A DNA stretch of 64,000 nucleotides from a virus, in the IMG/VR virus record IMGVR_UViG_3300042889_002115, positions 1 to 64,000 of that record; one strand, given 5' to 3'. Each line of letters opens with the position of its first letter. Position 1 is the first letter of the stretch. Positions 1 to 64,000 of the stretch are shown here, one piece after another. Under the pieces are notes generated by a model. It was not told the origin of the DNA and did not search any database. It was given only the letters and a program-made list of their open reading frames with translations. Made by a program: the position numbers and the translations under genes.

Positions 1-2
1 AC

Positions 3-740
3 CTGGCCTACTGGCACGCCAAACGCGGCCTCCGGTACGGTGAAAAGGATGCTCTAGCCGAAGTCAAAACCTGGATGGAACATCTGGCATTCTACTTGAC
101 CGAAGCGTCAGTTGAGCTGGCCCAAGAACGTGGCCGATGCGAAGGCAGTGATCACACACGTTATGGGCAAGGACAATTTCCTTGGGAACTACGTGCTCAG
201 GGTGTTAACGAACTTGCAGACTTTGCTCCAGAACTTGACTGGGAAAAATTACGCACAGAAATGAAAACGCATGGTGTACGCAATGCCACACAAATGGCAG
301 TGGCGCCTGTGGAATCCAGCTCAGTTGTGATCAACTCAACCAACGGTATTGAAATGCCCATGAGCTTGATTAGTGTCAAAGAAAGCAAAGCTGGCAGCTT
401 GACACAAGTGGTTCCAGAATATCACAAACTCAAGAACAAATATCAGTTGATGTGGGAACAAAGAGACTGCGATGGCTACCTAAAGACTGCAGCAGTTATC
501 GCTGCCTATGTGGACCAGAGCATCAGCACCAACACTTTTTACAATCCTGCACACTTTGCAGACCGCAAGGTACCCACTACCTTGATTGCTCGGAACTTGA
601 TGCAGTCACACTACTGGGGTCTGAAAACTTTTTACTACAGCCTGATCAACAAGACCGGCAGCAAGAATGTCACGGAAGATGCTCCGTTAGAAGTGATTGA
701 TTTTGACGAGCAAGAAGATTGTGAGGCATGCAAGCTCTAG
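3..740 (+). CDS. nrdA: Ribonucleoside-diphosphate reductase large subunit, C-terminal part (partial)
   Basis: C-terminal 245 residues of the class Ia ribonucleotide reductase alpha chain, which reduces ribonucleoside diphosphates to deoxy forms for phage DNA synthesis. The reading frame is open from the left edge, so the start lies outside the window. Recognisable are the barrel-end segment with DQSISTNTFYN and the extreme C-terminus CEACKL, the swinging redox cysteine pair that is re-reduced by glutaredoxin or thioredoxin; the spacing is CxxC rather than the wider pair of E. coli NrdA. The small subunit gene and a glutaredoxin lie 1.2 and 2.7 kb downstream on the same strand, consistent with one nucleotide-metabolism operon. 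Confident family assignment. Confidence 0.93.
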   Translation: MAYWHAKRGLRYGEKDALAEVKTWMEHLAFYLTEASVELAQERGRCEGSDHTRYGQGQFPWELRAQGVNELADFAPELDWEKLRTEMKTHGVRNATQMAVAPVESSSVVINSTNGIEMPMSLISVKESKAGSLTQVVPEYHKLKNKYQLMWEQRDCDGYLKTAAVIAAYVDQSISTNTFYNPAHFADRKVPTTLIARNLMQSHYWGLKTFYYSLINKTGSKNVTEDAPLEVIDFDEQEDCEACKL

Positions 741-751
741 CATGACATGGT

Positions 752-1261
752 ATGAAAATAAATGAACTGTTAGAAAGTGCAGATGACATAGAGTTGAAGG
801 CAAAAACTCTTGCTGTTGATGCACACAAGAACCAAAAATACGGTGTACACCCTTATGCCACCCATTTGGCGGATGTTGTTGCCCGTGTTAAAACAATTAC
901 ACAAGACCCAGAAATAATTGCTGCTGCTTGGTTGCATGATATAGTGGAAGATACAGATGTCACATTGGAACAAATCAAACAACAATTTGGTGATAATGTT
1001 GCCAATATAGTTTGGGCAGTAACAGGCCGCGGAGAGAACCGAAAAGAAAAAATGGCAAATGCCATTGCTAAGATTGCTCAAACTCCAGGAAGTGAATTGG
1101 TAAAGAGTGCAGACCGATTGAGCAATGTTTCTGCCAGTTTACCAAGTGGTTTAGCAAACAATCCAAAAAAACTTAAAATGTACCGAGATGAACACAAGGA
1201 TTTGAGTCCAGTCTTGGGTAACAATGCATTGGCCCTAGAGCTAGTGGATTTATTCAAATAA
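752..1261 (+). CDS. HD-domain (p)ppGpp hydrolase-like protein (small alarmone hydrolase type)
   Basis: 169-residue stand-alone HD-domain protein resembling the hydrolase domain of RelA/SpoT and Mesh1-type small alarmone hydrolases. Visible are KYGVHPYATHL near residues 29-39, the metal-binding HD pair at residues 62-63 in WLHDIVEDTDVT, including the Glu-Asp pair typical of active alarmone hydrolases, and the downstream KSADRLSN aspartate. No synthetase or regulatory domain is present. It sits 11 bp after nrdA and before an aldolase gene in the same direction. The inferred role is removal of (p)ppGpp or a related nucleotide during infection; another nucleotide pyrophosphohydrolase substrate is possible. 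Confidence 0.78.
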   Translation: MKINELLESADDIELKAKTLAVDAHKNQKYGVHPYATHLADVVARVKTITQDPEIIAAAWLHDIVEDTDVTLEQIKQQFGDNVANIVWAVTGRGENRKEKMANAIAKIAQTPGSELVKSADRLSNVSASLPSGLANNPKKLKMYRDEHKDLSPVLGNNALALELVDLFK

Positions 1262-1276
1262 GGAAAAGAAATCGTA

Positions 1277-1900
1277 ATGTTAGAAACCATTTGTGATGTG
1301 ATGTTGGATGCGTATAAACGCAATTGGATTACCAGTCGTGATGGCAATGTGAGTATTCGTCACCACGACCGTGACCATTTTTATATCACACCTAGTGGTG
1401 TGCGTAAGCAAACACTACAGCCGGACCAGTTCAAGAAGATTCGTATTGTTGGCAGTATGTTGTGGGAAGAGCAGCCATACACTGATATCAGTGCCAATCT
1501 CGAACCGTCGGGCGAACTGCCCCTACACCTTGGACTACAACGAAAAATGGGTCAGCACCGCGATGAAGTGCGAGTAGTAGTTCACTTACATCCCACCTAC
1601 TGTATAGCGGCCATGCATGCTGGTATTGATTTGAGTACAGTGAGTGCGGCATTTCCAGAATTGAATCGCTACACTCGAGTGGCACCCAATGTGGGTGATG
1701 TGGCTCCCATTAGCCAAGAGCTTGCAGACCAGTGCCACACTATGTTACAATTAGACAATGAAGGAAATATTGCCTACGACATTGTGGGCATCAAAGGACA
1801 CGGTGTTGTGGCCATTGACACAACACCGTGGCGTGCTTACGAGCACATAGAAAGACTAGAACACATTTGCAAGATAGTGCTTGCTTCAGGAAAATATTAA
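1277..1900 (+). CDS. Class II aldolase/adducin family protein
   Basis: 207-residue single-domain protein of the FucA/AraD class II aldolase family. Support: the N-terminal SRDGNVSIR phosphate-binding-like turn (residues 20-28), the EPSGELPLH segment with the candidate catalytic Glu (about residue 80), the zinc-ligand pair in VVHLHPTYC (His103, His105), and the third-histidine region GIKGHGVVA near residue 175. These enzymes cleave or epimerise sugar phosphates through a metal-stabilised enediolate; the actual substrate is not readable. It lies between the HD protein and nrdB, ending just before nrdB. Such genes are occasional metabolic genes in phages. Confidence 0.8.
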   Translation: MLETICDVMLDAYKRNWITSRDGNVSIRHHDRDHFYITPSGVRKQTLQPDQFKKIRIVGSMLWEEQPYTDISANLEPSGELPLHLGLQRKMGQHRDEVRVVVHLHPTYCIAAMHAGIDLSTVSAAFPELNRYTRVAPNVGDVAPISQELADQCHTMLQLDNEGNIAYDIVGIKGHGVVAIDTTPWRAYEHIERLEHICKIVLASGKY

Positions 1901-1901
1901 A

Positions 1902-3002
1902 ATGTCAAAACAACAATACAATTTAACAACAAAGACAGACTACCTTAATCGCAAGATGTTTCTGGATCCAGCGGGTCCTGTCACAATCCAACGCTTTGAA
2001 GAAGTCAAATACAAAAAGATTGCAGACTACGAAGCCACAGCACGTGGATTCTTTTGGCAACCCGAAGAAGTCAGCTTGACCAAAGATTCAAATGACTTCA
2101 AGGATGCCAGCGAAACAGTGAAACATATCTTTACCAGTAACCTGTTGCGCCAAACAGCGCTAGACAGCCTGCAAGGTCGTGGACCCAGTCAGATCTTTAT
2201 GCCTGTAGTATCATTGCCAGAACTAGAAGCCTTGATCTACAACTGGACATTCTTTGAAACCAACATTCACTCAAAGAGTTACAGCCACATCATTCGCAAC
2301 ATCTACAACGTGCCCAAGGATGTGTTCAACACCATTCACGACACACAACAGATCATTGACATGGCATCAAGTGTGGGCCGGTACTATGATGACCTGCACA
2401 GAATCAACTGTGCCAAAGAACTGGGACAGTCTGTGGAAGAAACAGAACATGTGAGAGCAATCTACATGGCCTTGCATGCCAGCTATGCACTGGAAGCCTT
2501 CCGCTTTATGGTCAGCTTTGCCACAAGCCTGGCCATGGTGGAGAACAAGATCTTCATGGGCAATGGTAACATCATCAGCTTGATTCTTCAAGACGAGATT
2601 CTGCACAAAGAATGGACTGGTTACATTATCAATCAGGTGGTCAAAGAAGATCCACGCTTTGCTGCTGCCAAGGTCGAGTGCGAAGCCGAAGTGTATGCAC
2701 TGTACCTGGATGTGATACGTGAAGAAAAGGGCTGGGCAGACTACCTGTTCAACAAGGGACCTGTGATTGGACTCAATGCCAACATTCTCAAAGACTTTGT
2801 GGACTACACAGCCGTGGCTGCACTCAAGGAAATTGGTATCAAGTATCTGGAACCTGCACCCCGTAGCACACCTATTCCTTGGTTCAACAAGCACGTCAAC
2901 ACCAGCAACAAACAAACTGCACTGCAAGAGTCTGAAAGCACTAACTATGTTATCGGAGTCATGAGTGATCAACTAGACTACGATGCACTACCGGAACTAT
3001 AA
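1902..3002 (+). CDS. nrdB: Ribonucleoside-diphosphate reductase small subunit
   Basis: 366-residue class Ia R2 subunit that houses the di-iron centre and tyrosyl radical. Landmarks: LDSLQGRGP, PELEALIYNWTFFETNIH followed by SKSYSHIIRN with the radical Tyr, EAFRFMVSF, and DEILHKEW carrying late metal ligands. The ATG at 1902 is preferred over an in-frame TTG at 1881 because AGGA lies 9 bp upstream and the protein then begins as MSKQQYN. Compared with E. coli NrdB there is one extra residue (Asn) between the helix Glu and His ligands (Glu-Thr-Asn-Ile-His instead of Glu-x-x-His). The C-terminus ends in an acidic/hydrophobic tail as needed for docking on NrdA. Confidence 0.94.
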   Translation: MSKQQYNLTTKTDYLNRKMFLDPAGPVTIQRFEEVKYKKIADYEATARGFFWQPEEVSLTKDSNDFKDASETVKHIFTSNLLRQTALDSLQGRGPSQIFMPVVSLPELEALIYNWTFFETNIHSKSYSHIIRNIYNVPKDVFNTIHDTQQIIDMASSVGRYYDDLHRINCAKELGQSVEETEHVRAIYMALHASYALEAFRFMVSFATSLAMVENKIFMGNGNIISLILQDEILHKEWTGYIINQVVKEDPRFAAAKVECEAEVYALYLDVIREEKGWADYLFNKGPVIGLNANILKDFVDYTAVAALKEIGIKYLEPAPRSTPIPWFNKHVNTSNKQTALQESESTNYVIGVMSDQLDYDALPEL

Positions 3003-3004
3003 AA

Positions 3005-3451
3005 ATGAATGATGATATTAAACAATCTATTGCAGCAACTGCACCACGAGTAGATGATACTTGGTTTGATACCGGCGGTTTTCAAACCTACAAACACCCT
3101 ACTGCCATCAGCTACGAAACTGCCACAGACAATGGTACGGTAGACACTCTTGAAGGTCCAGTCAAGTACACTGTTGGACACAAGATTATTACTGGTCCCA
3201 AGGGAGAAAAGTATCCTGTAAGTCCCATCAAGTTTGCTGCATACTACGACGACAATGGTGATGGCACAGCAATACCCAAAAAGATCATGAAGATTGCTCG
3301 ACTGGCTGACCATGATGGTGTTGTCCGAGCCAGCTGGGGAGATTTAAACTATACCAAGGGCAATGATTATATTGTCAAGCACGGCCCTGGTGATTACGGT
3401 GTTGTCAAATCAGACATCTTTGCCAAAACGTACAACACATCACAACTATAA
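3005..3451 (+). CDS. PGDYG-motif protein of unknown function
   Basis: 148-residue soluble protein starting 2 bp after the nrdB stop. It contains the signature HGPGDYGVVKSDIFAKTY near residues 127-144, typical of the small PGDYG domain found in phage and bacterial proteins of unknown function. The middle part (GHKIITGPKGEKYPVSPIKF) looks like a beta-rich fold. No catalytic residues can be named. It is flanked by nrdB and glutaredoxin on the same strand, so a link to nucleotide metabolism is possible but only by position. Confidence 0.72.
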   Translation: MNDDIKQSIAATAPRVDDTWFDTGGFQTYKHPTAISYETATDNGTVDTLEGPVKYTVGHKIITGPKGEKYPVSPIKFAAYYDDNGDGTAIPKKIMKIARLADHDGVVRASWGDLNYTKGNDYIVKHGPGDYGVVKSDIFAKTYNTSQL

Positions 3452-3460
3452 GGAAAACAC

Positions 3461-3682
3461 ATGAAAGCAATAGTATGGTCAAAAGATTTCTGTTCTTTCT
3501 GCACTCAAGCAAAGGCACTACTGGAATCTCAAGGAATTGAATATGAAGAACGCAACGTGAGCCGGGATTGGACACGTGAACAACTACTAGAAGCAGTACC
3601 AACAGCTCGAACACTACCACAGATATTCTTGGATCAAGAACTAGTGGGTGGATTTACAGAACTCAGAAAGAAACTAGCATAA
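3461..3682 (+). CDS. Glutaredoxin
   Basis: 73-residue glutaredoxin. The dithiol active site is CSFC at residues 11-14, followed by the TLPQIFLD cis-proline loop and the GGFTEL glutathione-binding turn. It would serve as electron donor to the ribonucleotide reductase encoded just upstream, like T4 NrdC. An AAGGAAAA ribosome site precedes the ATG, and the stop overlaps the next start (TAATG). Length is typical of phage glutaredoxins. Confidence 0.93.
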   Translation: MKAIVWSKDFCSFCTQAKALLESQGIEYEERNVSRDWTREQLLEAVPTARTLPQIFLDQELVGGFTELRKKLA

Positions 3683-3987
3683 TGAATATTGAAAAAACAC
3701 TGGGACAGGTTTGCACATTTAAACTCAATTCGGGAGAAGAACTGATTGCAAGAGTAGAACTGATTGAATACAATTTTATCACAGTAAGTGAGCCAGTTAG
3801 CGTAGCACCAGGACCACAAGGGCTGGGTCTTGTGCCCAGTGTGTTTACCGCAGAACGCAAGGCTTCGGTCACAATAAATATTAATAATGTTGCAATCTAT
3901 GCACTCACTGACCAAGAAGTCAAAATGAAGTATATCGAAGCAACCACTGGCATCAAGGTGCCAGAAAAGAAATTGATACTAGGATAA
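3682..3987 (+). CDS. Sm/Lsm-like phage protein
   Basis: 101-residue protein. The opening TLGQVCTFKLNSGEELIARV followed by a beta-rich segment resembles an Sm1-type motif (strand, SGEE turn, strand), as in Sm/Lsm/Hfq-like small phage proteins. A GPQGLGLVPS loop and a NINNVAIYAL strand fit the second half of an Sm fold. If the fold is right it may form an RNA-binding ring; this is inference from pattern only. Its ATG overlaps the glutaredoxin stop, so the two are translationally coupled. Confidence 0.55.
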   Translation: MNIEKTLGQVCTFKLNSGEELIARVELIEYNFITVSEPVSVAPGPQGLGLVPSVFTAERKASVTININNVAIYALTDQEVKMKYIEATTGIKVPEKKLILG

Positions 3988-3988
3988 C

Positions 3989-4276
3989 ATGCCAGCAGTA
4001 CAACGACAGGGAGATGCAAACTCAGCAGGAGGAGTAGCCGCAAGTGGCGTGGCTTCTGTGCGAGTCAATGGTCGGCCTGTGGTTGTGCCTGGTATTTCTG
4101 TAACACCTCATCCATGTTGTGGTCAAAAAGGATGTGCCAAACACTGTTCAGCAACTACCAATGGTGGTTCAGCAACTGTAAAAGCCGGCGGCAAACCCAT
4201 CATAAGAACTTCAGCTGACGTAGACACTTGTGGTCACGCTCGATCAGGCGGCAGCCCCAACGTTAGGGTAGCATAA
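3989..4276 (+). CDS. PAAR-domain spike-tip protein
   Basis: 95-residue PAAR protein, the sharpened tip that caps the central spike of contractile phage tails and type VI secretion systems. Support: starts MPAVQRQGDANSAGG, alanine/glycine-rich turns, SVRVNGRPVVVPG and a cysteine/histidine cluster (HPCCGQKGCAKHC, then CGHARSGG) suited to bind one metal at the apex. Found next to two proteins that look like virion components, it marks this stretch as late/baseplate genes. Phage PAAR proteins of this length are common (T4 gp5.4 type). Confidence 0.9.
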   Translation: MPAVQRQGDANSAGGVAASGVASVRVNGRPVVVPGISVTPHPCCGQKGCAKHCSATTNGGSATVKAGGKPIIRTSADVDTCGHARSGGSPNVRVA

Positions 4277-5400
4277 TGACCCAGGGCTTATTAACACCAT
4301 TGCAACTCACAAGCGGTGCAGGCCTGTTACAAAACACTGGAATAGCACTCAACAGTGTGTTTTCAGGAGCAGTGCAACAATATGAAGCTATTGCACCTAT
4401 TGCCAATCTGTTGGCCACTTTGAGCCTGGCTAGTACTGCTGGCCTGGCCAATGCTACTATTCTGAGTTTGCAAACTCTAGGAAATTCAGTATGTCCCGCA
4501 TTGGGTGACAGTATCCCTGCTGCGTCAGCTAACACTGCACCATTTCCTGTGGGCAACAGCCTGGGGTTTCTGGGATTTCTAGAAACTGTGGGCAACACAC
4601 AACTAGGCTCAGGCGATGTGGGAAAATTTGCACAGGCGTTTTCAGCAGCACAAGGATATGTGGGGCAAGTTAATTTGTTCATTACCAGTGCGGCCAATGC
4701 TAACGAATATCTTGGCCCGACATTTACCAACCTTGACGACATGATCACCGGCGATCTCACCAGGGTGTCGCTGGCGTTGCCTGCACTGGGAGCAGATCTT
4801 GAAAAGCTAGGCAACTTGTTGGTGCTTTCTAATATTCAAAATCTAGGTGAACCTGCTGCACTATTGCAACAATTAAGCAAGGTAGGCAATATGGGCAACA
4901 ACACACTACCGTGTGTGCAAGCTGCCCTGGAAATGTCTGGACTTGACTCCGTAGAAATCACAGGCCTAATCAGCAACAATAGACAAAGTTTGTTTAATCC
5001 CAATGGATTGACTACCAATCAATTTGATCGTCTACAACAACGAGCATACCAGGGTATGAACATGGTAGCAGGAGACTGCTTGGCTGATGTATTGGCCATC
5101 TTGGATGTGACCACTCCCGGAATTACTGTTATGACAGATCTGTTGGATCCGGCCAAAATATTGCCCACAAGTTACCCCACCTTGAAGTTTGAAGACCAGT
5201 TGATTTACGCACCCGACGGAGCAGTAAATTCAGGAATATCCAACACACTAAATGCAACCACAGCCACAGGCTGTGACGAACTGGGCAAAATTATACCTCC
5301 GTCCCAGGCAGTGGCCAACAAGGCCTTGCAGTATCAACTGCAGCAGGTCAGCGGTATTCAAAATCTAACATTGCCACAGTTGGCAGCCATACTGGTATGA
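4276..5400 (+). CDS. Probable virion (baseplate-associated) protein
   Basis: 374-residue protein whose ATG overlaps the PAAR stop. It is rich in Ala, Asn, Leu and Gly with few charged residues, and shows long helical stretches (QQYEAIAPIANLLATLSL) and repeated Asn-Leu-Gly turns. No catalytic motif is seen. The composition and its coupling to the PAAR gene suggest a structural protein of the tail or baseplate. It overlaps the next gene by 4 bp (ATGA). I do not recognise a named family. Confidence 0.7.
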   Translation: MTQGLLTPLQLTSGAGLLQNTGIALNSVFSGAVQQYEAIAPIANLLATLSLASTAGLANATILSLQTLGNSVCPALGDSIPAASANTAPFPVGNSLGFLGFLETVGNTQLGSGDVGKFAQAFSAAQGYVGQVNLFITSAANANEYLGPTFTNLDDMITGDLTRVSLALPALGADLEKLGNLLVLSNIQNLGEPAALLQQLSKVGNMGNNTLPCVQAALEMSGLDSVEITGLISNNRQSLFNPNGLTTNQFDRLQQRAYQGMNMVAGDCLADVLAILDVTTPGITVMTDLLDPAKILPTSYPTLKFEDQLIYAPDGAVNSGISNTLNATTATGCDELGKIIPPSQAVANKALQYQLQQVSGIQNLTLPQLAAILV

Positions 5401-6203
5401 CCATAGAAACTCTAAAAAATTTGCCCCTGGTTGAGGCTCAAACTCAACCTATTACTGATGCAGTAAAAAACTTCTACGCCAACACATTTGCCGGCGGCTC
5501 AGGACCTGATGGCACATACCTGATCACTGACTTTTTTGGCACAGCAGCTGGAATTCCTGCTGTGGATGTACTGCCTCAGGCCAACGCTATCTTGGCTGCA
5601 AGAGTTGCAGACGGAACACTTGCTGCTTTAAACGCAGTGTATGCCAACATGCTGGGCACAGTCAACGGCACATTTGGCGATCCTGTGTTGGGCCCAGTGG
5701 TTATCCCGTCAGGCCCGGGTACCGGAGCATATGCCGATGCCGAAGCAGCCATGGCCATACTGATTCCATTAGCAGAGTCAGCTATTGTTACTGCAGCCGC
5801 AGCCATGGGAAGCGATACTGCAACTCTGAACAGTGCATTCACCAGCATGGCTGAACAGGCCACTTCGGAAGTGGTCAATCAAGGCAAAGCTGCTATCAAT
5901 TTGAGTGATCTCACAGCAGGTGATCAGACCAGTGTGATGGCCCTGATAACCAATTTTACTAGTCTGGGTACAGACGTTGCAGTGGGACAGGCTGCCCAGT
6001 TTTTTGAAGACATTGTGGACATCAATAGTACCACTGGCCAGGCCATCATTGGAGCCATGCGAGAAGGCCGCAATCAAGTGCAACTGGCCGAAACAGGCAT
6101 CAACGGCTATGACATTGTGCCTGACCAACCAGAAACTCCACCACCTGTGGCACCATTGCTGGGCAGCAGTTACACAGTGGCCGAAGCCGAATCGGCCAGT
6201 TGA
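5397..6203 (+). CDS. Probable virion protein, companion of the preceding gene
   Basis: 268-residue Ala/Thr/Val-rich protein, translationally coupled (ATGA) to the upstream virion-like gene. It has predicted helical repeats in the middle (AEAAMAILIPLAESAIVTAA) and a proline-rich tail (PETPPPVAP). The C-terminal part contains MREGRNQVQLAETGINGYDIVPDQP, which looks like a docking segment. No enzyme motif. Last gene of the nrdA-to-PAAR transcription unit, since strong promoters for the next genes begin inside its stop codon. Confidence 0.68.
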   Translation: MTIETLKNLPLVEAQTQPITDAVKNFYANTFAGGSGPDGTYLITDFFGTAAGIPAVDVLPQANAILAARVADGTLAALNAVYANMLGTVNGTFGDPVLGPVVIPSGPGTGAYADAEAAMAILIPLAESAIVTAAAAMGSDTATLNSAFTSMAEQATSEVVNQGKAAINLSDLTAGDQTSVMALITNFTSLGTDVAVGQAAQFFEDIVDINSTTGQAIIGAMREGRNQVQLAETGINGYDIVPDQPETPPPVAPLLGSSYTVAEAESAS

Positions 6204-6228
6204 CCAAAATTGCCTGGTGTTGTATAAT
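6200..6228 (+). promoter_or_regulatory. Sigma70-type promoter
   Basis: TTGACC (6200-6205), 17-bp spacer, perfect TATAAT (6223-6228). It overlaps the stop of the preceding gene. The 130-bp gap up to 6359 holds this promoter and a second one, with a T-rich stretch at 6286-6296 in between; no gene is seen there. Confidence 0.8.
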
Positions 6229-6299
6229 TAAACATACAACAACCATGTGACAACGTATGCTGAATTAAGCCGTACTTGGCTAGCTTGATTTTTTGCAAT

Positions 6300-6328
6300 T
6301 TGACCTAAATTAACACTTGTGCTATAAT
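6300..6328 (+). promoter_or_regulatory. Sigma70-type promoter with conserved leader
   Basis: TTGACC (6300-6305), 17 bp, TATAAT (6323-6328), followed by the leader TAACACTTAAACAGCAACAA that recurs at several loci in this window, then a ribosome site AAGGAA before the ATG at 6359. Confidence 0.88.
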
Positions 6329-6358
6329 TAACACTTAAACAGCAACAAGGAACACTGC

Positions 6359-6598
6359 ATGACAGTACAAGAACTCATCAATTCCCTGCAATTATTGGAC
6401 CCTACTGCCGAAGTACACTTTAGTTATAACTATGGTGACCACTGGCAGACGCAGGTTGCGCCCACTGTGGACCGCGTGGATCTGGCCTTGATCAAGTACA
6501 GTGAGTATCACCGTATGAACAAACTCCTAGACGAAGATGACATGTACGAAGATGAGGGTGACTACGAAGGCACACGCCGTGTGGTGGTGCTTGGTTGA
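6359..6598 (+). CDS. Small acidic phage protein, function unknown
   Basis: 79-residue protein beginning MTVQELINSLQLLDPTAEV, a helix-then-strand opening seen in many small phage proteins, then an aromatic segment SYNYGDHWQTQV and an acidic stretch DEDDMYEDEGDYEG. It ends with a hydrophobic VVVLG. No family recognised. It has its own strong promoter and conserved leader, so it is probably made early and in quantity. The next promoter overlaps its stop codon. Confidence 0.78.
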   Translation: MTVQELINSLQLLDPTAEVHFSYNYGDHWQTQVAPTVDRVDLALIKYSEYHRMNKLLDEDDMYEDEGDYEGTRRVVVLG

Positions 6599-6623
6599 CC
6601 TTTATTCACCGAAATGCTATAAT
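6595..6623 (+). promoter_or_regulatory. Sigma70-type promoter with conserved leader
   Basis: TTGACC (6595-6600), 17 bp, TATAAT (6618-6623), then the conserved leader ending in AACAAGGAG. The whole stretch to 6650 is almost identical to the copy at 50052-50107. Confidence 0.9.
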
Positions 6624-6653
6624 TAACACTTAAACAGCAACAAGGAGCCCCGG

Positions 6654-6935
6654 ATGCCCACAGCAACTTACCAAGCACTTACTGAGCAAGAAAAACGCCA
6701 AGTTGGCATGTATGGTGTAACCGAAAAAGGCATGCGTGAAGCTGTAGAGTCCAGCATGACTTTCCGTTCTAGTGGTCCTGCTATGATGGCGGCCGGCCTG
6801 TTGAGCGATTGCCAAGAGATGATGGCTTACGGTCCCTATGACTCAGACACGCTGGCCAACATCCAGGAAGATCAGCGTCAAATACTGAATCGTGCCAAGT
6901 GGATCCTGTTTGAATATCTTTCATCCAAAGCCTAA
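6654..6935 (+). CDS. Small helical phage protein, function unknown
   Basis: 93-residue protein, mostly helical by eye: TEQEKRQVGMYGVTEKGM, then a Gly/Ala/Met-rich hinge (SSGPAMMAAGLLSDCQEMM) and a C-terminal amphipathic helix with NRAKWILFEYLSSK. No signature motif. Expressed from the promoter at 6595 with ribosome site AAGGAG. Followed after 12 bp by a tiny membrane peptide gene. Confidence 0.8.
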   Translation: MPTATYQALTEQEKRQVGMYGVTEKGMREAVESSMTFRSSGPAMMAAGLLSDCQEMMAYGPYDSDTLANIQEDQRQILNRAKWILFEYLSSKA

Positions 6936-6947
6936 TAGGAGAATAAC

Positions 6948-7034
6948 ATGATGCGACAATTGCTAATTGACCTTGCTCACGCCACTGTGGTATATGCAGT
7001 GCCCTTGACACTATACTGGACCTTGATAGGCTAA
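6948..7034 (+). CDS. 28-residue putative membrane peptide
   Basis: Very short reading frame with a good ribosome site (TAGGAG, 8 bp before the ATG). The product begins MMRQLLIDLAHATVV and ends in LTLYWTLIG; almost all of it is hydrophobic and could form one membrane helix. It fits snugly between two genes of the same operon, which supports it being real. Function unknown. Confidence 0.5.
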   Translation: MMRQLLIDLAHATVVYAVPLTLYWTLIG

Positions 7035-7044
7035 GGAGATTGTT

Positions 7045-7290
7045 TTGAACGACAAAAAAATTGATTTTAGTTGCTTGGGCTTTGACCGCTATCAAAGCAT
7101 TGACCTTCAAATTCTTATGAGTCTGCAAAATCATAAGGACATCTGTGAATGGGCCAAGGCAGTGGGCGAAGATGATGTGCGTTACGGACTCGGATTGCTG
7201 GAACAGGCCGCCTTGGCTGAACTAGATCGCGACACTGAAAATATGAAACAGTTTCCTGAAGCAATGGCTGCAATTAGAAAGGTAATGTAA
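7045..7290 (+). CDS. Small phage protein, function unknown (TTG start)
   Basis: 81-residue protein. The start is a TTG preceded by a strong AAGGAG ribosome site 8 bp upstream; no ATG fits. Helical, with a central CEWAKAVGEDDVRYGLGLL and a C-terminal helix ending AMAAIRKVM. The stop overlaps the next ATG (TAATG), indicating translational coupling. No family recognised. Confidence 0.75.
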   Translation: MNDKKIDFSCLGFDRYQSIDLQILMSLQNHKDICEWAKAVGEDDVRYGLGLLEQAALAELDRDTENMKQFPEAMAAIRKVM

Positions 7291-7640
7291 TGGGACTGGA
7301 CATGTACGCCTATGTTGCCGCCAAAGCAGGTCAAGAGGCCACTGCTCGTGAACTGGCCTACTGGCGCAAGCATCCTAATCTGCATGGCTGGATGGAACAA
7401 CTTGCCAAATCTAAAAATGTTGAGTACGGCTCATTTAATGGCGTTGAACTAGAACTGACCTGGGCAGACATTGATGCACTGGAGCAGGCAGTGACGCATA
7501 AGCAATTGCCGGGCACTGGCGGTTTCTTTTTTGGGCGTGATGCTGATGAACACTATCAAGAAAGTGACCTAGCGTTTGTCAAGGCTGCGCGAGCAGAATT
7601 GTTTCTGGGCTTGCGAGTGTTTTATAATAGCTCGTGGTAA
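7290..7640 (+). CDS. Conserved phage protein of the MGLDMY type
   Basis: 116-residue protein opening MGLDMYAYVAAKAG, a start shared by a widespread family of small phage and bacterial proteins without known function. It continues YWRKHPNLHGWMEQL and has a glycine-rich FFFGRDADEHYQESD segment with conserved aromatic and acidic residues. The His/Asp/Glu residues could bind a metal, but this is a guess. Translationally coupled to the upstream gene and followed by DNA ligase. Confidence 0.8.
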   Translation: MGLDMYAYVAAKAGQEATARELAYWRKHPNLHGWMEQLAKSKNVEYGSFNGVELELTWADIDALEQAVTHKQLPGTGGFFFGRDADEHYQESDLAFVKAARAELFLGLRVFYNSSW

Positions 7641-7652
7641 AAGATTAAATAT

Positions 7653-9029
7653 ATGAATGACATCAATTTTTCCAACTCACGCTTTGATGGTCTAACCATG
7701 TCAGCCGACTGGATCCAAGATCTTGAAAGTTCCGACAGCCGATTGCACAAAGAAAAAGTAATCGAAAAAGCCCTGATGGCTGCAAAATTGGGCAGTGCCA
7801 GTGCTCAGGGCTTTTTGTTCAACGCTTATCAGGCCTACAATCCCTTCCATGTGTTTGGTGTGCAACAAGTGTCTGAGACTACAGGCATCACTCATGCTCC
7901 AAACCCCTGGTCCACATTCTGGGCCCTGCTAGAAGATCTGCGTACTCGTACTATCACTGGCCATCGTGCTCGCGACCGTATCAAGGAAGTGTCCCAACTG
8001 TTTGACAGTGTGGAATGGAACACAGTTTGTCGACGTGTGCTGATCAAGGACCTAAGATGTGGTATTTCAGAAAAGACTCTGAACAAGGTGCTGGGCAAAA
8101 CAGAATGGAAAATCCCTGTGTTCGGTGTGCAGCTGGCACAGGACTCAACTGATCAGCCCAAGAAAATGAAAGGCATCAAACGCCTGGAAGTCAAACTGGA
8201 TGGTGTGCGTGTTATTGCAGTGGTGTCGGGCAGTAGCTGTGTGTTGTACAGCCGCAATGGCAAGGAGTTTGAAAACTTCCCACAAATTGCTGAGGCTGTC
8301 CTGGACAACCGTCGAGCTTTCCAATACGGCCGAGGAACAGGTGGCCACTTTGTGTTGGATGGTGAAATTGTAGGTGAGAATTTTCAAGCCTTGATGAAAC
8401 AGGCACAACGCAAAAGCAATGCCAACACAACTGGCATGGTTTATCACATTTTTGATATTGTTCCGCTGGATGCACTCAAAGAAGGTCACTGCAATTTACA
8501 ACAGCACAAGCGTATAGAATGGATTGAAAGTGCAAGATCCATTCTTGACACCACTGATTGCTTGCGCATCATGCCAGGTATGAATGTGGACTTGGACACT
8601 GCTGAAGGACATGATGTCATGCAGCGTTTTGCCAGCGCCAGTGTGGAGCAAGGATATGAAGGCATCATGATCAAGAATCTTGACGCCCCGTACGAATGCA
8701 AGCGTAGTGACCACTGGATGAAATGGAAACCCACAATCACAGTTGACCTGACCATTGTGGGTTTTGAAGAAGGAACTGGTCGCAATCAGGGCCGACTGGG
8801 TGCTATAATTTACGAAGGAGTTGACAATGAACGAAATATTCGGGTCAATGTTGGTACTGGCTATAGCGATAATGATCGTGATGAGTTTTGGGCTGCCAGG
8901 GATCAGTTACTTGGCGTCATTGGCGAAATCCAAGCTGATGCAGTTACTCAGAATCAAGACGGATCATTCAGTTTGAGATTTCCTCGACATGTTCGATTCC
9001 GTGGATTTGAAGCCGGAGAGAAACTGTAA
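7653..9029 (+). CDS. ATP-dependent DNA ligase
   Basis: 458-residue ligase close in size to T4 gp30. It seals nicks with an AMP-lysine intermediate. The nucleotidyl lysine is Lys181 in motif I (EVKLDGVRV); further motifs are SRNGKEF (motif III region), VLDGEIVG, YEGIMIKN (motif IV), and HWMKWKP (motif V). The N-terminal 150 residues form a DNA-binding-like region (RDRIKEVSQLF, KDLRCGISEKT) and the C-terminus an OB-fold-like part. It acts in replication and repair. The start has an AT-rich upstream region but only a weak ribosome site. Confidence 0.95.
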   Translation: MNDINFSNSRFDGLTMSADWIQDLESSDSRLHKEKVIEKALMAAKLGSASAQGFLFNAYQAYNPFHVFGVQQVSETTGITHAPNPWSTFWALLEDLRTRTITGHRARDRIKEVSQLFDSVEWNTVCRRVLIKDLRCGISEKTLNKVLGKTEWKIPVFGVQLAQDSTDQPKKMKGIKRLEVKLDGVRVIAVVSGSSCVLYSRNGKEFENFPQIAEAVLDNRRAFQYGRGTGGHFVLDGEIVGENFQALMKQAQRKSNANTTGMVYHIFDIVPLDALKEGHCNLQQHKRIEWIESARSILDTTDCLRIMPGMNVDLDTAEGHDVMQRFASASVEQGYEGIMIKNLDAPYECKRSDHWMKWKPTITVDLTIVGFEEGTGRNQGRLGAIIYEGVDNERNIRVNVGTGYSDNDRDEFWAARDQLLGVIGEIQADAVTQNQDGSFSLRFPRHVRFRGFEAGEKL

Positions 9030-9124
9030 TGCACTGGATACTGGTACTGATACTGACATTCGTTAACCTGCCGCTGGCCCTGGCCTTGTCAGCAATTTTT
9101 ATATTTTTTGGAAATCAAAAATGA
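9029..9124 (+). CDS. 31-residue putative membrane peptide
   Basis: Short frame overlapping the ligase stop (TAATG) and the next start (ATGA), so it is locked in an overlapping operon. The product, starting MHWILVLILTFVNLPLAL, is one continuous hydrophobic helix with a short polar tail (FGNQK). This arrangement strongly suggests a translated small membrane protein of unknown role. Confidence 0.55.
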   Translation: MHWILVLILTFVNLPLALALSAIFIFFGNQK

Positions 9125-9318
9125 GCAAGAATAAACTGGAAATTGACGTTGACACAGCAGATCGAATTGCAGTGCTTGTGCTCAAGGAACATCGCAAGTA
9201 TCTCAAGAAAGAACTAGCCGACTTCAAAAAAGGTCAGTACCTGCATCCTGAAGATGTAAGTGGAAACACAATCATGGTTCATCACTTGGATGCTGTTATC
9301 AAACATTTTGGTGGCTAA
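9121..9318 (+). CDS. Small phage protein, function unknown
   Basis: 65-residue, highly charged protein with MSKNKLEIDVDTADRIAVLV followed by a long lysine-rich helix (KEHRKYLKKELADFKKGQ) and a C-terminal HHLDAVIKHFGG helix. The pattern resembles short regulatory or scaffolding proteins found beside ligases and other replication genes in T4-like phages. No named family. Its stop directly abuts the next ATG. Confidence 0.78.
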   Translation: MSKNKLEIDVDTADRIAVLVLKEHRKYLKKELADFKKGQYLHPEDVSGNTIMVHHLDAVIKHFGG

Positions 9319-9744
9319 ATGAAAATTGGACTCAGTTATAGCCGATGTGTTCGAGACATTGTGGAAGGTCGAGTAGACATTGACGATGTGCTGGTGATCA
9401 TTTCTCGTACAGATTTTGATCCGCAAGACGATGATCAATGGCAAGGAATTTGGTCATCGTACTGTTTAGGCGGAAGAAGTAATCCCGAGTGGAGCAATTA
9501 CGATGTTAACAGCAAAGAGGATGAGGACAAGTTCCGCAGTGTGAGTGTAGGCTTATGGAAGTTGGGCAAGTTTCACCAGCCACGCAAGTTTGGCGCACAT
9601 CCTAGTCGTCGCTCAGAATTTTGGTTGGAAGCAGTGTTGCCTGATTCTGAATTACAAGCTCGTCCAGCAGTAAAAGACGCATGGGATCAGTTTCAGATAC
9701 TGGCCGGCCTAACAAACACAAAGTTGGATAGAGATTATCAATGA
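9319..9744 (+). CDS. Conserved phage protein, function unknown
   Basis: 141-residue protein. Opens MKIGLSYSRCVRDIVEGRV, then DIDDVLVIISRTDFDPQD, a patterned region with many Trp and aromatic residues (WQGIWSSYCLGG, SRRSEFWLEAVLP). Mixed alpha/beta. No signature I can name. Coupled by a 4-bp overlap (ATGA) with the next gene. Members with this N-terminus occur in other marine and freshwater T4-like phages as far as I recall, but without function. Confidence 0.78.
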   Translation: MKIGLSYSRCVRDIVEGRVDIDDVLVIISRTDFDPQDDDQWQGIWSSYCLGGRSNPEWSNYDVNSKEDEDKFRSVSVGLWKLGKFHQPRKFGAHPSRRSEFWLEAVLPDSELQARPAVKDAWDQFQILAGLTNTKLDRDYQ

Positions 9745-10205
9745 AAAAGGTGTACTATGAAAAAATTGGACGGCGGTATCGGCCTGTGGCTGAGTATGAT
9801 AATGATCTTTTGGATAGTTTCCATAAAGGTAGTCATCTTGTCTGTGTATACCCCGGGGGTCAATCCCGTAGGTATAACGTGGAACCTAACCATGCGGCCA
9901 TGATTGCAGCAGGGCGTGTGGCTGAAGATGCTATCTGTCAGGCCTTACATAAAGCCAGTGAAATGCGGCCACAGCGAACACCTATCACTCTGGGACAACA
10001 ACGAGCCTGGCAAAAATTAGCCAAAGAGTTTGGTGATGAATTATGCCCATTGATGCACGCCAGCGCTAGAGATGTGGCCGAAGCTGGCGTCAAGGCCATG
10101 CAGACAGAAGCTAACAAACTGATGAGTCATCCCGCAGTGGTTGACGCCTGGGAGAAATTTATGTTAACATGTGAACTTACTAGGGAGAGAGAAAATGGCA
10201 ACTAA
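9741..10205 (+). CDS. Phage protein, function unknown
   Basis: 154-residue protein with a beta-rich N-terminal half (KVYYEKIGRRYRPVAEYD, then VCVYPGGQSRRYNVEP) and a helical C-terminal half (GQQRAWQKLAKEFGDEL, VAEAGVKAMQTEANKLM). Slightly basic N-terminus suggests nucleic-acid contact, but nothing decisive is visible. It overlaps both neighbours. Confidence 0.75.
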   Translation: MKKVYYEKIGRRYRPVAEYDNDLLDSFHKGSHLVCVYPGGQSRRYNVEPNHAAMIAAGRVAEDAICQALHKASEMRPQRTPITLGQQRAWQKLAKEFGDELCPLMHASARDVAEAGVKAMQTEANKLMSHPAVVDAWEKFMLTCELTRERENGN

Positions 10206-10407
10206 AACAACAGTATCTAAAATCAGCGACAAGCTGATCAAGATAAATGAATCATACACTGTGTATCGTTACGACAACGGCTTCATGGTAGAAGCAGGTG
10301 GGCGCAACAAAAAAGGCGACTACGTCACTGCCAAGATCCTGTGCAACACACTGGATGAGGTGCTGATTCTTGCAAAAGAAGCTGGCGAGATGGACTTGGA
10401 TATTTAA
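10195..10407 (+). CDS. Small phage protein, function unknown
   Basis: 70-residue protein starting at the ATG at 10195 (ribosome site AGGGAGAGAG) rather than a GTG 24 bp upstream. MATKTTVSKISDKLIKINES leads into a small beta-sheet (YTVYRYDNGFMVEAGG, YVTAKILC) and an amphipathic helix. The pattern looks like a compact alpha/beta domain. No family recognised. Followed by the peroxiredoxin gene. Confidence 0.75.
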   Translation: MATKTTVSKISDKLIKINESYTVYRYDNGFMVEAGGRNKKGDYVTAKILCNTLDEVLILAKEAGEMDLDI

Positions 10408-10417
10408 GGAAACTACC

Positions 10418-10939
10418 ATGACACAGACTATACCAAATGTAACCTTTGCCTTTAGACAAGGCGACGAAGCACCTGAGGAAGGTGGATGCCCCATAGGCGG
10501 CGAGTTTGTTTTTAAAACAACCAATGACTTGTTTGCCAACAAACGAGTGGTGGTGTTTAGCCTGCCAGGCGCATTCACACCCACTTGCAGCACCTATCAA
10601 TTGCCGGGCTTTGAAGAACAGTACAATGACTTCCGAGCAAAAGGTATCGATGAAATTTATTGTGTCAGCGTGAATGATGCCTTTGTCATGAACGAATGGG
10701 CCAGAGCATTAAACATCAAGAATGTTCGAGTCATCCCCGACGGTGGTTACAACTTCACACGAGGCATGGGCATGTTGATTGACATGAGTCACATTGGCTT
10801 TGGCTGGCGCAGTCGTCGTTATGCGGCTGTGATCAACAACGGTCTAGTGGAACACATGTTTGTGGAACCAGAATCCAGCGCAGCTGATCCTGATCCCTAC
10901 AGTGTTTCCAGTCCTGAAAACGTAATGAAACACCTGTAA
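10418..10939 (+). CDS. Peroxiredoxin (Prx5-like)
   Basis: 173-residue thiol peroxidase of the Prx5 type, which reduces hydrogen peroxide and organic peroxides. The active-site motif PGAFTPTCS (Pro50, Thr54, peroxidatic Cys57) is intact; further family signs are CVSVNDAFVMNEWA and the RSRRYAAVINNG strand before the C-terminus. The ATG at 10418 is chosen because AAGGAA sits 7 bp upstream; an in-frame upstream start would add 16 unlikely residues. Together with superoxide dismutase at 57 kb and glutaredoxin at 3.5 kb it gives the phage an oxidative-stress set. Confidence 0.92.
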   Translation: MTQTIPNVTFAFRQGDEAPEEGGCPIGGEFVFKTTNDLFANKRVVVFSLPGAFTPTCSTYQLPGFEEQYNDFRAKGIDEIYCVSVNDAFVMNEWARALNIKNVRVIPDGGYNFTRGMGMLIDMSHIGFGWRSRRYAAVINNGLVEHMFVEPESSAADPDPYSVSSPENVMKHL

Positions 10940-10949
10940 GGAGAACAGC

Positions 10950-11630
10950 ATGGCCATCTGGAAACTATCACCACAGCATAAAAAATCAGCAGTAGAAAAA
11001 ATGTTTTTCTACAATGGCAGCAAAGCTATCGTTGTTGAACAAGGCTGGCGCTGGGGCACGTTCACAGTGGAATCAGATGAGCGTCCGCTTACCGATTCGG
11101 AACTGGTAAATGAAGACGGCTATGAACTTGGTTGCATTGACAACGACGAGTCATGGGAACTGTCTGAAATGACCGACGGTTGTTGGCTAGATATTGACGC
11201 ATTGCGCGATGCCACCGAAGAAGATGTGACAGCATTTGAACAGGCCTGGGAACAAGATGGCTATGACGGCGTAGAAGAACTGGGCTGGAGCAATGACGAT
11301 ACAGAATACTACTACCTCGGTCCTTTGGAATTGACCAACGAAGACACTGGTCAAGTATTTCTGGGTGATGCTGTTGAGCCTCAAGCTCAAACCGAACAAC
11401 AGTTGATAGCAGAGTTGGACCAGCTTATTGCAACCATGCCAGAGCCAGAAGAACCTGCTGTCACAGACTGGTTCCCAATCACAGTCAATCCTGCACATGT
11501 TGGCAGTTATCAAATAACTGAGACCAAATATCCCAATTGGCCGTTTCCGCAACATGCTACCTGGGATGGCAAATCCTGGAGTGAATCGGACATTGTGTCC
11601 TGGCGTGGCCTGGCAAACAAGCCCGAATAA
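10950..11630 (+). CDS. Acidic phage protein, function unknown
   Basis: 226-residue strongly acidic protein. N-terminal half has aromatic/acidic repeats (EQGWRWGTFTVESDERPLT, DDTEYYYLGPLEL); the C-terminal part carries WFPITVNPAHVGSYQITET and TWDGKSWSESDIVSWRGL, a layout reminiscent of small carbohydrate- or protein-binding modules that end in a Trp-rich strand. No enzyme motif. Good ribosome site (AAGGAG). Last gene before a new promoter at 11635. Confidence 0.75.
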   Translation: MAIWKLSPQHKKSAVEKMFFYNGSKAIVVEQGWRWGTFTVESDERPLTDSELVNEDGYELGCIDNDESWELSEMTDGCWLDIDALRDATEEDVTAFEQAWEQDGYDGVEELGWSNDDTEYYYLGPLELTNEDTGQVFLGDAVEPQAQTEQQLIAELDQLIATMPEPEEPAVTDWFPITVNPAHVGSYQITETKYPNWPFPQHATWDGKSWSESDIVSWRGLANKPE

Positions 11631-11634
11631 TAAG

Positions 11635-11663
11635 TTGACAACATGTCACATGATCTGTATAAT
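11635..11663 (+). promoter_or_regulatory. Sigma70-type promoter
   Basis: Perfect TTGACA (11635-11640), 17 bp, perfect TATAAT (11658-11663). Drives the gene at 11846 through a leader of about 175 nt. The 215-bp gap 11631-11845 holds this promoter and the structured leader; no convincing gene. Confidence 0.88.
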
Positions 11664-11701
11664 TACTATGCATGATCAAGGAAATGGTGCTGTTCAATAG
11701 T

Positions 11702-11726
11702 GCGGCGGGGGTCCTAGGCCCGCTGC
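11702..11726 (+). promoter_or_regulatory. Stable 5'-leader hairpin
   Basis: GCGGCGGG (11702-11709) pairs with CCCGCTGC (11719-11726), eight pairs with one G-T, loop of nine including CCTAGG. Lies about 30 nt into the transcript from the 11635 promoter. A second weak hairpin (CCTGG...CCAGG) follows at about 11789-11805. Confidence 0.55.
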
Positions 11727-11845
11727 TACTGTGGCATGTGAACGTTAGTCGCATAGGTTGAGACACTGTCCTTGAGTCAAATCAAAACCTGGTTGGTAGC
11801 CAGGGGTATGCCATAAAAGGAATAAAACAGTGAAAGGATATGTAT

Positions 11846-12157
11846 ATGTCTGTTGAAATTGGGGCCGCTGCGTTGAGCATGTCCGAGTCACTCAGCTCTC
11901 TTGAATCAACGCCCTTGGTCATGCACCGTATTTGGTTTGATATCGACAGTACCGACGTCTGGTATTCAATCCAGCGTGAAGCAAAAAAACTCTATGGCCG
12001 CAACTGGAAAAGTCAATCTCGAGTCAGGCGCAAACTAGAAAACATCTGGGGCCATCAAGTGACCCATCCAGTTTGGTTTGATGTGCCCGATCAGTCATTT
12101 GCATCCTGGATCTCGGTAAAGTACGCTGTGACCGCCAAGCTAGGTCCCAATAAATAA
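11846..12157 (+). CDS. Small phage protein, function unknown
   Basis: 103-residue protein. ATG at 11846 gives a 7-bp spacing to AAAGGA; an ATG six bases earlier is possible. Ser/Leu-rich N-terminus, then WFDIDSTDVWYSIQREAKKL and RRKLENIWGHQVTHPVWFDV, a mixed alpha/beta pattern with conserved Trp residues. Basic middle part. No family recognised. It is transcribed from the strong 11635 promoter. Confidence 0.72.
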   Translation: MSVEIGAAALSMSESLSSLESTPLVMHRIWFDIDSTDVWYSIQREAKKLYGRNWKSQSRVRRKLENIWGHQVTHPVWFDVPDQSFASWISVKYAVTAKLGPNK

Positions 12158-12160
12158 TCT

Positions 12161-13615
12161 ATGTTCCTTAGTTATATCACCCTGGCAGTTGCATTAAGCC
12201 TGTCAGTTATTGCTGCCTACTACTCAATCATGGGTCTTGCGGCCATTTTTGCTGCGGCCGTGATACCTATTATTATCATGGGTTCTATTCTAGAACTGGG
12301 CAAGGTGGTTGTCACGCTGTGGTTGCACGAGTATTGGTCTCGCTGCCGACTACTGATGAAAATGTATCTGGTGCCTGCTGTGGCAGCCCTGATGCTGATC
12401 ACCAGCATGGGTATTTTTGGTTTTCTTAGTAAAGCACACAGCGACCAGAGCCTGGTATCAGGTGATGTGCAGGCCAAGATCTCAGTGTATGATGAAAAAA
12501 TTCGAACAGCCAAGGACAATATAGATGCAAACCGTAAGGCGCTTAAACAGATGGATGAGGCAGTCGACCAAGTTATGGGTCGAAGTGCAGATGAAAAAGG
12601 TGCCGATAAAGCCGTATCAATCCGCAGATCTCAAGCTAAAGAACGTGCTCGTTTACTATCCGAAATCTCCTCCGAGCAGAAAACTATTGCTACAGTCAAT
12701 GAGGCTCGTGCGCCTATTGCAGCAGAGGTCAGAAAGGTTGAGGCCGAAGTTGGCCCCATCAAGTACATAGCTGCACTGATTTACAGTGATACCACCAATG
12801 TTAATATGCTAGAAGAAGCAGTGCGCTGGGTTATTATTTTGTTGGTCATTGTGTTTGACCCCTTGGCCATCATGATGCTGTTGGCGTCTACTGAAAGCCT
12901 AAGGTGGGAACGAAAGACACGTGAAGATCAAGCCGCTATGAGTATTGTTCCGCCTGACATAGTCACAAGATCGTTTACTCCAGAAGAAATTGCAGCATTG
13001 GATCAAAATGAATCTGAACCCAAGTATGACTCTGACGACGGACCGTTGACTGATGATCAGGTGCAACAGATTAAAAAAACAACAGCAGAGCAACACCCGT
13101 ATCTTGATCAGCCTTTTGTGCATTTTAAAAACCTTACACCCATACCAGCACCTGCAACTGTTAGGCCAGAAACAGATGTAGATGAGCTTGATAATGAACA
13201 AGAACTGCCTTATGTGAAAGAAGCCATCAAACAGTGGAAATCAGTTAATCCTAATGACACCATCAAGAACCAACGACACCTGTTGTCTCGGGGAGAAATT
13301 GCTGAACTGCCATGGATGGCCTTGATTAAATCTTTGCCTGAATACCAAGCTGTACACAGCTTTGGCACACAGTTACCCAGGTCAGGCAACAAAGGCGACA
13401 CCTACATTCGAACAGATCAAGTGCCTAATCGCTTGTTTAAACACAATGGCCACAACTGGATCGAGCTTGACAAAACCATCAGCGACAGTTATACTTACAA
13501 CACTGCCTACATCGATTATCTCATCGACAAAATTGCCCGGGGGGAATACGACCCTGACTTGCTGAGCGACAGAGAGAGCGAACAAGTTGCCCTACATTTA
13601 CAAGAAAGACAATAA
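12161..13615 (+). CDS. Large membrane protein with coiled coil
   Basis: 484-residue inner-membrane protein. Hydrophobic helices lie near residues 5-45 (probably two), 65-88, and 222-243 (WVIILLVIVFDPLAIMMLL). Between the third and fourth helix is a roughly 110-residue charged coiled coil (KISVYDEKIRTAKDNIDANR onward). The C-terminal 230 residues are cytosolic-looking and acidic. The order membrane helices, coiled coil, membrane helix, tail resembles anchoring or envelope-sensing proteins of T4-like aquatic phages; function unknown. Its last codons abut clpX. Confidence 0.75.
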   Translation: MFLSYITLAVALSLSVIAAYYSIMGLAAIFAAAVIPIIIMGSILELGKVVVTLWLHEYWSRCRLLMKMYLVPAVAALMLITSMGIFGFLSKAHSDQSLVSGDVQAKISVYDEKIRTAKDNIDANRKALKQMDEAVDQVMGRSADEKGADKAVSIRRSQAKERARLLSEISSEQKTIATVNEARAPIAAEVRKVEAEVGPIKYIAALIYSDTTNVNMLEEAVRWVIILLVIVFDPLAIMMLLASTESLRWERKTREDQAAMSIVPPDIVTRSFTPEEIAALDQNESEPKYDSDDGPLTDDQVQQIKKTTAEQHPYLDQPFVHFKNLTPIPAPATVRPETDVDELDNEQELPYVKEAIKQWKSVNPNDTIKNQRHLLSRGEIAELPWMALIKSLPEYQAVHSFGTQLPRSGNKGDTYIRTDQVPNRLFKHNGHNWIELDKTISDSYTYNTAYIDYLIDKIARGEYDPDLLSDRESEQVALHLQERQ

Positions 13616-14821
13616 ATGAAAAATATCAAACCGATAGATACCTGTAATTTTTGCGGCAAACACAAAGACACTGTGACCAAGCTTATAGTAGGCGATTCAG
13701 TTGCTATTTGCAACGAGTGTGTGGATCTGTGTCAAACTCTCTTGGTAGATGACCCAGCAGAACTCAACAAACAAACCGCTACACTGGATCCATTGGCCAT
13801 TAAAGATCATTTAGACCAGTATGTGATTGGCCAAGATCAAGCCAAACAAGTGTTGAGCGTGGCAGTGGTCAATCACTACAAACGGATCAACAATCAAGAC
13901 CAAAATACTGAAATTGAAAAAGCCAACATTCTCATGCTTGGCCCCACAGGGTCAGGCAAAACACTCTTGGCTCGCACAGTGGCCCGTTATCTTGACGTGC
14001 CGTTTGTGATTGCTGATGCCACCAGCTTGACTGAAGCTGGTTATGTAGGCGACGATGTGGAAAGTCTAATCAGTCGCTTGTATGCTGCTGCAGACTACAA
14101 CGTAGACCGTTGCCAACGCGGCATTGTGTTTGTGGATGAAATTGACAAGATTGCTAGAAAAAGTGAAGGAACCAGTATCACACGTGATGTGTCGGGCGAA
14201 GGTGTACAACAAGCCCTGCTCAAACTGGTGGAAGGCACTCGATGCCGAATTACTCCGCAAGGCGGGCGTAAACACCCGTCGGGGGAAACGGTAGAAATTG
14301 ATACCACAAACATCTTGTTCATTGCAGGTGGTGCTTTTGTGGGCCTGGAAACTATTCTTAAAAATCGCATCAAAGGCAGCACCATTGGCTTTGGTTCTAA
14401 ACTGGCCACACAAGATGATGTTAATCTCATGAACCAGACCATGCCAGACGATCTGGTACGCTTTGGTCTTATTCCAGAGTTTGTGGGACGATTCCCCAGC
14501 TGGGTTGCACTGCAGGAACTGACCAAACAGGATCTGTTGCGTATTCTACAAGACGTCAAGCACAACTACATCAGTCAGTACCATTGGTTGTTTGAGCGCG
14601 ATGAAGTTGAACTCAATTTCTCCCCTGCTGCATTAGAATTGATTGCTGAACGTACTATTGCTAACAAAACAGGTGCCAGAGGTCTGCATTCAGAACTTGA
14701 ACGAGTATTGTTACCACACATGTTTTACCTAGCAGCATATCGTCGCCAAGGCATCAAGTGCGTGGACATTGACGTAGATCTAGTAAACTCACCAGTAGAA
14801 TTGAAACAAGTCAACGAGTAA
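13616..14821 (+). CDS. clpX: ClpX, ATP-dependent Clp protease unfoldase subunit
   Basis: 401-residue AAA+ unfoldase, nearly full bacterial length. N-terminal zinc-binding domain with Cys10, Cys13, Cys32, Cys35; Walker A GPTGSGKT at 109-116; GYVG pore loop at 142-145; Walker B with Asp174-Glu175; the RKH-type pore loop GGRKHP; the ClpP-docking tripeptide Ile257-Gly258-Phe259 (STIGFGSKL); sensor-2 GARGL. All elements for substrate threading and for ClpP binding are kept, so it is not a degenerate remnant. It can pair with either of the two phage ClpP subunits at 34.7 and 36.9 kb, or with host ClpP. hsp20 and clpS follow. Confidence 0.97.
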   Translation: MKNIKPIDTCNFCGKHKDTVTKLIVGDSVAICNECVDLCQTLLVDDPAELNKQTATLDPLAIKDHLDQYVIGQDQAKQVLSVAVVNHYKRINNQDQNTEIEKANILMLGPTGSGKTLLARTVARYLDVPFVIADATSLTEAGYVGDDVESLISRLYAAADYNVDRCQRGIVFVDEIDKIARKSEGTSITRDVSGEGVQQALLKLVEGTRCRITPQGGRKHPSGETVEIDTTNILFIAGGAFVGLETILKNRIKGSTIGFGSKLATQDDVNLMNQTMPDDLVRFGLIPEFVGRFPSWVALQELTKQDLLRILQDVKHNYISQYHWLFERDEVELNFSPAALELIAERTIANKTGARGLHSELERVLLPHMFYLAAYRRQGIKCVDIDVDLVNSPVELKQVNE

Positions 14822-15093
14822 TGTATATTGAATTTACTCTGCCACAGGGGCCTAGTGGGATAACCGCACTACAGCCAGGAATACATGCTTTGAACATAGT
14901 TTCCAAAAAACTCTCCGCCTGGGCACAACAGTACAACGTTGAGTACAAGACAAAAACAATCAAATATAAAATACGAGTAACTTTTGATTTGGACGAGTAT
15001 TACACATTGTTTGGACTGACCTGGACTGTGGACCCAAAATATCCAAGCTGGACAGATTACCGCGTGATATCTAATCTAAATAACAAAACATAA
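14821..15093 (+). CDS. Small phage protein, function unknown
   Basis: 90-residue protein coupled to clpX by a TAATG overlap. MYIEFTLPQGPSGITALQPG, a helix (ALNIVSKKLSAWAQQYNVEY), a lysine-rich strand pair and a C-terminal FGLTWTVDPKYPSWTDYRVI. Compact alpha/beta. No family recognised; position suggests, but does not prove, a link to Clp function. Confidence 0.72.
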   Translation: MYIEFTLPQGPSGITALQPGIHALNIVSKKLSAWAQQYNVEYKTKTIKYKIRVTFDLDEYYTLFGLTWTVDPKYPSWTDYRVISNLNNKT

Positions 15094-15103
15094 TTGATTT
15101 TTG

Positions 15104-15112
15104 TGTTATACT
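15104..15112 (+). promoter_or_regulatory. Extended -10 promoter of hsp20
   Basis: TGT immediately before TATACT (15107-15112) forms an extended -10 element; no good -35 is visible at the expected distance, and no sigma32-like pair is seen. Confidence 0.5.
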
Positions 15113-15121
15113 AAATAACAA

Positions 15122-15145
15122 TGTAGTGCCCATAGTGGGGCTACA
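15122..15145 (+). promoter_or_regulatory. hsp20 5'-leader hairpin
   Basis: TGTAG (15122-15126) pairs with CTACA (15141-15145), with an inner CCC-GGG helix. It starts about 9 nt after the -10 box, so near the 5' end of the message; the ribosome site AAAGGAG is 25 nt further on and is not inside the stem, which argues against a simple RNA thermometer. Confidence 0.5.
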
Positions 15146-15181
15146 CTTCAAAGTCATCTTGCTTAATAAAGGAGAAAACAA

Positions 15182-15643
15182 ATGACAAAAACTCTCACCC
15201 TTCGTAGTTTCGACATCCCCGCAATTCACAAATTTGGTATTGGTTTCGATAACATGTTTGATGATCTAATGCGTGTGACAGCTCAACAATCCAGCACAAA
15301 CTATCCACCTTACGATATTGTACAAATCAGCGAAGATGAGTACATGATCAATCTAGCAGTGGCAGGTTTTGGGCACGACAATCTTTCAGTGACCAAGGAC
15401 AAAAAGTTTTTGATAGTTGAAGGTACACACAGTGTAGCAAAGTTGGCAGATGAAGATGATGCCAACTACACATATCTACACAAAGGCATCAGCGAAAGAC
15501 ATTTCCGCAGAGAATTTCAACTTGCAGATCATGTGGAAATCAGCAATGCACACCTTGAACTTGGTATCTTGAGCATACGTTTAAAACGTGAAGTTCCTGA
15601 AAGCGCCAAGCCAAAAACTATTGCTATTACGCACGTTTCTTAA
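15182..15643 (+). CDS. Small heat-shock protein (Hsp20/IbpA-like)
   Basis: 153-residue alpha-crystallin-type chaperone. N-terminal region resembles IbpA (IHKFGIGFDNMFDDLMR); the alpha-crystallin domain runs from about residue 40 (YPPYDIVQISEDEYMINLAV) to the ERHFRREFQLADHVE strand; the C-terminal signature is ELGILSIRLKREVPE. It holds unfolded proteins, and may hand clients to the Clp machinery encoded on both sides. Good ribosome site (AAAGGAG). Own promoter and structured leader. Confidence 0.95.
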   Translation: MTKTLTLRSFDIPAIHKFGIGFDNMFDDLMRVTAQQSSTNYPPYDIVQISEDEYMINLAVAGFGHDNLSVTKDKKFLIVEGTHSVAKLADEDDANYTYLHKGISERHFRREFQLADHVEISNAHLELGILSIRLKREVPESAKPKTIAITHVS

Positions 15644-15649
15644 TATAAT
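15621..15649 (+). promoter_or_regulatory. Candidate promoter of clpS
   Basis: TTGCTA (15621-15626), 17 bp, TATAAT (15644-15649), overlapping the end of hsp20. A GTAAATAC box (15653-15660) of the late type lies directly behind it. Confidence 0.5.
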
Positions 15650-15661
15650 AGTGTAAATACA

Positions 15662-15687
15662 GTGGCAGCAATTTCGCTGCCACTTTA
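15662..15687 (+). terminator. Hairpin between hsp20 and clpS, terminator-like
   Basis: GTGGCAGC (15662-15669) pairs perfectly with GCTGCCAC (15676-15683), loop AATTTC, followed by only a short T run (TTTAT). Could end the hsp20 message or cap the clpS message. Confidence 0.6.
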
Positions 15688-15702
15688 TCAAGGAAAGTAA
15701 CA

Positions 15703-16011
15703 ATGCCTCAATCAGATATCCGCACACGCATCAAACCACTAGAAGCTGTAAAAGAACCCCCAATGTACCGCGTGGTTTATTTGAATGACAATCAAACTTC
15801 ATCAGAGTTTGTGGTTGAAAGTTTGATGGAGCATTTTGATTATACTGCCGAAACAGCGGATCAAATCACAATTGACATTCACGAATCTGGCTCAGCTGTG
15901 GTAGCTGTGTTGCCCTACGAAATTGCCGAACAAAAAGGCGTAGAAGTGACCATGCTGGCTCGAGCACAAAGTTATCCTTTGCAGATCAAACTAGAACCTG
16001 AATCAAATTAA
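15703..16011 (+). CDS. clpS: ClpS, N-degron adaptor protein
   Basis: 102-residue ClpS. Core PPMYRVVYLNDNQTSSEFVV aligns without gaps with the E. coli adaptor core: Asn28 and Asp29 match Asn34 and Asp35, and His60 (IHESGSA) matches His66, all contacts for the substrate alpha-amino group. Asp36 is Asn30 here, and the gatekeeper Met40 is Ser34, so the pocket for the N-terminal residue should be altered. ClpS normally serves ClpA, which is not seen in this window; the phage adaptor may act on host ClpA. It overlaps the convergent phosphoesterase gene by 4 bp. Confidence 0.88.
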   Translation: MPQSDIRTRIKPLEAVKEPPMYRVVYLNDNQTSSEFVVESLMEHFDYTAETADQITIDIHESGSAVVAVLPYEIAEQKGVEVTMLARAQSYPLQIKLEPESN

Positions 16012-16799
16012 TAGTTAATCACAATACGCTTTGGGTAGTACACCTGCTGTGAATAAGTTGTGTCTCCCCGACCTCTGCAGTTGTTGACAAATCTAACTCC
16101 GCTACGAACTTGATCCACAGATCCATGATAGTGCCCAAAACACCAGGTGTGAATCTTTTTTTCAGTGTCAGCACCTAGTGCCTGCATCATGTATCGGTTG
16201 CCCGCAGTGTTCATTCTTGAAGATCCTACTAGATCAATGTCGTGCGCAACCAAGGCAGGATCAGGTACTGTGTGAGTAACCACGATGATTTTTTTAACAT
16301 CAGGATGTGTTTGCAATCGTTTGATACTGGTATTCATGTACAGAGCATCGCTTACAGCCATTTGTGCAATGGATCGAACAGTTGCTACGTCAAGGTCATG
16401 ACGCTCGGCATACCATAGCATGGCGTCAGCTGAATCAATGGATGAGTCAAAGTCAAATGCCCACCACCCGGAAGTGCCCACAATAGCAACACCGTCGATC
16501 ACAACCACATTGTCTTGCAAGTACACCACATTGGGTATGAGTTCAATTTGTTGACTCAGATACTGATAACTAAAATCCAGCTGTGTGATATAATTTTTGT
16601 GTTCATCATTGCCGTCTATGTAAAAAACAGCTCGATAGCAGGTTCCTAGATGTTTGAGAGTTTTTAACAACAATGCTTGATCTTTGCACACATCACCGGC
16701 CACAATACACACAGGACTAGTGGCCTGAGCTGTCCAGTCAAAAGATTCAGGCCAGGTTTCAATGTGTAGATCAGAAATTAAATCAAAAGCAAATTGCAT
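16008..16799 (-). CDS. Calcineurin-like metallophosphoesterase
   Basis: 263-residue enzyme with the two-metal phosphoesterase set: DLISDLHIE, VAGDVCKD, DGNDEHKN (in place of GNHE), VVTHTVPD and GHYHG. The Asn-Asp-Glu-His order keeps the usual Asn and His. Substrate not readable; phage members often act on nucleotides or RNA ends. It is oriented against clpS. A second, unrelated-looking phosphoesterase is at 42.3 kb and a third (PlcP type) at 24.8 kb. Confidence 0.88.
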   Translation of the reverse strand: MQFAFDLISDLHIETWPESFDWTAQATSPVCIVAGDVCKDQALLLKTLKHLGTCYRAVFYIDGNDEHKNYITQLDFSYQYLSQQIELIPNVVYLQDNVVVIDGVAIVGTSGWWAFDFDSSIDSADAMLWYAERHDLDVATVRSIAQMAVSDALYMNTSIKRLQTHPDVKKIIVVTHTVPDPALVAHDIDLVGSSRMNTAGNRYMMQALGADTEKKIHTWCFGHYHGSVDQVRSGVRFVNNCRGRGDTTYSQQVYYPKRIVINY

Positions 16800-16823
16800 G
16801 ATACATATTTAAAAGGAAAACAC

Positions 16824-17177
16824 ATGAACATTATATTTGGAGACTCAATCAATCAAATTCCCAACAGTTTTACTGTGCTGGAACTGGACACATTCCGTAT
16901 GATCAACGAAGGTCGTAACGCCACCGCATATTGCGTGATTGAAAAAATTCCCTTGACTGATTTTGACAAGCTGACAGCCTACAAAAAAGTACATAGTGAT
17001 CTCCTGGAGAACTATCGCAGACGCGAATGGACCTATTGTGAGCATGCTATTGAAGGCCTTATGGGCAAGTGGAACAACGAACTAGATTCTTTTTATTCTG
17101 ACCTGTTGTTACGAGTACAGACATATCGTCAAAATCCCCCTGGAGACGAATGGGATGGCACTAGAGTCAAGATTTAA
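16824..17177 (+). CDS. Conserved phage protein, function unknown
   Basis: 117-residue protein beginning MNIIFGDSINQIPNSFTVLE. The ATG at 16824 has AAAAGGAAAA upstream and is preferred to one 30 bp earlier. Middle part is charged and helical (DKLTAYKKVHSDLLENYRRR) with an EWTYCEHAIEGLMGKWN segment. The N-terminal pattern recurs in T4-like aquatic phages, function unknown. Ends overlapping the convergent glycosyltransferase-like gene by 11 bp. Confidence 0.78.
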   Translation: MNIIFGDSINQIPNSFTVLELDTFRMINEGRNATAYCVIEKIPLTDFDKLTAYKKVHSDLLENYRRREWTYCEHAIEGLMGKWNNELDSFYSDLLLRVQTYRQNPPGDEWDGTRVKI

Positions 17178-18456
17178 CGTTAGAATGTTTTAGTAATTCT
17201 TTTGTTCTTTCATATTGTGCCAGAGTCGCCCAGGATGGCCTCCATTGAGGATGGTATTTAGATTCTAAATATTGAAATTTAATTCCGGTTGTGTAATTGT
17301 TCATTTCTGTAATTCCTTGATTTAAATTTTGTTGATATTCAAGAATAACCTGTTGTTGAAATTCTTTACTAAAGAATCTTTTGTGATTGTGTTCGCATAC
17401 TTCTTGCATTTTTTTATACATGATTTCTTTTTGTGCGCCTGGCATAGTTGCAATTGATTTCATTAGATCAACAATTGCAACAAGCCTTTGTGCTGGATCC
17501 TGAATATTGTCATAATCTTCGTCGATAATATTCTCAAATGTCTGAAAGCCGTAACTTTGCAAATATGCTAGACTTCCTGGTGTAGATACCAAAATAAACG
17601 GCTGTCCACAAGCTATTGGTCTCAATATTTTTTCAGTAAGATGCCATCTAGTGTCGTCAAACAATGTTTCTAAAACAATTTCTATGCCGCATGTTTGATA
17701 ATCCTCACCTGCATAATCAGCGCTGGCTGAGCTTGGTGTTAAGTTGTTTTCAAAGAAATCTTCAAGATCAAATCTTGAAATAGACAACGTGGGATTTTTG
17801 AATTGATGAGATTGATAATGGTAATTTTGATCTGTATCACTGAATGACATCTTGCATTTTTCAGCCAGATCATAGTTAACGATTAACTCAGTAAACCTTA
17901 ACCGATATTCCCTGACCCCAGACCAAGCTCTGTTATACACCAGGAAGTCTTTTGTTATTGATTTGTTTTTTAATAACGGGTCTATTTCTGCGTATCTGAA
18001 CCAGTCTCTTGCAATAATAGCATGACTCCAGAGATACACCGGAACAAACTCATTAGATTGATATTTTAAAACCTCGTTACTATTTTTTTCTGAGTGTAAT
18101 ATTAAGGTACGGTCATAAACAGATGGTGGTCCTATTATACGTAACATGAATTCTTTAGCTGTTTTTGAGCTGGTCTCCATGTAAATTTCAAACTCGGGGG
18201 AGTTTGTAGTAAATGGGCAAGAATTTTTTATAAAATTGATTATGTCAGATTCTGAATAGTAATTGTAATCCAATGGTTCTTGATCGTGACATATCATGGC
18301 AGGAATGTTGGGCCACAAATCTGATTTGTCGTAACTTTTTAACATGGTTAGATTGTTGAGATTTCTTGAGCCATGAGGATTCCAACGATAAATTAATAAG
18401 TTATGATTACTGATGCTGTCTAAAAAATTGTATAATCTATCTAAAGGAATTGACAT
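17167..18456 (-). CDS. Glycosyltransferase-like protein
   Basis: 429-residue protein. The C-terminal third has TRWHLTEKILRPIACGQPFI and STPGSLAYLQSYGFQTF, the nucleotide-sugar-site pattern of fucosyltransferase/GT-B-like proteins found in several aquatic phages; the N-terminal half has PAMICHDQEPLDYNYY. The gene is clearly richer in A/T, Asn, Ile and Lys than its neighbours, suggesting recent transfer. Divergent from the sugar dehydrogenase gene with only 3 bp between the start codons. Likely role: glycosylation of virion or host surface; donor and acceptor unknown. Confidence 0.65.
   Translation of the reverse strand: MSIPLDRLYNFLDSISNHNLLIYRWNPHGSRNLNNLTMLKSYDKSDLWPNIPAMICHDQEPLDYNYYSESDIINFIKNSCPFTTNSPEFEIYMETSSKTAKEFMLRIIGPPSVYDRTLILHSEKNSNEVLKYQSNEFVPVYLWSHAIIARDWFRYAEIDPLLKNKSITKDFLVYNRAWSGVREYRLRFTELIVNYDLAEKCKMSFSDTDQNYHYQSHQFKNPTLSISRFDLEDFFENNLTPSSASADYAGEDYQTCGIEIVLETLFDDTRWHLTEKILRPIACGQPFILVSTPGSLAYLQSYGFQTFENIIDEDYDNIQDPAQRLVAIVDLMKSIATMPGAQKEIMYKKMQEVCEHNHKRFFSKEFQQQVILEYQQNLNQGITEMNNYTTGIKFQYLESKYHPQWRPSWATLAQYERTKELLKHSNVKS
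18407..18436 (+). promoter_or_regulatory. Candidate promoter for the sugar-dehydrogenase operon
   Basis: TTACTG (18407-18412), 18 bp, TATAAT (18431-18436), lying inside the start of the divergent glycosyltransferase-like gene; ribosome site AAAGGA at 18442. Confidence 0.45.
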
Positions 18457-18459
18457 CGA

Positions 18460-19710
18460 ATGAAAAATGTTGGATTTATTGGTCTCGGCAAGTTAGGGCT
18501 TGAATGTGCCGAAGTGTTTGCTGAATATTATACTGTGTACGGATATGATATTTACCCAAGATCAAGTGACCTTGTTAAAGTTTGCGATGTGCAGCAAGTA
18601 ATAGAATCATGTGAATGGATTTTTGTGGCAGTGCCTACTCCGCATGCTGACGGTTATGACGGATCAGTTCCGTCAAGCCACATGTGTCCGCAAGATTTTG
18701 GTCACCACGCGGTAATTGATGCGCTGGAAAAAATCAATGCCTATGCTGACTCTCCAAAAAAAGTTGTGCTGATCAGCACAGTGCTTCCTGGTACTACTAG
18801 AAAACACTTTGCAACACTATTAGATCCCAAACACACATTCTTATATAACCCCTATCTTATTGCCATGGGATCGGTTAAGTGGGACATGGTCAACCCTGAG
18901 ATGGTCATGATTGGTTCAGACACCGGAGCAGGCACAGAAATACAGGAACTAGTGGAGTTATATCAGTCCATGATGAAAAATTCGCCACGCTATGTGACAG
19001 GCACCTGGGAAGAATGTGAAGCTATTAAGATCTTCTACAATACATTTATTTCAGCCAAAGTGGGCATAGTAAACATGATTCAAGACTTTGCGGTCAAGAT
19101 TGGTAACATCAATGTGGATGTGGTTACCGATGCACTGGCTGCCAGCACCATGCGGATCATGGGACCTAAATACATGACCGCGGGCATGGGCGATGCAGGT
19201 GCTTGCCATCCGCGTGACAACATTGCTCTACGCTGGTTGGCCAAAGAATACAATATTGGCTATGACTTGTTTGACACCATCATGCGGGCTCGAGAACAGC
19301 AAGCTCGCAACCTTGCTCAGTTTTTGTTTGACACTGCACTACAGGATGGAAAGGCTTTTGGTCTTTTGCCCATAGTGATTCATGGCAAAGCCTACAAGCC
19401 CAACGTGCCTTACTGTATTGGCAGCTACAGCACCTTGGTTGGACACTACTTGAAAGAGCTAGGAGTCCTGGTTAAATATGTTGACCCATTGGCAGATGAC
19501 CGCACAGATTGTGTAACATCGTTTGATCAGCCAGCAGTGATTCTTATGGCACACAATCGCAACATCACATATGGCTACACAGGTGTACAAGCAACAGATC
19601 CAGACTACTTTGAATTTGTTCAAGGCAGCATCATTGTTGATCCGTTCCGACAAGAAGCAAATCGAACAGGCATGACAGTAATACATTATGGCAACACACG
19701 CAGTCTCTAA
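18460..19710 (+). CDS. UDP-glucose/GDP-mannose dehydrogenase family protein
   Basis: 416-residue NAD-dependent nucleotide-sugar dehydrogenase. N-terminal Rossmann motif GFIGLGKLG; FVAVPTPHADGYDG; the STVLPGTTR and LYNPYLIAMGS segments; the catalytic cysteine appears in GAGACHPRDN; the C-terminal domain begins near YKPNVPYCIGSYS. These enzymes oxidise the C6 of a UDP- or GDP-sugar to a uronic acid. The catalytic neighbourhood is shorter than the usual GGSCFPKD, so substrate range may differ. First gene of a cassette with an oxygenase-like protein and an amidinotransferase. Confidence 0.85.
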   Translation: MKNVGFIGLGKLGLECAEVFAEYYTVYGYDIYPRSSDLVKVCDVQQVIESCEWIFVAVPTPHADGYDGSVPSSHMCPQDFGHHAVIDALEKINAYADSPKKVVLISTVLPGTTRKHFATLLDPKHTFLYNPYLIAMGSVKWDMVNPEMVMIGSDTGAGTEIQELVELYQSMMKNSPRYVTGTWEECEAIKIFYNTFISAKVGIVNMIQDFAVKIGNINVDVVTDALAASTMRIMGPKYMTAGMGDAGACHPRDNIALRWLAKEYNIGYDLFDTIMRAREQQARNLAQFLFDTALQDGKAFGLLPIVIHGKAYKPNVPYCIGSYSTLVGHYLKELGVLVKYVDPLADDRTDCVTSFDQPAVILMAHNRNITYGYTGVQATDPDYFEFVQGSIIVDPFRQEANRTGMTVIHYGNTRSL

Positions 19711-20212
19711 ATATCATATTCCTGCATTTTGGGATGATGAATTCCTGGACCTTGAATATATCAATGAAACATTCAACGACAATGAATCAATTGAACATTG
19801 GTTGGCACAAGGATTTTCAAGCAAGTTCACAGGCGACATGTGCGACATGCGTAGTGCACAACCCAGCTGGAACCAAACTATCATTGAAGTGTTCACCCAG
19901 CTGGGATGGCAAGATATTGGCACCAGTTACTACAGAATGATGCCAGGAACAATTTTGCCCACACACCAAGATCTTTACAAAAAATACATTGACATATTTG
20001 ATCTGCAAGGTCAGGAACACACCATTTGCCGAGCTGTGATATTTTTACAGGATTGGCAACCTGGACACTACTTGGAGGCCATGGACGAACCTGTGGTCAA
20101 GTGGCGTGCGGGTGATGTGATAGAATGGTGTTATGACACTCCACACATGGCAGCCAACATGGGTGCCACAGTCAGGTACACGTTACAAGTTACTGGACAT
20201 GTGCCCAAATGA
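19688..20212 (+). CDS. 2-oxoglutarate/Fe(II) oxygenase-like protein
   Basis: 174-residue protein with a probable double-stranded beta-helix. The metal triad can be read as His and Asp in PTHQDLYKKY plus His in CYDTPHMAANMG, followed by an Arg in VRYTLQVTGH that would hold 2-oxoglutarate. RMMPGTILPTHQD is typical of phage members. It probably hydroxylates a small molecule or residue; alternative: a non-catalytic cupin. It begins inside the dehydrogenase end (23-bp overlap) and overlaps the amidinotransferase by 4 bp, so the three are one unit. Confidence 0.68.
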   Translation: MATHAVSKYHIPAFWDDEFLDLEYINETFNDNESIEHWLAQGFSSKFTGDMCDMRSAQPSWNQTIIEVFTQLGWQDIGTSYYRMMPGTILPTHQDLYKKYIDIFDLQGQEHTICRAVIFLQDWQPGHYLEAMDEPVVKWRAGDVIEWCYDTPHMAANMGATVRYTLQVTGHVPK

Positions 20213-21132
20213 TCTCCAGCTACAACGAATACAGCACACTAAAACGCATTGTGGTAGGTGACGCTGCCTATGCCAACTGGCCCACAAAGGATCCTGTGTT
20301 TAGATCCGAAGCTGAACGCACACTGTGGAAACATACACCATTACCCAGCGGACCAGTGCCCGAGCACATTATACAGGAAACCAATCAAGACCTACAAGGC
20401 TTGTGCAGCATTTTGACCATGCATGGTGTGGAAGTTGTGCGTCCCAGTACATTTGACTTTCAAACCCATGATGGGCTGTACAACTATTGCCCACGTGATC
20501 GATTTATTGTGTATGGTTCTATCATAATTGATCCTGCCATGATGTATCCTTGCCGTGATCAAGAATACCAGTGTTATATAGACATACTTGAAGATGCTGA
20601 TCAGATCATTCACATGCCTCGAGACTCAGGTATGGTGCTGGACGCTGCTAATGTGCTGAGAGTAGATCAGCACCGATGGTTATTTTTGGAATCTGCTAGC
20701 GGCAATCGAGCTGCTTACGAGTGGCTATGTGCACAATTGCCCGAGGTAGATATTGAACTGTGTAACTTTTATTCTGGAGTACATATTGATTCAACAATAG
20801 TGGCACTGAATGCAGATCAATTTGTTGTTAATGGCAGCAGACTAGATCGGAATAGAAAAGATCTACCACGACATCTCAAGGGAAAAGAGATATTTTTTGT
20901 TGAAGAAGTAATAGCGCAAGGATTTTACGAATATCCGTATGCATCAAAATGGATTGCACTCAACATGTTGAGCATTGATCCTAAAACCGTCATAGTTGAT
21001 GCCAAACAGGAAGCCATGATACAGGCGCTAGAACAAGGTATGGGCATGACGGTTATACCCCTGGAACTGCGTCACAGCAGGACTCTAGGCGGGGGATTCC
21101 ACTGTGTAACGCTTGATTTGGTACGATGTTAA
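20209..21132 (+). CDS. Amidinotransferase (arginine:glycine amidinotransferase-like)
   Basis: 307-residue member of the pentein fold amidinotransferase family, which moves an amidino group from arginine to an amine through a Cys-amidino intermediate. Signs: NEYSTLKRIVVGD at the start, NYCPRDRFIVYG, VLDAANVLRVD, the catalytic His in SGVHIDSTIVAL, and the catalytic Cys in GGGFHCVTLD close to the C-terminus. Relatives make guanidinoacetate or guanidino groups in natural products. Coupled to the oxygenase-like gene; convergent overlap of 4 bp with the next minus-strand gene. Confidence 0.85.
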   Translation: MISSYNEYSTLKRIVVGDAAYANWPTKDPVFRSEAERTLWKHTPLPSGPVPEHIIQETNQDLQGLCSILTMHGVEVVRPSTFDFQTHDGLYNYCPRDRFIVYGSIIIDPAMMYPCRDQEYQCYIDILEDADQIIHMPRDSGMVLDAANVLRVDQHRWLFLESASGNRAAYEWLCAQLPEVDIELCNFYSGVHIDSTIVALNADQFVVNGSRLDRNRKDLPRHLKGKEIFFVEEVIAQGFYEYPYASKWIALNMLSIDPKTVIVDAKQEAMIQALEQGMGMTVIPLELRHSRTLGGGFHCVTLDLVRC

Positions 21133-21416
21133 CCGGATTCAACTTGGCCAGTAGCTACACCATCACTGTTTGATAACACATAATTAACAAATGTTTCAGC
21201 CGCTTCTTGTGTGTGCCAGCCGCGTTTGACTTCTACAGATGTTTGGTCAGTATTTGCAGTTATGTTTGCTGCATTTTCGTATCCTGGCATCAAGTCCCCG
21301 CCAAGACCGTTGTCAATCATTTCTTGTGCTTTGATTTGAATATCTCTTAAAATATTCAAATTTGCTGAATTAGTCCTAACTGCCTCAACCGAATATGTAA
21401 CTACAGATATCCACAT
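21129..21416 (-). CDS. Small phage protein, function unknown
   Basis: 95-residue protein starting MWISVVTYSVEAVRTNSANL, with a helix pair and a GWHTQEAAETFVNYVLSNSD strand-helix end. The pattern (short N-terminal strand, helix, Trp-rich turn) resembles small alpha+beta sandwich proteins, without a recognisable active site. Excellent ribosome site (AAGGAG) and a late-type CATAAATA box upstream. Confidence 0.72.
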   Translation of the reverse strand: MWISVVTYSVEAVRTNSANLNILRDIQIKAQEMIDNGLGGDLMPGYENAANITANTDQTSVEVKRGWHTQEAAETFVNYVLSNSDGVATGQVESG

Positions 21417-21432
21417 AAAAACTCCTTTTTTT

Positions 21433-21440
21433 TATTTATG
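21433..21440 (-). promoter_or_regulatory. Late-type promoter box
   Basis: Reads CATAAATA on the minus strand, 17 bp upstream of the start at 21416; matches the T4 late box TATAAATA at seven of eight positions. Confidence 0.5.
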
Positions 21441-21453
21441 AACAGCTACTGAT

Positions 21454-21482
21454 TTGACATTATTCCAGATGTGTTGTATAAT
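21454..21482 (+). promoter_or_regulatory. Sigma70-type promoter of the UV endonuclease gene
   Basis: Perfect TTGACA (21454-21459), 17 bp, perfect TATAAT (21477-21482). The ATG at 21489 lies exactly where transcription should start, so the message appears leaderless. Confidence 0.88.
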
Positions 21483-21488
21483 ACAAGC

Positions 21489-22517
21489 ATGATTACACCT
21501 AAGATTGGTTTTTGTTGCAAATGGCTAAATGATCCGAGCGAATGTGGCGGCATGAAAGTCAATGCAGTGGACCGTGAACTAAACGGCCGATCAACCACCA
21601 TGCGCTGGCTTCGCGAACATGCAGACGAAGCTGAACAACGGCAATGGGACATAATGAATCACAATGCTGCCGCAGCAGTAAAAATGATTGAACGAGTGGC
21701 CACGCTACCTCCCGAACGCAGAATGGTGCGCCTGGGTAGTGAAATGCTGCAAGGATATACTGAAGCCAGCTGGATTGACTGGTGGCAGCGAACAGAGATA
21801 CAAGATCATCTGGCCCGTATTTTTGCTCCTGTTGGCGAAACTGCCCGCAGACTGGGTGTGCGACTCAGCTTCCATCCCGGACAGTTCTGTGTGCTGGCCA
21901 GTGAGTCGGATGAAATTGTAGAACGCAGTATCCTGGAATTTGAGTATCATGCAGACATGGCCCGTTGGATGGGCTATGGAAAAACCTGGCATGATCATGG
22001 TTTTAAAATCAACGTACATTTGTCGGGTAAAGGTGGTCCCGACAAGTTTTTGCGCACACTGGGTCGACTGACTCCTGAAGCGCGAAATCTAATTACCATC
22101 GAGAATGATGAGATGACAAATGGGATTGATACTACTTTGCTTGTGGCTGAGCATGTTGCTCTTGTGCTGGATGTACACCACCACTGGATCAACTCGGGGG
22201 AATACATCACCCCCACTGACTCTCGTACAATGCGGGTTATTGAGTCTTGGCGTGGTCAGCGTCCTGCTCTTCACTACTCTGTTAGTCGTGAAGATATTTT
22301 GGTTGGGCATGATCGAAGCGTTCGACCAGACCTTTCTGAACTTCTTGATCGAGGTTTTAAAAAGCAAAAGCTCCGCGCACATAGTGACTTCATGTGGAAT
22401 GATGCCTGCAACAAATGGGTAGTGGGGTTTGCTGACAATTTTGACATTCAGTGCGAAGCCAAGGGCAAGAATCTAGCATCCATGCAGGTGTACGAGCACT
22501 ACAAACAACTAGCATGA
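21489..22517 (+). CDS. uvsE: UV damage endonuclease (UvsE/UVDE family)
   Basis: 342-residue TIM-barrel endonuclease that nicks DNA 5' to UV photoproducts and other lesions. Family motifs: MITPKIGFCCKW at the start, SFHPGQFCVLAS, FKINVHLSGKGG, ITIENDE, LVLDVHHHWIN, ALHYSVSRE and RAHSDFMWN; the His, Glu and Asp residues in these segments bind the metal cluster. Start at 21489 is set by the promoter just upstream and by MITPKIG matching the family N-terminus. Protects phage DNA in sunlit water. Overlaps the next gene by 4 bp. Confidence 0.93.
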   Translation: MITPKIGFCCKWLNDPSECGGMKVNAVDRELNGRSTTMRWLREHADEAEQRQWDIMNHNAAAAVKMIERVATLPPERRMVRLGSEMLQGYTEASWIDWWQRTEIQDHLARIFAPVGETARRLGVRLSFHPGQFCVLASESDEIVERSILEFEYHADMARWMGYGKTWHDHGFKINVHLSGKGGPDKFLRTLGRLTPEARNLITIENDEMTNGIDTTLLVAEHVALVLDVHHHWINSGEYITPTDSRTMRVIESWRGQRPALHYSVSREDILVGHDRSVRPDLSELLDRGFKKQKLRAHSDFMWNDACNKWVVGFADNFDIQCEAKGKNLASMQVYEHYKQLA

Positions 22518-22804
22518 ACATAATTCTCAAAGATATTTTTACCTGGATACATGATGATTACAAAACTAACAGATTCCGTTTTGTCGTGGAAGTACTTGCT
22601 TGGGCTATCAGTATTGGCTGTAGCATTACGATGGCTGCCACTGTACCCACTCCCCCTTTACTTGCTATGTATCCTATTTGGATTCTTGGTTGTGCTATGT
22701 ACGCTTGGGCTAGTTGGACTCGCAAATCGTTTGGTATGTTGGCTAACTACATCCTGCTGGTGACCATTGACAGTGTTGGCTTGATCAGGATGCTGACACA
22801 ATAA
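22514..22804 (+). CDS. Small integral membrane protein
   Basis: 96-residue protein with three hydrophobic segments (VVEVLAWAISIGCSITMAA, LLAMYPIWILGCAMYAWA and NYILLVTIDSVGLIRML). The layout resembles one half of small transporters such as PnuC-like proteins, but it is too short to assign. Translationally coupled (ATGA) to the UV endonuclease. Confidence 0.72.
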   Translation: MNIILKDIFTWIHDDYKTNRFRFVVEVLAWAISIGCSITMAATVPTPPLLAMYPIWILGCAMYAWASWTRKSFGMLANYILLVTIDSVGLIRMLTQ

Positions 22805-22828
22805 TTTTACAAACGCGATCTCTGACTA

Positions 22829-23323
22829 TCAGCTGCCGCAACCTACCAATTTACAGTATTTGACAAATTCGTAGGTTCCCCATATGGTTCCCAATACCAT
22901 TATTATTAGCAGTGTTGCTAGTAATACTGTTTCTATTAGATCTTCAAGTTCTTTTTTGTGACGGGCTGCTGCTTCTTTTTCACGACGAATAGCATGTGCT
23001 TCATCCGCATCCATGGCAGCGGAGCGTGATTTGATCTTGTTCCAGACGTCTACCTTGCCTGCTTGCATGAACAGCAGTTGCAACTCGTCTTCAAATCGTT
23101 TGGCCTGATCCAGAGCCATCTCAATCTGGATGGCTGTGCCCATACTGGATTTTTTACCACTGTTTTTGGATTCCACCATGGCCTTGGATGCAGTGCTCTT
23201 GGCGTCAAAGTATTTGCCCAGCACTGGTCCCAAGGACGCTACATCGTCCACAGTCTTGGATACTTTTTTAATCAATGCAACAGCAGCTTGTATGCCGGCC
23301 AGTGCGGTTAGCGGATCAATCAT
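22829..23323 (-). CDS. Tail-anchored membrane protein, function unknown
   Basis: 164-residue protein: helical N-terminal domain (ALAGIQAAVALIKKVSKTVD), Ser/Lys-rich linker, charged coiled-coil part (EAHAIRREKEAAARHKKELE) and one membrane helix near the C-terminus (TVLLATLLIIMVLGTIWGTY) with a short Cys-containing tail. Similar in style to the membrane/coiled-coil proteins at 27.5-29 kb. Overlaps the upstream gene by 4 bp. Confidence 0.75.
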   Translation of the reverse strand: MIDPLTALAGIQAAVALIKKVSKTVDDVASLGPVLGKYFDAKSTASKAMVESKNSGKKSSMGTAIQIEMALDQAKRFEDELQLLFMQAGKVDVWNKIKSRSAAMDADEAHAIRREKEAAARHKKELEDLIETVLLATLLIIMVLGTIWGTYEFVKYCKLVGCGS

Positions 23324-23556
23324 TTTAGTTCTTTTCTTCCTTCTAATTTACATATTTCTTTGTGCAATCGATTGGAGCAATCTTTCTTTTGCCATTCCAC
23401 GCAAACTACTCGACGATCATATACATCGCCCGTCCAGGTCCATCTAACACATGCCCATGTGTAGTCCGTGGCTTTTTCAGTATCTTTTTTGGTTTGAGCA
23501 CCTGAATTCAACATGCCCAAACATACCACAACAATAAACACCACAGTTTTGATCAC
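23320..23556 (-). CDS. Small secreted cysteine-containing protein
   Basis: 78-residue protein with a signal-peptide-like start (IKTVVFIVVVCLGMLNSGAQ) and then a Trp/Cys-rich body (YTWACVRWTWTGD, RRVVCVEWQKKDC) carrying four cysteines, suited to disulphides in the periplasm. The start is GTG at 23556, behind a late-type GTAAATAC box. Function unknown. Confidence 0.7.
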   Translation of the reverse strand: MIKTVVFIVVVCLGMLNSGAQTKKDTEKATDYTWACVRWTWTGDVYDRRVVCVEWQKKDCSNRLHKEICKLEGRKELK

Positions 23557-23572
23557 AAAAAAGCCTCATGCA

Positions 23573-23580
23573 GTATTTAC
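23573..23580 (-). promoter_or_regulatory. Late-type promoter box
   Basis: Reads GTAAATAC on the minus strand, 17 bp upstream of the start at 23556; same octamer as in front of 31573 and 61775. Confidence 0.5.
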
Positions 23581-23647
23581 ATAGGGCTTTTAAATTGTAA
23601 ACCGGGCAGTTATCGCGGCTGGAACTGGTTTGCATGTTATGCAACTG

Positions 23648-23680
23648 GTGTAACAAAACTGTAATATTTGGTTGTTAAAT
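23648..23680 (+). promoter_or_regulatory. PhoB-type box and -10 of pstS
   Basis: Two half-sites in 11-bp register, GTGTAAC (23648-23654) and CTGTAAT (23659-23665), separated by 4 bp as in proteobacterial Pho boxes. A TTAAAT -10-like element (23675-23680) follows 10 bp later, where it should be when PhoB replaces the -35 contact. No sigma70 -35 is visible. Confidence 0.72.
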
Positions 23681-23703
23681 AAATGTACTAACAAGGAGAC
23701 TTT

Positions 23704-24705
23704 ATGAAACGATTTATCACAATGCTGCTGGCAGCAGTAGCAGTCACAGCTCACGCAGACATCACAGGTGCTGGTGCAACATTCCCCTACCCTATCTATG
23801 CCAAGTGGGCAGAAGCCTACAAGAAAGAAACCGGTATTGGACTCAACTATCAGTCAATTGGCAGTTCAGGTGGTATACGCCAGATCAACAACAAAACAGT
23901 GACATTTGGTGCCAGCGATGCTCCTGTGGCAGGTGCTGAACTAGACAAGCTAGCTCAAGTACAGTTTCCCGCTATCATTGGCGGCACAGTGCCTATCGTG
24001 AACTTGGAAGGGTTTAAACCTGGAGAATTGCGTATCACTGGGCAAGTATTAGCCGAAGTGTTCTTGGGTGATATCACTCGATGGAATGACGCTAAACTAG
24101 CAGCATTGAATCCTGGTAAGAAATTGCCCGATCAACCGATCACAGTGGTTCATCGTGCTGACGGATCAGGCACAACATTCAACTGGACTGACTACTTGAC
24201 TGTGGCCAGCCCAGACTGGGCCAAGCGTGTGGGTCGTGGTGCAGCAATTAAATGGCCTGCTGTGAGCAGTATTGGTGGCAAAGGCAACGAAGGTGTTGCA
24301 GCCATTGTGAATCGTACTAAGGGCGGTATTGGTTATGTTGAGTATGCTTATGTAAAGAAAAATAACATGACCTTTATGCAACTACAAAACAAAAATGGTA
24401 AGTTTGTCAGTCCTGATGATGTGACATTTGCAGCCGCAGCCGCAGGGGCTGATTGGTTCAGTGTGCCGGGCATGGGCTTGAGCATCGTGGATCAAAAGGG
24501 CGATGCTGTGTGGCCAGTAACCACTGCCAGCTTTATCATCATGTACAAGAATCCAGAAGATAAAAAATCTTCAGCCGAAGTGCTCAAGTTTTTTGACTGG
24601 GCATTCCGCAATGGCAAGAAGGATGCTGCTGACCTTGACTATGTGTCATTGCCAGACAGCTTGACTCGACAAATTCGTGAACGAGTTTGGACACAAATCA
24701 AATAA
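23704..24705 (+). CDS. pstS: PstS, periplasmic phosphate-binding protein
   Basis: 333-residue substrate-binding protein of the PstSCAB phosphate importer. Signal peptide MKRFITMLLAAVAVTAHA, then the ligand motifs ITGAGATFPYPIYAKW, YQSIGSSGGIRQI, TFGASDAPV and HRADGSGTTF, all phosphate contacts in the family. Full length. It would work with host PstCAB in the inner membrane to raise phosphate uptake during infection, as known for marine phages carrying pstS. Ribosome site AAGGAG; preceded by a PhoB-type box; followed by a terminator. Confidence 0.96.
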   Translation: MKRFITMLLAAVAVTAHADITGAGATFPYPIYAKWAEAYKKETGIGLNYQSIGSSGGIRQINNKTVTFGASDAPVAGAELDKLAQVQFPAIIGGTVPIVNLEGFKPGELRITGQVLAEVFLGDITRWNDAKLAALNPGKKLPDQPITVVHRADGSGTTFNWTDYLTVASPDWAKRVGRGAAIKWPAVSSIGGKGNEGVAAIVNRTKGGIGYVEYAYVKKNNMTFMQLQNKNGKFVSPDDVTFAAAAAGADWFSVPGMGLSIVDQKGDAVWPVTTASFIIMYKNPEDKKSSAEVLKFFDWAFRNGKKDAADLDYVSLPDSLTRQIRERVWTQIK

Positions 24706-24750
24706 ACCGGCCGCAAAATTGAGCGGAAGCTGGAACTCGTAACCAGTACT

Positions 24751-24774
24751 AAGGGCCGCAAGGCTCTTTTTTAT
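24751..24774 (+). terminator. Rho-independent terminator after pstS
   Basis: AAGGGCC (24751-24757), GCAA loop, GGCTCTT (24762-24768) and a run of six T. Confidence 0.8.
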
Positions 24775-24775
24775 T

Positions 24776-24810
24776 TGTAACACAAGTGTAATCAAACAGG
24801 TTGTAAATAC
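24776..24810 (+). promoter_or_regulatory. PhoB-type box and -10 of plcP-agt
   Basis: TGTAAC (24776-24781) and TGTAAT (24787-24792) in 11-bp register, the same half-sites as in front of pstS, followed by GTAAATAC (24803-24810) as -10-like element. The plcP ATG is at 24814, so the leader is very short or absent. Confidence 0.68.
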
Positions 24811-24813
24811 ACC

Positions 24814-25698
24814 ATGCAAAAGACTTATCGATCTATTTTTATCAGTGATGTGCATTTGGGCACCCGAGACTGTCAGGCCGGCAAGTTAAACAACTTTCTC
24901 AAACACAACACCTGCGAAACCTTGTACCTGGTAGGGGACATACTAGATGTGTGGCGCATACAACAAAACAAATGGCGTTGGAAGCAGAGTCATACCAATG
25001 TGGTTCGCCGCATACTGGGACATGCCAAACGCGGCACCAGAGTGATATATGTGGCTGGAAATCATGATGAATTCTTGAGACCGCTCATGCAGTACGGCAT
25101 CAACTTTGGCAATGTGGAAGTGGTCAATCAATGTGAACACATTGGAGTAGATACCAAACATTACCTAGTCACACACGGCGACCTGTTTGATGGCATCACA
25201 CGTCTAGCGCCCTGGATTGCTTTCTTGGGAGACAAAGCCTATGATTTTGTGCTTGGTCTCAACAGCAAGTTCAATTGGATCCGCCATCGCATGGGATTTG
25301 GTTACTGGAGTTTGAGTAAATATCTCAAGGGCCGTGTTAAAAAAGCAGTGGACTTTATATTTCAATTTGAAAAAAATCTAGCAACCTACTGCAACAAGCG
25401 TGGCTATGATGGTGTGATTTGTGGTCATATTCACCATGCAGAAATCAAACTGATAGACGGCATTGTGTACATGAATGATGGCGACTGGGTAGAATCATGT
25501 ACAGCACTGGTAGAGCACCACACAGGCCAGTGGGAAATTGTTACCTGGACCAAGGAGAGTGATGATGTGGATCTTGATACTGATAGCAACACACATAAAC
25601 GACCCCGCCGATCAGCCAGGACGAATAGAGATACAGTTTCCCAACCAACAGAGTTGCGAGCAGGCTCTAAACACAGTCAAGTGGCAGTTAAAGTTTAA
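24814..25698 (+). CDS. plcP: PlcP-type phospholipase C (metallophosphoesterase)
   Basis: 294-residue calcineurin-like enzyme of the UDP-2,3-diacylglucosamine-hydrolase-like group to which PlcP belongs. Motifs: SDVHLGTRDCQ (Asp12, His14), LVGDILDVW, VAGNHDEFL, VTHGDLFD, ICGHIHHAE, and the group signature YMNDGDWVESCTALVEH. PlcP splits phosphatidyl head groups to leave diacylglycerol, the first step of phospholipid replacement under phosphate starvation in proteobacteria. A glycosyltransferase of the matching Agt type is encoded directly downstream, the pairing known from bacterial lipid-remodelling operons. Alternative: LpxH-like lipid A enzyme, less likely given the neighbour and the PhoB-type box. 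The last 45 residues are a basic tail that overlaps another reading frame. Confidence 0.85.
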   Translation: MQKTYRSIFISDVHLGTRDCQAGKLNNFLKHNTCETLYLVGDILDVWRIQQNKWRWKQSHTNVVRRILGHAKRGTRVIYVAGNHDEFLRPLMQYGINFGNVEVVNQCEHIGVDTKHYLVTHGDLFDGITRLAPWIAFLGDKAYDFVLGLNSKFNWIRHRMGFGYWSLSKYLKGRVKKAVDFIFQFEKNLATYCNKRGYDGVICGHIHHAEIKLIDGIVYMNDGDWVESCTALVEHHTGQWEIVTWTKESDDVDLDTDSNTHKRPRRSARTNRDTVSQPTELRAGSKHSQVAVKV

Positions 25699-25741
25699 AA
25701 GTTTCAAGGTAGTGAGCGAATGCAAAAAACCATCCTTATAG
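25562..25741 (+). CDS. Small overlapping membrane-anchored protein
   Basis: 59-residue frame nested over the end of plcP and the start of agt. An AAGGAG ribosome site lies 6 bp before the ATG pair. The product has a hydrophobic start (MMWILILIATHIN) and a body that looks like a real domain: GRIEIQFPNQQSCEQALNTV then KWQLKFKSFKVVSECKK, with two Cys. It looks more natural than the plcP tail read in the other frame, so it is probably translated. Function unknown. Confidence 0.6.
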   Translation: MMWILILIATHINDPADQPGRIEIQFPNQQSCEQALNTVKWQLKFKSFKVVSECKKPSL

Positions 25742-26727
25742 TCACAGACAACCTATATGACCAAATCAACGGTGTGGTTACGACCTACAAAAATATTGAA
25801 GCGTGTGCGGTTCGCGACAACTATCGTGTTGTATATCTTGATCCCGGGCGGTTCCGCTATGTTGATTGCCCTGGCTACAACGAAGTCAAGATTGCCTTTC
25901 CCCGGAAAGTGGGCGCGATACTTGAGGAGATCCGTCCGGATTATATCCACATCGCCACCGAGGGTCCTGTGGGTCTGCGTGTTAGACAATATCTTGACAA
26001 ACACGGTTATCGCTATAATACTGCTTACCATACTAAGTTTCCAGAAGGACTTAAAAAACTATTTGGAATTCCTGAAGCCATTACTTGGCCTCTAGTGCGC
26101 TGGTTCCACAAGCATTCGGGCAAGGTATTGACCACCACAGAGTCCATGGTTCAAGAACTACGGGCACACGGCTTTGACGGAGATATTGTTCCTTGGACTC
26201 GTGGTGTTGATCGTGAGATATTCAATCCTGAATCCAGAGAACCACACCAGGACACTGTGCTGGTTTGTGTGTCAAGAGTCAGCAAAGAAAAGAACCTGGA
26301 AGCATTTTGCAGCTTGGCCTACCCAGGGGCAAAAAAAATCTTAGTAGGCGATGGGCCGCATCGAGCAGAACTTCAAGAACAGTATCCTGATGTTGAGTTT
26401 GTGGGATTCAAACGAGGAATTGCTCTGGCCTGGTACTATGCCAATGCTGATGTGTTTGTGTTTCCAAGCCGCTGGGAAACATTTGGCATTGTAATGATTG
26501 AAGCCATGGCCTGTGGTACGCCAGTAGCAGCTTATCCTTGCCAAGGACCTGAAGATGTTGTGGACCCTGGGGTTACTGGTTGTCTCAACGAAGATCTATC
26601 ACAGGCCATAACAGACTGTTTGGCTCTGGACAGAAACACCGTTGTCAAAGGCAGTGAACACTGGAGTTGGGAACAGGCCTGGGTCATATTCCGAGACAAC
26701 CTAGTTGAAGCCAGGCATAAAAGTTAA
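25720..26727 (+). CDS. agt: Agt-type lipid glycosyltransferase (GT4 family)
   Basis: 335-residue GT-B glycosyltransferase. N-terminal acceptor domain begins ILIVTDNLYDQINGVVTTY, with IHIATEGPVGL and NTAYHTKFPEGL; the C-terminal donor domain has CVSRVSKEKNLEAF, LVGDGPHRAEL, VFVFPSRWETFGIVMIEAMA and GTPVAAYPCQGPEDVV, the EX7E-like sugar-nucleotide site. This matches the Agt enzymes that add glucose, galactose or glucuronate to diacylglycerol made by PlcP. Product would be a phosphorus-free glycolipid in the host membrane. Ends 5 bp before the convergent desaturase stop. Confidence 0.85.
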   Translation: MQKTILIVTDNLYDQINGVVTTYKNIEACAVRDNYRVVYLDPGRFRYVDCPGYNEVKIAFPRKVGAILEEIRPDYIHIATEGPVGLRVRQYLDKHGYRYNTAYHTKFPEGLKKLFGIPEAITWPLVRWFHKHSGKVLTTTESMVQELRAHGFDGDIVPWTRGVDREIFNPESREPHQDTVLVCVSRVSKEKNLEAFCSLAYPGAKKILVGDGPHRAELQEQYPDVEFVGFKRGIALAWYYANADVFVFPSRWETFGIVMIEAMACGTPVAAYPCQGPEDVVDPGVTGCLNEDLSQAITDCLALDRNTVVKGSEHWSWEQAWVIFRDNLVEARHKS

Positions 26728-26732
26728 TCAGC

Positions 26733-27458
26733 TCAAACTGAATTTTGCGGCTGTCTTGTGGTCACAGTTGCTAGTCCCACTGATCTAAGCACAGTAATAT
26801 ACATCCACCCTATGTCAAACTCAAACCAACGACGGCTCAGTCGAGGGTTAGCAGGATCCAGATGATGGTTATTATGAAGACACTCCCCACCAATAATAAT
26901 ACCCCAAGGCATAAGATTTCTACTGTGATCTTTGGTTTTGCCATTTCTGTATCCTATCCAGTGTCCTACTCCGTTGACTACACCTGCTGCCCAGAACGGT
27001 ATCCAGATCATTTGTATGCCCCAAATCAGCAGCCCCCACCAGCCAAACACAATTATGTTGAACACAAAGAGAATGCCAATGCCAAGTCTACTGTGAGCAG
27101 TGTATACGTTGTGCTCCATCCAATCAGCAGGAGTGCCAGCACCGTATGAATCAACCATGACTTTATCTTTGCTTGCTGCATGATATAACATTGCTCCCTG
27201 AAACAACACCTGCCAAATACCATACACATGTGGTGTATGCGGATCGCCTTGCTGGTCACTAAATCTATGATGCTTGCGATGGATTGCAACCCATTGTTTG
27301 GTGACCATGCCTGTGGTCAACCACAACCAGGCTCGCATGGCATGACTAATCACGGGATGAAAAGTCACGCCACGGTGTGCTTGGCCACGGTGCAAAAACA
27401 AAGTCACGCACACTATGGTAATGTGCGTGACTATCAAGGTGTAAATTAAATATGTCAT
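26733..27458 (-). CDS. Fatty-acid desaturase (delta-9 type)
   Basis: 241-residue membrane-bound di-iron desaturase. All three histidine boxes are present: HRGQAH (23-28), HRKHH (60-64) and HNNHH near residue 205; hydrophobic spans lie at the start and at residues 135-170. It introduces a cis double bond into acyl chains of CoA thioesters or membrane lipids. The ATG at 27458 overlaps the stop of the upstream gene (TAATG); upstream in-frame starts would run through that gene. Placed tail-to-tail with the PlcP/Agt operon, it may adjust fluidity of the remodelled membrane, which is inference. Confidence 0.9.
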   Translation of the reverse strand: MTYLIYTLIVTHITIVCVTLFLHRGQAHRGVTFHPVISHAMRAWLWLTTGMVTKQWVAIHRKHHRFSDQQGDPHTPHVYGIWQVLFQGAMLYHAASKDKVMVDSYGAGTPADWMEHNVYTAHSRLGIGILFVFNIIVFGWWGLLIWGIQMIWIPFWAAGVVNGVGHWIGYRNGKTKDHSRNLMPWGIIIGGECLHNNHHLDPANPRLSRRWFEFDIGWMYITVLRSVGLATVTTRQPQNSV

Positions 27459-28015
27459 TACATACTTAGCGGTGCCCACAGCCATAGGCCTTGACTCATG
27501 AGCACCAGACCTAGTGCTCCTACTCCTATTGATCCCCAATACATACGCATGTTAACTGCTAAGATACTAGCACTCAACAACACGATTGCCAGCTGAAACA
27601 GCATGCCTGAAAAGTTTAACCAAGGACTATGTAGTCTAGCTTCGTCTCTTGCAGCTTCCTGTGCTCGTGCTTTGACCAATAACTCTTTCTTACCTTCGCC
27701 TGTGTCAGGTTCTGATTCGTAGCGATCAATCTTGGCTTCCAGCTTGGCTACACGTTCTTTGTTGCCTGCCAGTCGTGCTTCTTCCAGTTGCCCTTCGGCT
27801 AGAGTTTGTTTGATTGATTTGGACTGATAAAATCCGTAGGTGTTAGATGCCTTCAGCAGATTGGTTTGTGCTACACTGCTGAAGTTGTTGGCAATATAGG
27901 TGTTGGCTGCCAGGAACAGGGCCATGAAAACAATTACCAGGCCTGCTCGGTCTTTGATTTGTGCTTCACGTTCTGAACGTGAGAGTGGCTTTGCTTCTTT
28001 GATTTCTTCTGCCAT
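27458..28015 (-). CDS. DUF4337-like membrane protein
   Basis: 185-residue protein with a membrane helix near residues 25-42, then YGFYQSKSIKQTLAE, the phrase typical of DUF4337 proteins, a charged coiled coil (ARLAGNKERVAKLEAKIDRY) and two C-terminal membrane helices (FQLAIVLLSASILAVNM and IGVGALGLVLMSQGLWLW). Function of the family unknown. Coupled to the desaturase gene. Ribosome site AAGGAA. Confidence 0.75.
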   Translation of the reverse strand: MAEEIKEAKPLSRSEREAQIKDRAGLVIVFMALFLAANTYIANNFSSVAQTNLLKASNTYGFYQSKSIKQTLAEGQLEEARLAGNKERVAKLEAKIDRYESEPDTGEGKKELLVKARAQEAARDEARLHSPWLNFSGMLFQLAIVLLSASILAVNMRMYWGSIGVGALGLVLMSQGLWLWAPLSM

Positions 28016-28016
28016 T

Positions 28017-28487
28017 TTATTTCCTTGTTATGTCGAATGTTAAATTGGGATGATCGGGATAATTCACAATCACTTCACCTTCTGGGCACTTGTATTTGAT
28101 ATTGGCCATCAGCGTGGCTGTACCAGGTGCAACTCGTGCAGGGTCAGCCAGTGTGATACGATACCCAAATTTATCAACTTTGTTTGAAGCAGGACCCGAA
28201 AATACACTAACAGAGCTCTTGGCAGTGTGTACTTGAAATTCTGAATCTTTTACTTCTAGCTTGAACTCCTTGACTTCGCAATCATCTCGGTGTTTTTCTC
28301 TAGCAACTACCACTGCAAACTCGCCATTTGCTGGGCCTGACTGAATTTTAAAATACTCTCCGTGCCAGGTCAATATAGGCTCTGGGGCTTTCATTTTATC
28401 CCAGAGTGAATAGCCACCACCTGCTAGTGCTAAACTAGCTGTGATAGCCCCTATACCTTTGGTGATTGTTTCTAGAGTTAGTTCCAT
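28017..28487 (-). CDS. Membrane-anchored beta-domain protein, function unknown
   Basis: 156-residue protein: N-terminal membrane anchor (IGAITASLALAGGGYSLWD) then a beta-rich domain of about 120 residues (ILTWHGEYFKIQSGPANGEF, AVVVAREKHRDDCEVKEF) ending NYPDHPNLTFDITRK. Looks like a periplasmic immunoglobulin-like fold with two Cys. Belongs to the minus-strand membrane operon; AAAGGA ribosome site. Confidence 0.72.
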   Translation of the reverse strand: MELTLETITKGIGAITASLALAGGGYSLWDKMKAPEPILTWHGEYFKIQSGPANGEFAVVVAREKHRDDCEVKEFKLEVKDSEFQVHTAKSSVSVFSGPASNKVDKFGYRITLADPARVAPGTATLMANIKYKCPEGEVIVNYPDHPNLTFDITRK

Positions 28488-28502
28488 ATCAAATCCTTTG
28501 GA

Positions 28503-29090
28503 TTATTTACCGGCTAAAGGATTGTCAATGGCTTTCTGAATCTTGTTGTCTACTTCGCGTTTGAGTGCGTCTACTTCGCGACCAATTTCTCTACGAGCAT
28601 CAGCCATTTCCTTACGGATAGCATTTACTTCACCACGAGCTTTTTCTAGATCTTCTTGAATACCCTTACGAGCCTGGCGCATTTCTTGCTCAGTTTCACG
28701 CTGTGCTGTTTTAACACTGCGTTCAACTTGTTCTGTTACACTCTCATTGCGACGAATATCGTTCTTTAGGTCATTCTTGATGTCACGAGTGTAGTCGCTG
28801 GTCTTGCCTGAATTTTCTTCAATCACTGCCAGTCGCTTGTCAAACCCACTCAAGTCAGGTGCAGCATACTCAGCAATTTTCTTCTTCATGCCCTGATAGT
28901 CCTTGTACACTTCAAACGTGCCATATAATCCACCCAGTATGGATGATACTATTGTGAATGCTACCATGAGTTTGGCAGGTGTAAATTCATATCCACCTAT
29001 GCTGATCACAGTGTCTTTGCTGGCATACTTCTTGACCGCTGATTCAGCTTGGTCGATTGTGGCATTAACATCTTTGATTTGTTCTGTCAT
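28503..29090 (-). CDS. Membrane-anchored coiled-coil protein
   Basis: 195-residue protein with one membrane helix (KLMVAFTIVSSILGGLYGTF) near residues 39-58, then a 120-residue highly charged coiled coil with heptads (KGIQEDLEKARGEVNAIRKE and REIGREVDALKREVDNKI). Related in style to coiled-coil proteins of other T4-like aquatic phages. Could organise the inner membrane during infection. Function unknown. Confidence 0.75.
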   Translation of the reverse strand: MTEQIKDVNATIDQAESAVKKYASKDTVISIGGYEFTPAKLMVAFTIVSSILGGLYGTFEVYKDYQGMKKKIAEYAAPDLSGFDKRLAVIEENSGKTSDYTRDIKNDLKNDIRRNESVTEQVERSVKTAQRETEQEMRQARKGIQEDLEKARGEVNAIRKEMADARREIGREVDALKREVDNKIQKAIDNPLAGK

Positions 29091-29101
29091 TTTATTATTC
29101 C

Positions 29102-30655
29102 TTATTTGTATTGACTGTCAACAATTTGTTTCCAACGAGTTTCATTGGCTCCGCCGAGTTGACGTTGTGCGGATCTGTTGTCTACCGTGGCCTTGTAGTA
29201 TTGTTTTGCCACTGTGGCACCCATGGTATCTGGCACAGTACTGTTTTGATATGCACTAAAGCCCGGCACATATCCTATTAGGCCCACCAGCAGGCCCTGT
29301 GTGGCTGTTTGTGCTTCTAGAGTTGCTGCTCGACCAATATCTTTGGCCAGTTCCTTAGCTTTTTCTGTGGCTGCTGCCCTGGCTGCTGTGGCATTGCCGC
29401 CGGCTTTCTTTTCCACACTGGCCACAGCACCTTCTGTTTTCTTGGCATCAGCTTTTTGTTCCGCTGCCGCACCAGGCGGAGGAGGTGGGGGCGGTGCAGA
29501 CGCTGCGTTCATTGTGCTAGCAGCCGGCGGTGCATTGATAACTGACATAGGCGAAGTAACTGAAGTTGCTGATGTTGTGGATGGTGCTGTTACAACAGAA
29601 TCCACAGTGGCATTGCCTGTGGCAGAAACCACATTGGCAGGATCATTGCGCTGAATTTCTACATTTGTGGTCAGGGCTGAATTAACCGCAGTGGTCACAG
29701 CAGGATCCAGGTTCACAAGATACTTGATGGCATAGGCAGTTTTGTATCCTTCGCATTTGTTGCTGAACAAGCTGTCTATCAAACACTGTTGATTCAGGTA
29801 GGCTTCTGCGTAGCCTGGACAGTCAGTGGCATACAAGGGACTGGCTGTACACTGGTATGATTTATAGGCCACATCATAGCCTGGACAGTCAGTAGCATAC
29901 AAGGGATTGGCACTACACTGTTGAATTTTGTAGGCTGCTGCGTATCCTGAACAAGCAGTTGAATATAGTGGATTGGCACTGCATTGCTGGGCAGTGTAGG
30001 CCTGTTGATATCCTGCACAAGTGGTGGAACTTAGTGGATTGGCAATGCAGGGGTCTGGTGCTTCTGCACTGTACTTGAGTCTGGCATACACTGTGCTCAG
30101 TGCGGTGCCCAGGTATGGCTCACCAGTTGATGCGCCTCCATCAGTACCAGTAAATGTCATGTTGATGTGACCCATGCTGGCCAGGGGAGTTGATGAGAAG
30201 TTCACATCCTGTGCTTCGCTAATCCAGGACCACCGGCTGGTGTTGTACACATGAGTTCGGTCAAACACAGTGCTGCCACCGGTGTTGGTAACATTGACAT
30301 TGGCTGTGAGTGTGTCTGCTGCTCCTGTGCCGTTGGCGCAGGTGTTTGAGTTGCCACCCACAGGATTGTTGCAGTATATGGCAAATCTCCAACCGTACTG
30401 AATACCTGTTACATTGATACCTGTGCCTGCTAGTGCAGCATTGATAGCAATAGATCGTGCAACTGATCCTTGTGTTCCAAACGAATACTGGTTTTGACCC
30501 ACAACAGGATGACTGGCGTTGGATCCAGACCCTGTCACAGTCCACCCGTTCATTGTGGAAAAATTAGGGTCTGTAACCAGGTTGTCAGTTGTGCTTTGTG
30601 ACTGAGCAGAAATTGCTGCCAGACTCAGCAGTGCTATTGCTATCCAGTGTTTCAT
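29102..30655 (-). CDS. Large secreted protein with five Cys-containing 22-residue repeats
   Basis: 517-residue protein. Signal peptide MKHWIAIALLSLAAISAQSQ; residues 25-195 look like a jelly-roll or carbohydrate-binding-like domain (DPNFSTMNGWTVTGSGS, FTGTDGGASTGEPYLG); residues 203-312 are five tandem 22-residue repeats of the form CxANPLYxTxCxGYxxAY; then a Ser/Thr/Pro-rich linker with a run of seven prolines, and an Ala/Lys-rich helical end. Each repeat has two Cys nine apart, so disulphides in the periplasm or on the virion are likely. Probably secreted or a virion protein; function unknown. Overlaps the upstream gene by 4 bp. Confidence 0.78.
   Translation of the reverse strand: MKHWIAIALLSLAAISAQSQSTTDNLVTDPNFSTMNGWTVTGSGSNASHPVVGQNQYSFGTQGSVARSIAINAALAGTGINVTGIQYGWRFAIYCNNPVGGNSNTCANGTGAADTLTANVNVTNTGGSTVFDRTHVYNTSRWSWISEAQDVNFSSTPLASMGHINMTFTGTDGGASTGEPYLGTALSTVYARLKYSAEAPDPCIANPLSSTTCAGYQQAYTAQQCSANPLYSTACSGYAAAYKIQQCSANPLYATDCPGYDVAYKSYQCTASPLYATDCPGYAEAYLNQQCLIDSLFSNKCEGYKTAYAIKYLVNLDPAVTTAVNSALTTNVEIQRNDPANVVSATGNATVDSVVTAPSTTSATSVTSPMSVINAPPAASTMNAASAPPPPPPPGAAAEQKADAKKTEGAVASVEKKAGGNATAARAAATEKAKELAKDIGRAATLEAQTATQGLLVGLIGYVPGFSAYQNSTVPDTMGATVAKQYYKATVDNRSAQRQLGGANETRWKQIVDSQYK
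29720..30049 (-). repeat. Five tandem 66-bp coding repeats
   Basis: Encode residues 203-312 of the secreted protein; Cys at 203, 225, 247, 269 and 291, a strict 22-residue period. The two middle units share PLYATDCPGY. Units diverge at the DNA level, so this is an old protein repeat rather than a fresh duplication. Confidence 0.85.
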
Positions 30656-31128
30656 TTTTCACGCACAACAGCAGGTATACGACCGGGTGCAGCATCCCAG
30701 ATTTCCTTGGCTTCTGCACCAATCTTGCCGTCAATGGGGCAGGGTGTGCCGGCATTCATCATGGCATCAAACACTCTACGGTCCTGACACATGGTAGACA
30801 CAGCAGCCACTTTCATGCCCATGTCATACAGAGTCTTGCTCAGTTTCAGACGTTCGCAGTTGTAGTCAACTCGTGTGCTGCCAAAGCTGATGCCAAAGAT
30901 TTGTGTTTGTGCAGCACCACTAAAGCCTGTGACACAGATGTCACTGTTGATGCTGGTAACGCTGGGTGCAATAGCACTGGGAGGAGGACTAACCACAGTG
31001 GTCTTGCTGTCACTGGTGCTGGTGGTTCTACTGTCACTGGTGGATTGGGTCACAATCGGATCCGACTGTGCAAACGCAGAAACGGCAACGAATCCCAAAA
31101 TCGCTGCCAAGTAATTTAATTTTTTCAT
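30652..31128 (-). CDS. Secreted protein, function unknown
   Basis: 158-residue protein. Signal peptide MKKLNYLAAILGFVAVSAFA; Ser/Thr-rich linker; then a domain with INSDICVTGFSGAAQTQIFG, NCERLKLSKTLYDMGMKVAA and CQDRRVFDAMMNAGTPCP, five cysteines in all. First gene of the minus-strand membrane/secretion operon behind a perfect late-type box. Its partner is the Cys-repeat protein that overlaps its stop. This pair seems to recur in aquatic T4-like phages, role unknown. Confidence 0.76.
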   Translation of the reverse strand: MKKLNYLAAILGFVAVSAFAQSDPIVTQSTSDSRTTSTSDSKTTVVSPPPSAIAPSVTSINSDICVTGFSGAAQTQIFGISFGSTRVDYNCERLKLSKTLYDMGMKVAAVSTMCQDRRVFDAMMNAGTPCPIDGKIGAEAKEIWDAAPGRIPAVVREK

Positions 31129-31175
31129 AACTCTGGCCCTTTATTATCAACAGCCAATCTTTGTTGGCTTGCTGA

Positions 31176-31184
31176 TATTTATAG
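31176..31184 (-). promoter_or_regulatory. Late-type promoter box
   Basis: Reads CTATAAATA on the minus strand, a perfect match to the T4 late box TATAAATA, 48 bp upstream of the start at 31128. Confidence 0.62.
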
Positions 31185-31213
31185 CACCAGAGTTGCTTTA
31201 TAGTCTGGTGCTA
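31182..31213 (-). terminator. Ten-bp inverted repeat between two minus-strand genes
   Basis: TAGCACCAGA (31182-31191) and TCTGGTGCTA (31204-31213), loop of 12. It begins right after the stop of the 31214 gene and its distal arm overlaps the late-type box, so it may end one message while the box starts the next. No T run. Confidence 0.5.
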
Positions 31214-31573
31214 TTAAGTTGGCTTTTTGACTGCTGGTTTTTTCACAACAGGCTTTTTGGCAGTCTGTGGTTTTTTCACAGCAGGCTTTTTGGCAGCGGC
31301 TGCCGGGGTGTCGCAAGAATTGTTGGCCTTTTGGCAGCTGCCACGAGCTTGTTCTGCTGCCCATTGTGCTGGTGTAAGTTTGTGCAATCCAACACACAGG
31401 CCAGTTGGGCTTCGCCCGCAACCGCACTTGGTCTGGGCTGATACCGTGGCTGGTGTCATTGTGGGTGCAACAACAGGTGCTTCTACCTTGTATGGTGCTG
31501 CTTCAGGTTGCACTGTGGGCGCAAGGGCCCGGGGGCTGGGTGATCTAAACCAATCAAAAACTGCTTTTAACAT
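31214..31573 (-). CDS. CDGSH-like small protein with Lys/Pro/Ala tail
   Basis: 119-residue protein. Centre: TKCGCGRSPTGLCVGLHKLT, where CxC, a third Cys and a His are spaced like an iron-sulphur CDGSH site, but the Asp of CDGSH is Val. The C-terminal 30 residues repeat KKPAVKKP-like units as in H1-type tails, which would bind DNA or membranes. Ribosome site TAGGAG and late-type box upstream. Function unknown; metal binding is inference. Confidence 0.65.
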   Translation of the reverse strand: MLKAVFDWFRSPSPRALAPTVQPEAAPYKVEAPVVAPTMTPATVSAQTKCGCGRSPTGLCVGLHKLTPAQWAAEQARGSCQKANNSCDTPAAAAKKPAVKKPQTAKKPVVKKPAVKKPT

Positions 31574-31589
31574 AAAATTCTCCTAGGCA

Positions 31590-31597
31590 GTATTTAC
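31590..31597 (-). promoter_or_regulatory. Late-type promoter box
   Basis: Reads GTAAATAC on the minus strand, 17 bp upstream of the start at 31573. Confidence 0.5.
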
Positions 31598-31658
31598 TAT
31601 CAAAACACAAAATTGGTTTAAAAAATTAGTGAGTGGTCACTAAAGGGTTGAAAAAATG

Positions 31659-31688
31659 TTGCGTTGCAACAAAGTTATCATATATAAT
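31659..31688 (+). promoter_or_regulatory. Promoter of the phasin-like gene
   Basis: TTGCGT (31659-31664), 18 bp, TATAAT (31683-31688). Confidence 0.6.
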
Positions 31689-31693
31689 AGTAC

Positions 31694-31721
31694 ATGAGAC
31701 GCTGGATAGGCCGGGTCTCAT
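31694..31721 (+). promoter_or_regulatory. 5'-leader hairpin of the phasin-like gene
   Basis: ATGAGAC (31694-31700) pairs perfectly with GTCTCAT (31715-31721). Starts 6 nt after the -10 box, so at the extreme 5' end of the transcript. The tail GCTTAAATTAGGAGAAAC resembles the hsp20 leader tail. Confidence 0.62.
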
Positions 31722-31750
31722 AGCAAACTCGCTTAAATTAGGAGAAACAT

Positions 31751-32023
31751 ATGTTTACAGCAGACGCAATCATCGACACCGTTCAAACCGGTAAAAAACA
31801 ATTTGTAAAAACTTTTGTGACCAACGAAGCCGTTGCAGCCGCAATGAATAGCTTTGTGGACGCACAAGCCGACTACACCAAGAAAGCATTCCGAGTTGGT
31901 GTGGACACATTCACAACTCTCAGCTCAGAAATGATCAAGGCCAATCAAGAAGCCATGAAATTTGACTACAGCAAATTTGGTGAAGGCATTATGAAAGCCT
32001 ACACTGCACAAGGCAAAAAGTAA
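31751..32023 (+). CDS. Phasin-like protein
   Basis: 90-residue all-helical protein with the feel of a short phasin: KKQFVKTFVTNEAVAAAMNS, FVDAQADYTKKAFRVGVDTF, EMIKANQEAMKFDYSKFGEG. Phasins coat polyhydroxyalkanoate granules or act as helical chaperones. It has a strong promoter, a 5' hairpin, a good ribosome site and its own terminator, the mark of an abundant monocistronic product. The link to PHA granules is inference. Confidence 0.6.
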   Translation: MFTADAIIDTVQTGKKQFVKTFVTNEAVAAAMNSFVDAQADYTKKAFRVGVDTFTTLSSEMIKANQEAMKFDYSKFGEGIMKAYTAQGKK

Positions 32024-32042
32024 TACTTTTTTGCTACTAAAA

Positions 32043-32068
32043 ACCCGTCATTTTGGCGGGTTTTCTTT
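32043..32068 (+). terminator. Terminator after the phasin-like gene
   Basis: ACCCGTCA (32043-32050) pairs with TGGCGGGT (32054-32061), loop TTT, followed by a T-rich run; the next promoter starts 3 bp later. Confidence 0.8.
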
Positions 32069-32071
32069 TGG

Positions 32072-32100
32072 TTGACTCAAATTGCTCAAAGTGCTATAAT
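32072..32100 (+). promoter_or_regulatory. Sigma70-type promoter with conserved leader
   Basis: TTGACT (32072-32077), 17 bp, TATAAT (32095-32100), leader TAACACTTAATCAACACAGG. Confidence 0.88.
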
Positions 32101-32127
32101 TAACACTTAATCAACACAGGAGCTGCC

Positions 32128-32382
32128 ATGCTTACGGATGCACAAGAATTGCAAATTAACTCAGTTGAAAAGTACACACACGACTACGAAGCAGAAGCCG
32201 TAAAGTCTTTTGATGCCACTGGCGACGACAACATGCAAAAATTGCAAGAACGTTTTGAAGCAGTCATTGCAGGTGCTTACAACAACAACGACGACATGGG
32301 TGGTATTGTTGCTTACTTTAAAGACTCAGAGCTCGTGGCATTTTACGACTATGAGAATTTTAAAGGTGCAGTGTTTGCATAA
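32128..32382 (+). CDS. Small acidic phage protein, function unknown
   Basis: 84-residue acidic protein: MLTDAQELQINSVEKYTHDY, a helix of about 25 residues (NMQKLQERFEAVIAGAY) and a C-terminal beta pair (GGIVAYFKDSELVAFYDYEN). Own promoter-leader cassette. Possibly a single alpha/beta domain; no family recognised. A small GACCC/GGGTC hairpin follows its stop. Confidence 0.78.
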   Translation: MLTDAQELQINSVEKYTHDYEAEAVKSFDATGDDNMQKLQERFEAVIAGAYNNNDDMGGIVAYFKDSELVAFYDYENFKGAVFA

Positions 32383-32406
32383 CCCTTGACCCGAAAGGGT
32401 CATTGG

Positions 32407-32435
32407 GTGACAATAATTGCCCATTGTGCTATAAT
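32407..32435 (+). promoter_or_regulatory. Sigma70-type promoter with conserved leader
   Basis: GTGACA (32407-32412), 17 bp, extended TGC-TATAAT (32427-32435), leader ATACACATAAACAGCAAACA. Confidence 0.78.
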
Positions 32436-32465
32436 ATACACATAAACAGCAAACAGGAGTTCCAG

Positions 32466-32681
32466 ATGAGCAAGTTTGAAGTTCGTTTTTTTCGTAGTGA
32501 AGATGCCGCATCCTCTAGCTGGCTGGTGACTGAAGTGCTGTCAGACGATGGCGAAGGCAATCGCACAAGCGATATCTATGCTGAATTTGACCCCACCACC
32601 GATGGCCAGGAACAGGCCCGCGACCTGGCTGATGTGTTAAACCGCGAAGTGGAACAAGAAATCTACGCAGAATTTGGTTGA
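32466..32681 (+). CDS. Small acidic phage protein, function unknown
   Basis: 71-residue protein, MSKFEVRFFRSEDAASSSWL and then LADVLNREVEQEIYAEFG. ATG at 32466 has CAGGAG 8 bp upstream. Beta-hairpin then acidic helix. No family recognised. First gene of a run leading into the lipoprotein cluster. Confidence 0.76.
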   Translation: MSKFEVRFFRSEDAASSSWLVTEVLSDDGEGNRTSDIYAEFDPTTDGQEQARDLADVLNREVEQEIYAEFG

Positions 32682-32688
32682 AGCAAAT

Positions 32689-32838
32689 ATGAAACCCGTG
32701 TCTTTTGTTATACAACTACCTCGTCGGCGTCGTCGTGCTGTGGAACTGTACAGCCGCGACACGCCGTTCAAACCCCGAATTGAAAAGTCTCGCACAGTAT
32801 ACACTCGTCGAGTCAAACATGTTCAGCAGGAATTCTAA
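32689..32838 (+). CDS. 49-residue arginine-rich protein
   Basis: Small, strongly basic protein (MKPVSFVIQLPRRRRRAVEL then KPRIEKSRTVYTRRVKH). The run of five Arg suggests nucleic-acid or ribosome binding. It fits exactly between two genes (stop abuts the next ATG). Weak ribosome site. Function unknown. Confidence 0.6.
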   Translation: MKPVSFVIQLPRRRRRAVELYSRDTPFKPRIEKSRTVYTRRVKHVQQEF

Positions 32839-33081
32839 ATGAAACGTTGTGCTATACTGCTGGCCTTGGTGCTGACTGGTTGTGCAACACATCAGGTGCC
32901 ACCTCCCAGTGTACAGATCATGCCCAATGACTGCGCCAACCGTGCCATGATAATTCAGTGGCTGAGCCGACAAGCTGCTATTTCTCGAACTCCCTTGCAA
33001 ACACAGGAATCTTATGACCAAGCCCAAGCTCAAATTCGCCATCGTATTTGGAATATGCGTTACAATTGCCAGCCTGTCTAG
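32839..33081 (+). CDS. Putative lipoprotein
   Basis: 80-residue protein with a type II signal peptide ending in the lipobox LTGC (Cys15). Mature part is Gln/Arg-rich and helical (SYDQAQAQIRHRIWNMRY) with Cys residues near both ends. Would sit in the outer or inner membrane. The next lipoprotein gene starts inside it (68-bp overlap), an arrangement seen with spanin pairs, but here both products carry lipoboxes. Confidence 0.75.
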   Translation: MKRCAILLALVLTGCATHQVPPPSVQIMPNDCANRAMIIQWLSRQAAISRTPLQTQESYDQAQAQIRHRIWNMRYNCQPV

Positions 33082-33364
33082 TGGGTGTGCCATCAGTCCC
33101 AATCCCAATCGTGTGACTGCCAGCATTGCACATCTTGACAGTGGGTTCCGGCTGGACTGCCGCAGGAAACACGAACAGATTGCCATGTTGCAGAGCATGC
33201 GGCAATCAAAAGATGAAAGCTTTGAAGCTCACTTGCGAGTATTTTTGCAACCCTGGCGAGTGATCACCGATCCGGCAGATCATCAAATTGACTCAGAGGT
33301 TGCTTACGGCAATCCCAACAAATACATCAACTATCATCTCAACCAGTTAAGGTACTGCCCATGA
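33014..33364 (+). CDS. Putative lipoprotein overlapping the preceding one
   Basis: 116-residue protein with signal peptide and lipobox LSSGC (Cys25), then a helical mature part with DCRRKHEQIAMLQSMRQ and EAHLRVFLQPWRVITDP. CAGGAA ribosome site 7 bp before the ATG inside the upstream gene. Frame use and the clear signal peptide support translation. Overlaps the next gene by 4 bp. Function unknown. Confidence 0.72.
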   Translation: MTKPKLKFAIVFGICVTIASLSSGCAISPNPNRVTASIAHLDSGFRLDCRRKHEQIAMLQSMRQSKDESFEAHLRVFLQPWRVITDPADHQIDSEVAYGNPNKYINYHLNQLRYCP

Positions 33365-33921
33365 AACATCTAGCATTGATTGCAGCCTTGATCCCTGCCT
33401 TGGCCGCGGCAGAATGTGTGCTACAAGATCGAACAGTTACTTCGCATGCAATTGTGATACAAGAACGTTCAGGGCTGCAACGAACAGTGGTTGCTCCTCC
33501 CGAAGGCGGCAAAAGATGTATTGTGAATTTTCGTGCCAGAGTGGGATCAGCCTGGTACACTGCCACAGGGCAGTATGATTGGGCCGGGGATCGGCCTTCC
33601 AACGAAGCATGTGCTGTGGCTGCTGCTCGAGCCGATGACAGTGTGCATGGTCAAGCCATCAGTCAACATGTGCGCAGTGAAAAAGTCATGATCTGCAATG
33701 ACCAAGAAAACTTGAACAACACAAAAACAACCACTCCGGGCACAAAAGGACAACTACATCAGTTTCGCCCACATCCAGATTATCCCAAACGTTTTTGGCA
33801 CAACGGAGCACAGTGCAGAATGATCCTGGATTCGGCCTGGACTGGTCGAGATATCCATACCTACCAAGGAGTCATTTGCCAATTGCAAGATTCCACCTGG
33901 GTAGTGGTTGACAAATTTTAA
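33361..33921 (+). CDS. Secreted protein, function unknown
   Basis: 186-residue protein: signal peptide MKHLALIAALIPALAAA, then a beta-rich, Cys-containing body (CVLQDRTVTSHAIVIQERS, AWYTATGQYDWAGDRPSNEA) and a C-terminal region with CRMILDSAWTGRDIHTYQG and ICQLQDSTWVVVDKF. Six cysteines suggest disulphides. The promoter of the entericidin-like gene overlaps its end. Function unknown. Confidence 0.74.
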   Translation: MKHLALIAALIPALAAAECVLQDRTVTSHAIVIQERSGLQRTVVAPPEGGKRCIVNFRARVGSAWYTATGQYDWAGDRPSNEACAVAAARADDSVHGQAISQHVRSEKVMICNDQENLNNTKTTTPGTKGQLHQFRPHPDYPKRFWHNGAQCRMILDSAWTGRDIHTYQGVICQLQDSTWVVVDKF

Positions 33922-33936
33922 CAACCGTGCTATACT
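33908..33936 (+). promoter_or_regulatory. Sigma70-type promoter
   Basis: Perfect TTGACA (33908-33913), 17 bp, TATACT (33931-33936); drives the entericidin-like gene and probably the next lipoprotein. Confidence 0.85.
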
Positions 33937-33965
33937 ACAAGCACATTAACTCAACGGAGAAATCC

Positions 33966-34088
33966 ATGAAATTGTTTTTAACTTTGATCCTGGCCATGTT
34001 TCTGACTGCATGTGGCACAATAGGCGGTACAGTCAGTGGTGCCGGCACAGACCTGAGTCGAGCCGGTGAATGGATTAAATCTCGTTAA
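33966..34088 (+). CDS. Entericidin-like lipopeptide
   Basis: 40-residue lipoprotein: signal peptide with lipobox MFLTAC (Cys16), then GTIGGTVSGAGTDLSRAGEW, the Gly/Ala/Asp pattern of entericidin A/B. Entericidins are tiny membrane lipoproteins linked to bacteriolysis under stress. Strong promoter and ribosome site (CGGAGAAA). A phage copy could affect host envelope or lysis timing; inference. Confidence 0.72.
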   Translation: MKLFLTLILAMFLTACGTIGGTVSGAGTDLSRAGEWIKSR

Positions 34089-34093
34089 GGAAT

Positions 34094-34672
34094 ATGATGA
34101 AAAACTTTTTAGCTCTGGCCCTGGTGGCATCGTTGGCTGCATGCAGTTCTGCCCCCAAAGACACCTACGAAAAACGTGTGTATGAAGAACGCATTCAGCA
34201 AGAAAAGTCAGTTGAGCGATCAATTGACCAGGCTCCAAAATGGATGACTCAATTGCCCGAAAGCAAAAACGCAGTATTTGCCACAGGATCTAGTGTGAGC
34301 CGTGACATGAGCATGGCAGACTGGAAAGCCAAGATGGTTGCCATGGGCAAGATCTGTGTGGCAGCTGGCGGTCAGATCAGTCAGCAAGGCAAGATCTTCA
34401 TGCAGGACAGCGAAAGCACTTCGACTGAAATCAGTGAAATGGCCATCAAAACATTCTGCCCAAGTGTGGATGTGACTGGGGTCGAAGTTCGTGAAATCAA
34501 ACGTATTGCTGAAGGCAGTCGGTATCGAACCTTTGTGCTGATAGCACTGCCCACTGGCGATGCCAATCTGTTGCAAAAGCGCAAAGACGTACTAGCTCAG
34601 CAAAATCGAGCAAAAATCCGAAGCACAGAGGCATTTAGAGAGCTAGATGCTGTAAAAACACCGGCTCAATAA
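34094..34672 (+). CDS. LPP20-like lipoprotein
   Basis: 192-residue lipoprotein, lipobox SLAAC (Cys17). Mature part has a charged stalk (DTYEKRVYEERIQQEKSVER) and then a domain with PKWMTQLPESKNAVFATGSS, MADWKAKMVAMGKICVAAGG and RYRTFVLIALPTGDANLL, the pattern of LPP20-type lipoproteins. Start may be the first or second Met. Location in the outer membrane likely; role in envelope modification unknown. Confidence 0.72.
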   Translation: MMKNFLALALVASLAACSSAPKDTYEKRVYEERIQQEKSVERSIDQAPKWMTQLPESKNAVFATGSSVSRDMSMADWKAKMVAMGKICVAAGGQISQQGKIFMQDSESTSTEISEMAIKTFCPSVDVTGVEVREIKRIAEGSRYRTFVLIALPTGDANLLQKRKDVLAQQNRAKIRSTEAFRELDAVKTPAQ

Positions 34673-34682
34673 GCTAATAAAT

Positions 34683-34706
34683 AAAAGCAGCCTCCGGGCT
34701 GCTTTT
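34683..34706 (+). terminator. Rho-independent terminator
   Basis: AAAAGCAGCC (34683-34692), TCCG loop, GGCTGCTTTT (34697-34706); ten pairs. An ATAAATA box lies just upstream at 34676-34682. Confidence 0.82.
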
Positions 34707-34713
34707 CTCACGT

Positions 34714-35295
34714 ATGAACATGGCCACAGACAACACACAACAACTTGAACAAACGCACACACAAGCCTTGGCCGACAACGGTATGCATGTGTTTATGGGC
34801 GAGGTAGACAATGAGCACATACAGCCCATTGTGGAATGGATCTTGCATGAAAATTTTGTGGTTAAAAAACGCAAAAAAGAACTCTTGCTGATGATCTGCT
34901 CCGAAGGTGGTGACATGAGCACTGCCTTTGCCTTGATTGATGTCATGCGCAGCAGCAACATTCCTGTAAAAACTGTGGGCCTGGGCCAAATTGGATCAGC
35001 TGGCCTGTTGATATTTCTAGCAGGCTCGCCGGGACGTAGAATACTTACTCCCAACACCAGTATCTTGAGTCACCAGTTCAGCTGGGGCAGTGATGGCAAG
35101 GTACATGAATTGTTTGCCACAATGAAAGAATTTGAGCTTACACAAAAACGCATGGTACAGCACTACAAGGATTGTACCGGGCTCGATGATGAAACAATTC
35201 GAGCCAAGTTGTTGCCACCACATGATGTTTGGCTCAGTGCTCAAGAAGCCCTGGCACTGAACATCTGCGATGCTATTTCTGAACTGGCTCGCTGA
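34714..35295 (+). CDS. clpP: ClpP-family protease, divergent paralogue
   Basis: 193-residue serine protease of the ClpP fold. Catalytic Ser is in GQIGSAGLLIFLAG, His in ILSHQFSWG, and the acid in LNICDAI. MICSEGGDMSTAFALIDVM matches the strand that lines the chamber. The pocket and N-terminal regions differ from ordinary ClpP, and the handle helix is long, as in ClpP1/ClpR-like forms. With the second, canonical ClpP at 36.9 kb it may form a mixed-ring peptidase for the phage ClpX. Start ATG just after a terminator; no clear promoter of its own. Confidence 0.88.
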   Translation: MNMATDNTQQLEQTHTQALADNGMHVFMGEVDNEHIQPIVEWILHENFVVKKRKKELLLMICSEGGDMSTAFALIDVMRSSNIPVKTVGLGQIGSAGLLIFLAGSPGRRILTPNTSILSHQFSWGSDGKVHELFATMKEFELTQKRMVQHYKDCTGLDDETIRAKLLPPHDVWLSAQEALALNICDAISELAR

Positions 35296-35297
35296 GT

Positions 35298-36878
35298 TTA
35301 GCGTTTGGCCCGGCCAGTAACACTGGGATCAAAGTTTGGTTCTTGAGTTTGTTTTGATGCTCGGGCACCCGGTCCAGTTAGTCTTGGAGCACTAGTGATA
35401 TTGTCCAAGGTATCTGTGTCCTGGTCAGCTATCTCCGCATCACTCTTGGCAACTCCGGGAATGTCTCCTGGATCAAGGTCTGTACCACCCGGGGAGATTT
35501 CCACACTCATTTTACCCTTGATTTCACCTGCAGATCCTTTGGTCTTGAGTTTAACTTGGCCGGATATTTTAGCAGGCCAAAAAGCCTCTGTGACCAACTT
35601 GTTGCCCTTGACGTTGGTGTAGAGTTGAATAAAGTTATAGCCCAAACTTTCAATCAATGCTGCTCTTAGGTCTGGCACGGCTCGATCAGAATTCACAGCC
35701 CGCATCACATCCGAAGTTACTGCATACCAGGCCTTGCCACCGTCAGCAGCAGTACCATACAACACTTTGTCGCTGAGTTGTTTTTCAAAATTTTTCATAA
35801 TGCCTCTTGGCAATGATTTGCCAGATTTCATACTGGCTTCTATCCGAGACACAAAATCTGAGTCAAACGGCAACATTGCATGATAGGCTTTTGGTACCTT
35901 GCTGGGATTAAGCAAATACAGATGGTTCATCATGGCAAATGGTTGCGTGTATTGCGAAAGAGCAGGGTCTTGTGCAATATCCAAAAACTCCGCAGCATCA
36001 GGATATTTTTCACGTACCTCTTTTGGCAACTTCATTGAACCAAGACTTGGTGGTGCTCCTTTGCCTGCTGCTTTGCTGGAAATCTTGACAGCATGACCTG
36101 TTGAATCGTTGACAACACTAAAACTATCAGCCAGCGGATTGTTTGACGCCTTGGGAAAGAACATGATCATGTCGGAAAGATCCCCCCCAACAAACTCTTG
36201 AAATTCTTCACGACTGCCCCGAACAAATGGCACTCCACCGCTGACCAATCCCAGAGCTCCAATGTATTCAGATGCATACAGTTCAATTGCCTTGGTTTGA
36301 TCTTTGTTGAGATCTGAAGGAAATACCGGAACTTGTCCGTTGTTGGCCTGCTTGGCCAAATAAATTACTGCGTCACCCAGTTTTCCCATGTTCTGCAACG
36401 CAGGATTTTCTGCAATCTTGCTGTACATTTCTGAAGCCGGAAACCCGCCTGCTTTCAACAGAGAATCAATGTTGTTGCCAAGATCAGCAATTTCAGTGTC
36501 TGGATCAGTTGCAAAAACATCACTGGGTTTGATTTTAATATTTTCTGCTTCTTTACTGCCAAACTCCACAGTTTTCTGCAACTCAGTATTTTTGACTGTG
36601 CCGCCATCTGTGGTGCGCATGGTGATGGTTCCTTTGGGGCCACTGGCCAGCCAGGATGCAACCAAATTGGCATCTCCACGATTGATCACAACTTCGTCGC
36701 CATCAATTTTGGTGAACGGACTACCATTTTTGACCTTGTGTAAAAACAGTTCGGGCCGAGTGAACAGTGTTTTAGTTTTGGGATTGACCACTGCTGACAT
36801 TTTTTTGGAAGGTATTTCGCCGGCTGCTAGACTGGCCTCTACCAGCATGTTATCGAGTAAGTTGAGTAGGTCTCTCAT
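35298..36878 (-). CDS. Large phage protein, possible virion/internal protein
   Basis: 526-residue soluble protein starting [20 protein letters not shown], an N-terminal helix seen at the start of several large proteins in aquatic T4-like phages. Mixed alpha/beta, Lys/Asp/Ser-rich, no membrane segment or enzyme motif ([39 protein letters not shown]). The last 60 residues are disordered-looking. Size, orientation and composition suggest a virion or packaged protein. It lies between the two clpP genes, in the opposite direction. Confidence 0.7.
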
Positions 36879-36906
36879 TGTGTTTTCCGTAAAAAGATGT
36901 TATACT
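36878..36906 (+). promoter_or_regulatory. Promoter of clpP2
   Basis: TTGTGT (36878-36883), 17 bp, TATACT (36901-36906), just outside the divergent gene. Confidence 0.65.
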
Positions 36907-36933
36907 TACTTATCACTAACACAAGGAACCCCT

Positions 36934-37527
36934 ATGTCAAACTTGGTACCAATGGTGCTGGAACAAACAGCCAAGGGCGAACGCAGCTACGATATCTACA
37001 GCCGTTTGCTCCGAGATCGCATCATCATGCTGCACACTGATGTGAATGAAAATTCAGCCAGCCTGATTGTGAGTCAGCTGTTGTTTTTGGAAGCAGACAA
37101 TCCTGACAAAGACATCAGTTTTTACATCAACTCACCAGGTGGCGCAGTCACAGCAGGCATGGCCATCTATGATACCATGCAGTTTATCAAATGTGATGTG
37201 CAGACCATTGTGATGGGGCAGGCATGCAGCATGGGCAGTTTGTTGGCACAAGCAGGCGCAGCAGGCAAACGCAGCATCCTGGCCAATGCACGACACATGA
37301 TTCACCAGCCGTCGGGCGGAGCTCGTGGCCAGGCCACAGACATGCTGATTCAGGTGGAGGAAATTCTTGCCATGAAAAAGAACCTGACCGAGATCTATGT
37401 TGATCACAACTCAGCAGGCAAAACGTTTGATCAGCTGAGTGCCGACATGGAACGGGATAACTACATGAGTGCAGATCAAGCAGTTGCTTATGGTCTTGCC
37501 GACAAAGTTATTTCTAAACGTGACTAA
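36934..37527 (+). CDS. clpP: ClpP, Clp protease proteolytic subunit (canonical)
   Basis: 197-residue ClpP of normal bacterial type. N-terminus [40 protein letters not shown]; catalytic Ser in [14 protein letters not shown], His in HMIHQPSGG, Asp in [12 protein letters not shown]. The true start is the ATG at 36934 with AAGGAA upstream; the open frame running back to 36388 is antisense to the minus-strand gene. All active-site and ring-contact features look intact. Partners: phage ClpX (13.6 kb) and the divergent ClpP (34.7 kb). Confidence 0.96.
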
Positions 37528-38836
37528 TCCTAACATTTTTTGTAGCACACCCTGGTACGAACTGCACATCTATTGGGATGGCAGTCTGGGTATCTGCTGC
37601 GCCGAAGCACACAAACTGTACTCGCCTGACAGCAGATACAACATAGCTCGCATGAGCATTGTGGAATGGTTCAATTCTGAACCAGTGAAACAATTTAGAA
37701 CTAGAATTTCTGGAAATGCTCGTATATCTCAATGCCGTCGTTGTTATGATGAGGAAGATTTTGGTGGCAATAGTCGTCGGCAACGATCCAATCAAAAAAG
37801 TGTAATCTTTGAACAAGCATTTGATGAAAGTTTTCAGCAAAGTCCGGGGCACCAGTATTTTGTAAATAGTGCTAATAACAATGGTGCAACTGAAACCTAC
37901 CCAATAGACATGCACATTGATTTAGGCAATCACTGTAATCTTGCCTGTAAAATGTGCTTCCCTCGGGCCAGTAGTAAAATCGCAATGCAAGAAGTAAAAT
38001 GGGGCATCGAATCCAGTAAACAGTATGTTGGTACTGATTGGACCAGAGATCAGTTGGTCTGGAACAATTTTAAAACCCAACTGGTAAACATTCACAAATT
38101 AAAAAATATTCACTTTATGGGCGGTGAGACTCTGATCTCTCCAAGATTTGAGGACCTGGTGGACACACTAACAGCACATGAGCGATTTGATGTGGGGTTT
38201 AGTTTTGTGACCAATGGCACCACGGTAAATCCTGCATTGATGAACAAGCTAAAAAAATTCAGTAGAGTAGGAATAGAAGTCAGTATTGAAACAACCACTC
38301 CACACAACTCCTATGTAAGACAAGGCACAGACACCAGTCAAGTGCTGAAAAACATAGCCTGGTATCAGTCACAGGCCAACAATACCACTATTTCAGTAGC
38401 TCTGCGTCCAGCAATCAGTATGTTGACCATTGGATATTATTCTTCTTTGTTGGAGTATGCCTGGCACAATCAGTTGATCATAAAATCGTTGTTGGTAACA
38501 GATCCAGATTTTTTAAATGCCAGCAATCTCCCAACTGATGTGAAACAGCATTACTCTGGAACATTTGACAAAATCATCTCAAAATCGTCCCACATCACAG
38601 TTGATCCAGATTACAACGCTAGTGATCCCAACAATTATCAAACTGTGATTCAACAACAGGCTCACATGTGCAAACAATTGTTGAACACACCGGCTCACCA
38701 CAACAGTTTGCACAATCATCGACTACTGGTAGAGCATTGTCAGCGATGGGACAAGGTGTACGGGCACAACGCAACAGTGCTGTATCCTGAACTGCAAGAC
38801 ATCTGGACTCAATATGACTACACTGGTTCAACTTGA
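37520..38836 (+). CDS. Radical SAM protein (twitch/SPASM-like)
   Basis: 438-residue radical S-adenosylmethionine enzyme. The cluster motif is CNLACKMC (in [13 protein letters not shown]); [16 protein letters not shown] is the GGE motif; [10 protein letters not shown]-like segment [16 protein letters not shown] follows. Extra Cys groups at the N-terminus ([20 protein letters not shown]) could hold an auxiliary cluster, as in twitch-domain proteins. The GTG at 37520, overlapping the clpP stop, is chosen since no ATG fits; an earlier start would lie within clpP. Substrate unknown; its partner is the beta-sandwich protein downstream. Confidence 0.85.
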
Positions 38837-39245
38837 ACTAACGCTGGAACCAGTGCATCTGCCCTGGATCGAAGTGGCACTAGACGGCATCAAGTACACT
38901 CAACAGTTGACCAAAGAAACGGCGTTTGTATTTGAATTTGAAACTGACGTTCAGCAACTGCTGCTGACAGTGACTCATTTCAACAAACTGCCCGATGATC
39001 CGTCAACTGCGGTAATAGTCAAACAGTTGAGTTTTTTTGGAATATCAGATCCTAAATTCATATGGCAGGCACAATATAGACCCGAATATCCTGAACCCTG
39101 GTTTGGCCAACAACGTCCGTCTCCGCCAGAGATTGTGACTAGTGCCACCTACCTGGGCTGGAACGGAGTTTGGAGTTTGGAGTTTGGGGTGCCAGTATTC
39201 ACATGGATACACCAGATTCAAAATCTTGGCTGGATTTACGATTGA
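38814..39245 (+). CDS. Beta-sandwich-like protein coupled to the radical SAM gene
   Basis: 143-residue protein starting inside the radical SAM gene end (23-bp overlap). Strand-rich: [40 protein letters not shown], then TYLGWNGVWSLEFGVPVF and a Trp-rich end WIHQIQNLGWIYD. Looks like a carbohydrate-binding or virion-decoration fold, possibly the target or partner of the radical SAM enzyme. No named family. Confidence 0.72.
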   Translation: MTTLVQLELTLEPVHLPWIEVALDGIKYTQQLTKETAFVFEFETDVQQLLLTVTHFNKLPDDPSTAVIVKQLSFFGISDPKFIWQAQYRPEYPEPWFGQQRPSPPEIVTSATYLGWNGVWSLEFGVPVFTWIHQIQNLGWIYD

Positions 39246-39253
39246 TGTCCAAT

Positions 39254-39282
39254 TTGACCTAAATTCCCATTTGTGCTATAAT
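39254..39282 (+). promoter_or_regulatory. Sigma70-type promoter with conserved leader
   Basis: TTGACC (39254-39259), 17 bp, extended TGC-TATAAT (39274-39282), leader ATACACATAGATAGCAACAA. Confidence 0.88.
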
Positions 39283-39332
39283 ATACACATAGATAGCAAC
39301 AAAATTCTCAAAGAACACTTTGGAGTCGAAGA

Positions 39333-39683
39333 ATGAAATGGTTTGCTGAAACAACTGTGTGGAGTGACACCAACATTCCCAATGGTGTGTACTTGCTGGA
39401 CGATGGCAAAAGCAAGATGTATGCATTCCGTCCACAGAGCACTGGTGCTATAAAAGTTTTCAAGAATGCAATCCGTATTGACACTCGTGGACGCAAGTTT
39501 GTGGTCAATCCTGTGCAGTTTGCAACTGGTGTGAAAGAACCAGAACCTCAAGGTCGTGCCTGGACAGTAAAAGGCAGCAAGGGCGACGAGTACAAGGTCA
39601 CAGAGTTGAACGGAAACTTTTCTTGCACCTGTTCAGGATTTCGATTCCGGGGGGACTGCAAGCACGTTAAGGGTGTGACATGA
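39333..39683 (+). CDS. SWIM zinc-finger protein
   Basis: 116-residue protein ending in a SWIM-type zinc site: CTCSGFRFRGDCKHVKGV gives CxC...CxH. The N-terminal part is a small beta domain (NGVYLLDDGKSKMYAFRP) with a basic, strand-rich middle. SWIM domains bind DNA or proteins. Expressed early from its own promoter. Overlaps the next gene by 4 bp. Confidence 0.85.
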   Translation: MKWFAETTVWSDTNIPNGVYLLDDGKSKMYAFRPQSTGAIKVFKNAIRIDTRGRKFVVNPVQFATGVKEPEPQGRAWTVKGSKGDEYKVTELNGNFSCTCSGFRFRGDCKHVKGVT

Positions 39684-39910
39684 ATTCAGCACAACGACGA
39701 CAGGATGACCGAAAGTGGAAGTACCAGATCAAGTTAACTTTGGAGGAGGCAGATCGTAACGGGTATGACAACATGTTTGACTGGTGCCGCACCACGTTTG
39801 GCAATGGTATACACAATGATCTTTGGCGGGAAAAACATCAAGAAACTGGCACCTGGTGGCAGTTCAGTGACAGCAAGGCCGCCGCACTGTTTGCACTGAA
39901 ATGGTCGTAA
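39680..39910 (+). CDS. LKW-family small protein 1
   Basis: 76-residue member of a paralogous family in this phage. Features: a helix with MFDWCRTTFG, a turn with WREKHQETGTWWQF, and the terminal signature FSDSKAAALFALKWS (aromatic-x-Asp, Ala-rich helix, Leu-Lys-Trp at the very end). Other members lie at 45.1, 45.3, 51.7, 54.5, 54.8 and 54.9 kb. Function unknown; a small alpha/beta fold is likely. Confidence 0.78.
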   Translation: MNSAQRRQDDRKWKYQIKLTLEEADRNGYDNMFDWCRTTFGNGIHNDLWREKHQETGTWWQFSDSKAAALFALKWS

Positions 39911-39938
39911 GAAAGCCCCTTTCGGGGCTTTCATTTCT
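39911..39938 (+). terminator. Bidirectional-looking terminator
   Basis: GAAAGCCCC (39911-39919), TTTC loop (39920-39923), GGGGCTTTC (39924-39932), then ATTTCTT. Stands between two convergent genes. Confidence 0.85.
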
Positions 39939-40165
39939 TACGCCTGGTCTACAAACTTCTTGAGTTCTTCAGCCTTGCTCACAATATCCGCACTAGACGG
40001 AAAGTCCGGTAAGGCTGGAAATGCAAGTGAGTCACGATTGGCATCAGTTAACTTGGCATGATACTCATTTATCTTAGCCTCGCGAGTTTGGTAGATTGGC
40101 GTTTGGAGTATTTCCCTAGCCAAGTGTAAGAGTTCGAGACGAATCTCATAGGGTGTTTTGCTCAT
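39938..40165 (-). CDS. Small helical phage protein, function unknown
   Basis: 75-residue protein beginning MSKTPYEIRLELLHLAREIL, a helical start common to a family of small T4-like phage proteins, then a charged helix and Pro-rich turn (FPALPDFPSSADIVSKAEEL). Good ribosome site (AGGAGAAA). Shares the terminator at 39911 with the convergent gene. Confidence 0.78.
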   Translation of the reverse strand: MSKTPYEIRLELLHLAREILQTPIYQTREAKINEYHAKLTDANRDSLAFPALPDFPSSADIVSKAEELKKFVDQA

Positions 40166-40237
40166 GTTTTTCTCCTGTGTGATGTGTGTGTAATCGTGCC
40201 CCGCCCTTTGCAGGACAAGATTGCTACACGAGCAAGT

Positions 40238-40669
40238 TTACTTATAGATGTAGTTGATGGTGTTGGAATTTTCACGCAATTCTCTAGCACCATTTTTCAA
40301 ATGAAATCGTCGAGCCATTTCGGTCTTGGGACTTAGGGTCACATAGGTGCTGATATCGGGAAATTCTTGCTGAATGCTGGTCTGAGCCTGCTGGATTAGT
40401 TCTCGGCCTGCGCCAGCGGCATAGCTCCAAATGGTGTAAAATACCGCAGTTGTGGCACTCTCGACCAAGCCAACCAAGTCTTCCACAGCAGCAGGAACCA
40501 CAGTCAAAAACTTCACACAGGTCACTGCCAGAGTTTGGTCACCATTTTTCAGCATGTAGATTCTGCTGTTGGCATTGACTCTTTGGCTTAGAGGAATTTC
40601 GGGACGTACCGGGTCATCCTGAATCAAGGTCTCAAGCTCGTCGGTAATGGTTGTGATGGTGTGTAACAT
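40238..40669 (-). CDS. GNAT-fold-like protein
   Basis: 143-residue protein. LAVTCVKFLTVVPAAVEDLV and AVFYTIWSYAAGAGRELIQQ look like the central strands and pyrophosphate-loop helix of a GNAT acetyltransferase, followed by TYVTLSPKTEMARRFHLKNG, a phrase typical of the last strand-helix in such folds. A clear acetyl-CoA loop (R/QxxGxG/A) is approximate (AAGAGRE). Late-type box upstream. Activity unproven; similar proteins occur in T4-like aquatic phages. Confidence 0.6.
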   Translation of the reverse strand: MLHTITTITDELETLIQDDPVRPEIPLSQRVNANSRIYMLKNGDQTLAVTCVKFLTVVPAAVEDLVGLVESATTAVFYTIWSYAAGAGRELIQQAQTSIQQEFPDISTYVTLSPKTEMARRFHLKNGARELRENSNTINYIYK

Positions 40670-40695
40670 AATCTACGCCATTCGTTATATACAGC

Positions 40696-40703
40696 TATTT
40701 ATC
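40696..40703 (-). promoter_or_regulatory. Late-type promoter box
   Basis: Reads GATAAATA on the minus strand, 27 bp upstream of the start at 40669. Confidence 0.5.
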
Positions 40704-40770
40704 TTTGGCATCAAAATTTGATATTTTTTATCAAAACAATAGATTATGGCAACATGTGTGCCAAACATGC

Positions 40771-40799
40771 TTGATTATATCGCACACATGCGTTATACT
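40771..40799 (+). promoter_or_regulatory. Sigma70-type promoter
   Basis: TTGATT (40771-40776), 17 bp, TATACT (40794-40799). Confidence 0.7.
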
Positions 40800-40807
40800 A
40801 GTATCAT

Positions 40808-40824
40808 GCTGTGACGCAAACAGC
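40808..40824 (+). promoter_or_regulatory. 5'-leader hairpin
   Basis: GCTGT (40808-40812) pairs with ACAGC (40820-40824), loop of seven, starting 9 nt after the -10 box; followed by AATTTAACTTACTTTGAAAG and the gene at 40855. Confidence 0.45.
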
Positions 40825-40854
40825 TAATTTAACTTACTTTGAAAGGTAACAATT

Positions 40855-41121
40855 ATGCGCTTTAATCCAGAAACTAAAACCTACAAACTTTTCTCCGCTC
40901 TCAATGCAGGCGAGAAAGTGTCCGCCAGTGTCGCTTCCAAGCGTTTTGGCATCAAGAACATTTCCGCTGAAGTGTCACGTATCCGTCAAGCAGGCTTTGC
41001 TGTGTACGGCAACTCCCGTGTGGCCGGCAACGGTATCAAGGTTACAGAATATGTAATCGGCAAACCAAGCCGCAAGATTGTGGCTGCTGGCTACAAGGCC
41101 ATGGCCATGGGCCTGGTCTAA
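40855..41121 (+). CDS. Winged-helix DNA-binding protein
   Basis: 88-residue basic protein: KTYKLFSALNAGEKVSASVA, KRFGIKNISAEVSRIRQAGF (helix-turn-helix with recognition helix) and a wing VYGNSRVAGNGIKVTEYVIG, then a basic tail. Common in aquatic phages, presumably a DNA-binding architectural or regulatory protein. Strong promoter, structured leader and AAAGG ribosome site suggest high expression. Confidence 0.82.
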   Translation: MRFNPETKTYKLFSALNAGEKVSASVASKRFGIKNISAEVSRIRQAGFAVYGNSRVAGNGIKVTEYVIGKPSRKIVAAGYKAMAMGLV

Positions 41122-41163
41122 TACAGACTCGCTGTCCGATTCAGACCGGACACTTAGGTAAAC

Positions 41164-41190
41164 AAGGCCCGTGCAATGCGGGCTTTCTCT
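41164..41190 (+). terminator. Rho-independent terminator, fused to next promoter
   Basis: AAGGCCCG (41164-41171) pairs with CGGGCTTT (41179-41186) with one G-T, loop TGCAATG, T-rich tail. The -35 of the next promoter begins at its end (41190). A second hairpin (TGTCCG/CGGACA) lies just upstream. Confidence 0.82.
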
Positions 41191-41218
41191 TGACCATTAA
41201 TTCAAGATGTTGTATAAT
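41190..41218 (+). promoter_or_regulatory. Sigma70-type promoter
   Basis: TTGACC (41190-41195), 17 bp, TATAAT (41213-41218); drives the gene at 41239 and followers. Confidence 0.88.
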
Positions 41219-41238
41219 TGTTCAGCAAAGGAGTAAGC

Positions 41239-41691
41239 ATGTTTTTAAAACTACTGGAGCGTCTGGGCCGAAAAAGGATTGTTTACGATCGCCTGGACAA
41301 TGAACCGTATCTGGAGCGTTACTATATTTTTCTCAAGGACCGAAGCTGGTTCCCTTTTAATGTGTTCCTTCACAAGTTTCTCAAGAGTGATCCTGACGAT
41401 GTGCATGATCATCCGTGGCCATTTGCCACACTAATTTTGAAAGGTGGATACTGGGAGTGGCGCCCGCAGTTTGATGCACAAGGTAACAAGGCCGGAGAGA
41501 TTGCCAAATGGTGCGGTGCCGGTAGCTTTAGAACTGCTCGAGCCACAACATATCACCGCATTGAACTGGATCCCACAGTGGAATGTTGGACCTTGTTCAT
41601 GCCTGGTGCCAAACAACGAGACTGGGGATTCCTTGTGAAAAACAAGTGGGTACAGTGGGAACAATATTTAACTCAAAGGAAAACAGCATGA
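41239..41691 (+). CDS. Cupin-like protein
   Basis: 150-residue protein with a likely cupin barrel: DDVHDHPWPFATLILKGGYW supplies His and Asp of motif 1, and TTYHRIELDPTVECWTLFM the second His motif. N-terminal MFLKLLERLGRKRIVYDR. Members in T4-like phages are often called hypothetical cupins. Metal binding likely, reaction unknown. Overlaps the next gene by 4 bp. Confidence 0.78.
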   Translation: MFLKLLERLGRKRIVYDRLDNEPYLERYYIFLKDRSWFPFNVFLHKFLKSDPDDVHDHPWPFATLILKGGYWEWRPQFDAQGNKAGEIAKWCGAGSFRTARATTYHRIELDPTVECWTLFMPGAKQRDWGFLVKNKWVQWEQYLTQRKTA

Positions 41692-41990
41692 AATGGTTTG
41701 ACAAATGGTTTCTCAACAAATCCAAGTGGGCCTGGCAGCACCGCAACGACGAACCTAATGTGGCTGAGGTAGAAACAAACAGCGTATCAAGATTGGTTGG
41801 CCGTGAGCATGACTGGCACGAAAATCTCAGCTTGTCGATAACTACTGCAAATGGTGGAAAAATTGTTTCGTTCAGGCGCTATGATCACAAGACTGATCGC
41901 CATGACAACAAGATCTATGTTGTGCCCGATGATCTGGACTTTAATGCAGAACTGGGCAAGATGATCACTTTGGAAAGCATGCGAGGTTAA
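41688..41990 (+). CDS. Small phage protein, function unknown
   Basis: 100-residue protein, MKWFDKWFLNKSKWAWQHRN then LVGREHDWHENLSLSITTAN and IVSFRRYDHKTDRHDNKIYV. Trp-rich start, beta-rich body. Start 41688 is coupled (ATGA) to the cupin-like gene. No family recognised. Confidence 0.74.
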   Translation: MKWFDKWFLNKSKWAWQHRNDEPNVAEVETNSVSRLVGREHDWHENLSLSITTANGGKIVSFRRYDHKTDRHDNKIYVVPDDLDFNAELGKMITLESMRG

Positions 41991-41992
41991 AT

Positions 41993-42358
41993 ATGGACTT
42001 GATCATGGAGTTTTTAGAACTGGCTGGATATGTTGCAATTGCATATGGCATTGTTAGATGGATGACCAAAACGGCCGTGCCAAGTGAGACCAACCAGGTC
42101 CTGACCGAAATCCAGGATGGTAGCTTGATACCACTCACTGTTGAACTTGACAACAATACCTTTTTGTGCTATAATATGTTAACAAAGGAATTTGTGTGTC
42201 AGGGCAATGATCTCAACGAGATCATGAAACGGTTCACTGAACGATTCCCTGACACAATGTTGTCCTTTTATGATGACAACAGTGTCGCAGTCAAAATCTT
42301 GAACGAACAACGCAGGAGTTTACTTGAAAATCGCAATTGCATCGGACCTACACCTTGA
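41993..42358 (+). CDS. Membrane-anchored phage protein, function unknown
   Basis: 121-residue protein: N-terminal hydrophobic stretch (FLELAGYVAIAYGIVRWM) then a soluble domain with IQDGSLIPLTVELDNNTFLC and RFTERFPDTMLSFYDDNSVA. A promoter for the following phosphoesterase gene is embedded in its coding sequence (42148-42175), and it overlaps that gene by 35 bp. No family recognised. Confidence 0.72.
   Translation: MDLIMEFLELAGYVAIAYGIVRWMTKTAVPSETNQVLTEIQDGSLIPLTVELDNNTFLCYNMLTKEFVCQGNDLNEIMKRFTERFPDTMLSFYDDNSVAVKILNEQRRSLLENRNCIGPTP
42148..42175 (+). promoter_or_regulatory. Intragenic sigma70-type promoter
   Basis: TTGACA (42148-42153), 16 bp, extended TGC-TATAAT (42167-42175) inside the 41993 gene; ATATGTTAACAAAGGAAT follows. 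Confidence 0.65.
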
Positions 42359-43202
42359 ATTTGGTGACCTGGAGTTTGACAACAGCAGCCACGCTGATGT
42401 GTTGATCCTGAGTGGCGATATCCTTGTGGCCCGAGATATCACACAACATGATCCCCACAACATCATGGGAACAGAATACCGTAGCAATCGATATCACAAC
42501 TTTATGCAACGCTGCTGTGAACAGTTTGCTCATGTGATCTACGTCATGGGTAATCACGAACACTATCATCATGACTTTGCCAAGACCGAAAGTCATCTCA
42601 AAGATGTGCTTGGTTACCTGAAAAACTTGTATATCCTTGAGCGTGAAATCAAGGTCATTGACAACGTTACCTTTGTTGGTGGCACGTTATGGACTGACAT
42701 GAACCAGGAAGATCCGCTGACCTTGTACCACATGAAGAGCATGATGAATGATTTCAGGATCATCAGCAACAGCAACAAACAGGTCAATTATAGAACTTTT
42801 GATGATGTTGACAATCCTGAAAAACCAACTTTTAGAACTCGGGAGGCCAAATTCAGCCCGGAGGATTCAGTAGAACAACATCGTATGTTTGTGGCCTACC
42901 TTCAACACTGTGTTGAAGGCCGAGCAGATCAAAAGTTTGTGGTGGCGGGGCATCATGCACCCAGCAGACTCAGCACACATGCACAGTATGCCAACGCCAC
43001 TCTGATGAACGGTGCCTACCGTTCAGACTTGGATGAATACATTCAGGATCATCCGCAGATTCGACTGTGGACTCATGGGCACACGCATCACAATTTTGAC
43101 TACATGATTGGCGAAACTAGAGTGGTATGTAACCCGCGTGGTTATCATGGGCATGAGCAACAGGCCGCTACCTGGCAACTGCAAACCGTGGAGATTCAAT
43201 GA
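42324..43202 (+). CDS. Calcineurin-like metallophosphoesterase
   Basis: 292-residue enzyme with complete two-metal motifs: IASDLHLEFGD, ILSGDILVA, VMGNHEHYHH, VAGHHAPSRL and WTHGHTHHNFDY. TTG start with CAGGAG ribosome site 8 bp upstream. Related to phosphoesterases found in many phages; substrate unknown. Distinct from the PlcP-type enzyme (lacks its WVESCTALVEH signature). Confidence 0.9.
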   Translation: MKIAIASDLHLEFGDLEFDNSSHADVLILSGDILVARDITQHDPHNIMGTEYRSNRYHNFMQRCCEQFAHVIYVMGNHEHYHHDFAKTESHLKDVLGYLKNLYILEREIKVIDNVTFVGGTLWTDMNQEDPLTLYHMKSMMNDFRIISNSNKQVNYRTFDDVDNPEKPTFRTREAKFSPEDSVEQHRMFVAYLQHCVEGRADQKFVVAGHHAPSRLSTHAQYANATLMNGAYRSDLDEYIQDHPQIRLWTHGHTHHNFDYMIGETRVVCNPRGYHGHEQQAATWQLQTVEIQ

Positions 43203-43459
43203 GCCAACAAGAAACTACTGCCAAGGGCCAACGAGGCATACTGATCACTGGTATGGATAATCAAGTGTACTTTAGACAGTACGCCAGTGACTACACCTTT
43301 GTTGACTACATGTTGACCAACTATGACGTTGAGATTGAAATCACTGATGCAGACGCTGCCTTGATCAGAAACGAAAGCGGCAACTTTCTTGACTACACTT
43401 CTGAAAGCATGAGTGTTGTGGCAAACAGTAACCTTGGTAGTGACAATGACCGAACTTGA
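43199..43459 (+). CDS. Small acidic phage protein, function unknown
   Basis: 86-residue protein, coupled (ATGA) to the phosphoesterase. GQRGILITGMDNQVYFRQY then an acidic strand-helix region (NYDVEIEITDADAALIRNES). Compact alpha/beta fold likely. No family recognised. The next gene starts inside its last codons. Confidence 0.74.
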   Translation: MSQQETTAKGQRGILITGMDNQVYFRQYASDYTFVDYMLTNYDVEIEITDADAALIRNESGNFLDYTSESMSVVANSNLGSDNDRT

Positions 43460-43625
43460 AACTTTGTTGAAAACACATGACTGGGGTCATGCAGGATACA
43501 TTACTCGACCTGCAATAGATCAAGCCATGCGAGCCACAGCAGGTGCAGAAGCCACTGCACTATGGGAAAAATACTGTCCTTGGAGTGAGACCAATGGCGG
43601 ATACATTGCCTGGAGTAAACGATGA
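43446..43625 (+). CDS. Small phage protein, function unknown
   Basis: 59-residue protein from the ATG at 43446 (an upstream TTG would start deep in the preceding gene). TELETLLKTHDWGHAGYITR then a helix MRATAGAEATALWEKY and CPWSETNGGYIAWSKR at the end. Aromatic-rich, no family recognised. Overlaps neighbours at both ends. Confidence 0.66.
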   Translation: MTELETLLKTHDWGHAGYITRPAIDQAMRATAGAEATALWEKYCPWSETNGGYIAWSKR

Positions 43626-44344
43626 AAGTATATATTAGCAAATATCGAGATCACTGGATCTCACCGTACACCATGTTGGACTATGCGTTTTGGTGGACTG
43701 ACTGGTCACGGTGCAGTCGTGACAAAACTGTGATTCGTTCACTGGCCGAAGAGCGTGAACACAAATATGTGGAACACCCTGCCTGGGTAGAGCGGTGGTC
43801 GGATCGACTGCTGCCTGTTAGTCGTGCTATTGCATGGGTGTGGGACCGTGTGCATCCACCCATCAACTACATCAAGATTGATCACTATGACACCTGGAGC
43901 ATGGATCATACCCTGAGCCCCATCATCCTGCCCATGCTGAAACAACTAAAAGCGGCCAAGCATGGTTCACCGTTTGTGGATGACGAGGATGTGCCAGACG
44001 AACTAAAAAGCACAGCAGCGCCCCCCAAAGAAAACGAATGGGACACTGATGAAAACCACTTCCGGCGTTGGGACTGGGTCATGAGCGAAATGATCTTTGC
44101 ATTTGAGTGCAAGGTAGATGACTCCTGGGAAGATGCTTTCCGTTCAGGCGAACATGACATTACATGGATCCCTGTGGATGCTGCCGGCAATGAAGTAGCC
44201 AAGGGCGAGCACAAGTACTATCAAATGGGACACGGGCCCAAAGACACCTACCGGTGCGATTACGAAGGCATGAAGGTGGTAGAAGCTCGTATTCAAAACG
44301 GCTTCCGATTATTTGGCAAGTATTATGCAGCACTTTGGGATTGA
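43622..44344 (+). CDS. Conserved phage protein, function unknown
   Basis: 240-residue protein starting MKVYISKYRDHWISPYTMLD. Conserved Trp/His/Asp-rich segments follow (FWWTDWSRCSRD, IKIDHYDTWSMDHTLSPII, ENEWDTDENHFRRWDWVMSE) and GHGPKDTYRCDYEGMKVVEA near the end. This sequence style is shared by a family of hypothetical proteins in many tailed phages; a structural or DNA-linked role has been guessed but not shown. No enzyme motif I can name. Confidence 0.82.
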   Translation: MKVYISKYRDHWISPYTMLDYAFWWTDWSRCSRDKTVIRSLAEEREHKYVEHPAWVERWSDRLLPVSRAIAWVWDRVHPPINYIKIDHYDTWSMDHTLSPIILPMLKQLKAAKHGSPFVDDEDVPDELKSTAAPPKENEWDTDENHFRRWDWVMSEMIFAFECKVDDSWEDAFRSGEHDITWIPVDAAGNEVAKGEHKYYQMGHGPKDTYRCDYEGMKVVEARIQNGFRLFGKYYAALWD

Positions 44345-44345
44345 C

Positions 44346-45041
44346 ATGAGAACTGCACTGCAGACAATCAACTGGGACGAGGTTCTCACCATTGACAACG
44401 AGCCTCCCGAAGGACCAATTGTGTTCAAAGATGATCCAATTGCCATGGCCTGTGCCAGCTATAGATTGGGGCAACAGGGTGGATATGCCTGGTTGGATCT
44501 ACATTCAGCAACAATAGAACCTCAGGATCGCGACACAGCCGCTGACATTCGCAAATACTATGCTGATCGACTGTTGGTAACAGCACTCAAGTCCAATGGC
44601 GTCATGAGTGAATTTAGACGCAAACTGTATGGTGTGGTCACTGGCAACTATCAACTGAAGAAATCTGAAGAAGGTATGCTGTATCGACTGCCATACTTTT
44701 ATGCTGAAGACACTGGCCTTGATCATGTGATGAGTCAGACACAGTCAGTATCAATAGTCAACAATGCCACAGCAAAGATTGCAGGAAAGTTTACTCTTGT
44801 GAAAAAAATATTTTGCAGTCGTGCACATGCCGGATCTCATTGGCAGTTTTGGTTTGTGCGTGAAACATCTCAGGTGCCATACTTGGTAGAAATCCGGGAT
44901 GACAATGTGCTGTACAAGTTGTTTGACACCTTGACCCAGCAGCCGCAGATGTTTTCCGCGGGCACAACGCACGTCAAACATCATCGCGGCCATTATCGAG
45001 ACAGGGTCTACATCAAGATGACACAGGTTGATCTAGCATGA
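44346..45041 (+). CDS. Phage protein, function unknown
   Basis: 231-residue protein from the ATG at 44346 (2 bp after the preceding stop; an ATG at 44325 is an alternative). Helical first part (MRTALQTINWDEVLTIDNEP, DTAADIRKYYADRLLVTALK) and a beta-rich C-terminal part with VTGNYQLKKSEEGMLYRLPY, SHWQFWFVRETSQVPYLVEI and HHRGHYRDRVYIKM. No family recognised. Confidence 0.76.
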   Translation: MRTALQTINWDEVLTIDNEPPEGPIVFKDDPIAMACASYRLGQQGGYAWLDLHSATIEPQDRDTAADIRKYYADRLLVTALKSNGVMSEFRRKLYGVVTGNYQLKKSEEGMLYRLPYFYAEDTGLDHVMSQTQSVSIVNNATAKIAGKFTLVKKIFCSRAHAGSHWQFWFVRETSQVPYLVEIRDDNVLYKLFDTLTQQPQMFSAGTTHVKHHRGHYRDRVYIKMTQVDLA

Positions 45042-45063
45042 TGGGTCAAGCAGTATTTGCCAA

Positions 45064-45282
45064 ATGTATAGAATTGAATTACCAAACTTGACCCCCGATG
45101 ACGGCATACGTCTCAAGAATCTGCTGATCAGTACTGGACTAGTAATGTATCAGGACTTTGTATGGCAATACCGCACAGCAGTTTACGACAAAACAGGATA
45201 CAACTCAATTACCCCGCGCACAGTGACATTTGACTTTGAGGATGGAGCCACTGCCACATACTGGCGGCTGAAATGGATCTGA
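45064..45282 (+). CDS. LKW-family small protein 2
   Basis: 72-residue divergent member of the LKW family: MYRIELPNLTPDDGIRLKNL, VMYQDFVWQYRTAVYDKTG and the terminal signature VTFDFEDGATATYWRLKWI. The Cys-Arg helix of other members is missing. Function unknown. Confidence 0.72.
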   Translation: MYRIELPNLTPDDGIRLKNLLISTGLVMYQDFVWQYRTAVYDKTGYNSITPRTVTFDFEDGATATYWRLKWI

Positions 45283-45322
45283 CATTTTTGTCAAGCACTG
45301 CTAGACCAACTAATTAACATTG

Positions 45323-45559
45323 ATGAATACTGTTTCAGTCCCTTATCAACATCGCAACAAAGAAAGTTTTCAGCATACCCGAAAAATTACCAAACCTTTT
45401 GGGGCACTGGATCACGTGATAGACTGGTGCAGAACTGAATGCACTGGAGATTGGCGCTGGGAGTTGGTTGACGTCAGTTCAGACACAAGTCCGGGACAAT
45501 ACATTTTTTATTTTGATTCAGATCGTGATTGTGCAGCATTTTCCCTGCAATGGTGCTAG
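45323..45559 (+). CDS. LKW-family small protein 3
   Basis: 78-residue member: KITKPFGALDHVIDWCRTEC carries the DWCRT helix seen in member 1, WRWELVDVSSDTSPGQY the central strands, and the end is FYFDSDRDCAAFSLQWC, where Lys of LKW is Gln. ATG at 45323 is preferred to a TTG directly before it. Function unknown. Confidence 0.74.
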   Translation: MNTVSVPYQHRNKESFQHTRKITKPFGALDHVIDWCRTECTGDWRWELVDVSSDTSPGQYIFYFDSDRDCAAFSLQWC

Positions 45560-45573
45560 TACTTTTGCTGTAC

Positions 45574-45602
45574 TTGACTCAAAACCCTGATTCAGCTATA
45601 AT
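45574..45602 (+). promoter_or_regulatory. Sigma70-type promoter
   Basis: TTGACT (45574-45579), 17 bp, TATAAT (45597-45602). Confidence 0.85.
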
Positions 45603-45627
45603 ACAAGCTCATCCACTAGGAAACGCC

Positions 45628-45852
45628 ATGACTATTCACATTGACAATCTAACCCAGGCGCAAGTTGACATGCTGGATCACATGTGGTCCTTGGAAACAG
45701 AACAAGACTACTTTGACTGGTACGAAACACTGGACGCTAGAGAACAGCACAGTGCCGATGTACTGCAACGCTTGATCATTCTTGAGTGCATGGAAGAAAA
45801 TCTAGGCAACCATGCCGAAGCCCGTGCAGTGCTACAACAATTTCGATTATGA
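45628..45852 (+). CDS. Small acidic helical protein, function unknown
   Basis: 74-residue protein, MTIHIDNLTQAQVDMLDHMW then EQDYFDWYETLDAREQHSAD and a C-terminal helix of LECMEENLGNHAEARAVLQQ. All-helical, acidic. Start at 45628 with TAGGAAA ribosome site. Resembles small T4-like phage proteins of unknown role. ATGA overlap with the next gene. Confidence 0.76.
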   Translation: MTIHIDNLTQAQVDMLDHMWSLETEQDYFDWYETLDAREQHSADVLQRLIILECMEENLGNHAEARAVLQQFRL

Positions 45853-46064
45853 GCCAAGACGGCCGAACAATTGATCATGTCATGCGTGACATCAAGAACT
45901 TGACAGAATACCAGGTTCAGATCACCATTCCGGAGGGATTTAAGTTCTCTGGCACAGTGCCATTTGACATGAACATTGTGGCCGGCGAAGCCTTTGTGAC
46001 CCTGGTAGCACCCAGCTGGCCTGAGGCAGTGTCTAGAGTAAAAAACTTTTTTAATCAAACTTAA
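45849..46064 (+). CDS. Small phage protein, function unknown
   Basis: 71-residue protein from the coupled ATG at 45849: MSQDGRTIDHVMRDIKNLTE, then YQVQITIPEGFKFSGTVPF and APSWPEAVSRVKNFFNQT. Strand-rich with a C-terminal helix. No family recognised. Followed by a membrane protein gene. Confidence 0.72.
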   Translation: MSQDGRTIDHVMRDIKNLTEYQVQITIPEGFKFSGTVPFDMNIVAGEAFVTLVAPSWPEAVSRVKNFFNQT

Positions 46065-46065
46065 T

Positions 46066-46311
46066 ATGAATATTGATCAAGCATCTGCATTTTTAGTAGG
46101 CTCAATCTTGATTGGCCTGGCCATATGTGTGTTGTCAGTGGTAATACTGGTGGTGAATAATTTGTTCAGCCGCTTCTGGCAGACTGTACATTGGTCCAAG
46201 TATGAATGGTTGCAGCCCGGCAGATTTGTCAACTCAGAAGATCCAGCGCCGCCAAAAGTAGCGCCCGAGTTTGACAGCAAGGCTACAAAAAAGAAACCAC
46301 CAGTTGTATGA
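46066..46311 (+). CDS. Small membrane protein, function unknown
   Basis: 81-residue protein with one strong membrane helix (FLVGSILIGLAICVLSVVIL) and a cytosolic tail with FWQTVHWSKYEWLQPGRF and a Pro/Lys-rich end. Typical small T4-like phage inner-membrane protein. Overlaps the next gene by 4 bp. Confidence 0.75.
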   Translation: MNIDQASAFLVGSILIGLAICVLSVVILVVNNLFSRFWQTVHWSKYEWLQPGRFVNSEDPAPPKVAPEFDSKATKKKPPVV

Positions 46312-46658
46312 TCAACCAAGAAGATGAAGATCCACGCAATAGCGTGTTTGCCATCATGTGGGACTGCAATGGCCTTGAAGCTGTGGCTCGTGTGCCCAAC
46401 CCAGCTGACATCACCTTTGCATTGCTCAAGGGTGCAGAGCCTCCAAGACCGCCCAACATCAACCATTGGCAATTGCGAGCACGATACAACAGCCAGCGCC
46501 ACTACGAAATCTACATCATTACTGCTGACTCAGGCATTGTTGAAGATGACATTCGCAACATGTTTGAAGCTGATCCGCAAACAGCAGCCGACACCGTTCG
46601 ACGCATTGGTGAAAAGTTTTACGGTGATCGCCGGTGCACTCCGGTGGCAATCACTTAG
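46308..46658 (+). CDS. Phage protein, function unknown
   Basis: 116-residue protein: VFAIMWDCNGLEAVARVPNP, then LLKGAEPPRPPNINHWQLRA and a charged helix (RHYEIYIITADSGIVEDDIR) and FEADPQTAADTVRRIGEKFY. Looks like a small alpha/beta sensor-like domain. No family recognised. The ParB-like gene's promoter follows 4 bp after its stop. Confidence 0.76.
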   Translation: MINQEDEDPRNSVFAIMWDCNGLEAVARVPNPADITFALLKGAEPPRPPNINHWQLRARYNSQRHYEIYIITADSGIVEDDIRNMFEADPQTAADTVRRIGEKFYGDRRCTPVAIT

Positions 46659-46661
46659 TGG

Positions 46662-46690
46662 TTGACCATTGATCATAATTTTGTTATAAT
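46662..46690 (+). promoter_or_regulatory. Sigma70-type promoter of the ParB-like gene
   Basis: TTGACC (46662-46667), 17 bp, TATAAT (46685-46690). Confidence 0.88.
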
Positions 46691-46702
46691 ATACACAAGC
46701 TA

Positions 46703-46748
46703 GCCTGGTATGGTACCAGGCGGCCTGTTACCCGATGCATTGTGCATC
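46703..46748 (+). promoter_or_regulatory. Double 5'-leader hairpin
   Basis: First stem GCCTGGTA (46703-46710) with TACCAGGC (46714-46721), eight pairs, loop TGG; second stem GATGCA (46734-46739) with TGCATC (46743-46748), loop TTG. Lies between the -10 box and the ribosome site AAAGGAA. Confidence 0.65.
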
Positions 46749-46766
46749 ATTACTAAAGGAAACAAA

Positions 46767-47819
46767 ATGGCAACCAAACGCCTAACACGCAAACTCACTG
46801 ACGTGATTGCAGAAGTTGAAACACAACTTCGAGCACACTACAATGTAACTCAAAACAACCTTGATGCCTGGCGAACCCGTGCAAAGGCTCTATCACACAA
46901 ATTTCCTGTCAGTAGCATGATCCAAATTGAAGATCTTTGGATTGACTATGAAGTTCAGCGTGATGTGTTGCACAAGCACATCATTAATATCATGCGAAAG
47001 TGGGATCCACGCATTTGCTCCCCTGGATCTGCATGCCGCTTTGGCGGAACACCTCCAATCTATTTGTACGACGCCCAGCACCGTACCATTGCGGCAGGCT
47101 TGCTAGGCTACACAGAAATTCCTTGTGCAGTGGTAGAAACTGACGAACCCAACTTTGCATCCTACGCATTTGAAATGCTCAACGACACAGGCGTCAAACG
47201 ACTCACTCCCGGCGATTTGCATCGCAATGCCTTGGTGCGTTACAAGAATGGCAGTCGCGACAGCAAGGTAGTTCACGCCAGAACTATGCAAGATCAATTT
47301 GACGCCACGGGCATTGACCTGCAAGACAAAGGTAGTCGCAACAGCGATAACCTACGTGGTGACAACGACTACTTCTTCAGTCACTTTAAGTATGCACAAA
47401 AAGGCATCGAAGTGGATGACAAGGGCAAGGTACTGTTTGAAGTCTTAAATTCTATCAAGACAGCGTTTCCATTACAAGAGGAAATTGACCAGGGCATTTA
47501 CATTGGACTGTTGGAATTACACAAGTTATCTCGTGCAGAGACAACCGAATTACCCAAAAGGTGGATAATTGAATTGTTAAATGTGGTCAAGAAAACTTTT
47601 AAGAGTTCTAATTTGATCCATTCCAAAGCCAAAGTGCAATGGGAACATGTGAATCCCGGCGGCACTTGGACTGCTCCTACTGCTATGAGCAACTTCATGC
47701 GTGAGCTGTATATTCGCAACGGCGGCACCCAGTTGAACTTGCCCTACCACGGAGAAGGCGCTAAAATGGGTATTACTGATGGCAATGTTGCCCCAGGTTT
47801 GTTTCCCGAGGAGAACTAA
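46767..47819 (+). CDS. ParB/Srx-like domain protein
   Basis: 350-residue protein with an N-terminal ParB-type fold: SSMIQIEDLWIDYEVQRDVL, then IYLYDAQHRTIAAGLLGYTE and IPCAVVETDEPNFASYAFEM, the box-II-like DxQHR segment. The remaining 200 residues are helical and phage-specific. ParB-like phage proteins can be nucleases, CTPases or DNA-binding; no DNA site is visible. ATG at 46767 with AAAGGAA; strong promoter with double hairpin. The next gene is 1 bp downstream. Confidence 0.8.
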   Translation: MATKRLTRKLTDVIAEVETQLRAHYNVTQNNLDAWRTRAKALSHKFPVSSMIQIEDLWIDYEVQRDVLHKHIINIMRKWDPRICSPGSACRFGGTPPIYLYDAQHRTIAAGLLGYTEIPCAVVETDEPNFASYAFEMLNDTGVKRLTPGDLHRNALVRYKNGSRDSKVVHARTMQDQFDATGIDLQDKGSRNSDNLRGDNDYFFSHFKYAQKGIEVDDKGKVLFEVLNSIKTAFPLQEEIDQGIYIGLLELHKLSRAETTELPKRWIIELLNVVKKTFKSSNLIHSKAKVQWEHVNPGGTWTAPTAMSNFMRELYIRNGGTQLNLPYHGEGAKMGITDGNVAPGLFPEEN

Positions 47820-47820
47820 A

Positions 47821-48342
47821 ATGAAAAATGCATTTCACAACTACCCTGCAATCTACTTACCACTGGCCTCAATGAATGATCCTTGGGAAATCTGTGAATT
47901 CTTAGATGCTAAAAATATCAGACAGTACACCTATTTCTTTGCTACCAGTTTAGGAATACTAAAATATGGACAGAGCGCCAATGATAACAGTGCATTTTGT
48001 GGCAACCGTCTATACAGACAAGCAGGCAACATACTTGGTTGGCCCAAAGGCCTGATAGGTAACAGTGGCGATGACATGACGGTTATTAGTCAGGACTATA
48101 CAGAAATGTACAGGAAAAATTTACACAGGAAGGATGTGATAATTGGTGTGGTTGACATGTCTGGGCACACCGCCGAAGACTGTGAAGAATTAGAACGAAA
48201 TTTTATTGACCTACATATTCACCAGCGCGGTCATGCCCCAATTGGAAACAAGGATTATACAACTTTGTTAACTGAACGAAAATATCACAATCAACATCAA
48301 CTAGAAAAGTTTGGCATTTATATCCTGGGTGACCATGCTTAA
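47821..48342 (+). CDS. Possible GIY-YIG-type endonuclease
   Basis: 173-residue protein. YTYFFATSLGILKYGQSAND may be a divergent GIY-YIG pair (aromatic strand, then KYG), followed by GNRLYRQAGNI with Arg and, much later, a Glu in ELERNFIDLH. These fit the GIY-YIG order Tyr, Tyr, Arg, Glu. Weak match, so nuclease activity is a guess. Directly follows the ParB-like gene. Confidence 0.55.
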   Translation: MKNAFHNYPAIYLPLASMNDPWEICEFLDAKNIRQYTYFFATSLGILKYGQSANDNSAFCGNRLYRQAGNILGWPKGLIGNSGDDMTVISQDYTEMYRKNLHRKDVIIGVVDMSGHTAEDCEELERNFIDLHIHQRGHAPIGNKDYTTLLTERKYHNQHQLEKFGIYILGDHA

Positions 48343-48892
48343 AGAATCTCTAGAACAATTCACAGCACCGGTGTACGGCAAGACCCGTCGTACACCGGAC
48401 ACATACCGCACTGTGGCCGACCACTGTACCGGGCACTTGGAACGTCTGGTTGCAGAGTACCGCGGTGTAAAAAACAATCAACAGTTGTTGCGTGAGATAC
48501 GCAATGACATTGACTACTATCTGCGTCGATATCACGAGTACTGCATCAAGCAACGCGATGGAATGCAAGCACACTACCACGAAATTGGCGCTGATGACGA
48601 GTGTGATTTTGAGCATTTGATTCCGGCCGCTCGCATTCGCGACCTGTTGTTGGTCAATGCCATCGCAGTAGAACAGGCTCTCAATGCACCCACTGTGCGA
48701 CTGAGTCGTATCAAACATGCTCAACTCAAAGAAGCGGGCTGGGCCAGTACCACTCCTGACATGTGGCGGCCGTTCAGGCGCTACAGTCAGGTGTTTGAGG
48801 CCAAGTTTGAAACACACGACGGCACCCAGATTAACACTGAGACTTGGACACTTGAACAACATTTCAACTACTTTCAACATCTTGTGCTATGA
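48335..48892 (+). CDS. Phage protein with EHLIPAARIRD motif
   Basis: 185-residue protein, starting at the ATG at 48335 inside the end of the preceding gene. Helical first half (YRTVADHCTGHLERLVAEYR, EIRNDIDYYLRRYHEYCIKQ); middle signature CDFEHLIPAARIRDLLLVNA and NAPTVRLSRIKHAQLKEAGW, which reads like a divergent HNH fold (Glu-His and a later Lys-His). Function unknown; possible nuclease, low confidence. Coupled to the membrane protein gene downstream. Confidence 0.72.
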   Translation: MLKESLEQFTAPVYGKTRRTPDTYRTVADHCTGHLERLVAEYRGVKNNQQLLREIRNDIDYYLRRYHEYCIKQRDGMQAHYHEIGADDECDFEHLIPAARIRDLLLVNAIAVEQALNAPTVRLSRIKHAQLKEAGWASTTPDMWRPFRRYSQVFEAKFETHDGTQINTETWTLEQHFNYFQHLVL

Positions 48893-49119
48893 ACCTGGAT
48901 CTTAACTCAGTATTGAAATGGTTGGGCACTGTGACCTTGATTGTGGGCACTGGCATCAACAGCCTGGGCTATTATCCAGCAGGACCACTGATTCTGCTGT
49001 TGGGCGGCGCCTTTTGGTTGGCCGTGAGTATTCGTTGGCGCGAACCTGCACTGATTGTGACCAATGCTGTGATGTTTGTGACAGCAGCCGCGGGCCTGAC
49101 CTGGGCATGGCTAAAGTGA
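48889..49119 (+). CDS. Small membrane protein, function unknown
   Basis: 76-residue protein with three hydrophobic segments (VLKWLGTVTLIVGTGINSLG, GPLILLLGGAFWLAVSIRW, IVTNAVMFVTAAAGLTWAWL). Member of a style of small membrane proteins found in T4-like aquatic phages. Coupled by ATGA to the preceding gene. Confidence 0.78.
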   Translation: MNLDLNSVLKWLGTVTLIVGTGINSLGYYPAGPLILLLGGAFWLAVSIRWREPALIVTNAVMFVTAAAGLTWAWLK

Positions 49120-49123
49120 CTGC

Positions 49124-49477
49124 ATGATGTCACTGCCATTTCCCATTACTCAGGTCCGCAACGGTTGGATGATTAGCTGGCCCGGCTTTCGTGACATCAG
49201 CCAGATAGAAATCAAACAGAAACTGGCAGATTTAATTTTTGACTCCATTGGAGTGGAAGAGGCCCGTTTTGGTGTTCGAGTGCAGAGTGGCAAAACTGAA
49301 TTCTTGCACATACAATTCGATGACTGGGCCGCAGATCGATCCGGCATTGCAGACAAAATACTGGACCGAATTGAAATAACCGGGGTGTTGTTCGACACTA
49401 AACAGTCGGCTGAATGGTTGCAGGACTACTTTGAAAAAAAGCTGATGTGGAAACGGTTAAAACAGGTTGCTCAATAA
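49124..49477 (+). CDS. Phage protein, function unknown
   Basis: 117-residue protein: PITQVRNGWMISWPGFRDIS, helix EIKQKLADLIFDSIGVEEA, and strand-helix TEFLHIQFDDWAADRSGIAD; ends in a basic helix (YFEKKLMWKRLKQVAQ). Start may be either of two adjacent ATGs. No family recognised. Confidence 0.74.
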   Translation: MMSLPFPITQVRNGWMISWPGFRDISQIEIKQKLADLIFDSIGVEEARFGVRVQSGKTEFLHIQFDDWAADRSGIADKILDRIEITGVLFDTKQSAEWLQDYFEKKLMWKRLKQVAQ

Positions 49478-49495
49478 TCACTTTAGTGCTATAAT
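49467..49495 (+). promoter_or_regulatory. Sigma70-type promoter
   Basis: TTGCTC (49467-49472), 17 bp, extended TGC-TATAAT (49487-49495). Confidence 0.72.
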
Positions 49496-49518
49496 AATAG
49501 CACACAAGGAGACAATCC

Positions 49519-50046
49519 ATGCTTACTTTGCCCGAATTTCTTGAATTGATTGATCATCGCATCACTGGCGGCAGTGAATACGGTTGGCAGTGCTACGGCG
49601 GCCATGCACAGACCATTGACTCAGACGCAGTAGACTACAACTTCTCAGTGATTTTTGATCGGCAAGATCAAACAGTGTACGAAGTCACTGTGTGTGATTA
49701 TCCCAACAACCGTGCCTATCGCATTATCAACCCTGATTACAAAACCAAACATGATGCCGAAGCGTCCATGCGTGGGGTTCAATCCCGCCAGGCCTGGGAC
49801 GATGTTAACTATGTGGATCTAGATGTGGATGACGATTTTATACAAAAAGGTCTGGCCATCCGTGCAGGCAACTCATACGACACACGAGTTCAAGTTGAGT
49901 TGGACCTAGACGATGACCTGTTGCTCCAGCTCATGACTCAAGCTCACAAGCAAGACATTACCCTGAATAAAATGGTCGAGCAGATCCTGACGGAAATGAT
50001 TGATCGTACTCAAAAATCACAAACTGAATCTCAAAGGCAGCTGTAA
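49519..50046 (+). CDS. Phage protein with C-terminal ribbon-helix-helix-like domain
   Basis: 175-residue protein. N-terminal domain: EFLELIDHRITGGSEYGWQC, VIFDRQDQTVYEVTVCDYPN. C-terminal 50 residues: RVQVELDLDDDLLLQLMTQA and NKMVEQILTEMIDRTQ, a strand plus two helices as in ribbon-helix-helix DNA-binding or HicB-type proteins. Suggests a DNA-binding regulator fused to an unknown domain. Ribosome site AAGGAG. Confidence 0.76.
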   Translation: MLTLPEFLELIDHRITGGSEYGWQCYGGHAQTIDSDAVDYNFSVIFDRQDQTVYEVTVCDYPNNRAYRIINPDYKTKHDAEASMRGVQSRQAWDDVNYVDLDVDDDFIQKGLAIRAGNSYDTRVQVELDLDDDLLLQLMTQAHKQDITLNKMVEQILTEMIDRTQKSQTESQRQL

Positions 50047-50051
50047 ATCGG

Positions 50052-50080
50052 TTGACCTTTATTCACCAAAATGCTATAAT
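50052..50080 (+). promoter_or_regulatory. Sigma70-type promoter, near-identical copy of 6595
   Basis: TTGACC (50052-50057), 17 bp, TATAAT (50075-50080), leader TAACACTTAAACAGCAACAA then GGAG. Differs from the 6595 copy by one base up to position 50106. Confidence 0.92.
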
Positions 50081-50110
50081 TAACACTTAAACAGCAACAA
50101 GGAGCCTTGA

Positions 50111-50437
50111 ATGTTTGCACTAGACAATATTGAATCCGTCCATAACACTGCCGTAGCCGCCGCGCAACAGGCCGAAACAGAATTCCGCGCCCGGCATGGT
50201 GAGCCTGGCTACTGTGGTTTTGCCTGGGTGCAGGTAACTGAAAAAGCCAGTACCAAACTGGGTCGTGCGCTGAAAACTGTGGGCTTTACCAAGGCCTACG
50301 GTGGCGGTCTCCAGCTGTGGAATCCGGGTGGTAGCTTCACGCAGAGCATGGACATCAAAGAAACAGGTGCCCGAGCCTATGCTGAGGTACTCAAGTCGCA
50401 TGGCATCACTGCATACATGAGCTCAAGAGCCGATTGA
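50111..50437 (+). CDS. Conserved phage protein, function unknown
   Basis: 108-residue protein with a helical start (VHNTAVAAAQQAETEFRARH), GYCGFAWVQVTEKASTKLGR, GGGLQLWNPGGSFTQSMDIK and ARAYAEVLKSHGITAYMSSR. The WNPGGSFTQ segment is typical of a family of small proteins in T4-like aquatic phages. Function unknown. Conserved promoter-leader cassette. Confidence 0.8.
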   Translation: MFALDNIESVHNTAVAAAQQAETEFRARHGEPGYCGFAWVQVTEKASTKLGRALKTVGFTKAYGGGLQLWNPGGSFTQSMDIKETGARAYAEVLKSHGITAYMSSRAD

Positions 50438-50462
50438 CCCTTATTCACCATTCTGTTATAAT
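50434..50462 (+). promoter_or_regulatory. Sigma70-type promoter with conserved leader
   Basis: TTGACC (50434-50439), 17 bp, TATAAT (50457-50462), leader ATACATAAACAGCAACAAGG. Confidence 0.88.
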
Positions 50463-50492
50463 ATATACATAAACAGCAACAAGGAGTTCTAA

Positions 50493-50966
50493 ATGGGCAC
50501 ACACAGTCGAATTGGGGTCATGCACGGTGACACTGTTAAGAGTGTTTACTGTCATTGGGATGGCTACCTGGAGCACAATGGCCGGATCCTACAAGAGCAT
50601 TATGGCTCAAATCAATCCCCCAAAGCAAATCATCTTGTGGCCTTGGGCGACATTAGCTCGCTGGGCAAAGAGATTGGTGAGAAGCATCCGTTCAGTCGAT
50701 TTGACACTGACATGTCAGACGAAGCGTATGAGAAACTCTATGGCAACATGACCACTTTTTACGGTCGCGACCGTGATGAACAAGGCGTGGACTTCAAAGT
50801 GGCACACACCTTTGCCTCCTTCCTGGATCAGGTTGAGGCCTGTGGTGCAGAGTATTACTACATCATGCGTGACGGTGTGTGGTACTGTGGTAGTCCTAAC
50901 AAGGGTAGCCGACTGGTGGCTCTGACAGAGGCTCTGGCTGCAATACAGGAGACTGAACATGCGTAA
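50493..50966 (+). CDS. Conserved phage protein of the MGTHSRIGV type
   Basis: 157-residue protein starting MGTHSRIGVMHGDTVKSVYC, then HWDGYLEHNGRILQEHYGSN. This opening is shared by a widespread family of phage and bacterial hypothetical proteins. The rest is acidic and helical with YYYIMRDGVWYCGSPNKGSR near the end. The first 60 residues look like a compact alpha/beta domain. Function unknown; no nuclease or kinase motif. Confidence 0.83.
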   Translation: MGTHSRIGVMHGDTVKSVYCHWDGYLEHNGRILQEHYGSNQSPKANHLVALGDISSLGKEIGEKHPFSRFDTDMSDEAYEKLYGNMTTFYGRDRDEQGVDFKVAHTFASFLDQVEACGAEYYYIMRDGVWYCGSPNKGSRLVALTEALAAIQETEHA

Positions 50967-51087
50967 TTTAATAATTGGATTCATTCTAGGCCTGGTGGTC
51001 AGTGCTGTGGGATTTTCGGGTATTGCTCGAATGTTCGACCGAGGTGTCCAAACCATCCAGGAAACCAGCAAAGAACTCGCCCAGTAA
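50959..51087 (+). CDS. 42-residue membrane protein, function unknown
   Basis: Short frame starting in the last codons of the preceding gene (8-bp overlap), with CAGGAGA upstream. One membrane helix (LIIGFILGLVVSAVGFSGIA) and a polar tail (GVQTIQETSKELAQ). Resembles small inner-membrane proteins of T4-like phages. Confidence 0.62.
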   Translation: MRNLIIGFILGLVVSAVGFSGIARMFDRGVQTIQETSKELAQ

Positions 51088-51123
51088 AACGGGCAAACAG
51101 AGTCAAAATTATGCAGAAAGTGG

Positions 51124-51152
51124 TTGACCGTTATGCCGCAATCTGCTATAAT
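51124..51152 (+). promoter_or_regulatory. Sigma70-type promoter
   Basis: TTGACC (51124-51129), 17 bp, TATAAT (51147-51152). Confidence 0.88.
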
Positions 51153-51158
51153 TTAGAC

Positions 51159-51177
51159 ATGCAGAAAAACACTGCAT
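51159..51177 (+). promoter_or_regulatory. 5'-leader hairpin
   Basis: ATGCAG (51159-51164) pairs with CTGCAT (51172-51177), loop of seven, beginning 7 nt after the -10 box, thus at the very 5' end of the message. Confidence 0.6.
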
Positions 51178-51217
51178 TAATTTTAAACTTGACAGGCAAC
51201 TTTTTAAAGGCAACAAA

Positions 51218-51574
51218 ATGACAGAAAAACTCTTCACAGTGGCAGGTACTGCAACTAACCCCGATGGCACAACCAAGGCTCGTTTTGCAAACGACCTGGT
51301 GGCTCGCATCAAGATTCTAAACAAATCCAAATGCACTGACATTAACCTGATGGAACTGCCCGAGCCCATGACCAAACTGCAAGCTCTGCAATTTTTGCAA
51401 GCACAGGGGGTCACTGACGGCGAAGCTGGTTATGCAGTGAGTGCCAAATTGGCAGAGAAAAGCAAGGTCGCTAAAAAAGGCGAAGTCAAAGTGGCTGGCG
51501 TCAAGACCAAATCCGCTAAACCAGCGGTCACTGCTGAACAGGTGCTGTCTGCAGTAAACAAAGCCTCCGTTTAA
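51218..51574 (+). CDS. Conserved phage protein with Lys/Ala-rich tail
   Basis: 118-residue protein, KLFTVAGTATNPDGTTKARF then ADLVARIKILNKSKCTDINL-like helix/strand order, ELPEPMTKLQALQFLQAQGV and a basic tail (KVAKKGEVKVAGVKTKSAK). Common small abundant protein of aquatic phages; the tail suggests binding to nucleic acid. Strong promoter, 5' hairpin, ribosome site AAAGG and a strong terminator indicate high expression. Confidence 0.78.
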   Translation: MTEKLFTVAGTATNPDGTTKARFANDLVARIKILNKSKCTDINLMELPEPMTKLQALQFLQAQGVTDGEAGYAVSAKLAEKSKVAKKGEVKVAGVKTKSAKPAVTAEQVLSAVNKASV

Positions 51575-51596
51575 AAACTGACCAGCTCAGACCCAC

Positions 51597-51620
51597 AAGC
51601 GGCCTCCGGGCCGCTTTTTT
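51597..51620 (+). terminator. Rho-independent terminator
   Basis: AAGCGGCC (51597-51604), TCCG loop, GGCCGCTT (51609-51616), followed by T's. Confidence 0.9.
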
Positions 51621-51728
51621 ACGATCGTGACACTTTGGCATATATAAACTGTGCGTCAAGTTGACGCCATTTTTTTACCAATGACCATACTTTCGTATCG
51701 CTCCGCCGAGCCCTTGTATATTGTCAGC

Positions 51729-51929
51729 ATGCGTAACAACCCTCGAGCAGAAACTATGTTTCGGACCTGGATCAAAGATCACAAGATTGAGCATGCTTCA
51801 GTGTCTGACTACCGACTCCAATTACACGACCAACGCGGATTTGAGAAATTCTGCTTGACCTGGTCACACGATTGGCAGTGCCTGAATGTGTGGGATACCT
51901 GGAATCGACGCCACATTTATCTGGATTAA
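51729..51929 (+). CDS. LKW-family small protein 4 (divergent)
   Basis: 66-residue protein. AETMFRTWIKDHKIEHASVS, YRLQLHDQRGFEKFCLTWSH gives the strand, helix and Leu-Thr-Trp end of the family, but an extra 17 residues follow (WQCLNVWDTWNRRHIYLD). The start is uncertain: ATG at 51729 fits the family and follows a TATATT element; ATG at 51681 is the alternative. Confidence 0.6.
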   Translation: MRNNPRAETMFRTWIKDHKIEHASVSDYRLQLHDQRGFEKFCLTWSHDWQCLNVWDTWNRRHIYLD

Positions 51930-51944
51930 TTTACTCGTCTTTTA

Positions 51945-51973
51945 TTGACACCAGGTGTAGTTGACGTTATAAT
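51945..51973 (+). promoter_or_regulatory. Sigma70-type promoter of the H1-like gene
   Basis: Perfect TTGACA (51945-51950), 17 bp, TATAAT (51968-51973). Confidence 0.85.
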
Positions 51974-51981
51974 TACTTTGC

Positions 51982-52001
51982 TGCCAGCAAATCAGCTGGC
52001 A
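51982..52001 (+). promoter_or_regulatory. 5'-leader hairpin
   Basis: TGCCAGC (51982-51988) pairs perfectly with GCTGGCA (51995-52001), loop AAATCA, 8 nt after the -10 box; tail CTTAATAAGGAAACTC resembles the hsp20 and phasin leaders. Confidence 0.65.
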
Positions 52002-52023
52002 CAGTCTTAATAAGGAAACTCAA

Positions 52024-52212
52024 ATGACTACACAACATGAAACAATCGTCGCCGCTTATGAATCTTACATCTCTGAAAATGAGAAGTTCACAACCAAGGG
52101 TGTGAAAGCCTCTGCGGCCCGAGCCCGTAAAGCTCTGCAGGAAATGTCAAAAGGTATCAAGGAGCGCCGTAAAGAAATCACAGCTGAAAAAGAAGCACTA
52201 GCTGCAAAATGA
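52024..52212 (+). CDS. Histone H1-like protein (Hc1 type)
   Basis: 62-residue basic helical protein: TIVAAYESYISENEKFTTKG then SAARARKALQEMSKGIKERR and KEITAEKEALAAK. This matches the N-terminal helical domain of Hc1-like proteins (a helix with KxTTKGxxxxAxRxRKAL). Such proteins condense or coat DNA. Strong promoter and 5' hairpin suggest high expression. Overlaps the next gene by 4 bp. Confidence 0.75.
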   Translation: MTTQHETIVAAYESYISENEKFTTKGVKASAARARKALQEMSKGIKERRKEITAEKEALAAK

Positions 52213-52379
52213 TTGTGAAACAAGACCAAGTACACCGGCAGCATCCAGAACACTGGCCCGAAGAACTAACACCTGCACAACGAGAGCAACTGTTGCAGGC
52301 CAAGTTGACTCGGGCTGTGGAATGGATTCGTGCTCGTGCTGGTCTTGATACCTTTAGGTATCAAAAGGAATCAACATGA
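52209..52379 (+). CDS. 56-residue phage protein, function unknown
   Basis: Small charged helical protein (HPEHWPEELTPAQREQLLQA then LTRAVEWIRARAGLDTF), overlapping both neighbours by ATGA junctions, which supports translation. Function unknown. Confidence 0.66.
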   Translation: MIVKQDQVHRQHPEHWPEELTPAQREQLLQAKLTRAVEWIRARAGLDTFRYQKEST

Positions 52380-52813
52380 GTGATGATGAATTAACAATTA
52401 CCTGGCCTGATATTTCTGACACTTCGGACACATACAATATCAACCTTGACTCAATGGGCACAGTCAGTAGTGGTGGAGCGTATGTCTACAGTGCCAACAC
52501 GAACAACACAATCTGGACCACAAACACCACAACTGGTTCAAATCCGCAATTCAATAACTGGAACATAGGCAACAGCAATGTTGTACCGACGGGACAGTTG
52601 AGCCTAGTGGGCGACAATGCTGACATTGTGATCAATGGTCAAAGCCTAAATGACACACTGACAATCATACAAGAACGCCTGGGCATGTTGGTACCCAATG
52701 CAGAAATGGAAGCAGAATGGGACGAACTGCGCGAGCTCGCTGAACGCTATCGTGAACTAGAAAAACTATGCAAGGAAAAAAGCACAGTATGGAACAAGCT
52801 CAAAAAGATTTAA
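52376..52813 (+). CDS. Conserved phage protein, probable virion component
   Basis: 145-residue protein: acidic/Thr/Asn-rich N-terminus, then GQLSLVGDNADIVINGQSLN and a helical C-terminus NAEMEAEWDELRELAERYRE. The phrase NADIVINGQSL followed by a coiled coil ending in KLKKI is shared by hypothetical proteins of many T4-like aquatic phages, sometimes detected in virions as I recall. Function not known. Confidence 0.78.
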   Translation: MSDDELTITWPDISDTSDTYNINLDSMGTVSSGGAYVYSANTNNTIWTTNTTTGSNPQFNNWNIGNSNVVPTGQLSLVGDNADIVINGQSLNDTLTIIQERLGMLVPNAEMEAEWDELRELAERYRELEKLCKEKSTVWNKLKKI

Positions 52814-52853
52814 CATCCCGGCACAAGATGACCCCCCATTCCTGTGTGCAGAC

Positions 52854-52882
52854 TTGACAACTAAGTCAAGTTCTTGTATAAT
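52854..52882 (+). promoter_or_regulatory. Sigma70-type promoter of the lysis genes
   Basis: Perfect TTGACA (52854-52859), 17 bp, perfect TATAAT (52877-52882). Confidence 0.9.
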
Positions 52883-52889
52883 ACAATAC

Positions 52890-52946
52890 GTGAGTTAACT
52901 GCTCACATAATGGCAAAATCGTGCCATTTGGGCCCGATGATTCGGG
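52890..52946 (+). promoter_or_regulatory. Triple-hairpin 5' leader of the endolysin gene
   Basis: GTGAG/CTCAC (52890-52906), AATGGCA/TGCCATT (52909-52928, seven pairs) and CCCGA/TCGGG (52933-52946), stacked one after another in the roughly 90-nt leader. Could control stability or translation of the lysis message. Confidence 0.6.
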
Positions 52947-52978
52947 GTTATGCAACTCTCTGAGTAAGTAAAACTACC

Positions 52979-53557
52979 ATGAAAGCACAAGTAAACTCTA
53001 TCAACCAAGCACTGACCACCTGGAGCGCAAGACTGCTAAAGTCTCTGGGTCTGCTGGCAGTGGCCGTGACATTGTTCACTGTGGTTGGTGCCAAATTTGA
53101 TCATCTGCGCCTGGCCAACAGCAGAATGCCCGAGCACATGATCACTGCTGAGCAACGCATGAAAGAACTGGATTGTCTTACTAGAAATATCTACTGGGAA
53201 GCTGCCTCGGAACCTTTTGAAGGCAAAGTAGGCGTGGCCCAGGTCACACTGAATCGAGTAGAATCGGGCAAGTTCGCCCCTACCATATGCGGAGTGGTGT
53301 ACCAAAAGAATGTGTTCTACGAAAAAGTAGTGTGCCAATTCAGCTGGTTCTGCGAAGCAACTCACAAGATCAGACCCATTCACAAACCTTTGTGGCTGGA
53401 AAGTGAAGAAGTGGCCAAGAAGGTACTGCTGGAAGGATTCCGCCTGCCCAGCCTGGAAAACGCATTGTTCTATCACGCAGATTACGTGAGCCCAGGCTGG
53501 AAACTGCCCCGAATTGAAAAAATTGGACGACATATTTTTTATGGAGAACGTGTATGA
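52979..53557 (+). CDS. Cell-wall hydrolase (SleB-like endolysin) with N-terminal membrane anchor
   Basis: 192-residue peptidoglycan hydrolase. Residues 20-43 form a membrane or signal-anchor helix (LLKSLGLLAVAVTLFTVVG), then the Hydrolase_2 domain: LTRNIYWEAASEPFEGKVGV (catalytic Glu), AQVTLNRVESGKFAPTICGV and CQFSWFCEATHK. It degrades peptidoglycan, likely from the periplasmic side; the anchor resembles signal-arrest-release endolysins. Overlaps the next membrane protein (possible holin). Confidence 0.88.
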   Translation: MKAQVNSINQALTTWSARLLKSLGLLAVAVTLFTVVGAKFDHLRLANSRMPEHMITAEQRMKELDCLTRNIYWEAASEPFEGKVGVAQVTLNRVESGKFAPTICGVVYQKNVFYEKVVCQFSWFCEATHKIRPIHKPLWLESEEVAKKVLLEGFRLPSLENALFYHADYVSPGWKLPRIEKIGRHIFYGERV

Positions 53558-53862
53558 AATGGCAAATCTTATTTTTTGGCCTGCGAGATTATATCCGCGA
53601 AAGTTCTGCCAAAATCTCAGCTGACACTCTGGGATGGCTGGCTGCAATTGTACTGCATGCAGCCACAGTGCCCACAACACTGGCCCTGATAACCGGACTC
53701 AGCGACCGCACTCCCAATTTGGATATAGTGCTGTTTCTGTGGTCGGGTCTGGTGCTGTTGTTTCTTCGAGCAGTGGTACTCAAAGACATGCTGAACATCA
53801 TCACAATCGGGGTGGGATTCATGGTGCAGGCAGCATTGATGGCCCTGATTCTGTTTAAGTAA
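53554..53862 (+). CDS. Small membrane protein, possible holin
   Basis: 102-residue protein with three hydrophobic segments (LGWLAAIVLHAATVPTTLAL, IVLFLWSGLVLLFLRAVVL and ITIGVGFMVQAALMALILF). It is encoded directly after the endolysin with an ATGA overlap. Size, topology and position fit a holin, but no signature confirms it. Confidence 0.68.
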   Translation: MKWQILFFGLRDYIRESSAKISADTLGWLAAIVLHAATVPTTLALITGLSDRTPNLDIVLFLWSGLVLLFLRAVVLKDMLNIITIGVGFMVQAALMALILFK

Positions 53863-53873
53863 AAAGTACTAGA

Positions 53874-53902
53874 TTGACCATTAATCACAATCGTGCTATA
53901 AT
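53874..53902 (+). promoter_or_regulatory. Sigma70-type promoter, leaderless output
   Basis: TTGACC (53874-53879), 17 bp, TATAAT (53897-53902); the ATG of the next gene is 7 nt behind the -10 box. Confidence 0.88.
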
Positions 53903-53908
53903 AACAGC

Positions 53909-54139
53909 ATGATAAAGATTACTTCTGGTCGATCCTTTCGAACAATCAAGTCTGGCGATCCTGACTGGCATTTCAGTCCCAATGAATTTACTTTGGTGCC
54001 ACGTGCTGGTTTTGAAATCAGTGAAAAATGTCCAAAAGAATATCGAATGATCCTTGCAGATTGTATCAACTACGGCTGGATCAAACCCGTTGCCCACATG
54101 CAAGATTCTGAATACACCTGGGAGTTATTGAAAAAATGA
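53909..54139 (+). CDS. Small phage protein, function unknown (leaderless message)
   Basis: 76-residue protein, MIKITSGRSFRTIKSGDPDW then PNEFTLVPRAGFEISEKCPK and a tail WIKPVAHMQDSEYTWELLKK. Beta-rich middle, two Cys. The start codon is at the expected transcription start. No family recognised. Overlaps the next gene by 4 bp. Confidence 0.78.
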   Translation: MIKITSGRSFRTIKSGDPDWHFSPNEFTLVPRAGFEISEKCPKEYRMILADCINYGWIKPVAHMQDSEYTWELLKK

Positions 54140-54534
54140 GCATGCACCTACATCATCCTAGTCTTAGTCTTAATGGCAAGCGCAAAGGCAAAGTAAAGTT
54201 TCGCAATGCAGCCGAAGCACAACGAGCACGAGAACTTGACGCCAGCTGGAAAGAGATCCTCAAAGCTCAGGGTGTTGCAGACGAGCAGCGCAAACGTACA
54301 CGGGCCATGAAAGCAGAACCCTTGCAATACAATCTCTCTTCGGTTAATGACCGTGCCAACACACGACACATTCCCAGCCTGGATACAGGACACTCTGGTG
54401 CTTTGCGTACCAAGGATATTCCCAAGTACACCGGCACAAAGATTCTGGGCATTGGTACCATGCACAAATCAAATGCAGTGCCTGTGTTCAGCGAAGAAGA
54501 AGCACATGACATCGCAACCATGCGCCGTGGCTAA
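54136..54534 (+). CDS. Basic phage protein, function unknown
   Basis: 132-residue protein rich in Lys, Arg and Gln: LSLNGKRKGKVKFRNAAEAQ, RARELDASWKEILKAQGVAD, then an apparently unstructured region (NTRHIPSLDTGHSGALRTKD) and GIGTMHKSNAVPVFSEEEAH near the end. Likely nucleic-acid binding or virion-associated, unproven. Recurs in T4-like aquatic phages as a hypothetical protein. Confidence 0.78.
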   Translation: MSMHLHHPSLSLNGKRKGKVKFRNAAEAQRARELDASWKEILKAQGVADEQRKRTRAMKAEPLQYNLSSVNDRANTRHIPSLDTGHSGALRTKDIPKYTGTKILGIGTMHKSNAVPVFSEEEAHDIATMRRG

Positions 54535-54769
54535 ACACACAGTGAGAACGCATTACCCTTGGGCAGAGGTACTGAGTTACTTGCAGGAACATGTGGGTGT
54601 GTTGCTGCATTCTCAACCTATAATATTTTGGCACGGTCGAGGCTGGCACATGAAAGCCGGCACCTCACATAGACAAGTAGCACCAAGAGGCACTGTGGGA
54701 ACTAGTTTTTATGATGTCACCTTTGATGATCCCAAGCAGGCAGTGGCCTTTGCACTAAAGTGGGCATGA
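54527..54769 (+). CDS. LKW-family small protein 5
   Basis: 80-residue member with a GTG start inside the preceding gene end. AEVLSYLQEHVGVLLHSQ-like helix and FWHGRGWHMKAGTSHRQ; the end FYDVTFDDPKQAVAFALKWA is the family signature. First of three consecutive paralogues coupled by overlaps. Function unknown. Confidence 0.7.
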   Translation: MAKHTVRTHYPWAEVLSYLQEHVGVLLHSQPIIFWHGRGWHMKAGTSHRQVAPRGTVGTSFYDVTFDDPKQAVAFALKWA

Positions 54770-54933
54770 AATTTTTCCGTAAAGTAAAAATACCCGAAGC
54801 ATACGCTCGTATAGAGTGGTGTCGTATGACGTTGGGTCGCGAGCGCAAAAGTGGCAATTGGTGGCGTCATCGAGGACATATCTACTTCAAAGATGAACAA
54901 GCATTTGTATTTTACACATTGAAATGGGCATGA
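54766..54933 (+). CDS. LKW-family small protein 6
   Basis: 55-residue member: MKFFRKVKIPEAYARIEWCR (family helix with Trp-Cys-Arg), a NWWRHRGHIYF strand and the end FKDEQAFVFYTLKWA. Coupled by ATGA at both ends. Function unknown. Confidence 0.72.
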   Translation: MKFFRKVKIPEAYARIEWCRMTLGRERKSGNWWRHRGHIYFKDEQAFVFYTLKWA

Positions 54934-55253
54934 TAAAGAAACAAGCCATTGCTGCGGGCAGACAATTTGGTAAGACTGGTTTGACAACCGACCAAATTTG
55001 GTGGAACGACATGTGGAACAACACTCCACGACTCGAAACTGGCTATGCCTTCAATCAACCCAAATGGCCCTATTGGGTCAAGCCGTGTAACTACTCTGCC
55101 GAAGAGTGGTTGGATATGACTAATTGGATGGTAGAAACATTTGGTGATACTGACTGGTCTACTCCCGGTGGGCGCTGGGTAGGCAGCGATAGAAAATTCT
55201 GGTTCCGTGATGCAGCCGATAGAACCTTGTTCTTGTTGAAATGGTCACGATGA
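54930..55253 (+). CDS. LKW-family protein 7 (long form)
   Basis: 107-residue member with an extra N-terminal region (AAGRQFGKTGLTTDQIWWND then YAFNQPKWPYWVKPCNYSAE), the helix EEWLDMTNWMVETFGD and the end FWFRDAADRTLFLLKWSR. An ATG two codons earlier exists, but 54930 is coupled to the preceding stop. Function unknown. Confidence 0.76.
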   Translation: MIKKQAIAAGRQFGKTGLTTDQIWWNDMWNNTPRLETGYAFNQPKWPYWVKPCNYSAEEWLDMTNWMVETFGDTDWSTPGGRWVGSDRKFWFRDAADRTLFLLKWSR

Positions 55254-56074
55254 ACAGGTGGGCCAAGTTACTGGCAACATCAGCCTTGATCATGTGCGGA
55301 AATGTGCAAGCCAAGCCAAGTATCTGGGTGTACAATCAAACTCAAGACACAATTGTTTTCAATCAAAATGTCAACACAGTTAGACCAATTGCATCTATTA
55401 CCAAATTGATGACAGCCATGGTGGCCTTGGACCATGACCCTGCGCTTGCTCGTAGCATAAAACTCATCAACCGTGTGGGCAGTAGCTTGCCAAACGGGCA
55501 TTACACTCGACGTCAGTTGTTTGATGCTATGCTGGTACGCAGTGACAACGCAGCAGCCGAAACACTGGCAGAAGACTTTCCCGGCGGCAGAGCGGCTTTT
55601 GTCCGAGCCATGAATCGTCGGGCTCGTGCCCTGGGCATGACCGGCACTAGATTTCAAGATCCCTCAGGACTGAGCCGAAGCAATGTGGGCACCGCAGGAG
55701 ACATAGGCACCTTGGTCACAGCCGCTGGCAAATACGCACTCATACGAGAAATCAGTGTGCAGCAACAAGTTCGGATTGAGTCACACTTTAAACAGCGTGT
55801 TCGAATCATTTCTTTGCCCAATACCAATCAGCCCGTGTTGTTTAGTTTTGACAACATACAGGTCAGCAAAACAGGATTTACTAATCCTGCTGGTTGGTGT
55901 GTGGCTCTGCTGGTGGAACGCAACAAGCAGACATTTGCTGTGGTGGTATTGGGGTCCGAAAACAAGTCTCGCAGACTTGACACAGTAAGAAATCTAATGT
56001 ATAATCATATTAATGATGCAGCAGAATTGCCCGCGGTGGACGATCCCAGCATCATACCGGAGATAAGATGGTAG
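55250..56074 (+). CDS. D-alanyl-D-alanine carboxypeptidase/endopeptidase (serine type, PBP7-like)
   Basis: 274-residue periplasmic penicillin-binding-type peptidase. Signal-like start (LLATSALIMCGNVQAKPS); active-site SITK (Ser49-Lys52), SDN, and KTG in QVSKTGFTNPAG. Acts on peptidoglycan cross-links or stem peptides. The start at 55250 is coupled to the preceding gene; an earlier ATG at 55241 is possible. With the SleB-like hydrolase at 53 kb it gives a second wall-modifying enzyme, perhaps for late remodelling or lysis. Confidence 0.9.
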   Translation: MNRWAKLLATSALIMCGNVQAKPSIWVYNQTQDTIVFNQNVNTVRPIASITKLMTAMVALDHDPALARSIKLINRVGSSLPNGHYTRRQLFDAMLVRSDNAAAETLAEDFPGGRAAFVRAMNRRARALGMTGTRFQDPSGLSRSNVGTAGDIGTLVTAAGKYALIREISVQQQVRIESHFKQRVRIISLPNTNQPVLFSFDNIQVSKTGFTNPAGWCVALLVERNKQTFAVVVLGSENKSRRLDTVRNLMYNHINDAAELPAVDDPSIIPEIRW

Positions 56075-56457
56075 AAAATAAATTGTCAATTTGGGAACAG
56101 CAAGAAATTGTGCGACTGCTCAAGGGAGCGCCAGGCACACAGTATCAAGCAGCAGATGATGCCAACAAAATGATCATGCGAGATTGGATAAAGAGTTTGC
56201 TGCAAGCATCCACAATTACAGTACAGTTTACCAAGGCTGATGGCACGGTACGGGACATGCAATGCACACTAAATCCTGAACAACTGCCAGACATGGTCAC
56301 AACCGGCCCGGTGGACGGTATTGTTGTGGAATCTGCCAGGCCTCGAAAAGTACCTGATCCACACAGTTTGCGAGTGTTTGATGTAGAAAAACAAGAATGG
56401 CGCAGTTTTAGATTTGATCGTTTGCTCAAGATCACAGCTGAACTAAAGTTTGAATGA
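56068..56457 (+). CDS. DUF2693-like SH3-type phage protein
   Basis: 129-residue protein. TITVQFTKADGTVRDMQCTL and LRVFDVEKQEWRSFRFDRLL are the conserved strands of the DUF2693 family, a small SH3-like barrel found in many T4-like phages. Proposed DNA- or protein-binding, unproven. Overlaps both neighbours. Confidence 0.78.
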   Translation: MVENKLSIWEQQEIVRLLKGAPGTQYQAADDANKMIMRDWIKSLLQASTITVQFTKADGTVRDMQCTLNPEQLPDMVTTGPVDGIVVESARPRKVPDPHSLRVFDVEKQEWRSFRFDRLLKITAELKFE

Positions 56458-56885
56458 GACACTTGTATTTTGCATATGGCATGAATACACACCTAGATCA
56501 AATGGCTCAGCGTTGTCCTGGTGCCGAAGTTGTGGGCGTGGCTGAGCTACAGGACTATGCTCTAGAGTTTGCTTACCACTGCAATGTCACCCCTGTGCCC
56601 GGATCAAGCGTGCCAGGTCTGCTGTGGACCATAACTGATCAGGATCTGGAAGCACTGGATTGGGTCGAAGGATATCCTGTCTATTACGATCGTTTACAAG
56701 TGCCAGTTGCGGTCAACGGGATTGTACTCAACGCTGTGGTGTATGTTATGACGGGCAAAACACAGCCATGCCCGCCCGGACAGGGATACTTGGACCTGGT
56801 GCGAACTGGCTATGCCCAGAACAAAATAAATCAAACACAGCTGGATCTGGCATTAAATAAAAGCTATGAACTATACACTGTTTAA
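56454..56885 (+). CDS. Gamma-glutamylcyclotransferase-like protein
   Basis: 143-residue AIG2/GGCT-fold protein. [18 protein letters not shown] is the substrate loop and [19 protein letters not shown] contains the Glu near the active site. Enzymes of this fold release 5-oxoproline from gamma-glutamyl amines. Role in the phage unknown. Overlaps the preceding gene by 4 bp and ends 2 bp before infA. Confidence 0.86.
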
Positions 56886-56887
56886 CT

Positions 56888-57106
56888 GTGGCTAAAGAAA
56901 CGACCATCAACATGGAAGGTAAAGTGGAAGAAATTCTTCCGGCTGCTATGTTCCGCATCCGACTGGACGTGAATCAAAGCATGGTCCTGGGTCATCTAAG
57001 TGGCCGCATGCGAACCAACAACATCAAGGTACTGCTGGGAGATCGTGTGGAAATGGAATTTTCACCATACGATCTCACTCGTGGGCGTATTACCCGTCGC
57101 AAATAA
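56888..57106 (+). CDS. infA: Translation initiation factor IF-1
   Basis: 72-residue OB-fold IF-1: [20 protein letters not shown], then [20 protein letters not shown] and the hallmark end [15 protein letters not shown]. Full length, all landmarks present. IF-1 occupies the ribosomal A site during initiation. GTG start. Phage-encoded IF-1 could bias translation to phage messages, including the leaderless ones in this window. Confidence 0.93.
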
Positions 57107-57114
57107 ATACTAGT

Positions 57115-57663
57115 ATGACCATCAGACAAACCATTGACCTAATAGAAGCGTCCACTCGCCCGGCCAAGCTGGAAACCACTCCTTTGCCCTATGGCGAAAA
57201 GGATCTGGACCCTGTATTGAGTGCAGACAGCATCAACTATCACTACGGCCACCTGGCCCGGGGCTATGCCAAACGCTACAATGCAGGAGAAGGCAATGCA
57301 GATTTTAATCGTGCTGGTAGTTTTCTACACAATAAATTTTTCCCCCAGCTTAGGGCTCCCAAGGGCGCCAATCGTCCCAGGGGAGCAGTACTTGAACTTA
57401 TAGAGACCAACTTCAAAACATACGAAGACTTCAAAGAAGAGTTCAAACAAACTGCCATGAAGATCCAAGGATCAGGCTGGGTGTATTTGAGCACAGGTGG
57501 AGCAATCAAAACAATTGCCAACCATGCAGTTCGTACTGATATCTGTGTGCTGGTGGACTGGTGGGAACATGTGTGGGCCACAGATTACCAGTGGGACAAA
57601 GAAGCATACCTTGATAATATCTGGAAGATTATCAACTGGGACGTTTGCAACGAAAGACTGTAA
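57115..57663 (+). CDS. Superoxide dismutase (Fe/Mn)
   Basis: 182-residue Fe/Mn superoxide dismutase. Metal ligands: His in [15 protein letters not shown], His in SFLHNKFFP, then Asp and His in [15 protein letters not shown]. Interface and C-terminal parts are normal. It converts superoxide to peroxide, which the phage peroxiredoxin (10.4 kb) could remove. A TAATG overlap links it to the ErpA-like gene. Whether Fe or Mn is bound cannot be told. Confidence 0.93.
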
Positions 57664-57983
57664 TGAATATTTTACCTGGTGCTGTGACCAAACTTCAAGA
57701 ATTGTTTGCTGAAGAAAACAATCCCAATCTCAAACTTCGTGTGTTTGTGCAAGGTGGCGGCTGTTCAGGATTCAGCTATGGATTCACATTTGACGAAGTT
57801 CAAGCTGAAGACGACTTTGACTTTGTGGCTGAAGACGTCAAGGTTCTGGTAGATGCCATGAGCATGCAGTATCTTCAAGGTTCTGATATTGACTACAAGG
57901 AAGATGCCATGGGCTCCAGCTTTGTGATCAACAATCCTCAAGCGGCCAGCACCTGCGGCTGCGGATCAAGTTTTAGCGTTTAA
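57663..57983 (+). CDS. Iron-sulphur carrier protein (ErpA/IscA-type)
   Basis: 106-residue A-type carrier: [19 protein letters not shown], then [20 protein letters not shown] and the C-terminal CGCGSSFSV; the three Cys bind the cluster. ATG at 57663 overlaps the SOD stop; an upstream in-frame start lies in SOD. It inserts iron-sulphur clusters into apoproteins, perhaps phage enzymes such as the radical SAM protein, or repairs host ones after oxidative damage. Overlaps the convergent gene by 18 bp. Confidence 0.93.
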
Positions 57984-58172
57984 CCAAGCGGTGTACTCTG
58001 TTGCAAGAGGATGTGTCAGCACTTGCTGACCAGTTGCATGACCAATCAGTGGCAATCCTGGCATGATTTTATCTAGTAACGTGGCATGTTCAGAAATTAT
58101 CTGAAACAATACATGTTTCTCATCTTGCGGTAATCCAATGATAGTCTGGGTAATGGTCGGTATTGTGTACAT
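57966..58172 (-). CDS. Small phage protein, function unknown
   Basis: 68-residue protein, [40 protein letters not shown] and [16 protein letters not shown]. Helical, resembles short proteins next to fibre genes. Convergent with the ErpA-like gene and 2 bp downstream of the glycine-rich adhesin. Confidence 0.7.
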
Positions 58173-58174
58173 TT

Positions 58175-60010
58175 TTATTTCCGTGTAAATAATTTTCCTA
58201 GCCCGGCAACTGTCCTGAGAGCCACAAATACTGGTATAAGCATCAGTCCCTTGCCAAACCCAGCTGGACGTTTACTTGGACCCATCACCCGCTGCCAGAC
58301 ACCAACTACTTTACATATTGGAGTTCCCACAGCCATTATGGCTTTGCCTGTTGCATTACTTGATTCTCTACAACCCATTTGATAGGCCATTTCTTCGGCC
58401 CAGGGTGTGGCAATTTCTTGTGCCCAACTGGTTGACCAACGTTGAGTAATTTCACGTCTACGTTGCTCTGACAACCAAGGCATCATGTTGGGACCATTGC
58501 CGTCCATCCAGTCAACCACAATTTCTGCCCAGGCACGATATCCGTTGTAAAGGTCTGGATGGGATTTCACTAGATCCGCACCAAATGCTTGATCGGCTTC
58601 GTAGATCTCTTTGCTCATTAATCCAAGCTCGTGTAGTTTGGTACAAATGATCTTGCCGCCGCCACCACCGCCACCTTGGCCCCCTATTCCTTCTCTTGGG
58701 TTTATGCCAAATCGACCTGGCACGTTGCTGAATCCTGGTGCTTCAGATCCGTTGATAGTAGCCCAGTCCCCGTCTTTTTTAATATAAGTTGATTGTACCG
58801 GTTGCCAAACGTTGTTTAATTTTACATAAGTTTGAGTCACTGGTTGGAAAGATACACCGTCATGCACAAAAGTTCCTGGTACTTCAAATTCAAAAACTGC
58901 AAAGCCTGGCACTCCACCGCCACCACCAAAGGATCCGCCCCGACCGGCCCTACCGGGATAGTAAGAGTTGGTTGTGCCGCCAGGTTGAAGGCCCACAGGA
59001 TCTTGAAAATCACCTGAACTCAGACCAAATGCACCTGCAAATCCTCCTGTGTCACCGCCTGGAGTAGTTCCGCCATTGCCGCCAGCCCAGCCCCCACCAC
59101 CACCACCACCGCCGCCACCGTCTCCTGATTTGTTGGTACCGTTTTGTCCAGCATTATCTCCTACTGCGGCCTGACCACGATCTCCTGGCGCAGTTTGACC
59201 TATTGCTGCGCCAGTATTGCCACCGCCACCACCACCTGCACCGCCACCTGCTGCGCCAATTGGCACACCATTTAGTAAAATCACAGTACCGCCACCACCA
59301 CCACCGCCAGCGCCCGAAGTACCAGAGCCGCCTGCGTTGCCACCACGACCGCCACTGTAGGCGACGCCTTGGTTGATAGTCAATGCCACAGCTCCTGGTC
59401 CGCCAGTGTTGGTTCCTAAAATTCTTATGGAATGATTGCCTGCAGACACCGGTATGCTGATAGTGAATTCGTTAGTATAGTTGTTGGCAAAAAACGCTGA
59501 TGTGCCGTCAATAAAAAATTGAGCAGAGTTGTCAGCTGATGCTGTAAATTGATAGTCGCCTGACACTGGAAAATTCACAGTGTAGGTTCGATCAAATACA
59601 GCCGCACTAGTTGGGTTTACCCAAACACCGTAGGTGTTTAAGAATGTGCAATAGGCTGAATTGAACTGTTTGAATACTGGCGGGCTAGCAGCATTGTCAA
59701 TGGTGTTAAAATCGCTTGATTCAAGGAGACTGGCCCCAGCAAAACCACCGCCTGCGCCACGTTGTCCACTTGCACCCGGCCCACCGCCTTCGCCAACTGC
59801 AACCTCAAGCACATCGCCAACATTGATGGTAAATTGCACTGGTGTGAATCCGGCGCCACATCCGTTCCCGCCTCGGTTAGAGTCATTGCCACCACCACCA
59901 CCACCGCCTCCCCATAGATAAGCAGTTACTGGAACGTTGTTACCTTGCGCCCAGATCAACTGTTGCAAAGAGCCAGTATAGCCGGCTGGTCTGACTACGA
60001 TTTTTCCCAT
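58175..60010 (-). CDS. Glycine-rich adhesin/tail-fibre tip protein
   Basis: 611-residue protein. Residues 30-75 and 220-370 are glycine-rich with long Gly runs (up to eleven Gly), as in the polyglycine sandwich of gp38-type fibre-tip adhesins; residues 110-220 look like a PA14-like ligand-binding insert (VFDRTYTVNFPVSGDYQFTA, FFIDGTSAFFANNYTNEFTI). A C-terminal helical domain (VVDWMDGNGPNMMPWLSEQR) ends in a hydrophobic/basic tail. It likely sits at a fibre tip and recognises the host, next to the repeat fibre gene upstream. Host receptor unknown. Confidence 0.82.
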   Translation of the reverse strand: MGKIVVRPAGYTGSLQQLIWAQGNNVPVTAYLWGGGGGGGGNDSNRGGNGCGAGFTPVQFTINVGDVLEVAVGEGGGPGASGQRGAGGGFAGASLLESSDFNTIDNAASPPVFKQFNSAYCTFLNTYGVWVNPTSAAVFDRTYTVNFPVSGDYQFTASADNSAQFFIDGTSAFFANNYTNEFTISIPVSAGNHSIRILGTNTGGPGAVALTINQGVAYSGGRGGNAGGSGTSGAGGGGGGGTVILLNGVPIGAAGGGAGGGGGGNTGAAIGQTAPGDRGQAAVGDNAGQNGTNKSGDGGGGGGGGGGWAGGNGGTTPGGDTGGFAGAFGLSSGDFQDPVGLQPGGTTNSYYPGRAGRGGSFGGGGGVPGFAVFEFEVPGTFVHDGVSFQPVTQTYVKLNNVWQPVQSTYIKKDGDWATINGSEAPGFSNVPGRFGINPREGIGGQGGGGGGGKIICTKLHELGLMSKEIYEADQAFGADLVKSHPDLYNGYRAWAEIVVDWMDGNGPNMMPWLSEQRRREITQRWSTSWAQEIATPWAEEMAYQMGCRESSNATGKAIMAVGTPICKVVGVWQRVMGPSKRPAGFGKGLMLIPVFVALRTVAGLGKLFTRK

Positions 60011-60013
60011 ATA

Positions 60014-61684
60014 TTAAATTTGATACCAAATGTCACCGTCTTGTCCGCCTGTGGGCGATGATGTACTTACATAACGTGTGCCGTATCCATTACTATTGGT
60101 GGCGATGCTTAGTGTACGATCAGTAACAAGACTACCGCCGCCAGCAAGGCCAGCACCTGCTATAATTTGTGTACTACTTCCAGCAGCAGCAAGACTGGTT
60201 CTTGCACCTGCAGCAGTGTTGGCTCCGGTTCCGCCATCGGCTATGGCCAAAGAAATAATACCACTGATGGAGCCACTGGTAATAGTTACATTGGCACCAT
60301 TGAACTGAGTAATCCCTACCATGGTGCCGCCTGTGATTCCCACAGCATTGGCATTTTGTGTTGAGATACTGCCAAGTCCAAGTCCTGCCCGTGCACCTGG
60401 TTGGTCGGTGCCGCTTGTGCCACCCGACGACACTGCTAGTGGGGTATTGAGTCCAGAAATATTGCCACCAATGATATTGATGTTGTCTGCATTTTGCGTA
60501 GACACAGTGCCCAACCCAATATTTATACGAGCATTGGCAGCATTGGTGGCACCCGTGCCACCAGATATTATTGCAAGTGGAGACGTTAGATTGCTAATAG
60601 CACTATTGGTAATAGAAATGTTATCTAAGGTACCACCGGTGATAGTAATTTCGCCTGAATTTTGAGTAGCAATATTTCCCAGCCCTAGATTGATCCTGGC
60701 ATCAGCAGCAGTATTTGAACCAGTTCCTCCAAATGCAATCGACAGCGGAGAAATACCTGTGATGGTTCCGCCTGTGATGGCTACTGCGTTAGAATTTTGC
60801 TGACTCATTGTGGGCAAGTTTGAAGCTGTTTGTTGCACAAACTGTGTAGTAGCAATTTGAGTTGTACTGGTTCCCACTGCAGCAGTGGGTGCAATGGGTG
60901 TGCCTGTAAATGCAGGACTGACTTTTTCGCCTTGCACAAAAGCAGTTGTTGCAATTCTGGTACTAGAGTCACCTGTAGCGGCTGTGGTAGCAGTGGGAGT
61001 ACCAGTTAATACAGGACTAATTTTTTGTAACTGAACAAACTCTGTAGTGGCCAACTGTGTGGTATTGGCAGTGGCAGTTGCAGTGGGCGCTGTGGGTATG
61101 CCTGCAAATTGCGGGCCAGCTGTGACAAAAGCTGTAGTGGCCAACTGTGTGGTGTTGGTTCCCGCAGCGGCTGTGGGCGCTGTGGGTATGCCTGCAAATT
61201 GCGGGCCAGCTGTGACAAAAGCTGTAGTGGCCAACTGTGTGGTGTTGGTTCCCGCAGCGGCTGTGGGTGCAACAGGCACACCGACAAATTGCGGGCTGTT
61301 GGTCACAAAAGCAGTGGTAGCCACCTGGGTAGTGGCTGTGCCTGCGGCTGCTGTGGGTGCAGTGGGGGTGCCCGTAAATGCAGGGCTGACTTTTTGTAGT
61401 TGCACATATTCTTGTGTAGCCAGTGGAATCCACGCATTGCCTGAGCCGTATGTGGAAATCACATCTATAGCATTGTTGTACCACAGTTGTCCCAGTATGG
61501 GTTGCAAAGGTGCAGTACTGTTGGCAAAGTTTTCCAACAAAAACACATAGTTTTCGTTTTCAAAAGTACCGTAGTCAGTAAGGGCTCGTCCTACCAAAGA
61601 TAGGTCTGTGGCAGTGGTGTTTACTGTGCCATCTGCTACTACTGCAATGACTTGCCCGCGGCTGTTGTTGATAATATATGACAT
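60014..61684 (-). CDS. Tail fibre protein with 30-residue repeats
   Basis: 556-residue fibre protein. Start is the ATG at 61684 with a GGAG site (reads MSYIINNSRGQVIAVVADG), not the longer open frame upstream. Residues 100-280 consist of repeats of the form TGTPTAPTAAAGTxTTQxAT with ATTAFV ends; then Asn/Gly/Thr-rich segments with ITGGTITGISPLSIAFGGTG-type motifs typical of fibre shafts, ending in GGQDGDIWYQI. Trimeric fibre shaft likely; the glycine-rich tip gene follows. Confidence 0.88.
   Translation of the reverse strand: MSYIINNSRGQVIAVVADGTVNTTATDLSLVGRALTDYGTFENENYVFLLENFANSTAPLQPILGQLWYNNAIDVISTYGSGNAWIPLATQEYVQLQKVSPAFTGTPTAPTAAAGTATTQVATTAFVTNSPQFVGVPVAPTAAAGTNTTQLATTAFVTAGPQFAGIPTAPTAAAGTNTTQLATTAFVTAGPQFAGIPTAPTATATANTTQLATTEFVQLQKISPVLTGTPTATTAATGDSSTRIATTAFVQGEKVSPAFTGTPIAPTAAVGTSTTQIATTQFVQQTASNLPTMSQQNSNAVAITGGTITGISPLSIAFGGTGSNTAADARINLGLGNIATQNSGEITITGGTLDNISITNSAISNLTSPLAIISGGTGATNAANARINIGLGTVSTQNADNINIIGGNISGLNTPLAVSSGGTSGTDQPGARAGLGLGSISTQNANAVGITGGTMVGITQFNGANVTITSGSISGIISLAIADGGTGANTAAGARTSLAAAGSSTQIIAGAGLAGGGSLVTDRTLSIATNSNGYGTRYVSTSSPTGGQDGDIWYQI
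61085..61264 (-). repeat. Exact 90-bp tandem duplication in the fibre gene
   Basis: Two identical 90-bp units (61085-61174 and 61175-61264) coding one 30-residue shaft repeat each; flanking copies in the array are diverged, so this is a recent duplication. Confidence 0.85.
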
Positions 61685-61702
61685 TAATTGCTCCGAATAC
61701 GT

Positions 61703-61710
61703 GTATTTAG
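61703..61710 (-). promoter_or_regulatory. Late-type promoter box (fibre)
   Basis: Reads CTAAATAC on the minus strand, 19 bp upstream of the start at 61684. Confidence 0.5.
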
Positions 61711-61746
61711 TACTTGACAGGTTGTTGCTGTAGCACAAAACTTTTG

Positions 61747-61754
61747 GTAAATAC
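61747..61754 (+). promoter_or_regulatory. Late-type promoter box (long fibre)
   Basis: GTAAATAC, 21 bp upstream of the ATG at 61775; faces the minus-strand box, so the two fibre genes share one divergent late region. Confidence 0.5.
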
Positions 61755-61774
61755 AATCAACAGGAATTTCAAAC

Positions 61775-64000
61775 ATGGCACAGCAAACGATCAATGTAGG
61801 CAACGTAGCAAACGATGGGCAAGGCGATCCTGTCCGTACTGCTTTTGAAAAAACAAACAGCAATTTTACTGAACTTTTTAATATTGGTGGTATTTCGGGT
61901 ATTGCCAATGGCACTTCAAACATTCAAATTGTTGAAGATTCCACTGTGAGTGTAAGTGCCGCCAACGTGGCCAACGTGTTTGTGGTTTCAGGGACCGGAG
62001 CAACAGTAAAAGGCACATTGGTAGCCAATACCACAATTTCTGCCACAGGCAACATCACATCAGGCGGTTTGTTCTTTGGCAACGGATCCCAGCTGACTGG
62101 CGTGGTTGCAAGTGCTCCGGCTGCGCTGATCACAGGAAACACACTCAGTGCCAACGTGATAAATTCAAGTTTGGTCACTGTGGGGACATTGACTTCGTTG
62201 TTGGTATCAGGCAATGCCACAGGCGGCAACTTGACTTCTAGCGGTGTTGTTACTGCATCTGGCAACATCTCTGGACAAAACATTGTGACCAATGGCACTG
62301 TGAGTGCAGCAGGCAACGTCACTGGCAGCAACATTGTCACAGCAGGTCAGGTCAACAGCACAGGCAACATCACCAGCCTGGGCAACATCACCGCCAGCTA
62401 CTTCATCGGCGATGGCAGTTTGTTAAGCAATGTCAGTGGCAGCGGTGGCGGCTCTAATGCACAGCTACTGACCGGAAGCACACTGAGTTCAAACGTGGTC
62501 AACTCTGTTCTACAAACAGTAGGCGACCTAAACAGTTTGGTGGTCAGCAATGCCCTGGGCGGCACTGGCAATATTGCCAGCAACAATATCAGTGCGGCAG
62601 CCAGCATGATTGCAACCGGCAACATCACAGGCGGCAACATTATTAGTCTTGGCACAGTGTCCACTGTGACTATCACAGCTCTGGGCGAAATACAATGCGA
62701 CAATGTGATTGCCAATACCACCGCAGGCACAGTGGCAGGCAATCTAGTGGCTGCAACCAGTTTGATTACCACATCAGTGTTGAGTGCTTCGGGCAACATC
62801 ACAGGTGGCAATGTGGCCACAGCCGGACGAATAATTGCCACAGGCAACATCACAGGTGGCAACTTGATTGGTGCAATTGCTACTGCCAGTCAGACTGCTA
62901 TCACAGCAATTGGTACACTGGGCAGTCTAAACGTAACAGGCAATATTGCCGGTGGGAATATCTCCTTGGGCGGAGAAGTTGTGGCCACAGCCAACGTCAG
63001 CGGCGGCAACGTGATCAGCGGCGGCCTAATCAGTGCAGCAGGAGCAGTAACTGTGGTGGGCAACGTCACCGGCGGTAACATCAGCACAGCTGGCCTGATC
63101 ACTGTGGTGGGCAACGTCACCGGCGGCAACATCAGCACAGCAGGTCAGGTCAGTGCCACCGGTGCCATCACAGGCGGCAGTTTGACAGTGAACGGTGCCA
63201 CTGTGATTGCTGGCAACTTGACTGTGACCGGCAATACTTTTTACACCAACGTTGAGACCCTGGCCATTCAGGATCCTATTATTAGCCTAGGCAACGGTGC
63301 TAACAATGCTCCACTGATTAGCAACGACAGCAAGGATCGCGGAACTGCTCTGCAGTATTATGACACTGCTGCAAGAACAGCATTTGTGGGCTACGACAAT
63401 AGTGTAAACAAACTGGTTGCTGCAGTTCGAGTCAACATTACCAACGAAGTGATCACTGTGAGTAGTTACGGCACACTGGTAGTGGGCACACTAGAAGGCA
63501 GCAATGTCAGCGTCACAGGCGATGTCAATGCTGGCAATGTGGTATCTGTAGGATTTGTACAGTCAGCCACAGTTTCTGCGTCAGGCAACGTCACTGGCGG
63601 CAATGTCGTCACCAGCGGCCTGATCAGTGCAGGAGGCACTGTCAGTGCAACAGGCAACGTCACCGGCGGCAACATAAGAACAGCAGGTTCAGTCAGTGCC
63701 ACAGGAACCGTCATAGGCGGCCTAATCAGTGCAACAGGCAACGTCACCGGTGCTCAGTTCAATGGATCTGGTGCAGGTCTAACATCAATTCCTGGTGCCC
63801 AGGTCACAGGCACTGTGCCTAGTGCAACCACCGCCTCCACCGCAGGATCAGCAACCACCGCAGGATCAGCAACCACAGCAGGATCAGCAACCACCGCAAC
63901 CACAGCAGGCACAGTGACCACAGCGGCACAGCCCAATATTACCAGCCTGGGTTCGTTGATCAGCTTGATCATACCAGTATCAAGTTTTGATCCAGCAAGT
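61775..64000 (+). CDS. Long tail fibre protein with TGN-type repeats (partial, runs off the end)
   Basis: At least 742 residues, open to the right edge. N-terminus MAQQTINVGNVANDGQGDPV and FEKTNSNFTELFNIGG is a typical fibre attachment start. The rest is dozens of short repeats of the form TGNxTGGNxxTAGxxSATGN, consistent with a long beta-helical shaft, interrupted near residue 500 by a globular insert (NAPLISNDSKDRGTALQYYD). Ribosome site CAGGAA; late-type box upstream. Gene continues beyond the window. Confidence 0.86.
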   Translation, partial: MAQQTINVGNVANDGQGDPVRTAFEKTNSNFTELFNIGGISGIANGTSNIQIVEDSTVSVSAANVANVFVVSGTGATVKGTLVANTTISATGNITSGGLFFGNGSQLTGVVASAPAALITGNTLSANVINSSLVTVGTLTSLLVSGNATGGNLTSSGVVTASGNISGQNIVTNGTVSAAGNVTGSNIVTAGQVNSTGNITSLGNITASYFIGDGSLLSNVSGSGGGSNAQLLTGSTLSSNVVNSVLQTVGDLNSLVVSNALGGTGNIASNNISAAASMIATGNITGGNIISLGTVSTVTITALGEIQCDNVIANTTAGTVAGNLVAATSLITTSVLSASGNITGGNVATAGRIIATGNITGGNLIGAIATASQTAITAIGTLGSLNVTGNIAGGNISLGGEVVATANVSGGNVISGGLISAAGAVTVVGNVTGGNISTAGLITVVGNVTGGNISTAGQVSATGAITGGSLTVNGATVIAGNLTVTGNTFYTNVETLAIQDPIISLGNGANNAPLISNDSKDRGTALQYYDTAARTAFVGYDNSVNKLVAAVRVNITNEVITVSSYGTLVVGTLEGSNVSVTGDVNAGNVVSVGFVQSATVSASGNVTGGNVVTSGLISAGGTVSATGNVTGGNIRTAGSVSATGTVIGGLISATGNVTGAQFNGSGAGLTSIPGAQVTGTVPSATTASTAGSATTAGSATTAGSATTATTAGTVTTAAQPNITSLGSLISLIIPVSSFDPAS
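63842..63895 (+). repeat. Three 18-bp tandem repeats at the fibre end
   Basis: GCAGGATCAGCAACCACC and two near-copies (63842, 63860, 63878), each coding Ala-Gly-Ser-Ala-Thr-Thr. Confidence 0.8.

Follow-up and report, generated by a model that had tools for sequence, protein, structure and literature searches.

A family of small phage proteins gained and lost as whole genes, with a C-terminal signature that appears to double as a translation signal in related arrays

Six small genes in the window (the whole stretch of DNA that was analysed, the first 64,000 bases of a virus contig 98,929 bases long) encode paralogues of one small single-domain phage protein family. As far as the searched sources show, this family is new, large and confined to phages, with no model for it in Pfam, NCBIfam or PHROGs. 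The explanation favoured here, and considered probable as a whole, combines four elements: a paralogue family, genes that behave as cassettes, dual-coding gene endings in the relatives of the window, and early promoters.

All six genes lie on the + strand. P1 was located at 39680..39910 (76 aa, ending FALKWS), P2 at 45064..45282 (72 aa, ending WRLKWI), P3 at 45323..45559 (78 aa, ending FSLQWC), P5 at 54506..54769 (ending FALKWA), P6 at 54766..54933 (55 aa, ending YTLKWA) and P7 at 54930..55253 (107 aa, ending FLLKWSR). P2 and P3 are not coupled. Start/stop overlaps (ATGA) were found in the window at P5/P6, P6/P7 and P7/55250. The three genes described as consecutive and coupled in a sequence-only reading of this DNA were found to be contiguous, the P5 stop overlapping the P6 start at 54766..54769 and the P6 stop overlapping the P7 start at 54930..54933 (both ATGA, + strand). 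P7 in turn shares an ATGA at 55250 with a D-Ala-D-Ala carboxypeptidase gene (Peptidase_S11; 55250..56074, + strand), which is not a family member. For P5, the ATG at 54506 is a more likely start than the GTG at 54527, because the relative L223, in a block 86.6% identical, keeps the ATG and has GCG where P5 has GTG.

The C-termini of P1, P2, P3, P5, P6 and P7 follow the motif [FYW]..D....[FYW].L[KQ]W with 1-2 residues after it. This motif was present at ORF ends six times in the window and 0 times in 100 random sequences; the random controls for motif and promoter counts were order-1 Markov samples, not exact dinucleotide shuffles. Profiles built from relatives matched exactly these six proteins in the window (E 1e-10 to 1e-21), and a profile search of the entire 98.9-kb contig returned no member beyond them. 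A seventh protein, P4 (51729..51929, + strand), had previously been grouped with the six; it ends in ..RRHIYLD, its motif-like FEKFCLTW is internal and ~23 residues from the end, and none of the family profiles picks the protein up at E<10. The common C-terminal pattern claimed for seven proteins, and their clustering in a profile search, therefore hold for six and fail for P4. A WCR helix, proposed earlier as WCR(T/M) in several of the proteins, is present in P1, P3 and P6. When the motif region was deleted, the N-terminal parts still linked P1, P3, P6 and P7, with no decoy at E<1, and P2 and P5 lost their link to other members. P5 is tied to the family via its C-terminal part only, and P2 via its C-terminal part together with its predicted topology.

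AlphaFold models of P2 and P6 were made from separate alignments and gave the same topology, beta-alpha-beta-beta-alpha, at pLDDT 91.6 and 83, respectively; the last helix of both models is the F-x-L-K-W signature. The same fold is predicted for the family, with the F-x-L-[KR]-W signature as its last helix, the A, F, L and W of which would face the core and leave R/K free. A fold closed by the last helix had been suggested from the letters of the sequence, and it agrees with both models. No convincing profile match was obtained in Pfam, NCBIfam or PHROGs, where only isolated weak matches occurred (the best being phrog_5825 with P1, E 0.003). The PDB, searched with models and profiles of the family, gave no Foldseek match at E<0.001 and no sequence-profile match. 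The only strong structural matches (BFVD) were to the unnamed proteins A0A6J5LU58, A0A6J5KVQ9 and A0A6J5L8G4 of uncultured Caudovirales, which are uncharacterised and have predicted folds like that of P2 (TM-score 0.83-0.92).

Relatives were collected from IMG/VR using a degenerate DNA pattern for D..DA..F.L[KR]Wx-stop, which gave at least 120 stretches. The matches listed comprise 601 ORFs assigned to the family (E<1e-3), which fall into 234 orthologue groups, are spread over 121 IMG/VR loci and stand head to tail in arrays that reach 13 genes. The orthologue group of P7 had 43 entries in this first set, among the matches listed, and 38 loci by protein search; the closest relative of P1 among the matches listed was L102:5065-5295 (~80% DNA identity over 238 bp). 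Contigs of 607 kb and 416 kb carried 26 and 34 family matches at E<=0.001. The strict junction pattern was found in at least 120 stretches of IMG/VR viral contigs and 0 times in bacterial and archaeal genomes totalling 257 Gb; within the searches made the junction is virus-only. Searches of annotated phages with single members by tblastn gave mostly no match, and one match at E 0.2 led to the cultured Sinorhizobium phage Phosso (PV764938, 469 kb). Phosso carries 19 family matches at E<=0.001 and 31 at E<=0.01, annotated as hypothetical proteins. These resemble the family in endings such as AMLFKLTWS and in standing, in part, in overlapping runs; they differ in that, by eye, neither the codon nor the position of the Arg is adjusted to form a Shine-Dalgarno sequence. 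Three weak family matches were found in Agrobacterium phage Atu_ph07 and none in T4, phiM9 or HTVC008M. Carriage by marine cyanophages was tested on P-SSM2 and not confirmed.

Judged by codon usage, the L-R-W codons of the relatives also appear to act as a signal for translating the gene that follows. The next ATG lies 2 or 5 nt past the W codon in 222 of 368 non-redundant family genes (among the matches listed), and the consensus junction in relatives is TTGAGGTGGnCATGA. The Arg of LRW is encoded by AGG in 141/187 coupled non-redundant genes, 22/53 uncoupled genes and 106/1238 positions in gene interiors, and the Leu codon ends in G in 78% of coupled cases, 38% of uncoupled cases and 32% of cases inside genes (both among the matches listed). 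Since the DNA pattern admits ARR alone at the Arg/Lys position, the codons were also counted after exclusion of the genes that match it, and on protein-fetched loci. With pattern-matching genes removed, AGG or AAG was used in 132/201 coupled genes vs 22/79 uncoupled ones (Fisher 1e-8; among the matches listed). The share of AGG among AGA and AGG together, which is free of the pattern bias, was 117/146 for coupled vs 17/34 for uncoupled genes (among the matches listed). On protein-fetched loci AGG was counted in 18/27 coupled vs 2/4 uncoupled genes, no significant difference with so small an uncoupled sample. Pairing with the anti-Shine-Dalgarno sequence at coupled junctions averaged -5.72 kcal/mol vs -3.29 kcal/mol after synonymous recoding (z -24.5), an excess of 2.4 kcal/mol among the matches listed. 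An excess of pairing, though weaker, was also seen in uncoupled members (z -5.9; only 45% of the genes fell below the mean of their own random set; among the matches listed), perhaps due to GTG/TTG starts left uncounted. Some Shine-Dalgarno pairing is present at non-family ATGA junctions too.

Junction codons in the window are AAG/AAA-TGG-GC-ATGA, and with these L-K-W endings the P5-P6-P7 ATGA overlaps are formed without a good Shine-Dalgarno sequence. Pairing at P6 and P7 is almost absent (0.3-0.4 kcal/mol), which rules out use of the Shine-Dalgarno arrangement by the window itself; the dual-coding part of the explanation therefore rests on the relatives.

The signature could instead be kept for the protein only, as a buried amphipathic helix closing the fold, with codon bias and overlaps being ordinary. 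Conservation of F, L and W in uncoupled members and in Phosso is consistent with this, as is the missing Shine-Dalgarno sequence in the window junctions. We nevertheless regard it as unlikely, given that the AGG share of Arg codons goes from 9% inside genes to 75% at coupled junctions (among the matches listed) and that of G-ending codons for Leu from 32% to 78%. Furthermore, the R/K position in Phosso is often T, A, S or Q (by eye, in the ORFs seen), so the fold alone seems not to demand R.

Gain and loss of family genes as whole units is strongly supported by sequence comparison in related phages. Among the matches listed, 32 comparisons of the form A-B vs A-X-B were obtained, in which neighbours in one locus are split by exactly one family gene elsewhere; P5-P6-P7 in the window compares with P5-P7 adjoining in five other loci (among the matches listed). 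A block at 53874..54769 (+ strand) is shared with L223:2345-3240, on a 340-kb contig, at 86.6% identity over 902 bp. Its left edge is the -35 box of the P5 promoter and its right edge is exactly the P5 stop codon, beyond which the window and L223 are unrelated. An expansion to seven copies had been proposed; there are six copies here. In related phages there is strong support for expansion of the family accompanied by turnover. The strong claim that the family is peculiar in having its homology breaks at gene ends was ruled out by a control with short non-family genes, in which such breaks are also common (22.8% vs 17.6% of 3' ends <=6 nt from the stop). Because breaks are frequent at the ends of other short genes, those in the family represent a general phage habit in strong form, and no family-specific mechanism is proven.

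A role in regulating translation or transcription by binding nucleic acids, with an RRM- or KH-like structure that lacks the last strand, is rather improbable for these proteins. Their predicted topology resembles a truncated ferredoxin-like fold, the strands are aromatic-rich, and P5, P6 and P7 are basic (pI 9.6, 10.3 and 8.8), but there was no significant PDB match, and with a family median pI of 5.8 the basic charge does not characterise the family.

Two sigma-70-type promoters of the form TTGACC-17-TATAAT were located on the + strand, one at 39254..39282, 426 nt upstream of P1, and one at 53874..53902, heading the P5-P6-P7 unit. A terminator-like hairpin (39911..39932, + strand) stands directly after the P1 stop; between P5 and P7 the + strand showed no stem-loop. 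Near-perfect TTGACN-17-TATAAT promoters number 18 in the window vs 0.02 expected (order-1 Markov), all on the + strand, and 12/18 fall between 39 and 56 kb. Such promoters precede P1 and P5-P6-P7 by 0.4-1.1 kb, and one precedes P2 and P3 by ~3 kb. In relatives, 217/222 such promoters are on a strand with family genes (among the matches listed). Judging from promoter type, early expression by the host polymerase is likely, and with promoters this strong driving the region the proteins may well be early and host-directed. Host take-over or counter-defence would fit with small proteins on one scaffold that have a high turnover and are expressed early, and we tentatively suggest that the family may be a variable repertoire of early, host-directed binders built on that scaffold. 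Inhibition of varied host targets, as proposed earlier, may reasonably be inferred.

Structural or late proteins that are small by chance are very unlikely. P7 does overlap a cell-wall carboxypeptidase gene, but strong sigma-70-type promoters lie upstream of P1 and P5, related loci also hold helicase and DNA polymerase genes, and gain and loss are rapid. Least probable is a degradation tag or recognition tail formed by the C-terminal W and a small residue, for example one directed at the phage's own Clp protease. Genes for ClpP, ClpX, ClpS and a ClpA-like ATPase are present in the phage and the tail is at the extreme C-terminus, but the terminal residue is variable (S, A, L, G, T or Q, among others), further residues can follow the motif (relatives ending ..FMLRWAQAEGNKIK), and no conserved terminal residues of the ssrA-like kind were seen. 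The variable last residue also speaks against the recognition tail that the sequence-only reading had offered, as the amino acid behind W is free to vary and, where genes are coupled, the third base of its codon is fixed, as A, by the overlapping ATG. The variation would follow from the NNA codon that the overlap forces, and the single residue after W with its NNA codon in coupled genes would follow from the two jobs of the ending in relatives.

In the preferred reading of dual-coding endings on cassette genes, each gene would begin with ATG and typically end one residue after W, so that its TGA can overlap the next ATG (ATGA). The next gene would, from this anatomy, be translated by termination-reinitiation. 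The free R/K position, together with its neighbouring codons, appears to be tuned in related arrays to TTG-AGG-TGG, which would act as a Shine-Dalgarno sequence 5 nt before the next ATG, and through this tuning one DNA stretch would serve both the protein and the start of the next gene. Junctions would be the sites where whole genes enter and leave. Window copies with L-K-W would use the overlap without a strong Shine-Dalgarno sequence, and the strong sigma-70-type promoters suggest early transcription by the host polymerase. In its fullest form, put forward here with some reserve, the arrangement may be a plug-in system: the codons of the closing helix would carry the ribosome-binding site and start overlap for the next cassette, any inserted member would be translated at once, and small and jumbo phages would thereby reshuffle up to tens of early host-directed proteins of one unnamed fold.

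A family with tens of copies in jumbo phages, one of them cultured, would provide a handle on many early phage genes that lack a functional assignment. The codon evidence allows a sharp and cheap test of whether a second job as a translation signal can shape a protein motif, and it suggests how phages could extend early operons by genes while translation is kept.

T4-type phages reportedly possess mobile regulatory cassettes consisting of an early promoter and a stem-loop. As in those cassettes, early promoters head small units in a plastic region here; one unit comprises the promoter at 39254, a gene, P1 and the terminator hairpin at 39911, and the exchanged L223 block starts exactly at a promoter, with its -35 box at 53874. 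Unlike in T4-type cassettes, many in-array borders here are start-stop overlaps inside coding sequence, and the ribosome-binding site in relatives is within the last codons of the preceding protein. The T4-type early cassettes of Arbiol et al. 2010 are cited in PMC4177764 and PMC3950731. Overlapping gene pairs translated by termination-reinitiation have been described (Huber et al. 2019, PMC6728339; reviewed in PMC12548453), and Shine-Dalgarno removal lowered coupling in 4/5 E. coli pairs (PMC6728339). The present genes are like such pairs in their ATGA and TAATG geometry and, in relatives, in a Shine-Dalgarno sequence inside the upstream gene; they are unlike known pairs in that a whole family carries the signal in a conserved C-terminal motif, repeated through paralogue arrays. 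Overlap coupling with an upstream-gene Shine-Dalgarno sequence (PMC6728339) and the shuffling of T4-type early cassettes are known already; as far as the searched sources show, the novelty lies in the family, in the fold it probably has and in the union of a protein signature with a translation signal in its relatives.

A block running from the -35 box of the promoter that heads the P5-P6-P7 unit to the end of the P5 stop codon (window 53874-54769) was 86.6% identical to positions 2345-3240 of L223, a stretch of a 340-kb viral contig. Immediately before the block, L223 carries, as judged by eye, a homologue of the window gene at 44313-45041, which lies 9 kb from the block within the window. 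Near-perfect sigma-70-type promoters were found at 18 sites on the + strand of the window (6200 to 55977), against 0.02 expected, and a repeated leader, AACACTTAAACAGCAACAAGGAG, carrying a Shine-Dalgarno sequence, follows several of them.

Other window genes encode a UvdE-type UV endonuclease (21471-22517), a PstS-like phosphate-binding protein (23704-24705), a radical SAM/SPASM protein (37469-38836) and a cell wall hydrolase (Hydrolase_2; 52979-53557). An almost complete set of Clp protease components is encoded by the phage. ClpX with zinc finger and AAA domains (window 13616-14821), ClpS (15703-16011) and ClpP (34714-35295) lie in the window, and L003:9694-12078, beyond it at about 91.7-94.1 kb of the contig, encodes a ClpA-like ATPase that contains Clp_N. 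Hsp20 is encoded at window 15182 and DnaJ at L003:8997. Four consecutive, overlapping genes occupy L002:8294-11289 (contig about 72.3-75.3 kb); three matched FA_desaturase in Pfam, and the fourth, without a Pfam match, has, by eye, histidine boxes of a similar kind.

Group 0, with 51 members (e.g., L004:7648-7845), is the largest orthologue group of the F-x-L-[KR]-W family. Its gene was first in its array without exception at the loci seen, and in L004 overlaps a conserved PHROG 11058 gene. In the cultured Sinorhizobium phage Phosso, a tRNA-Pyl(cta), annotated in the Phosso record (446731-446806; L124:919-994), lies close to family genes and is possibly an amber suppressor.
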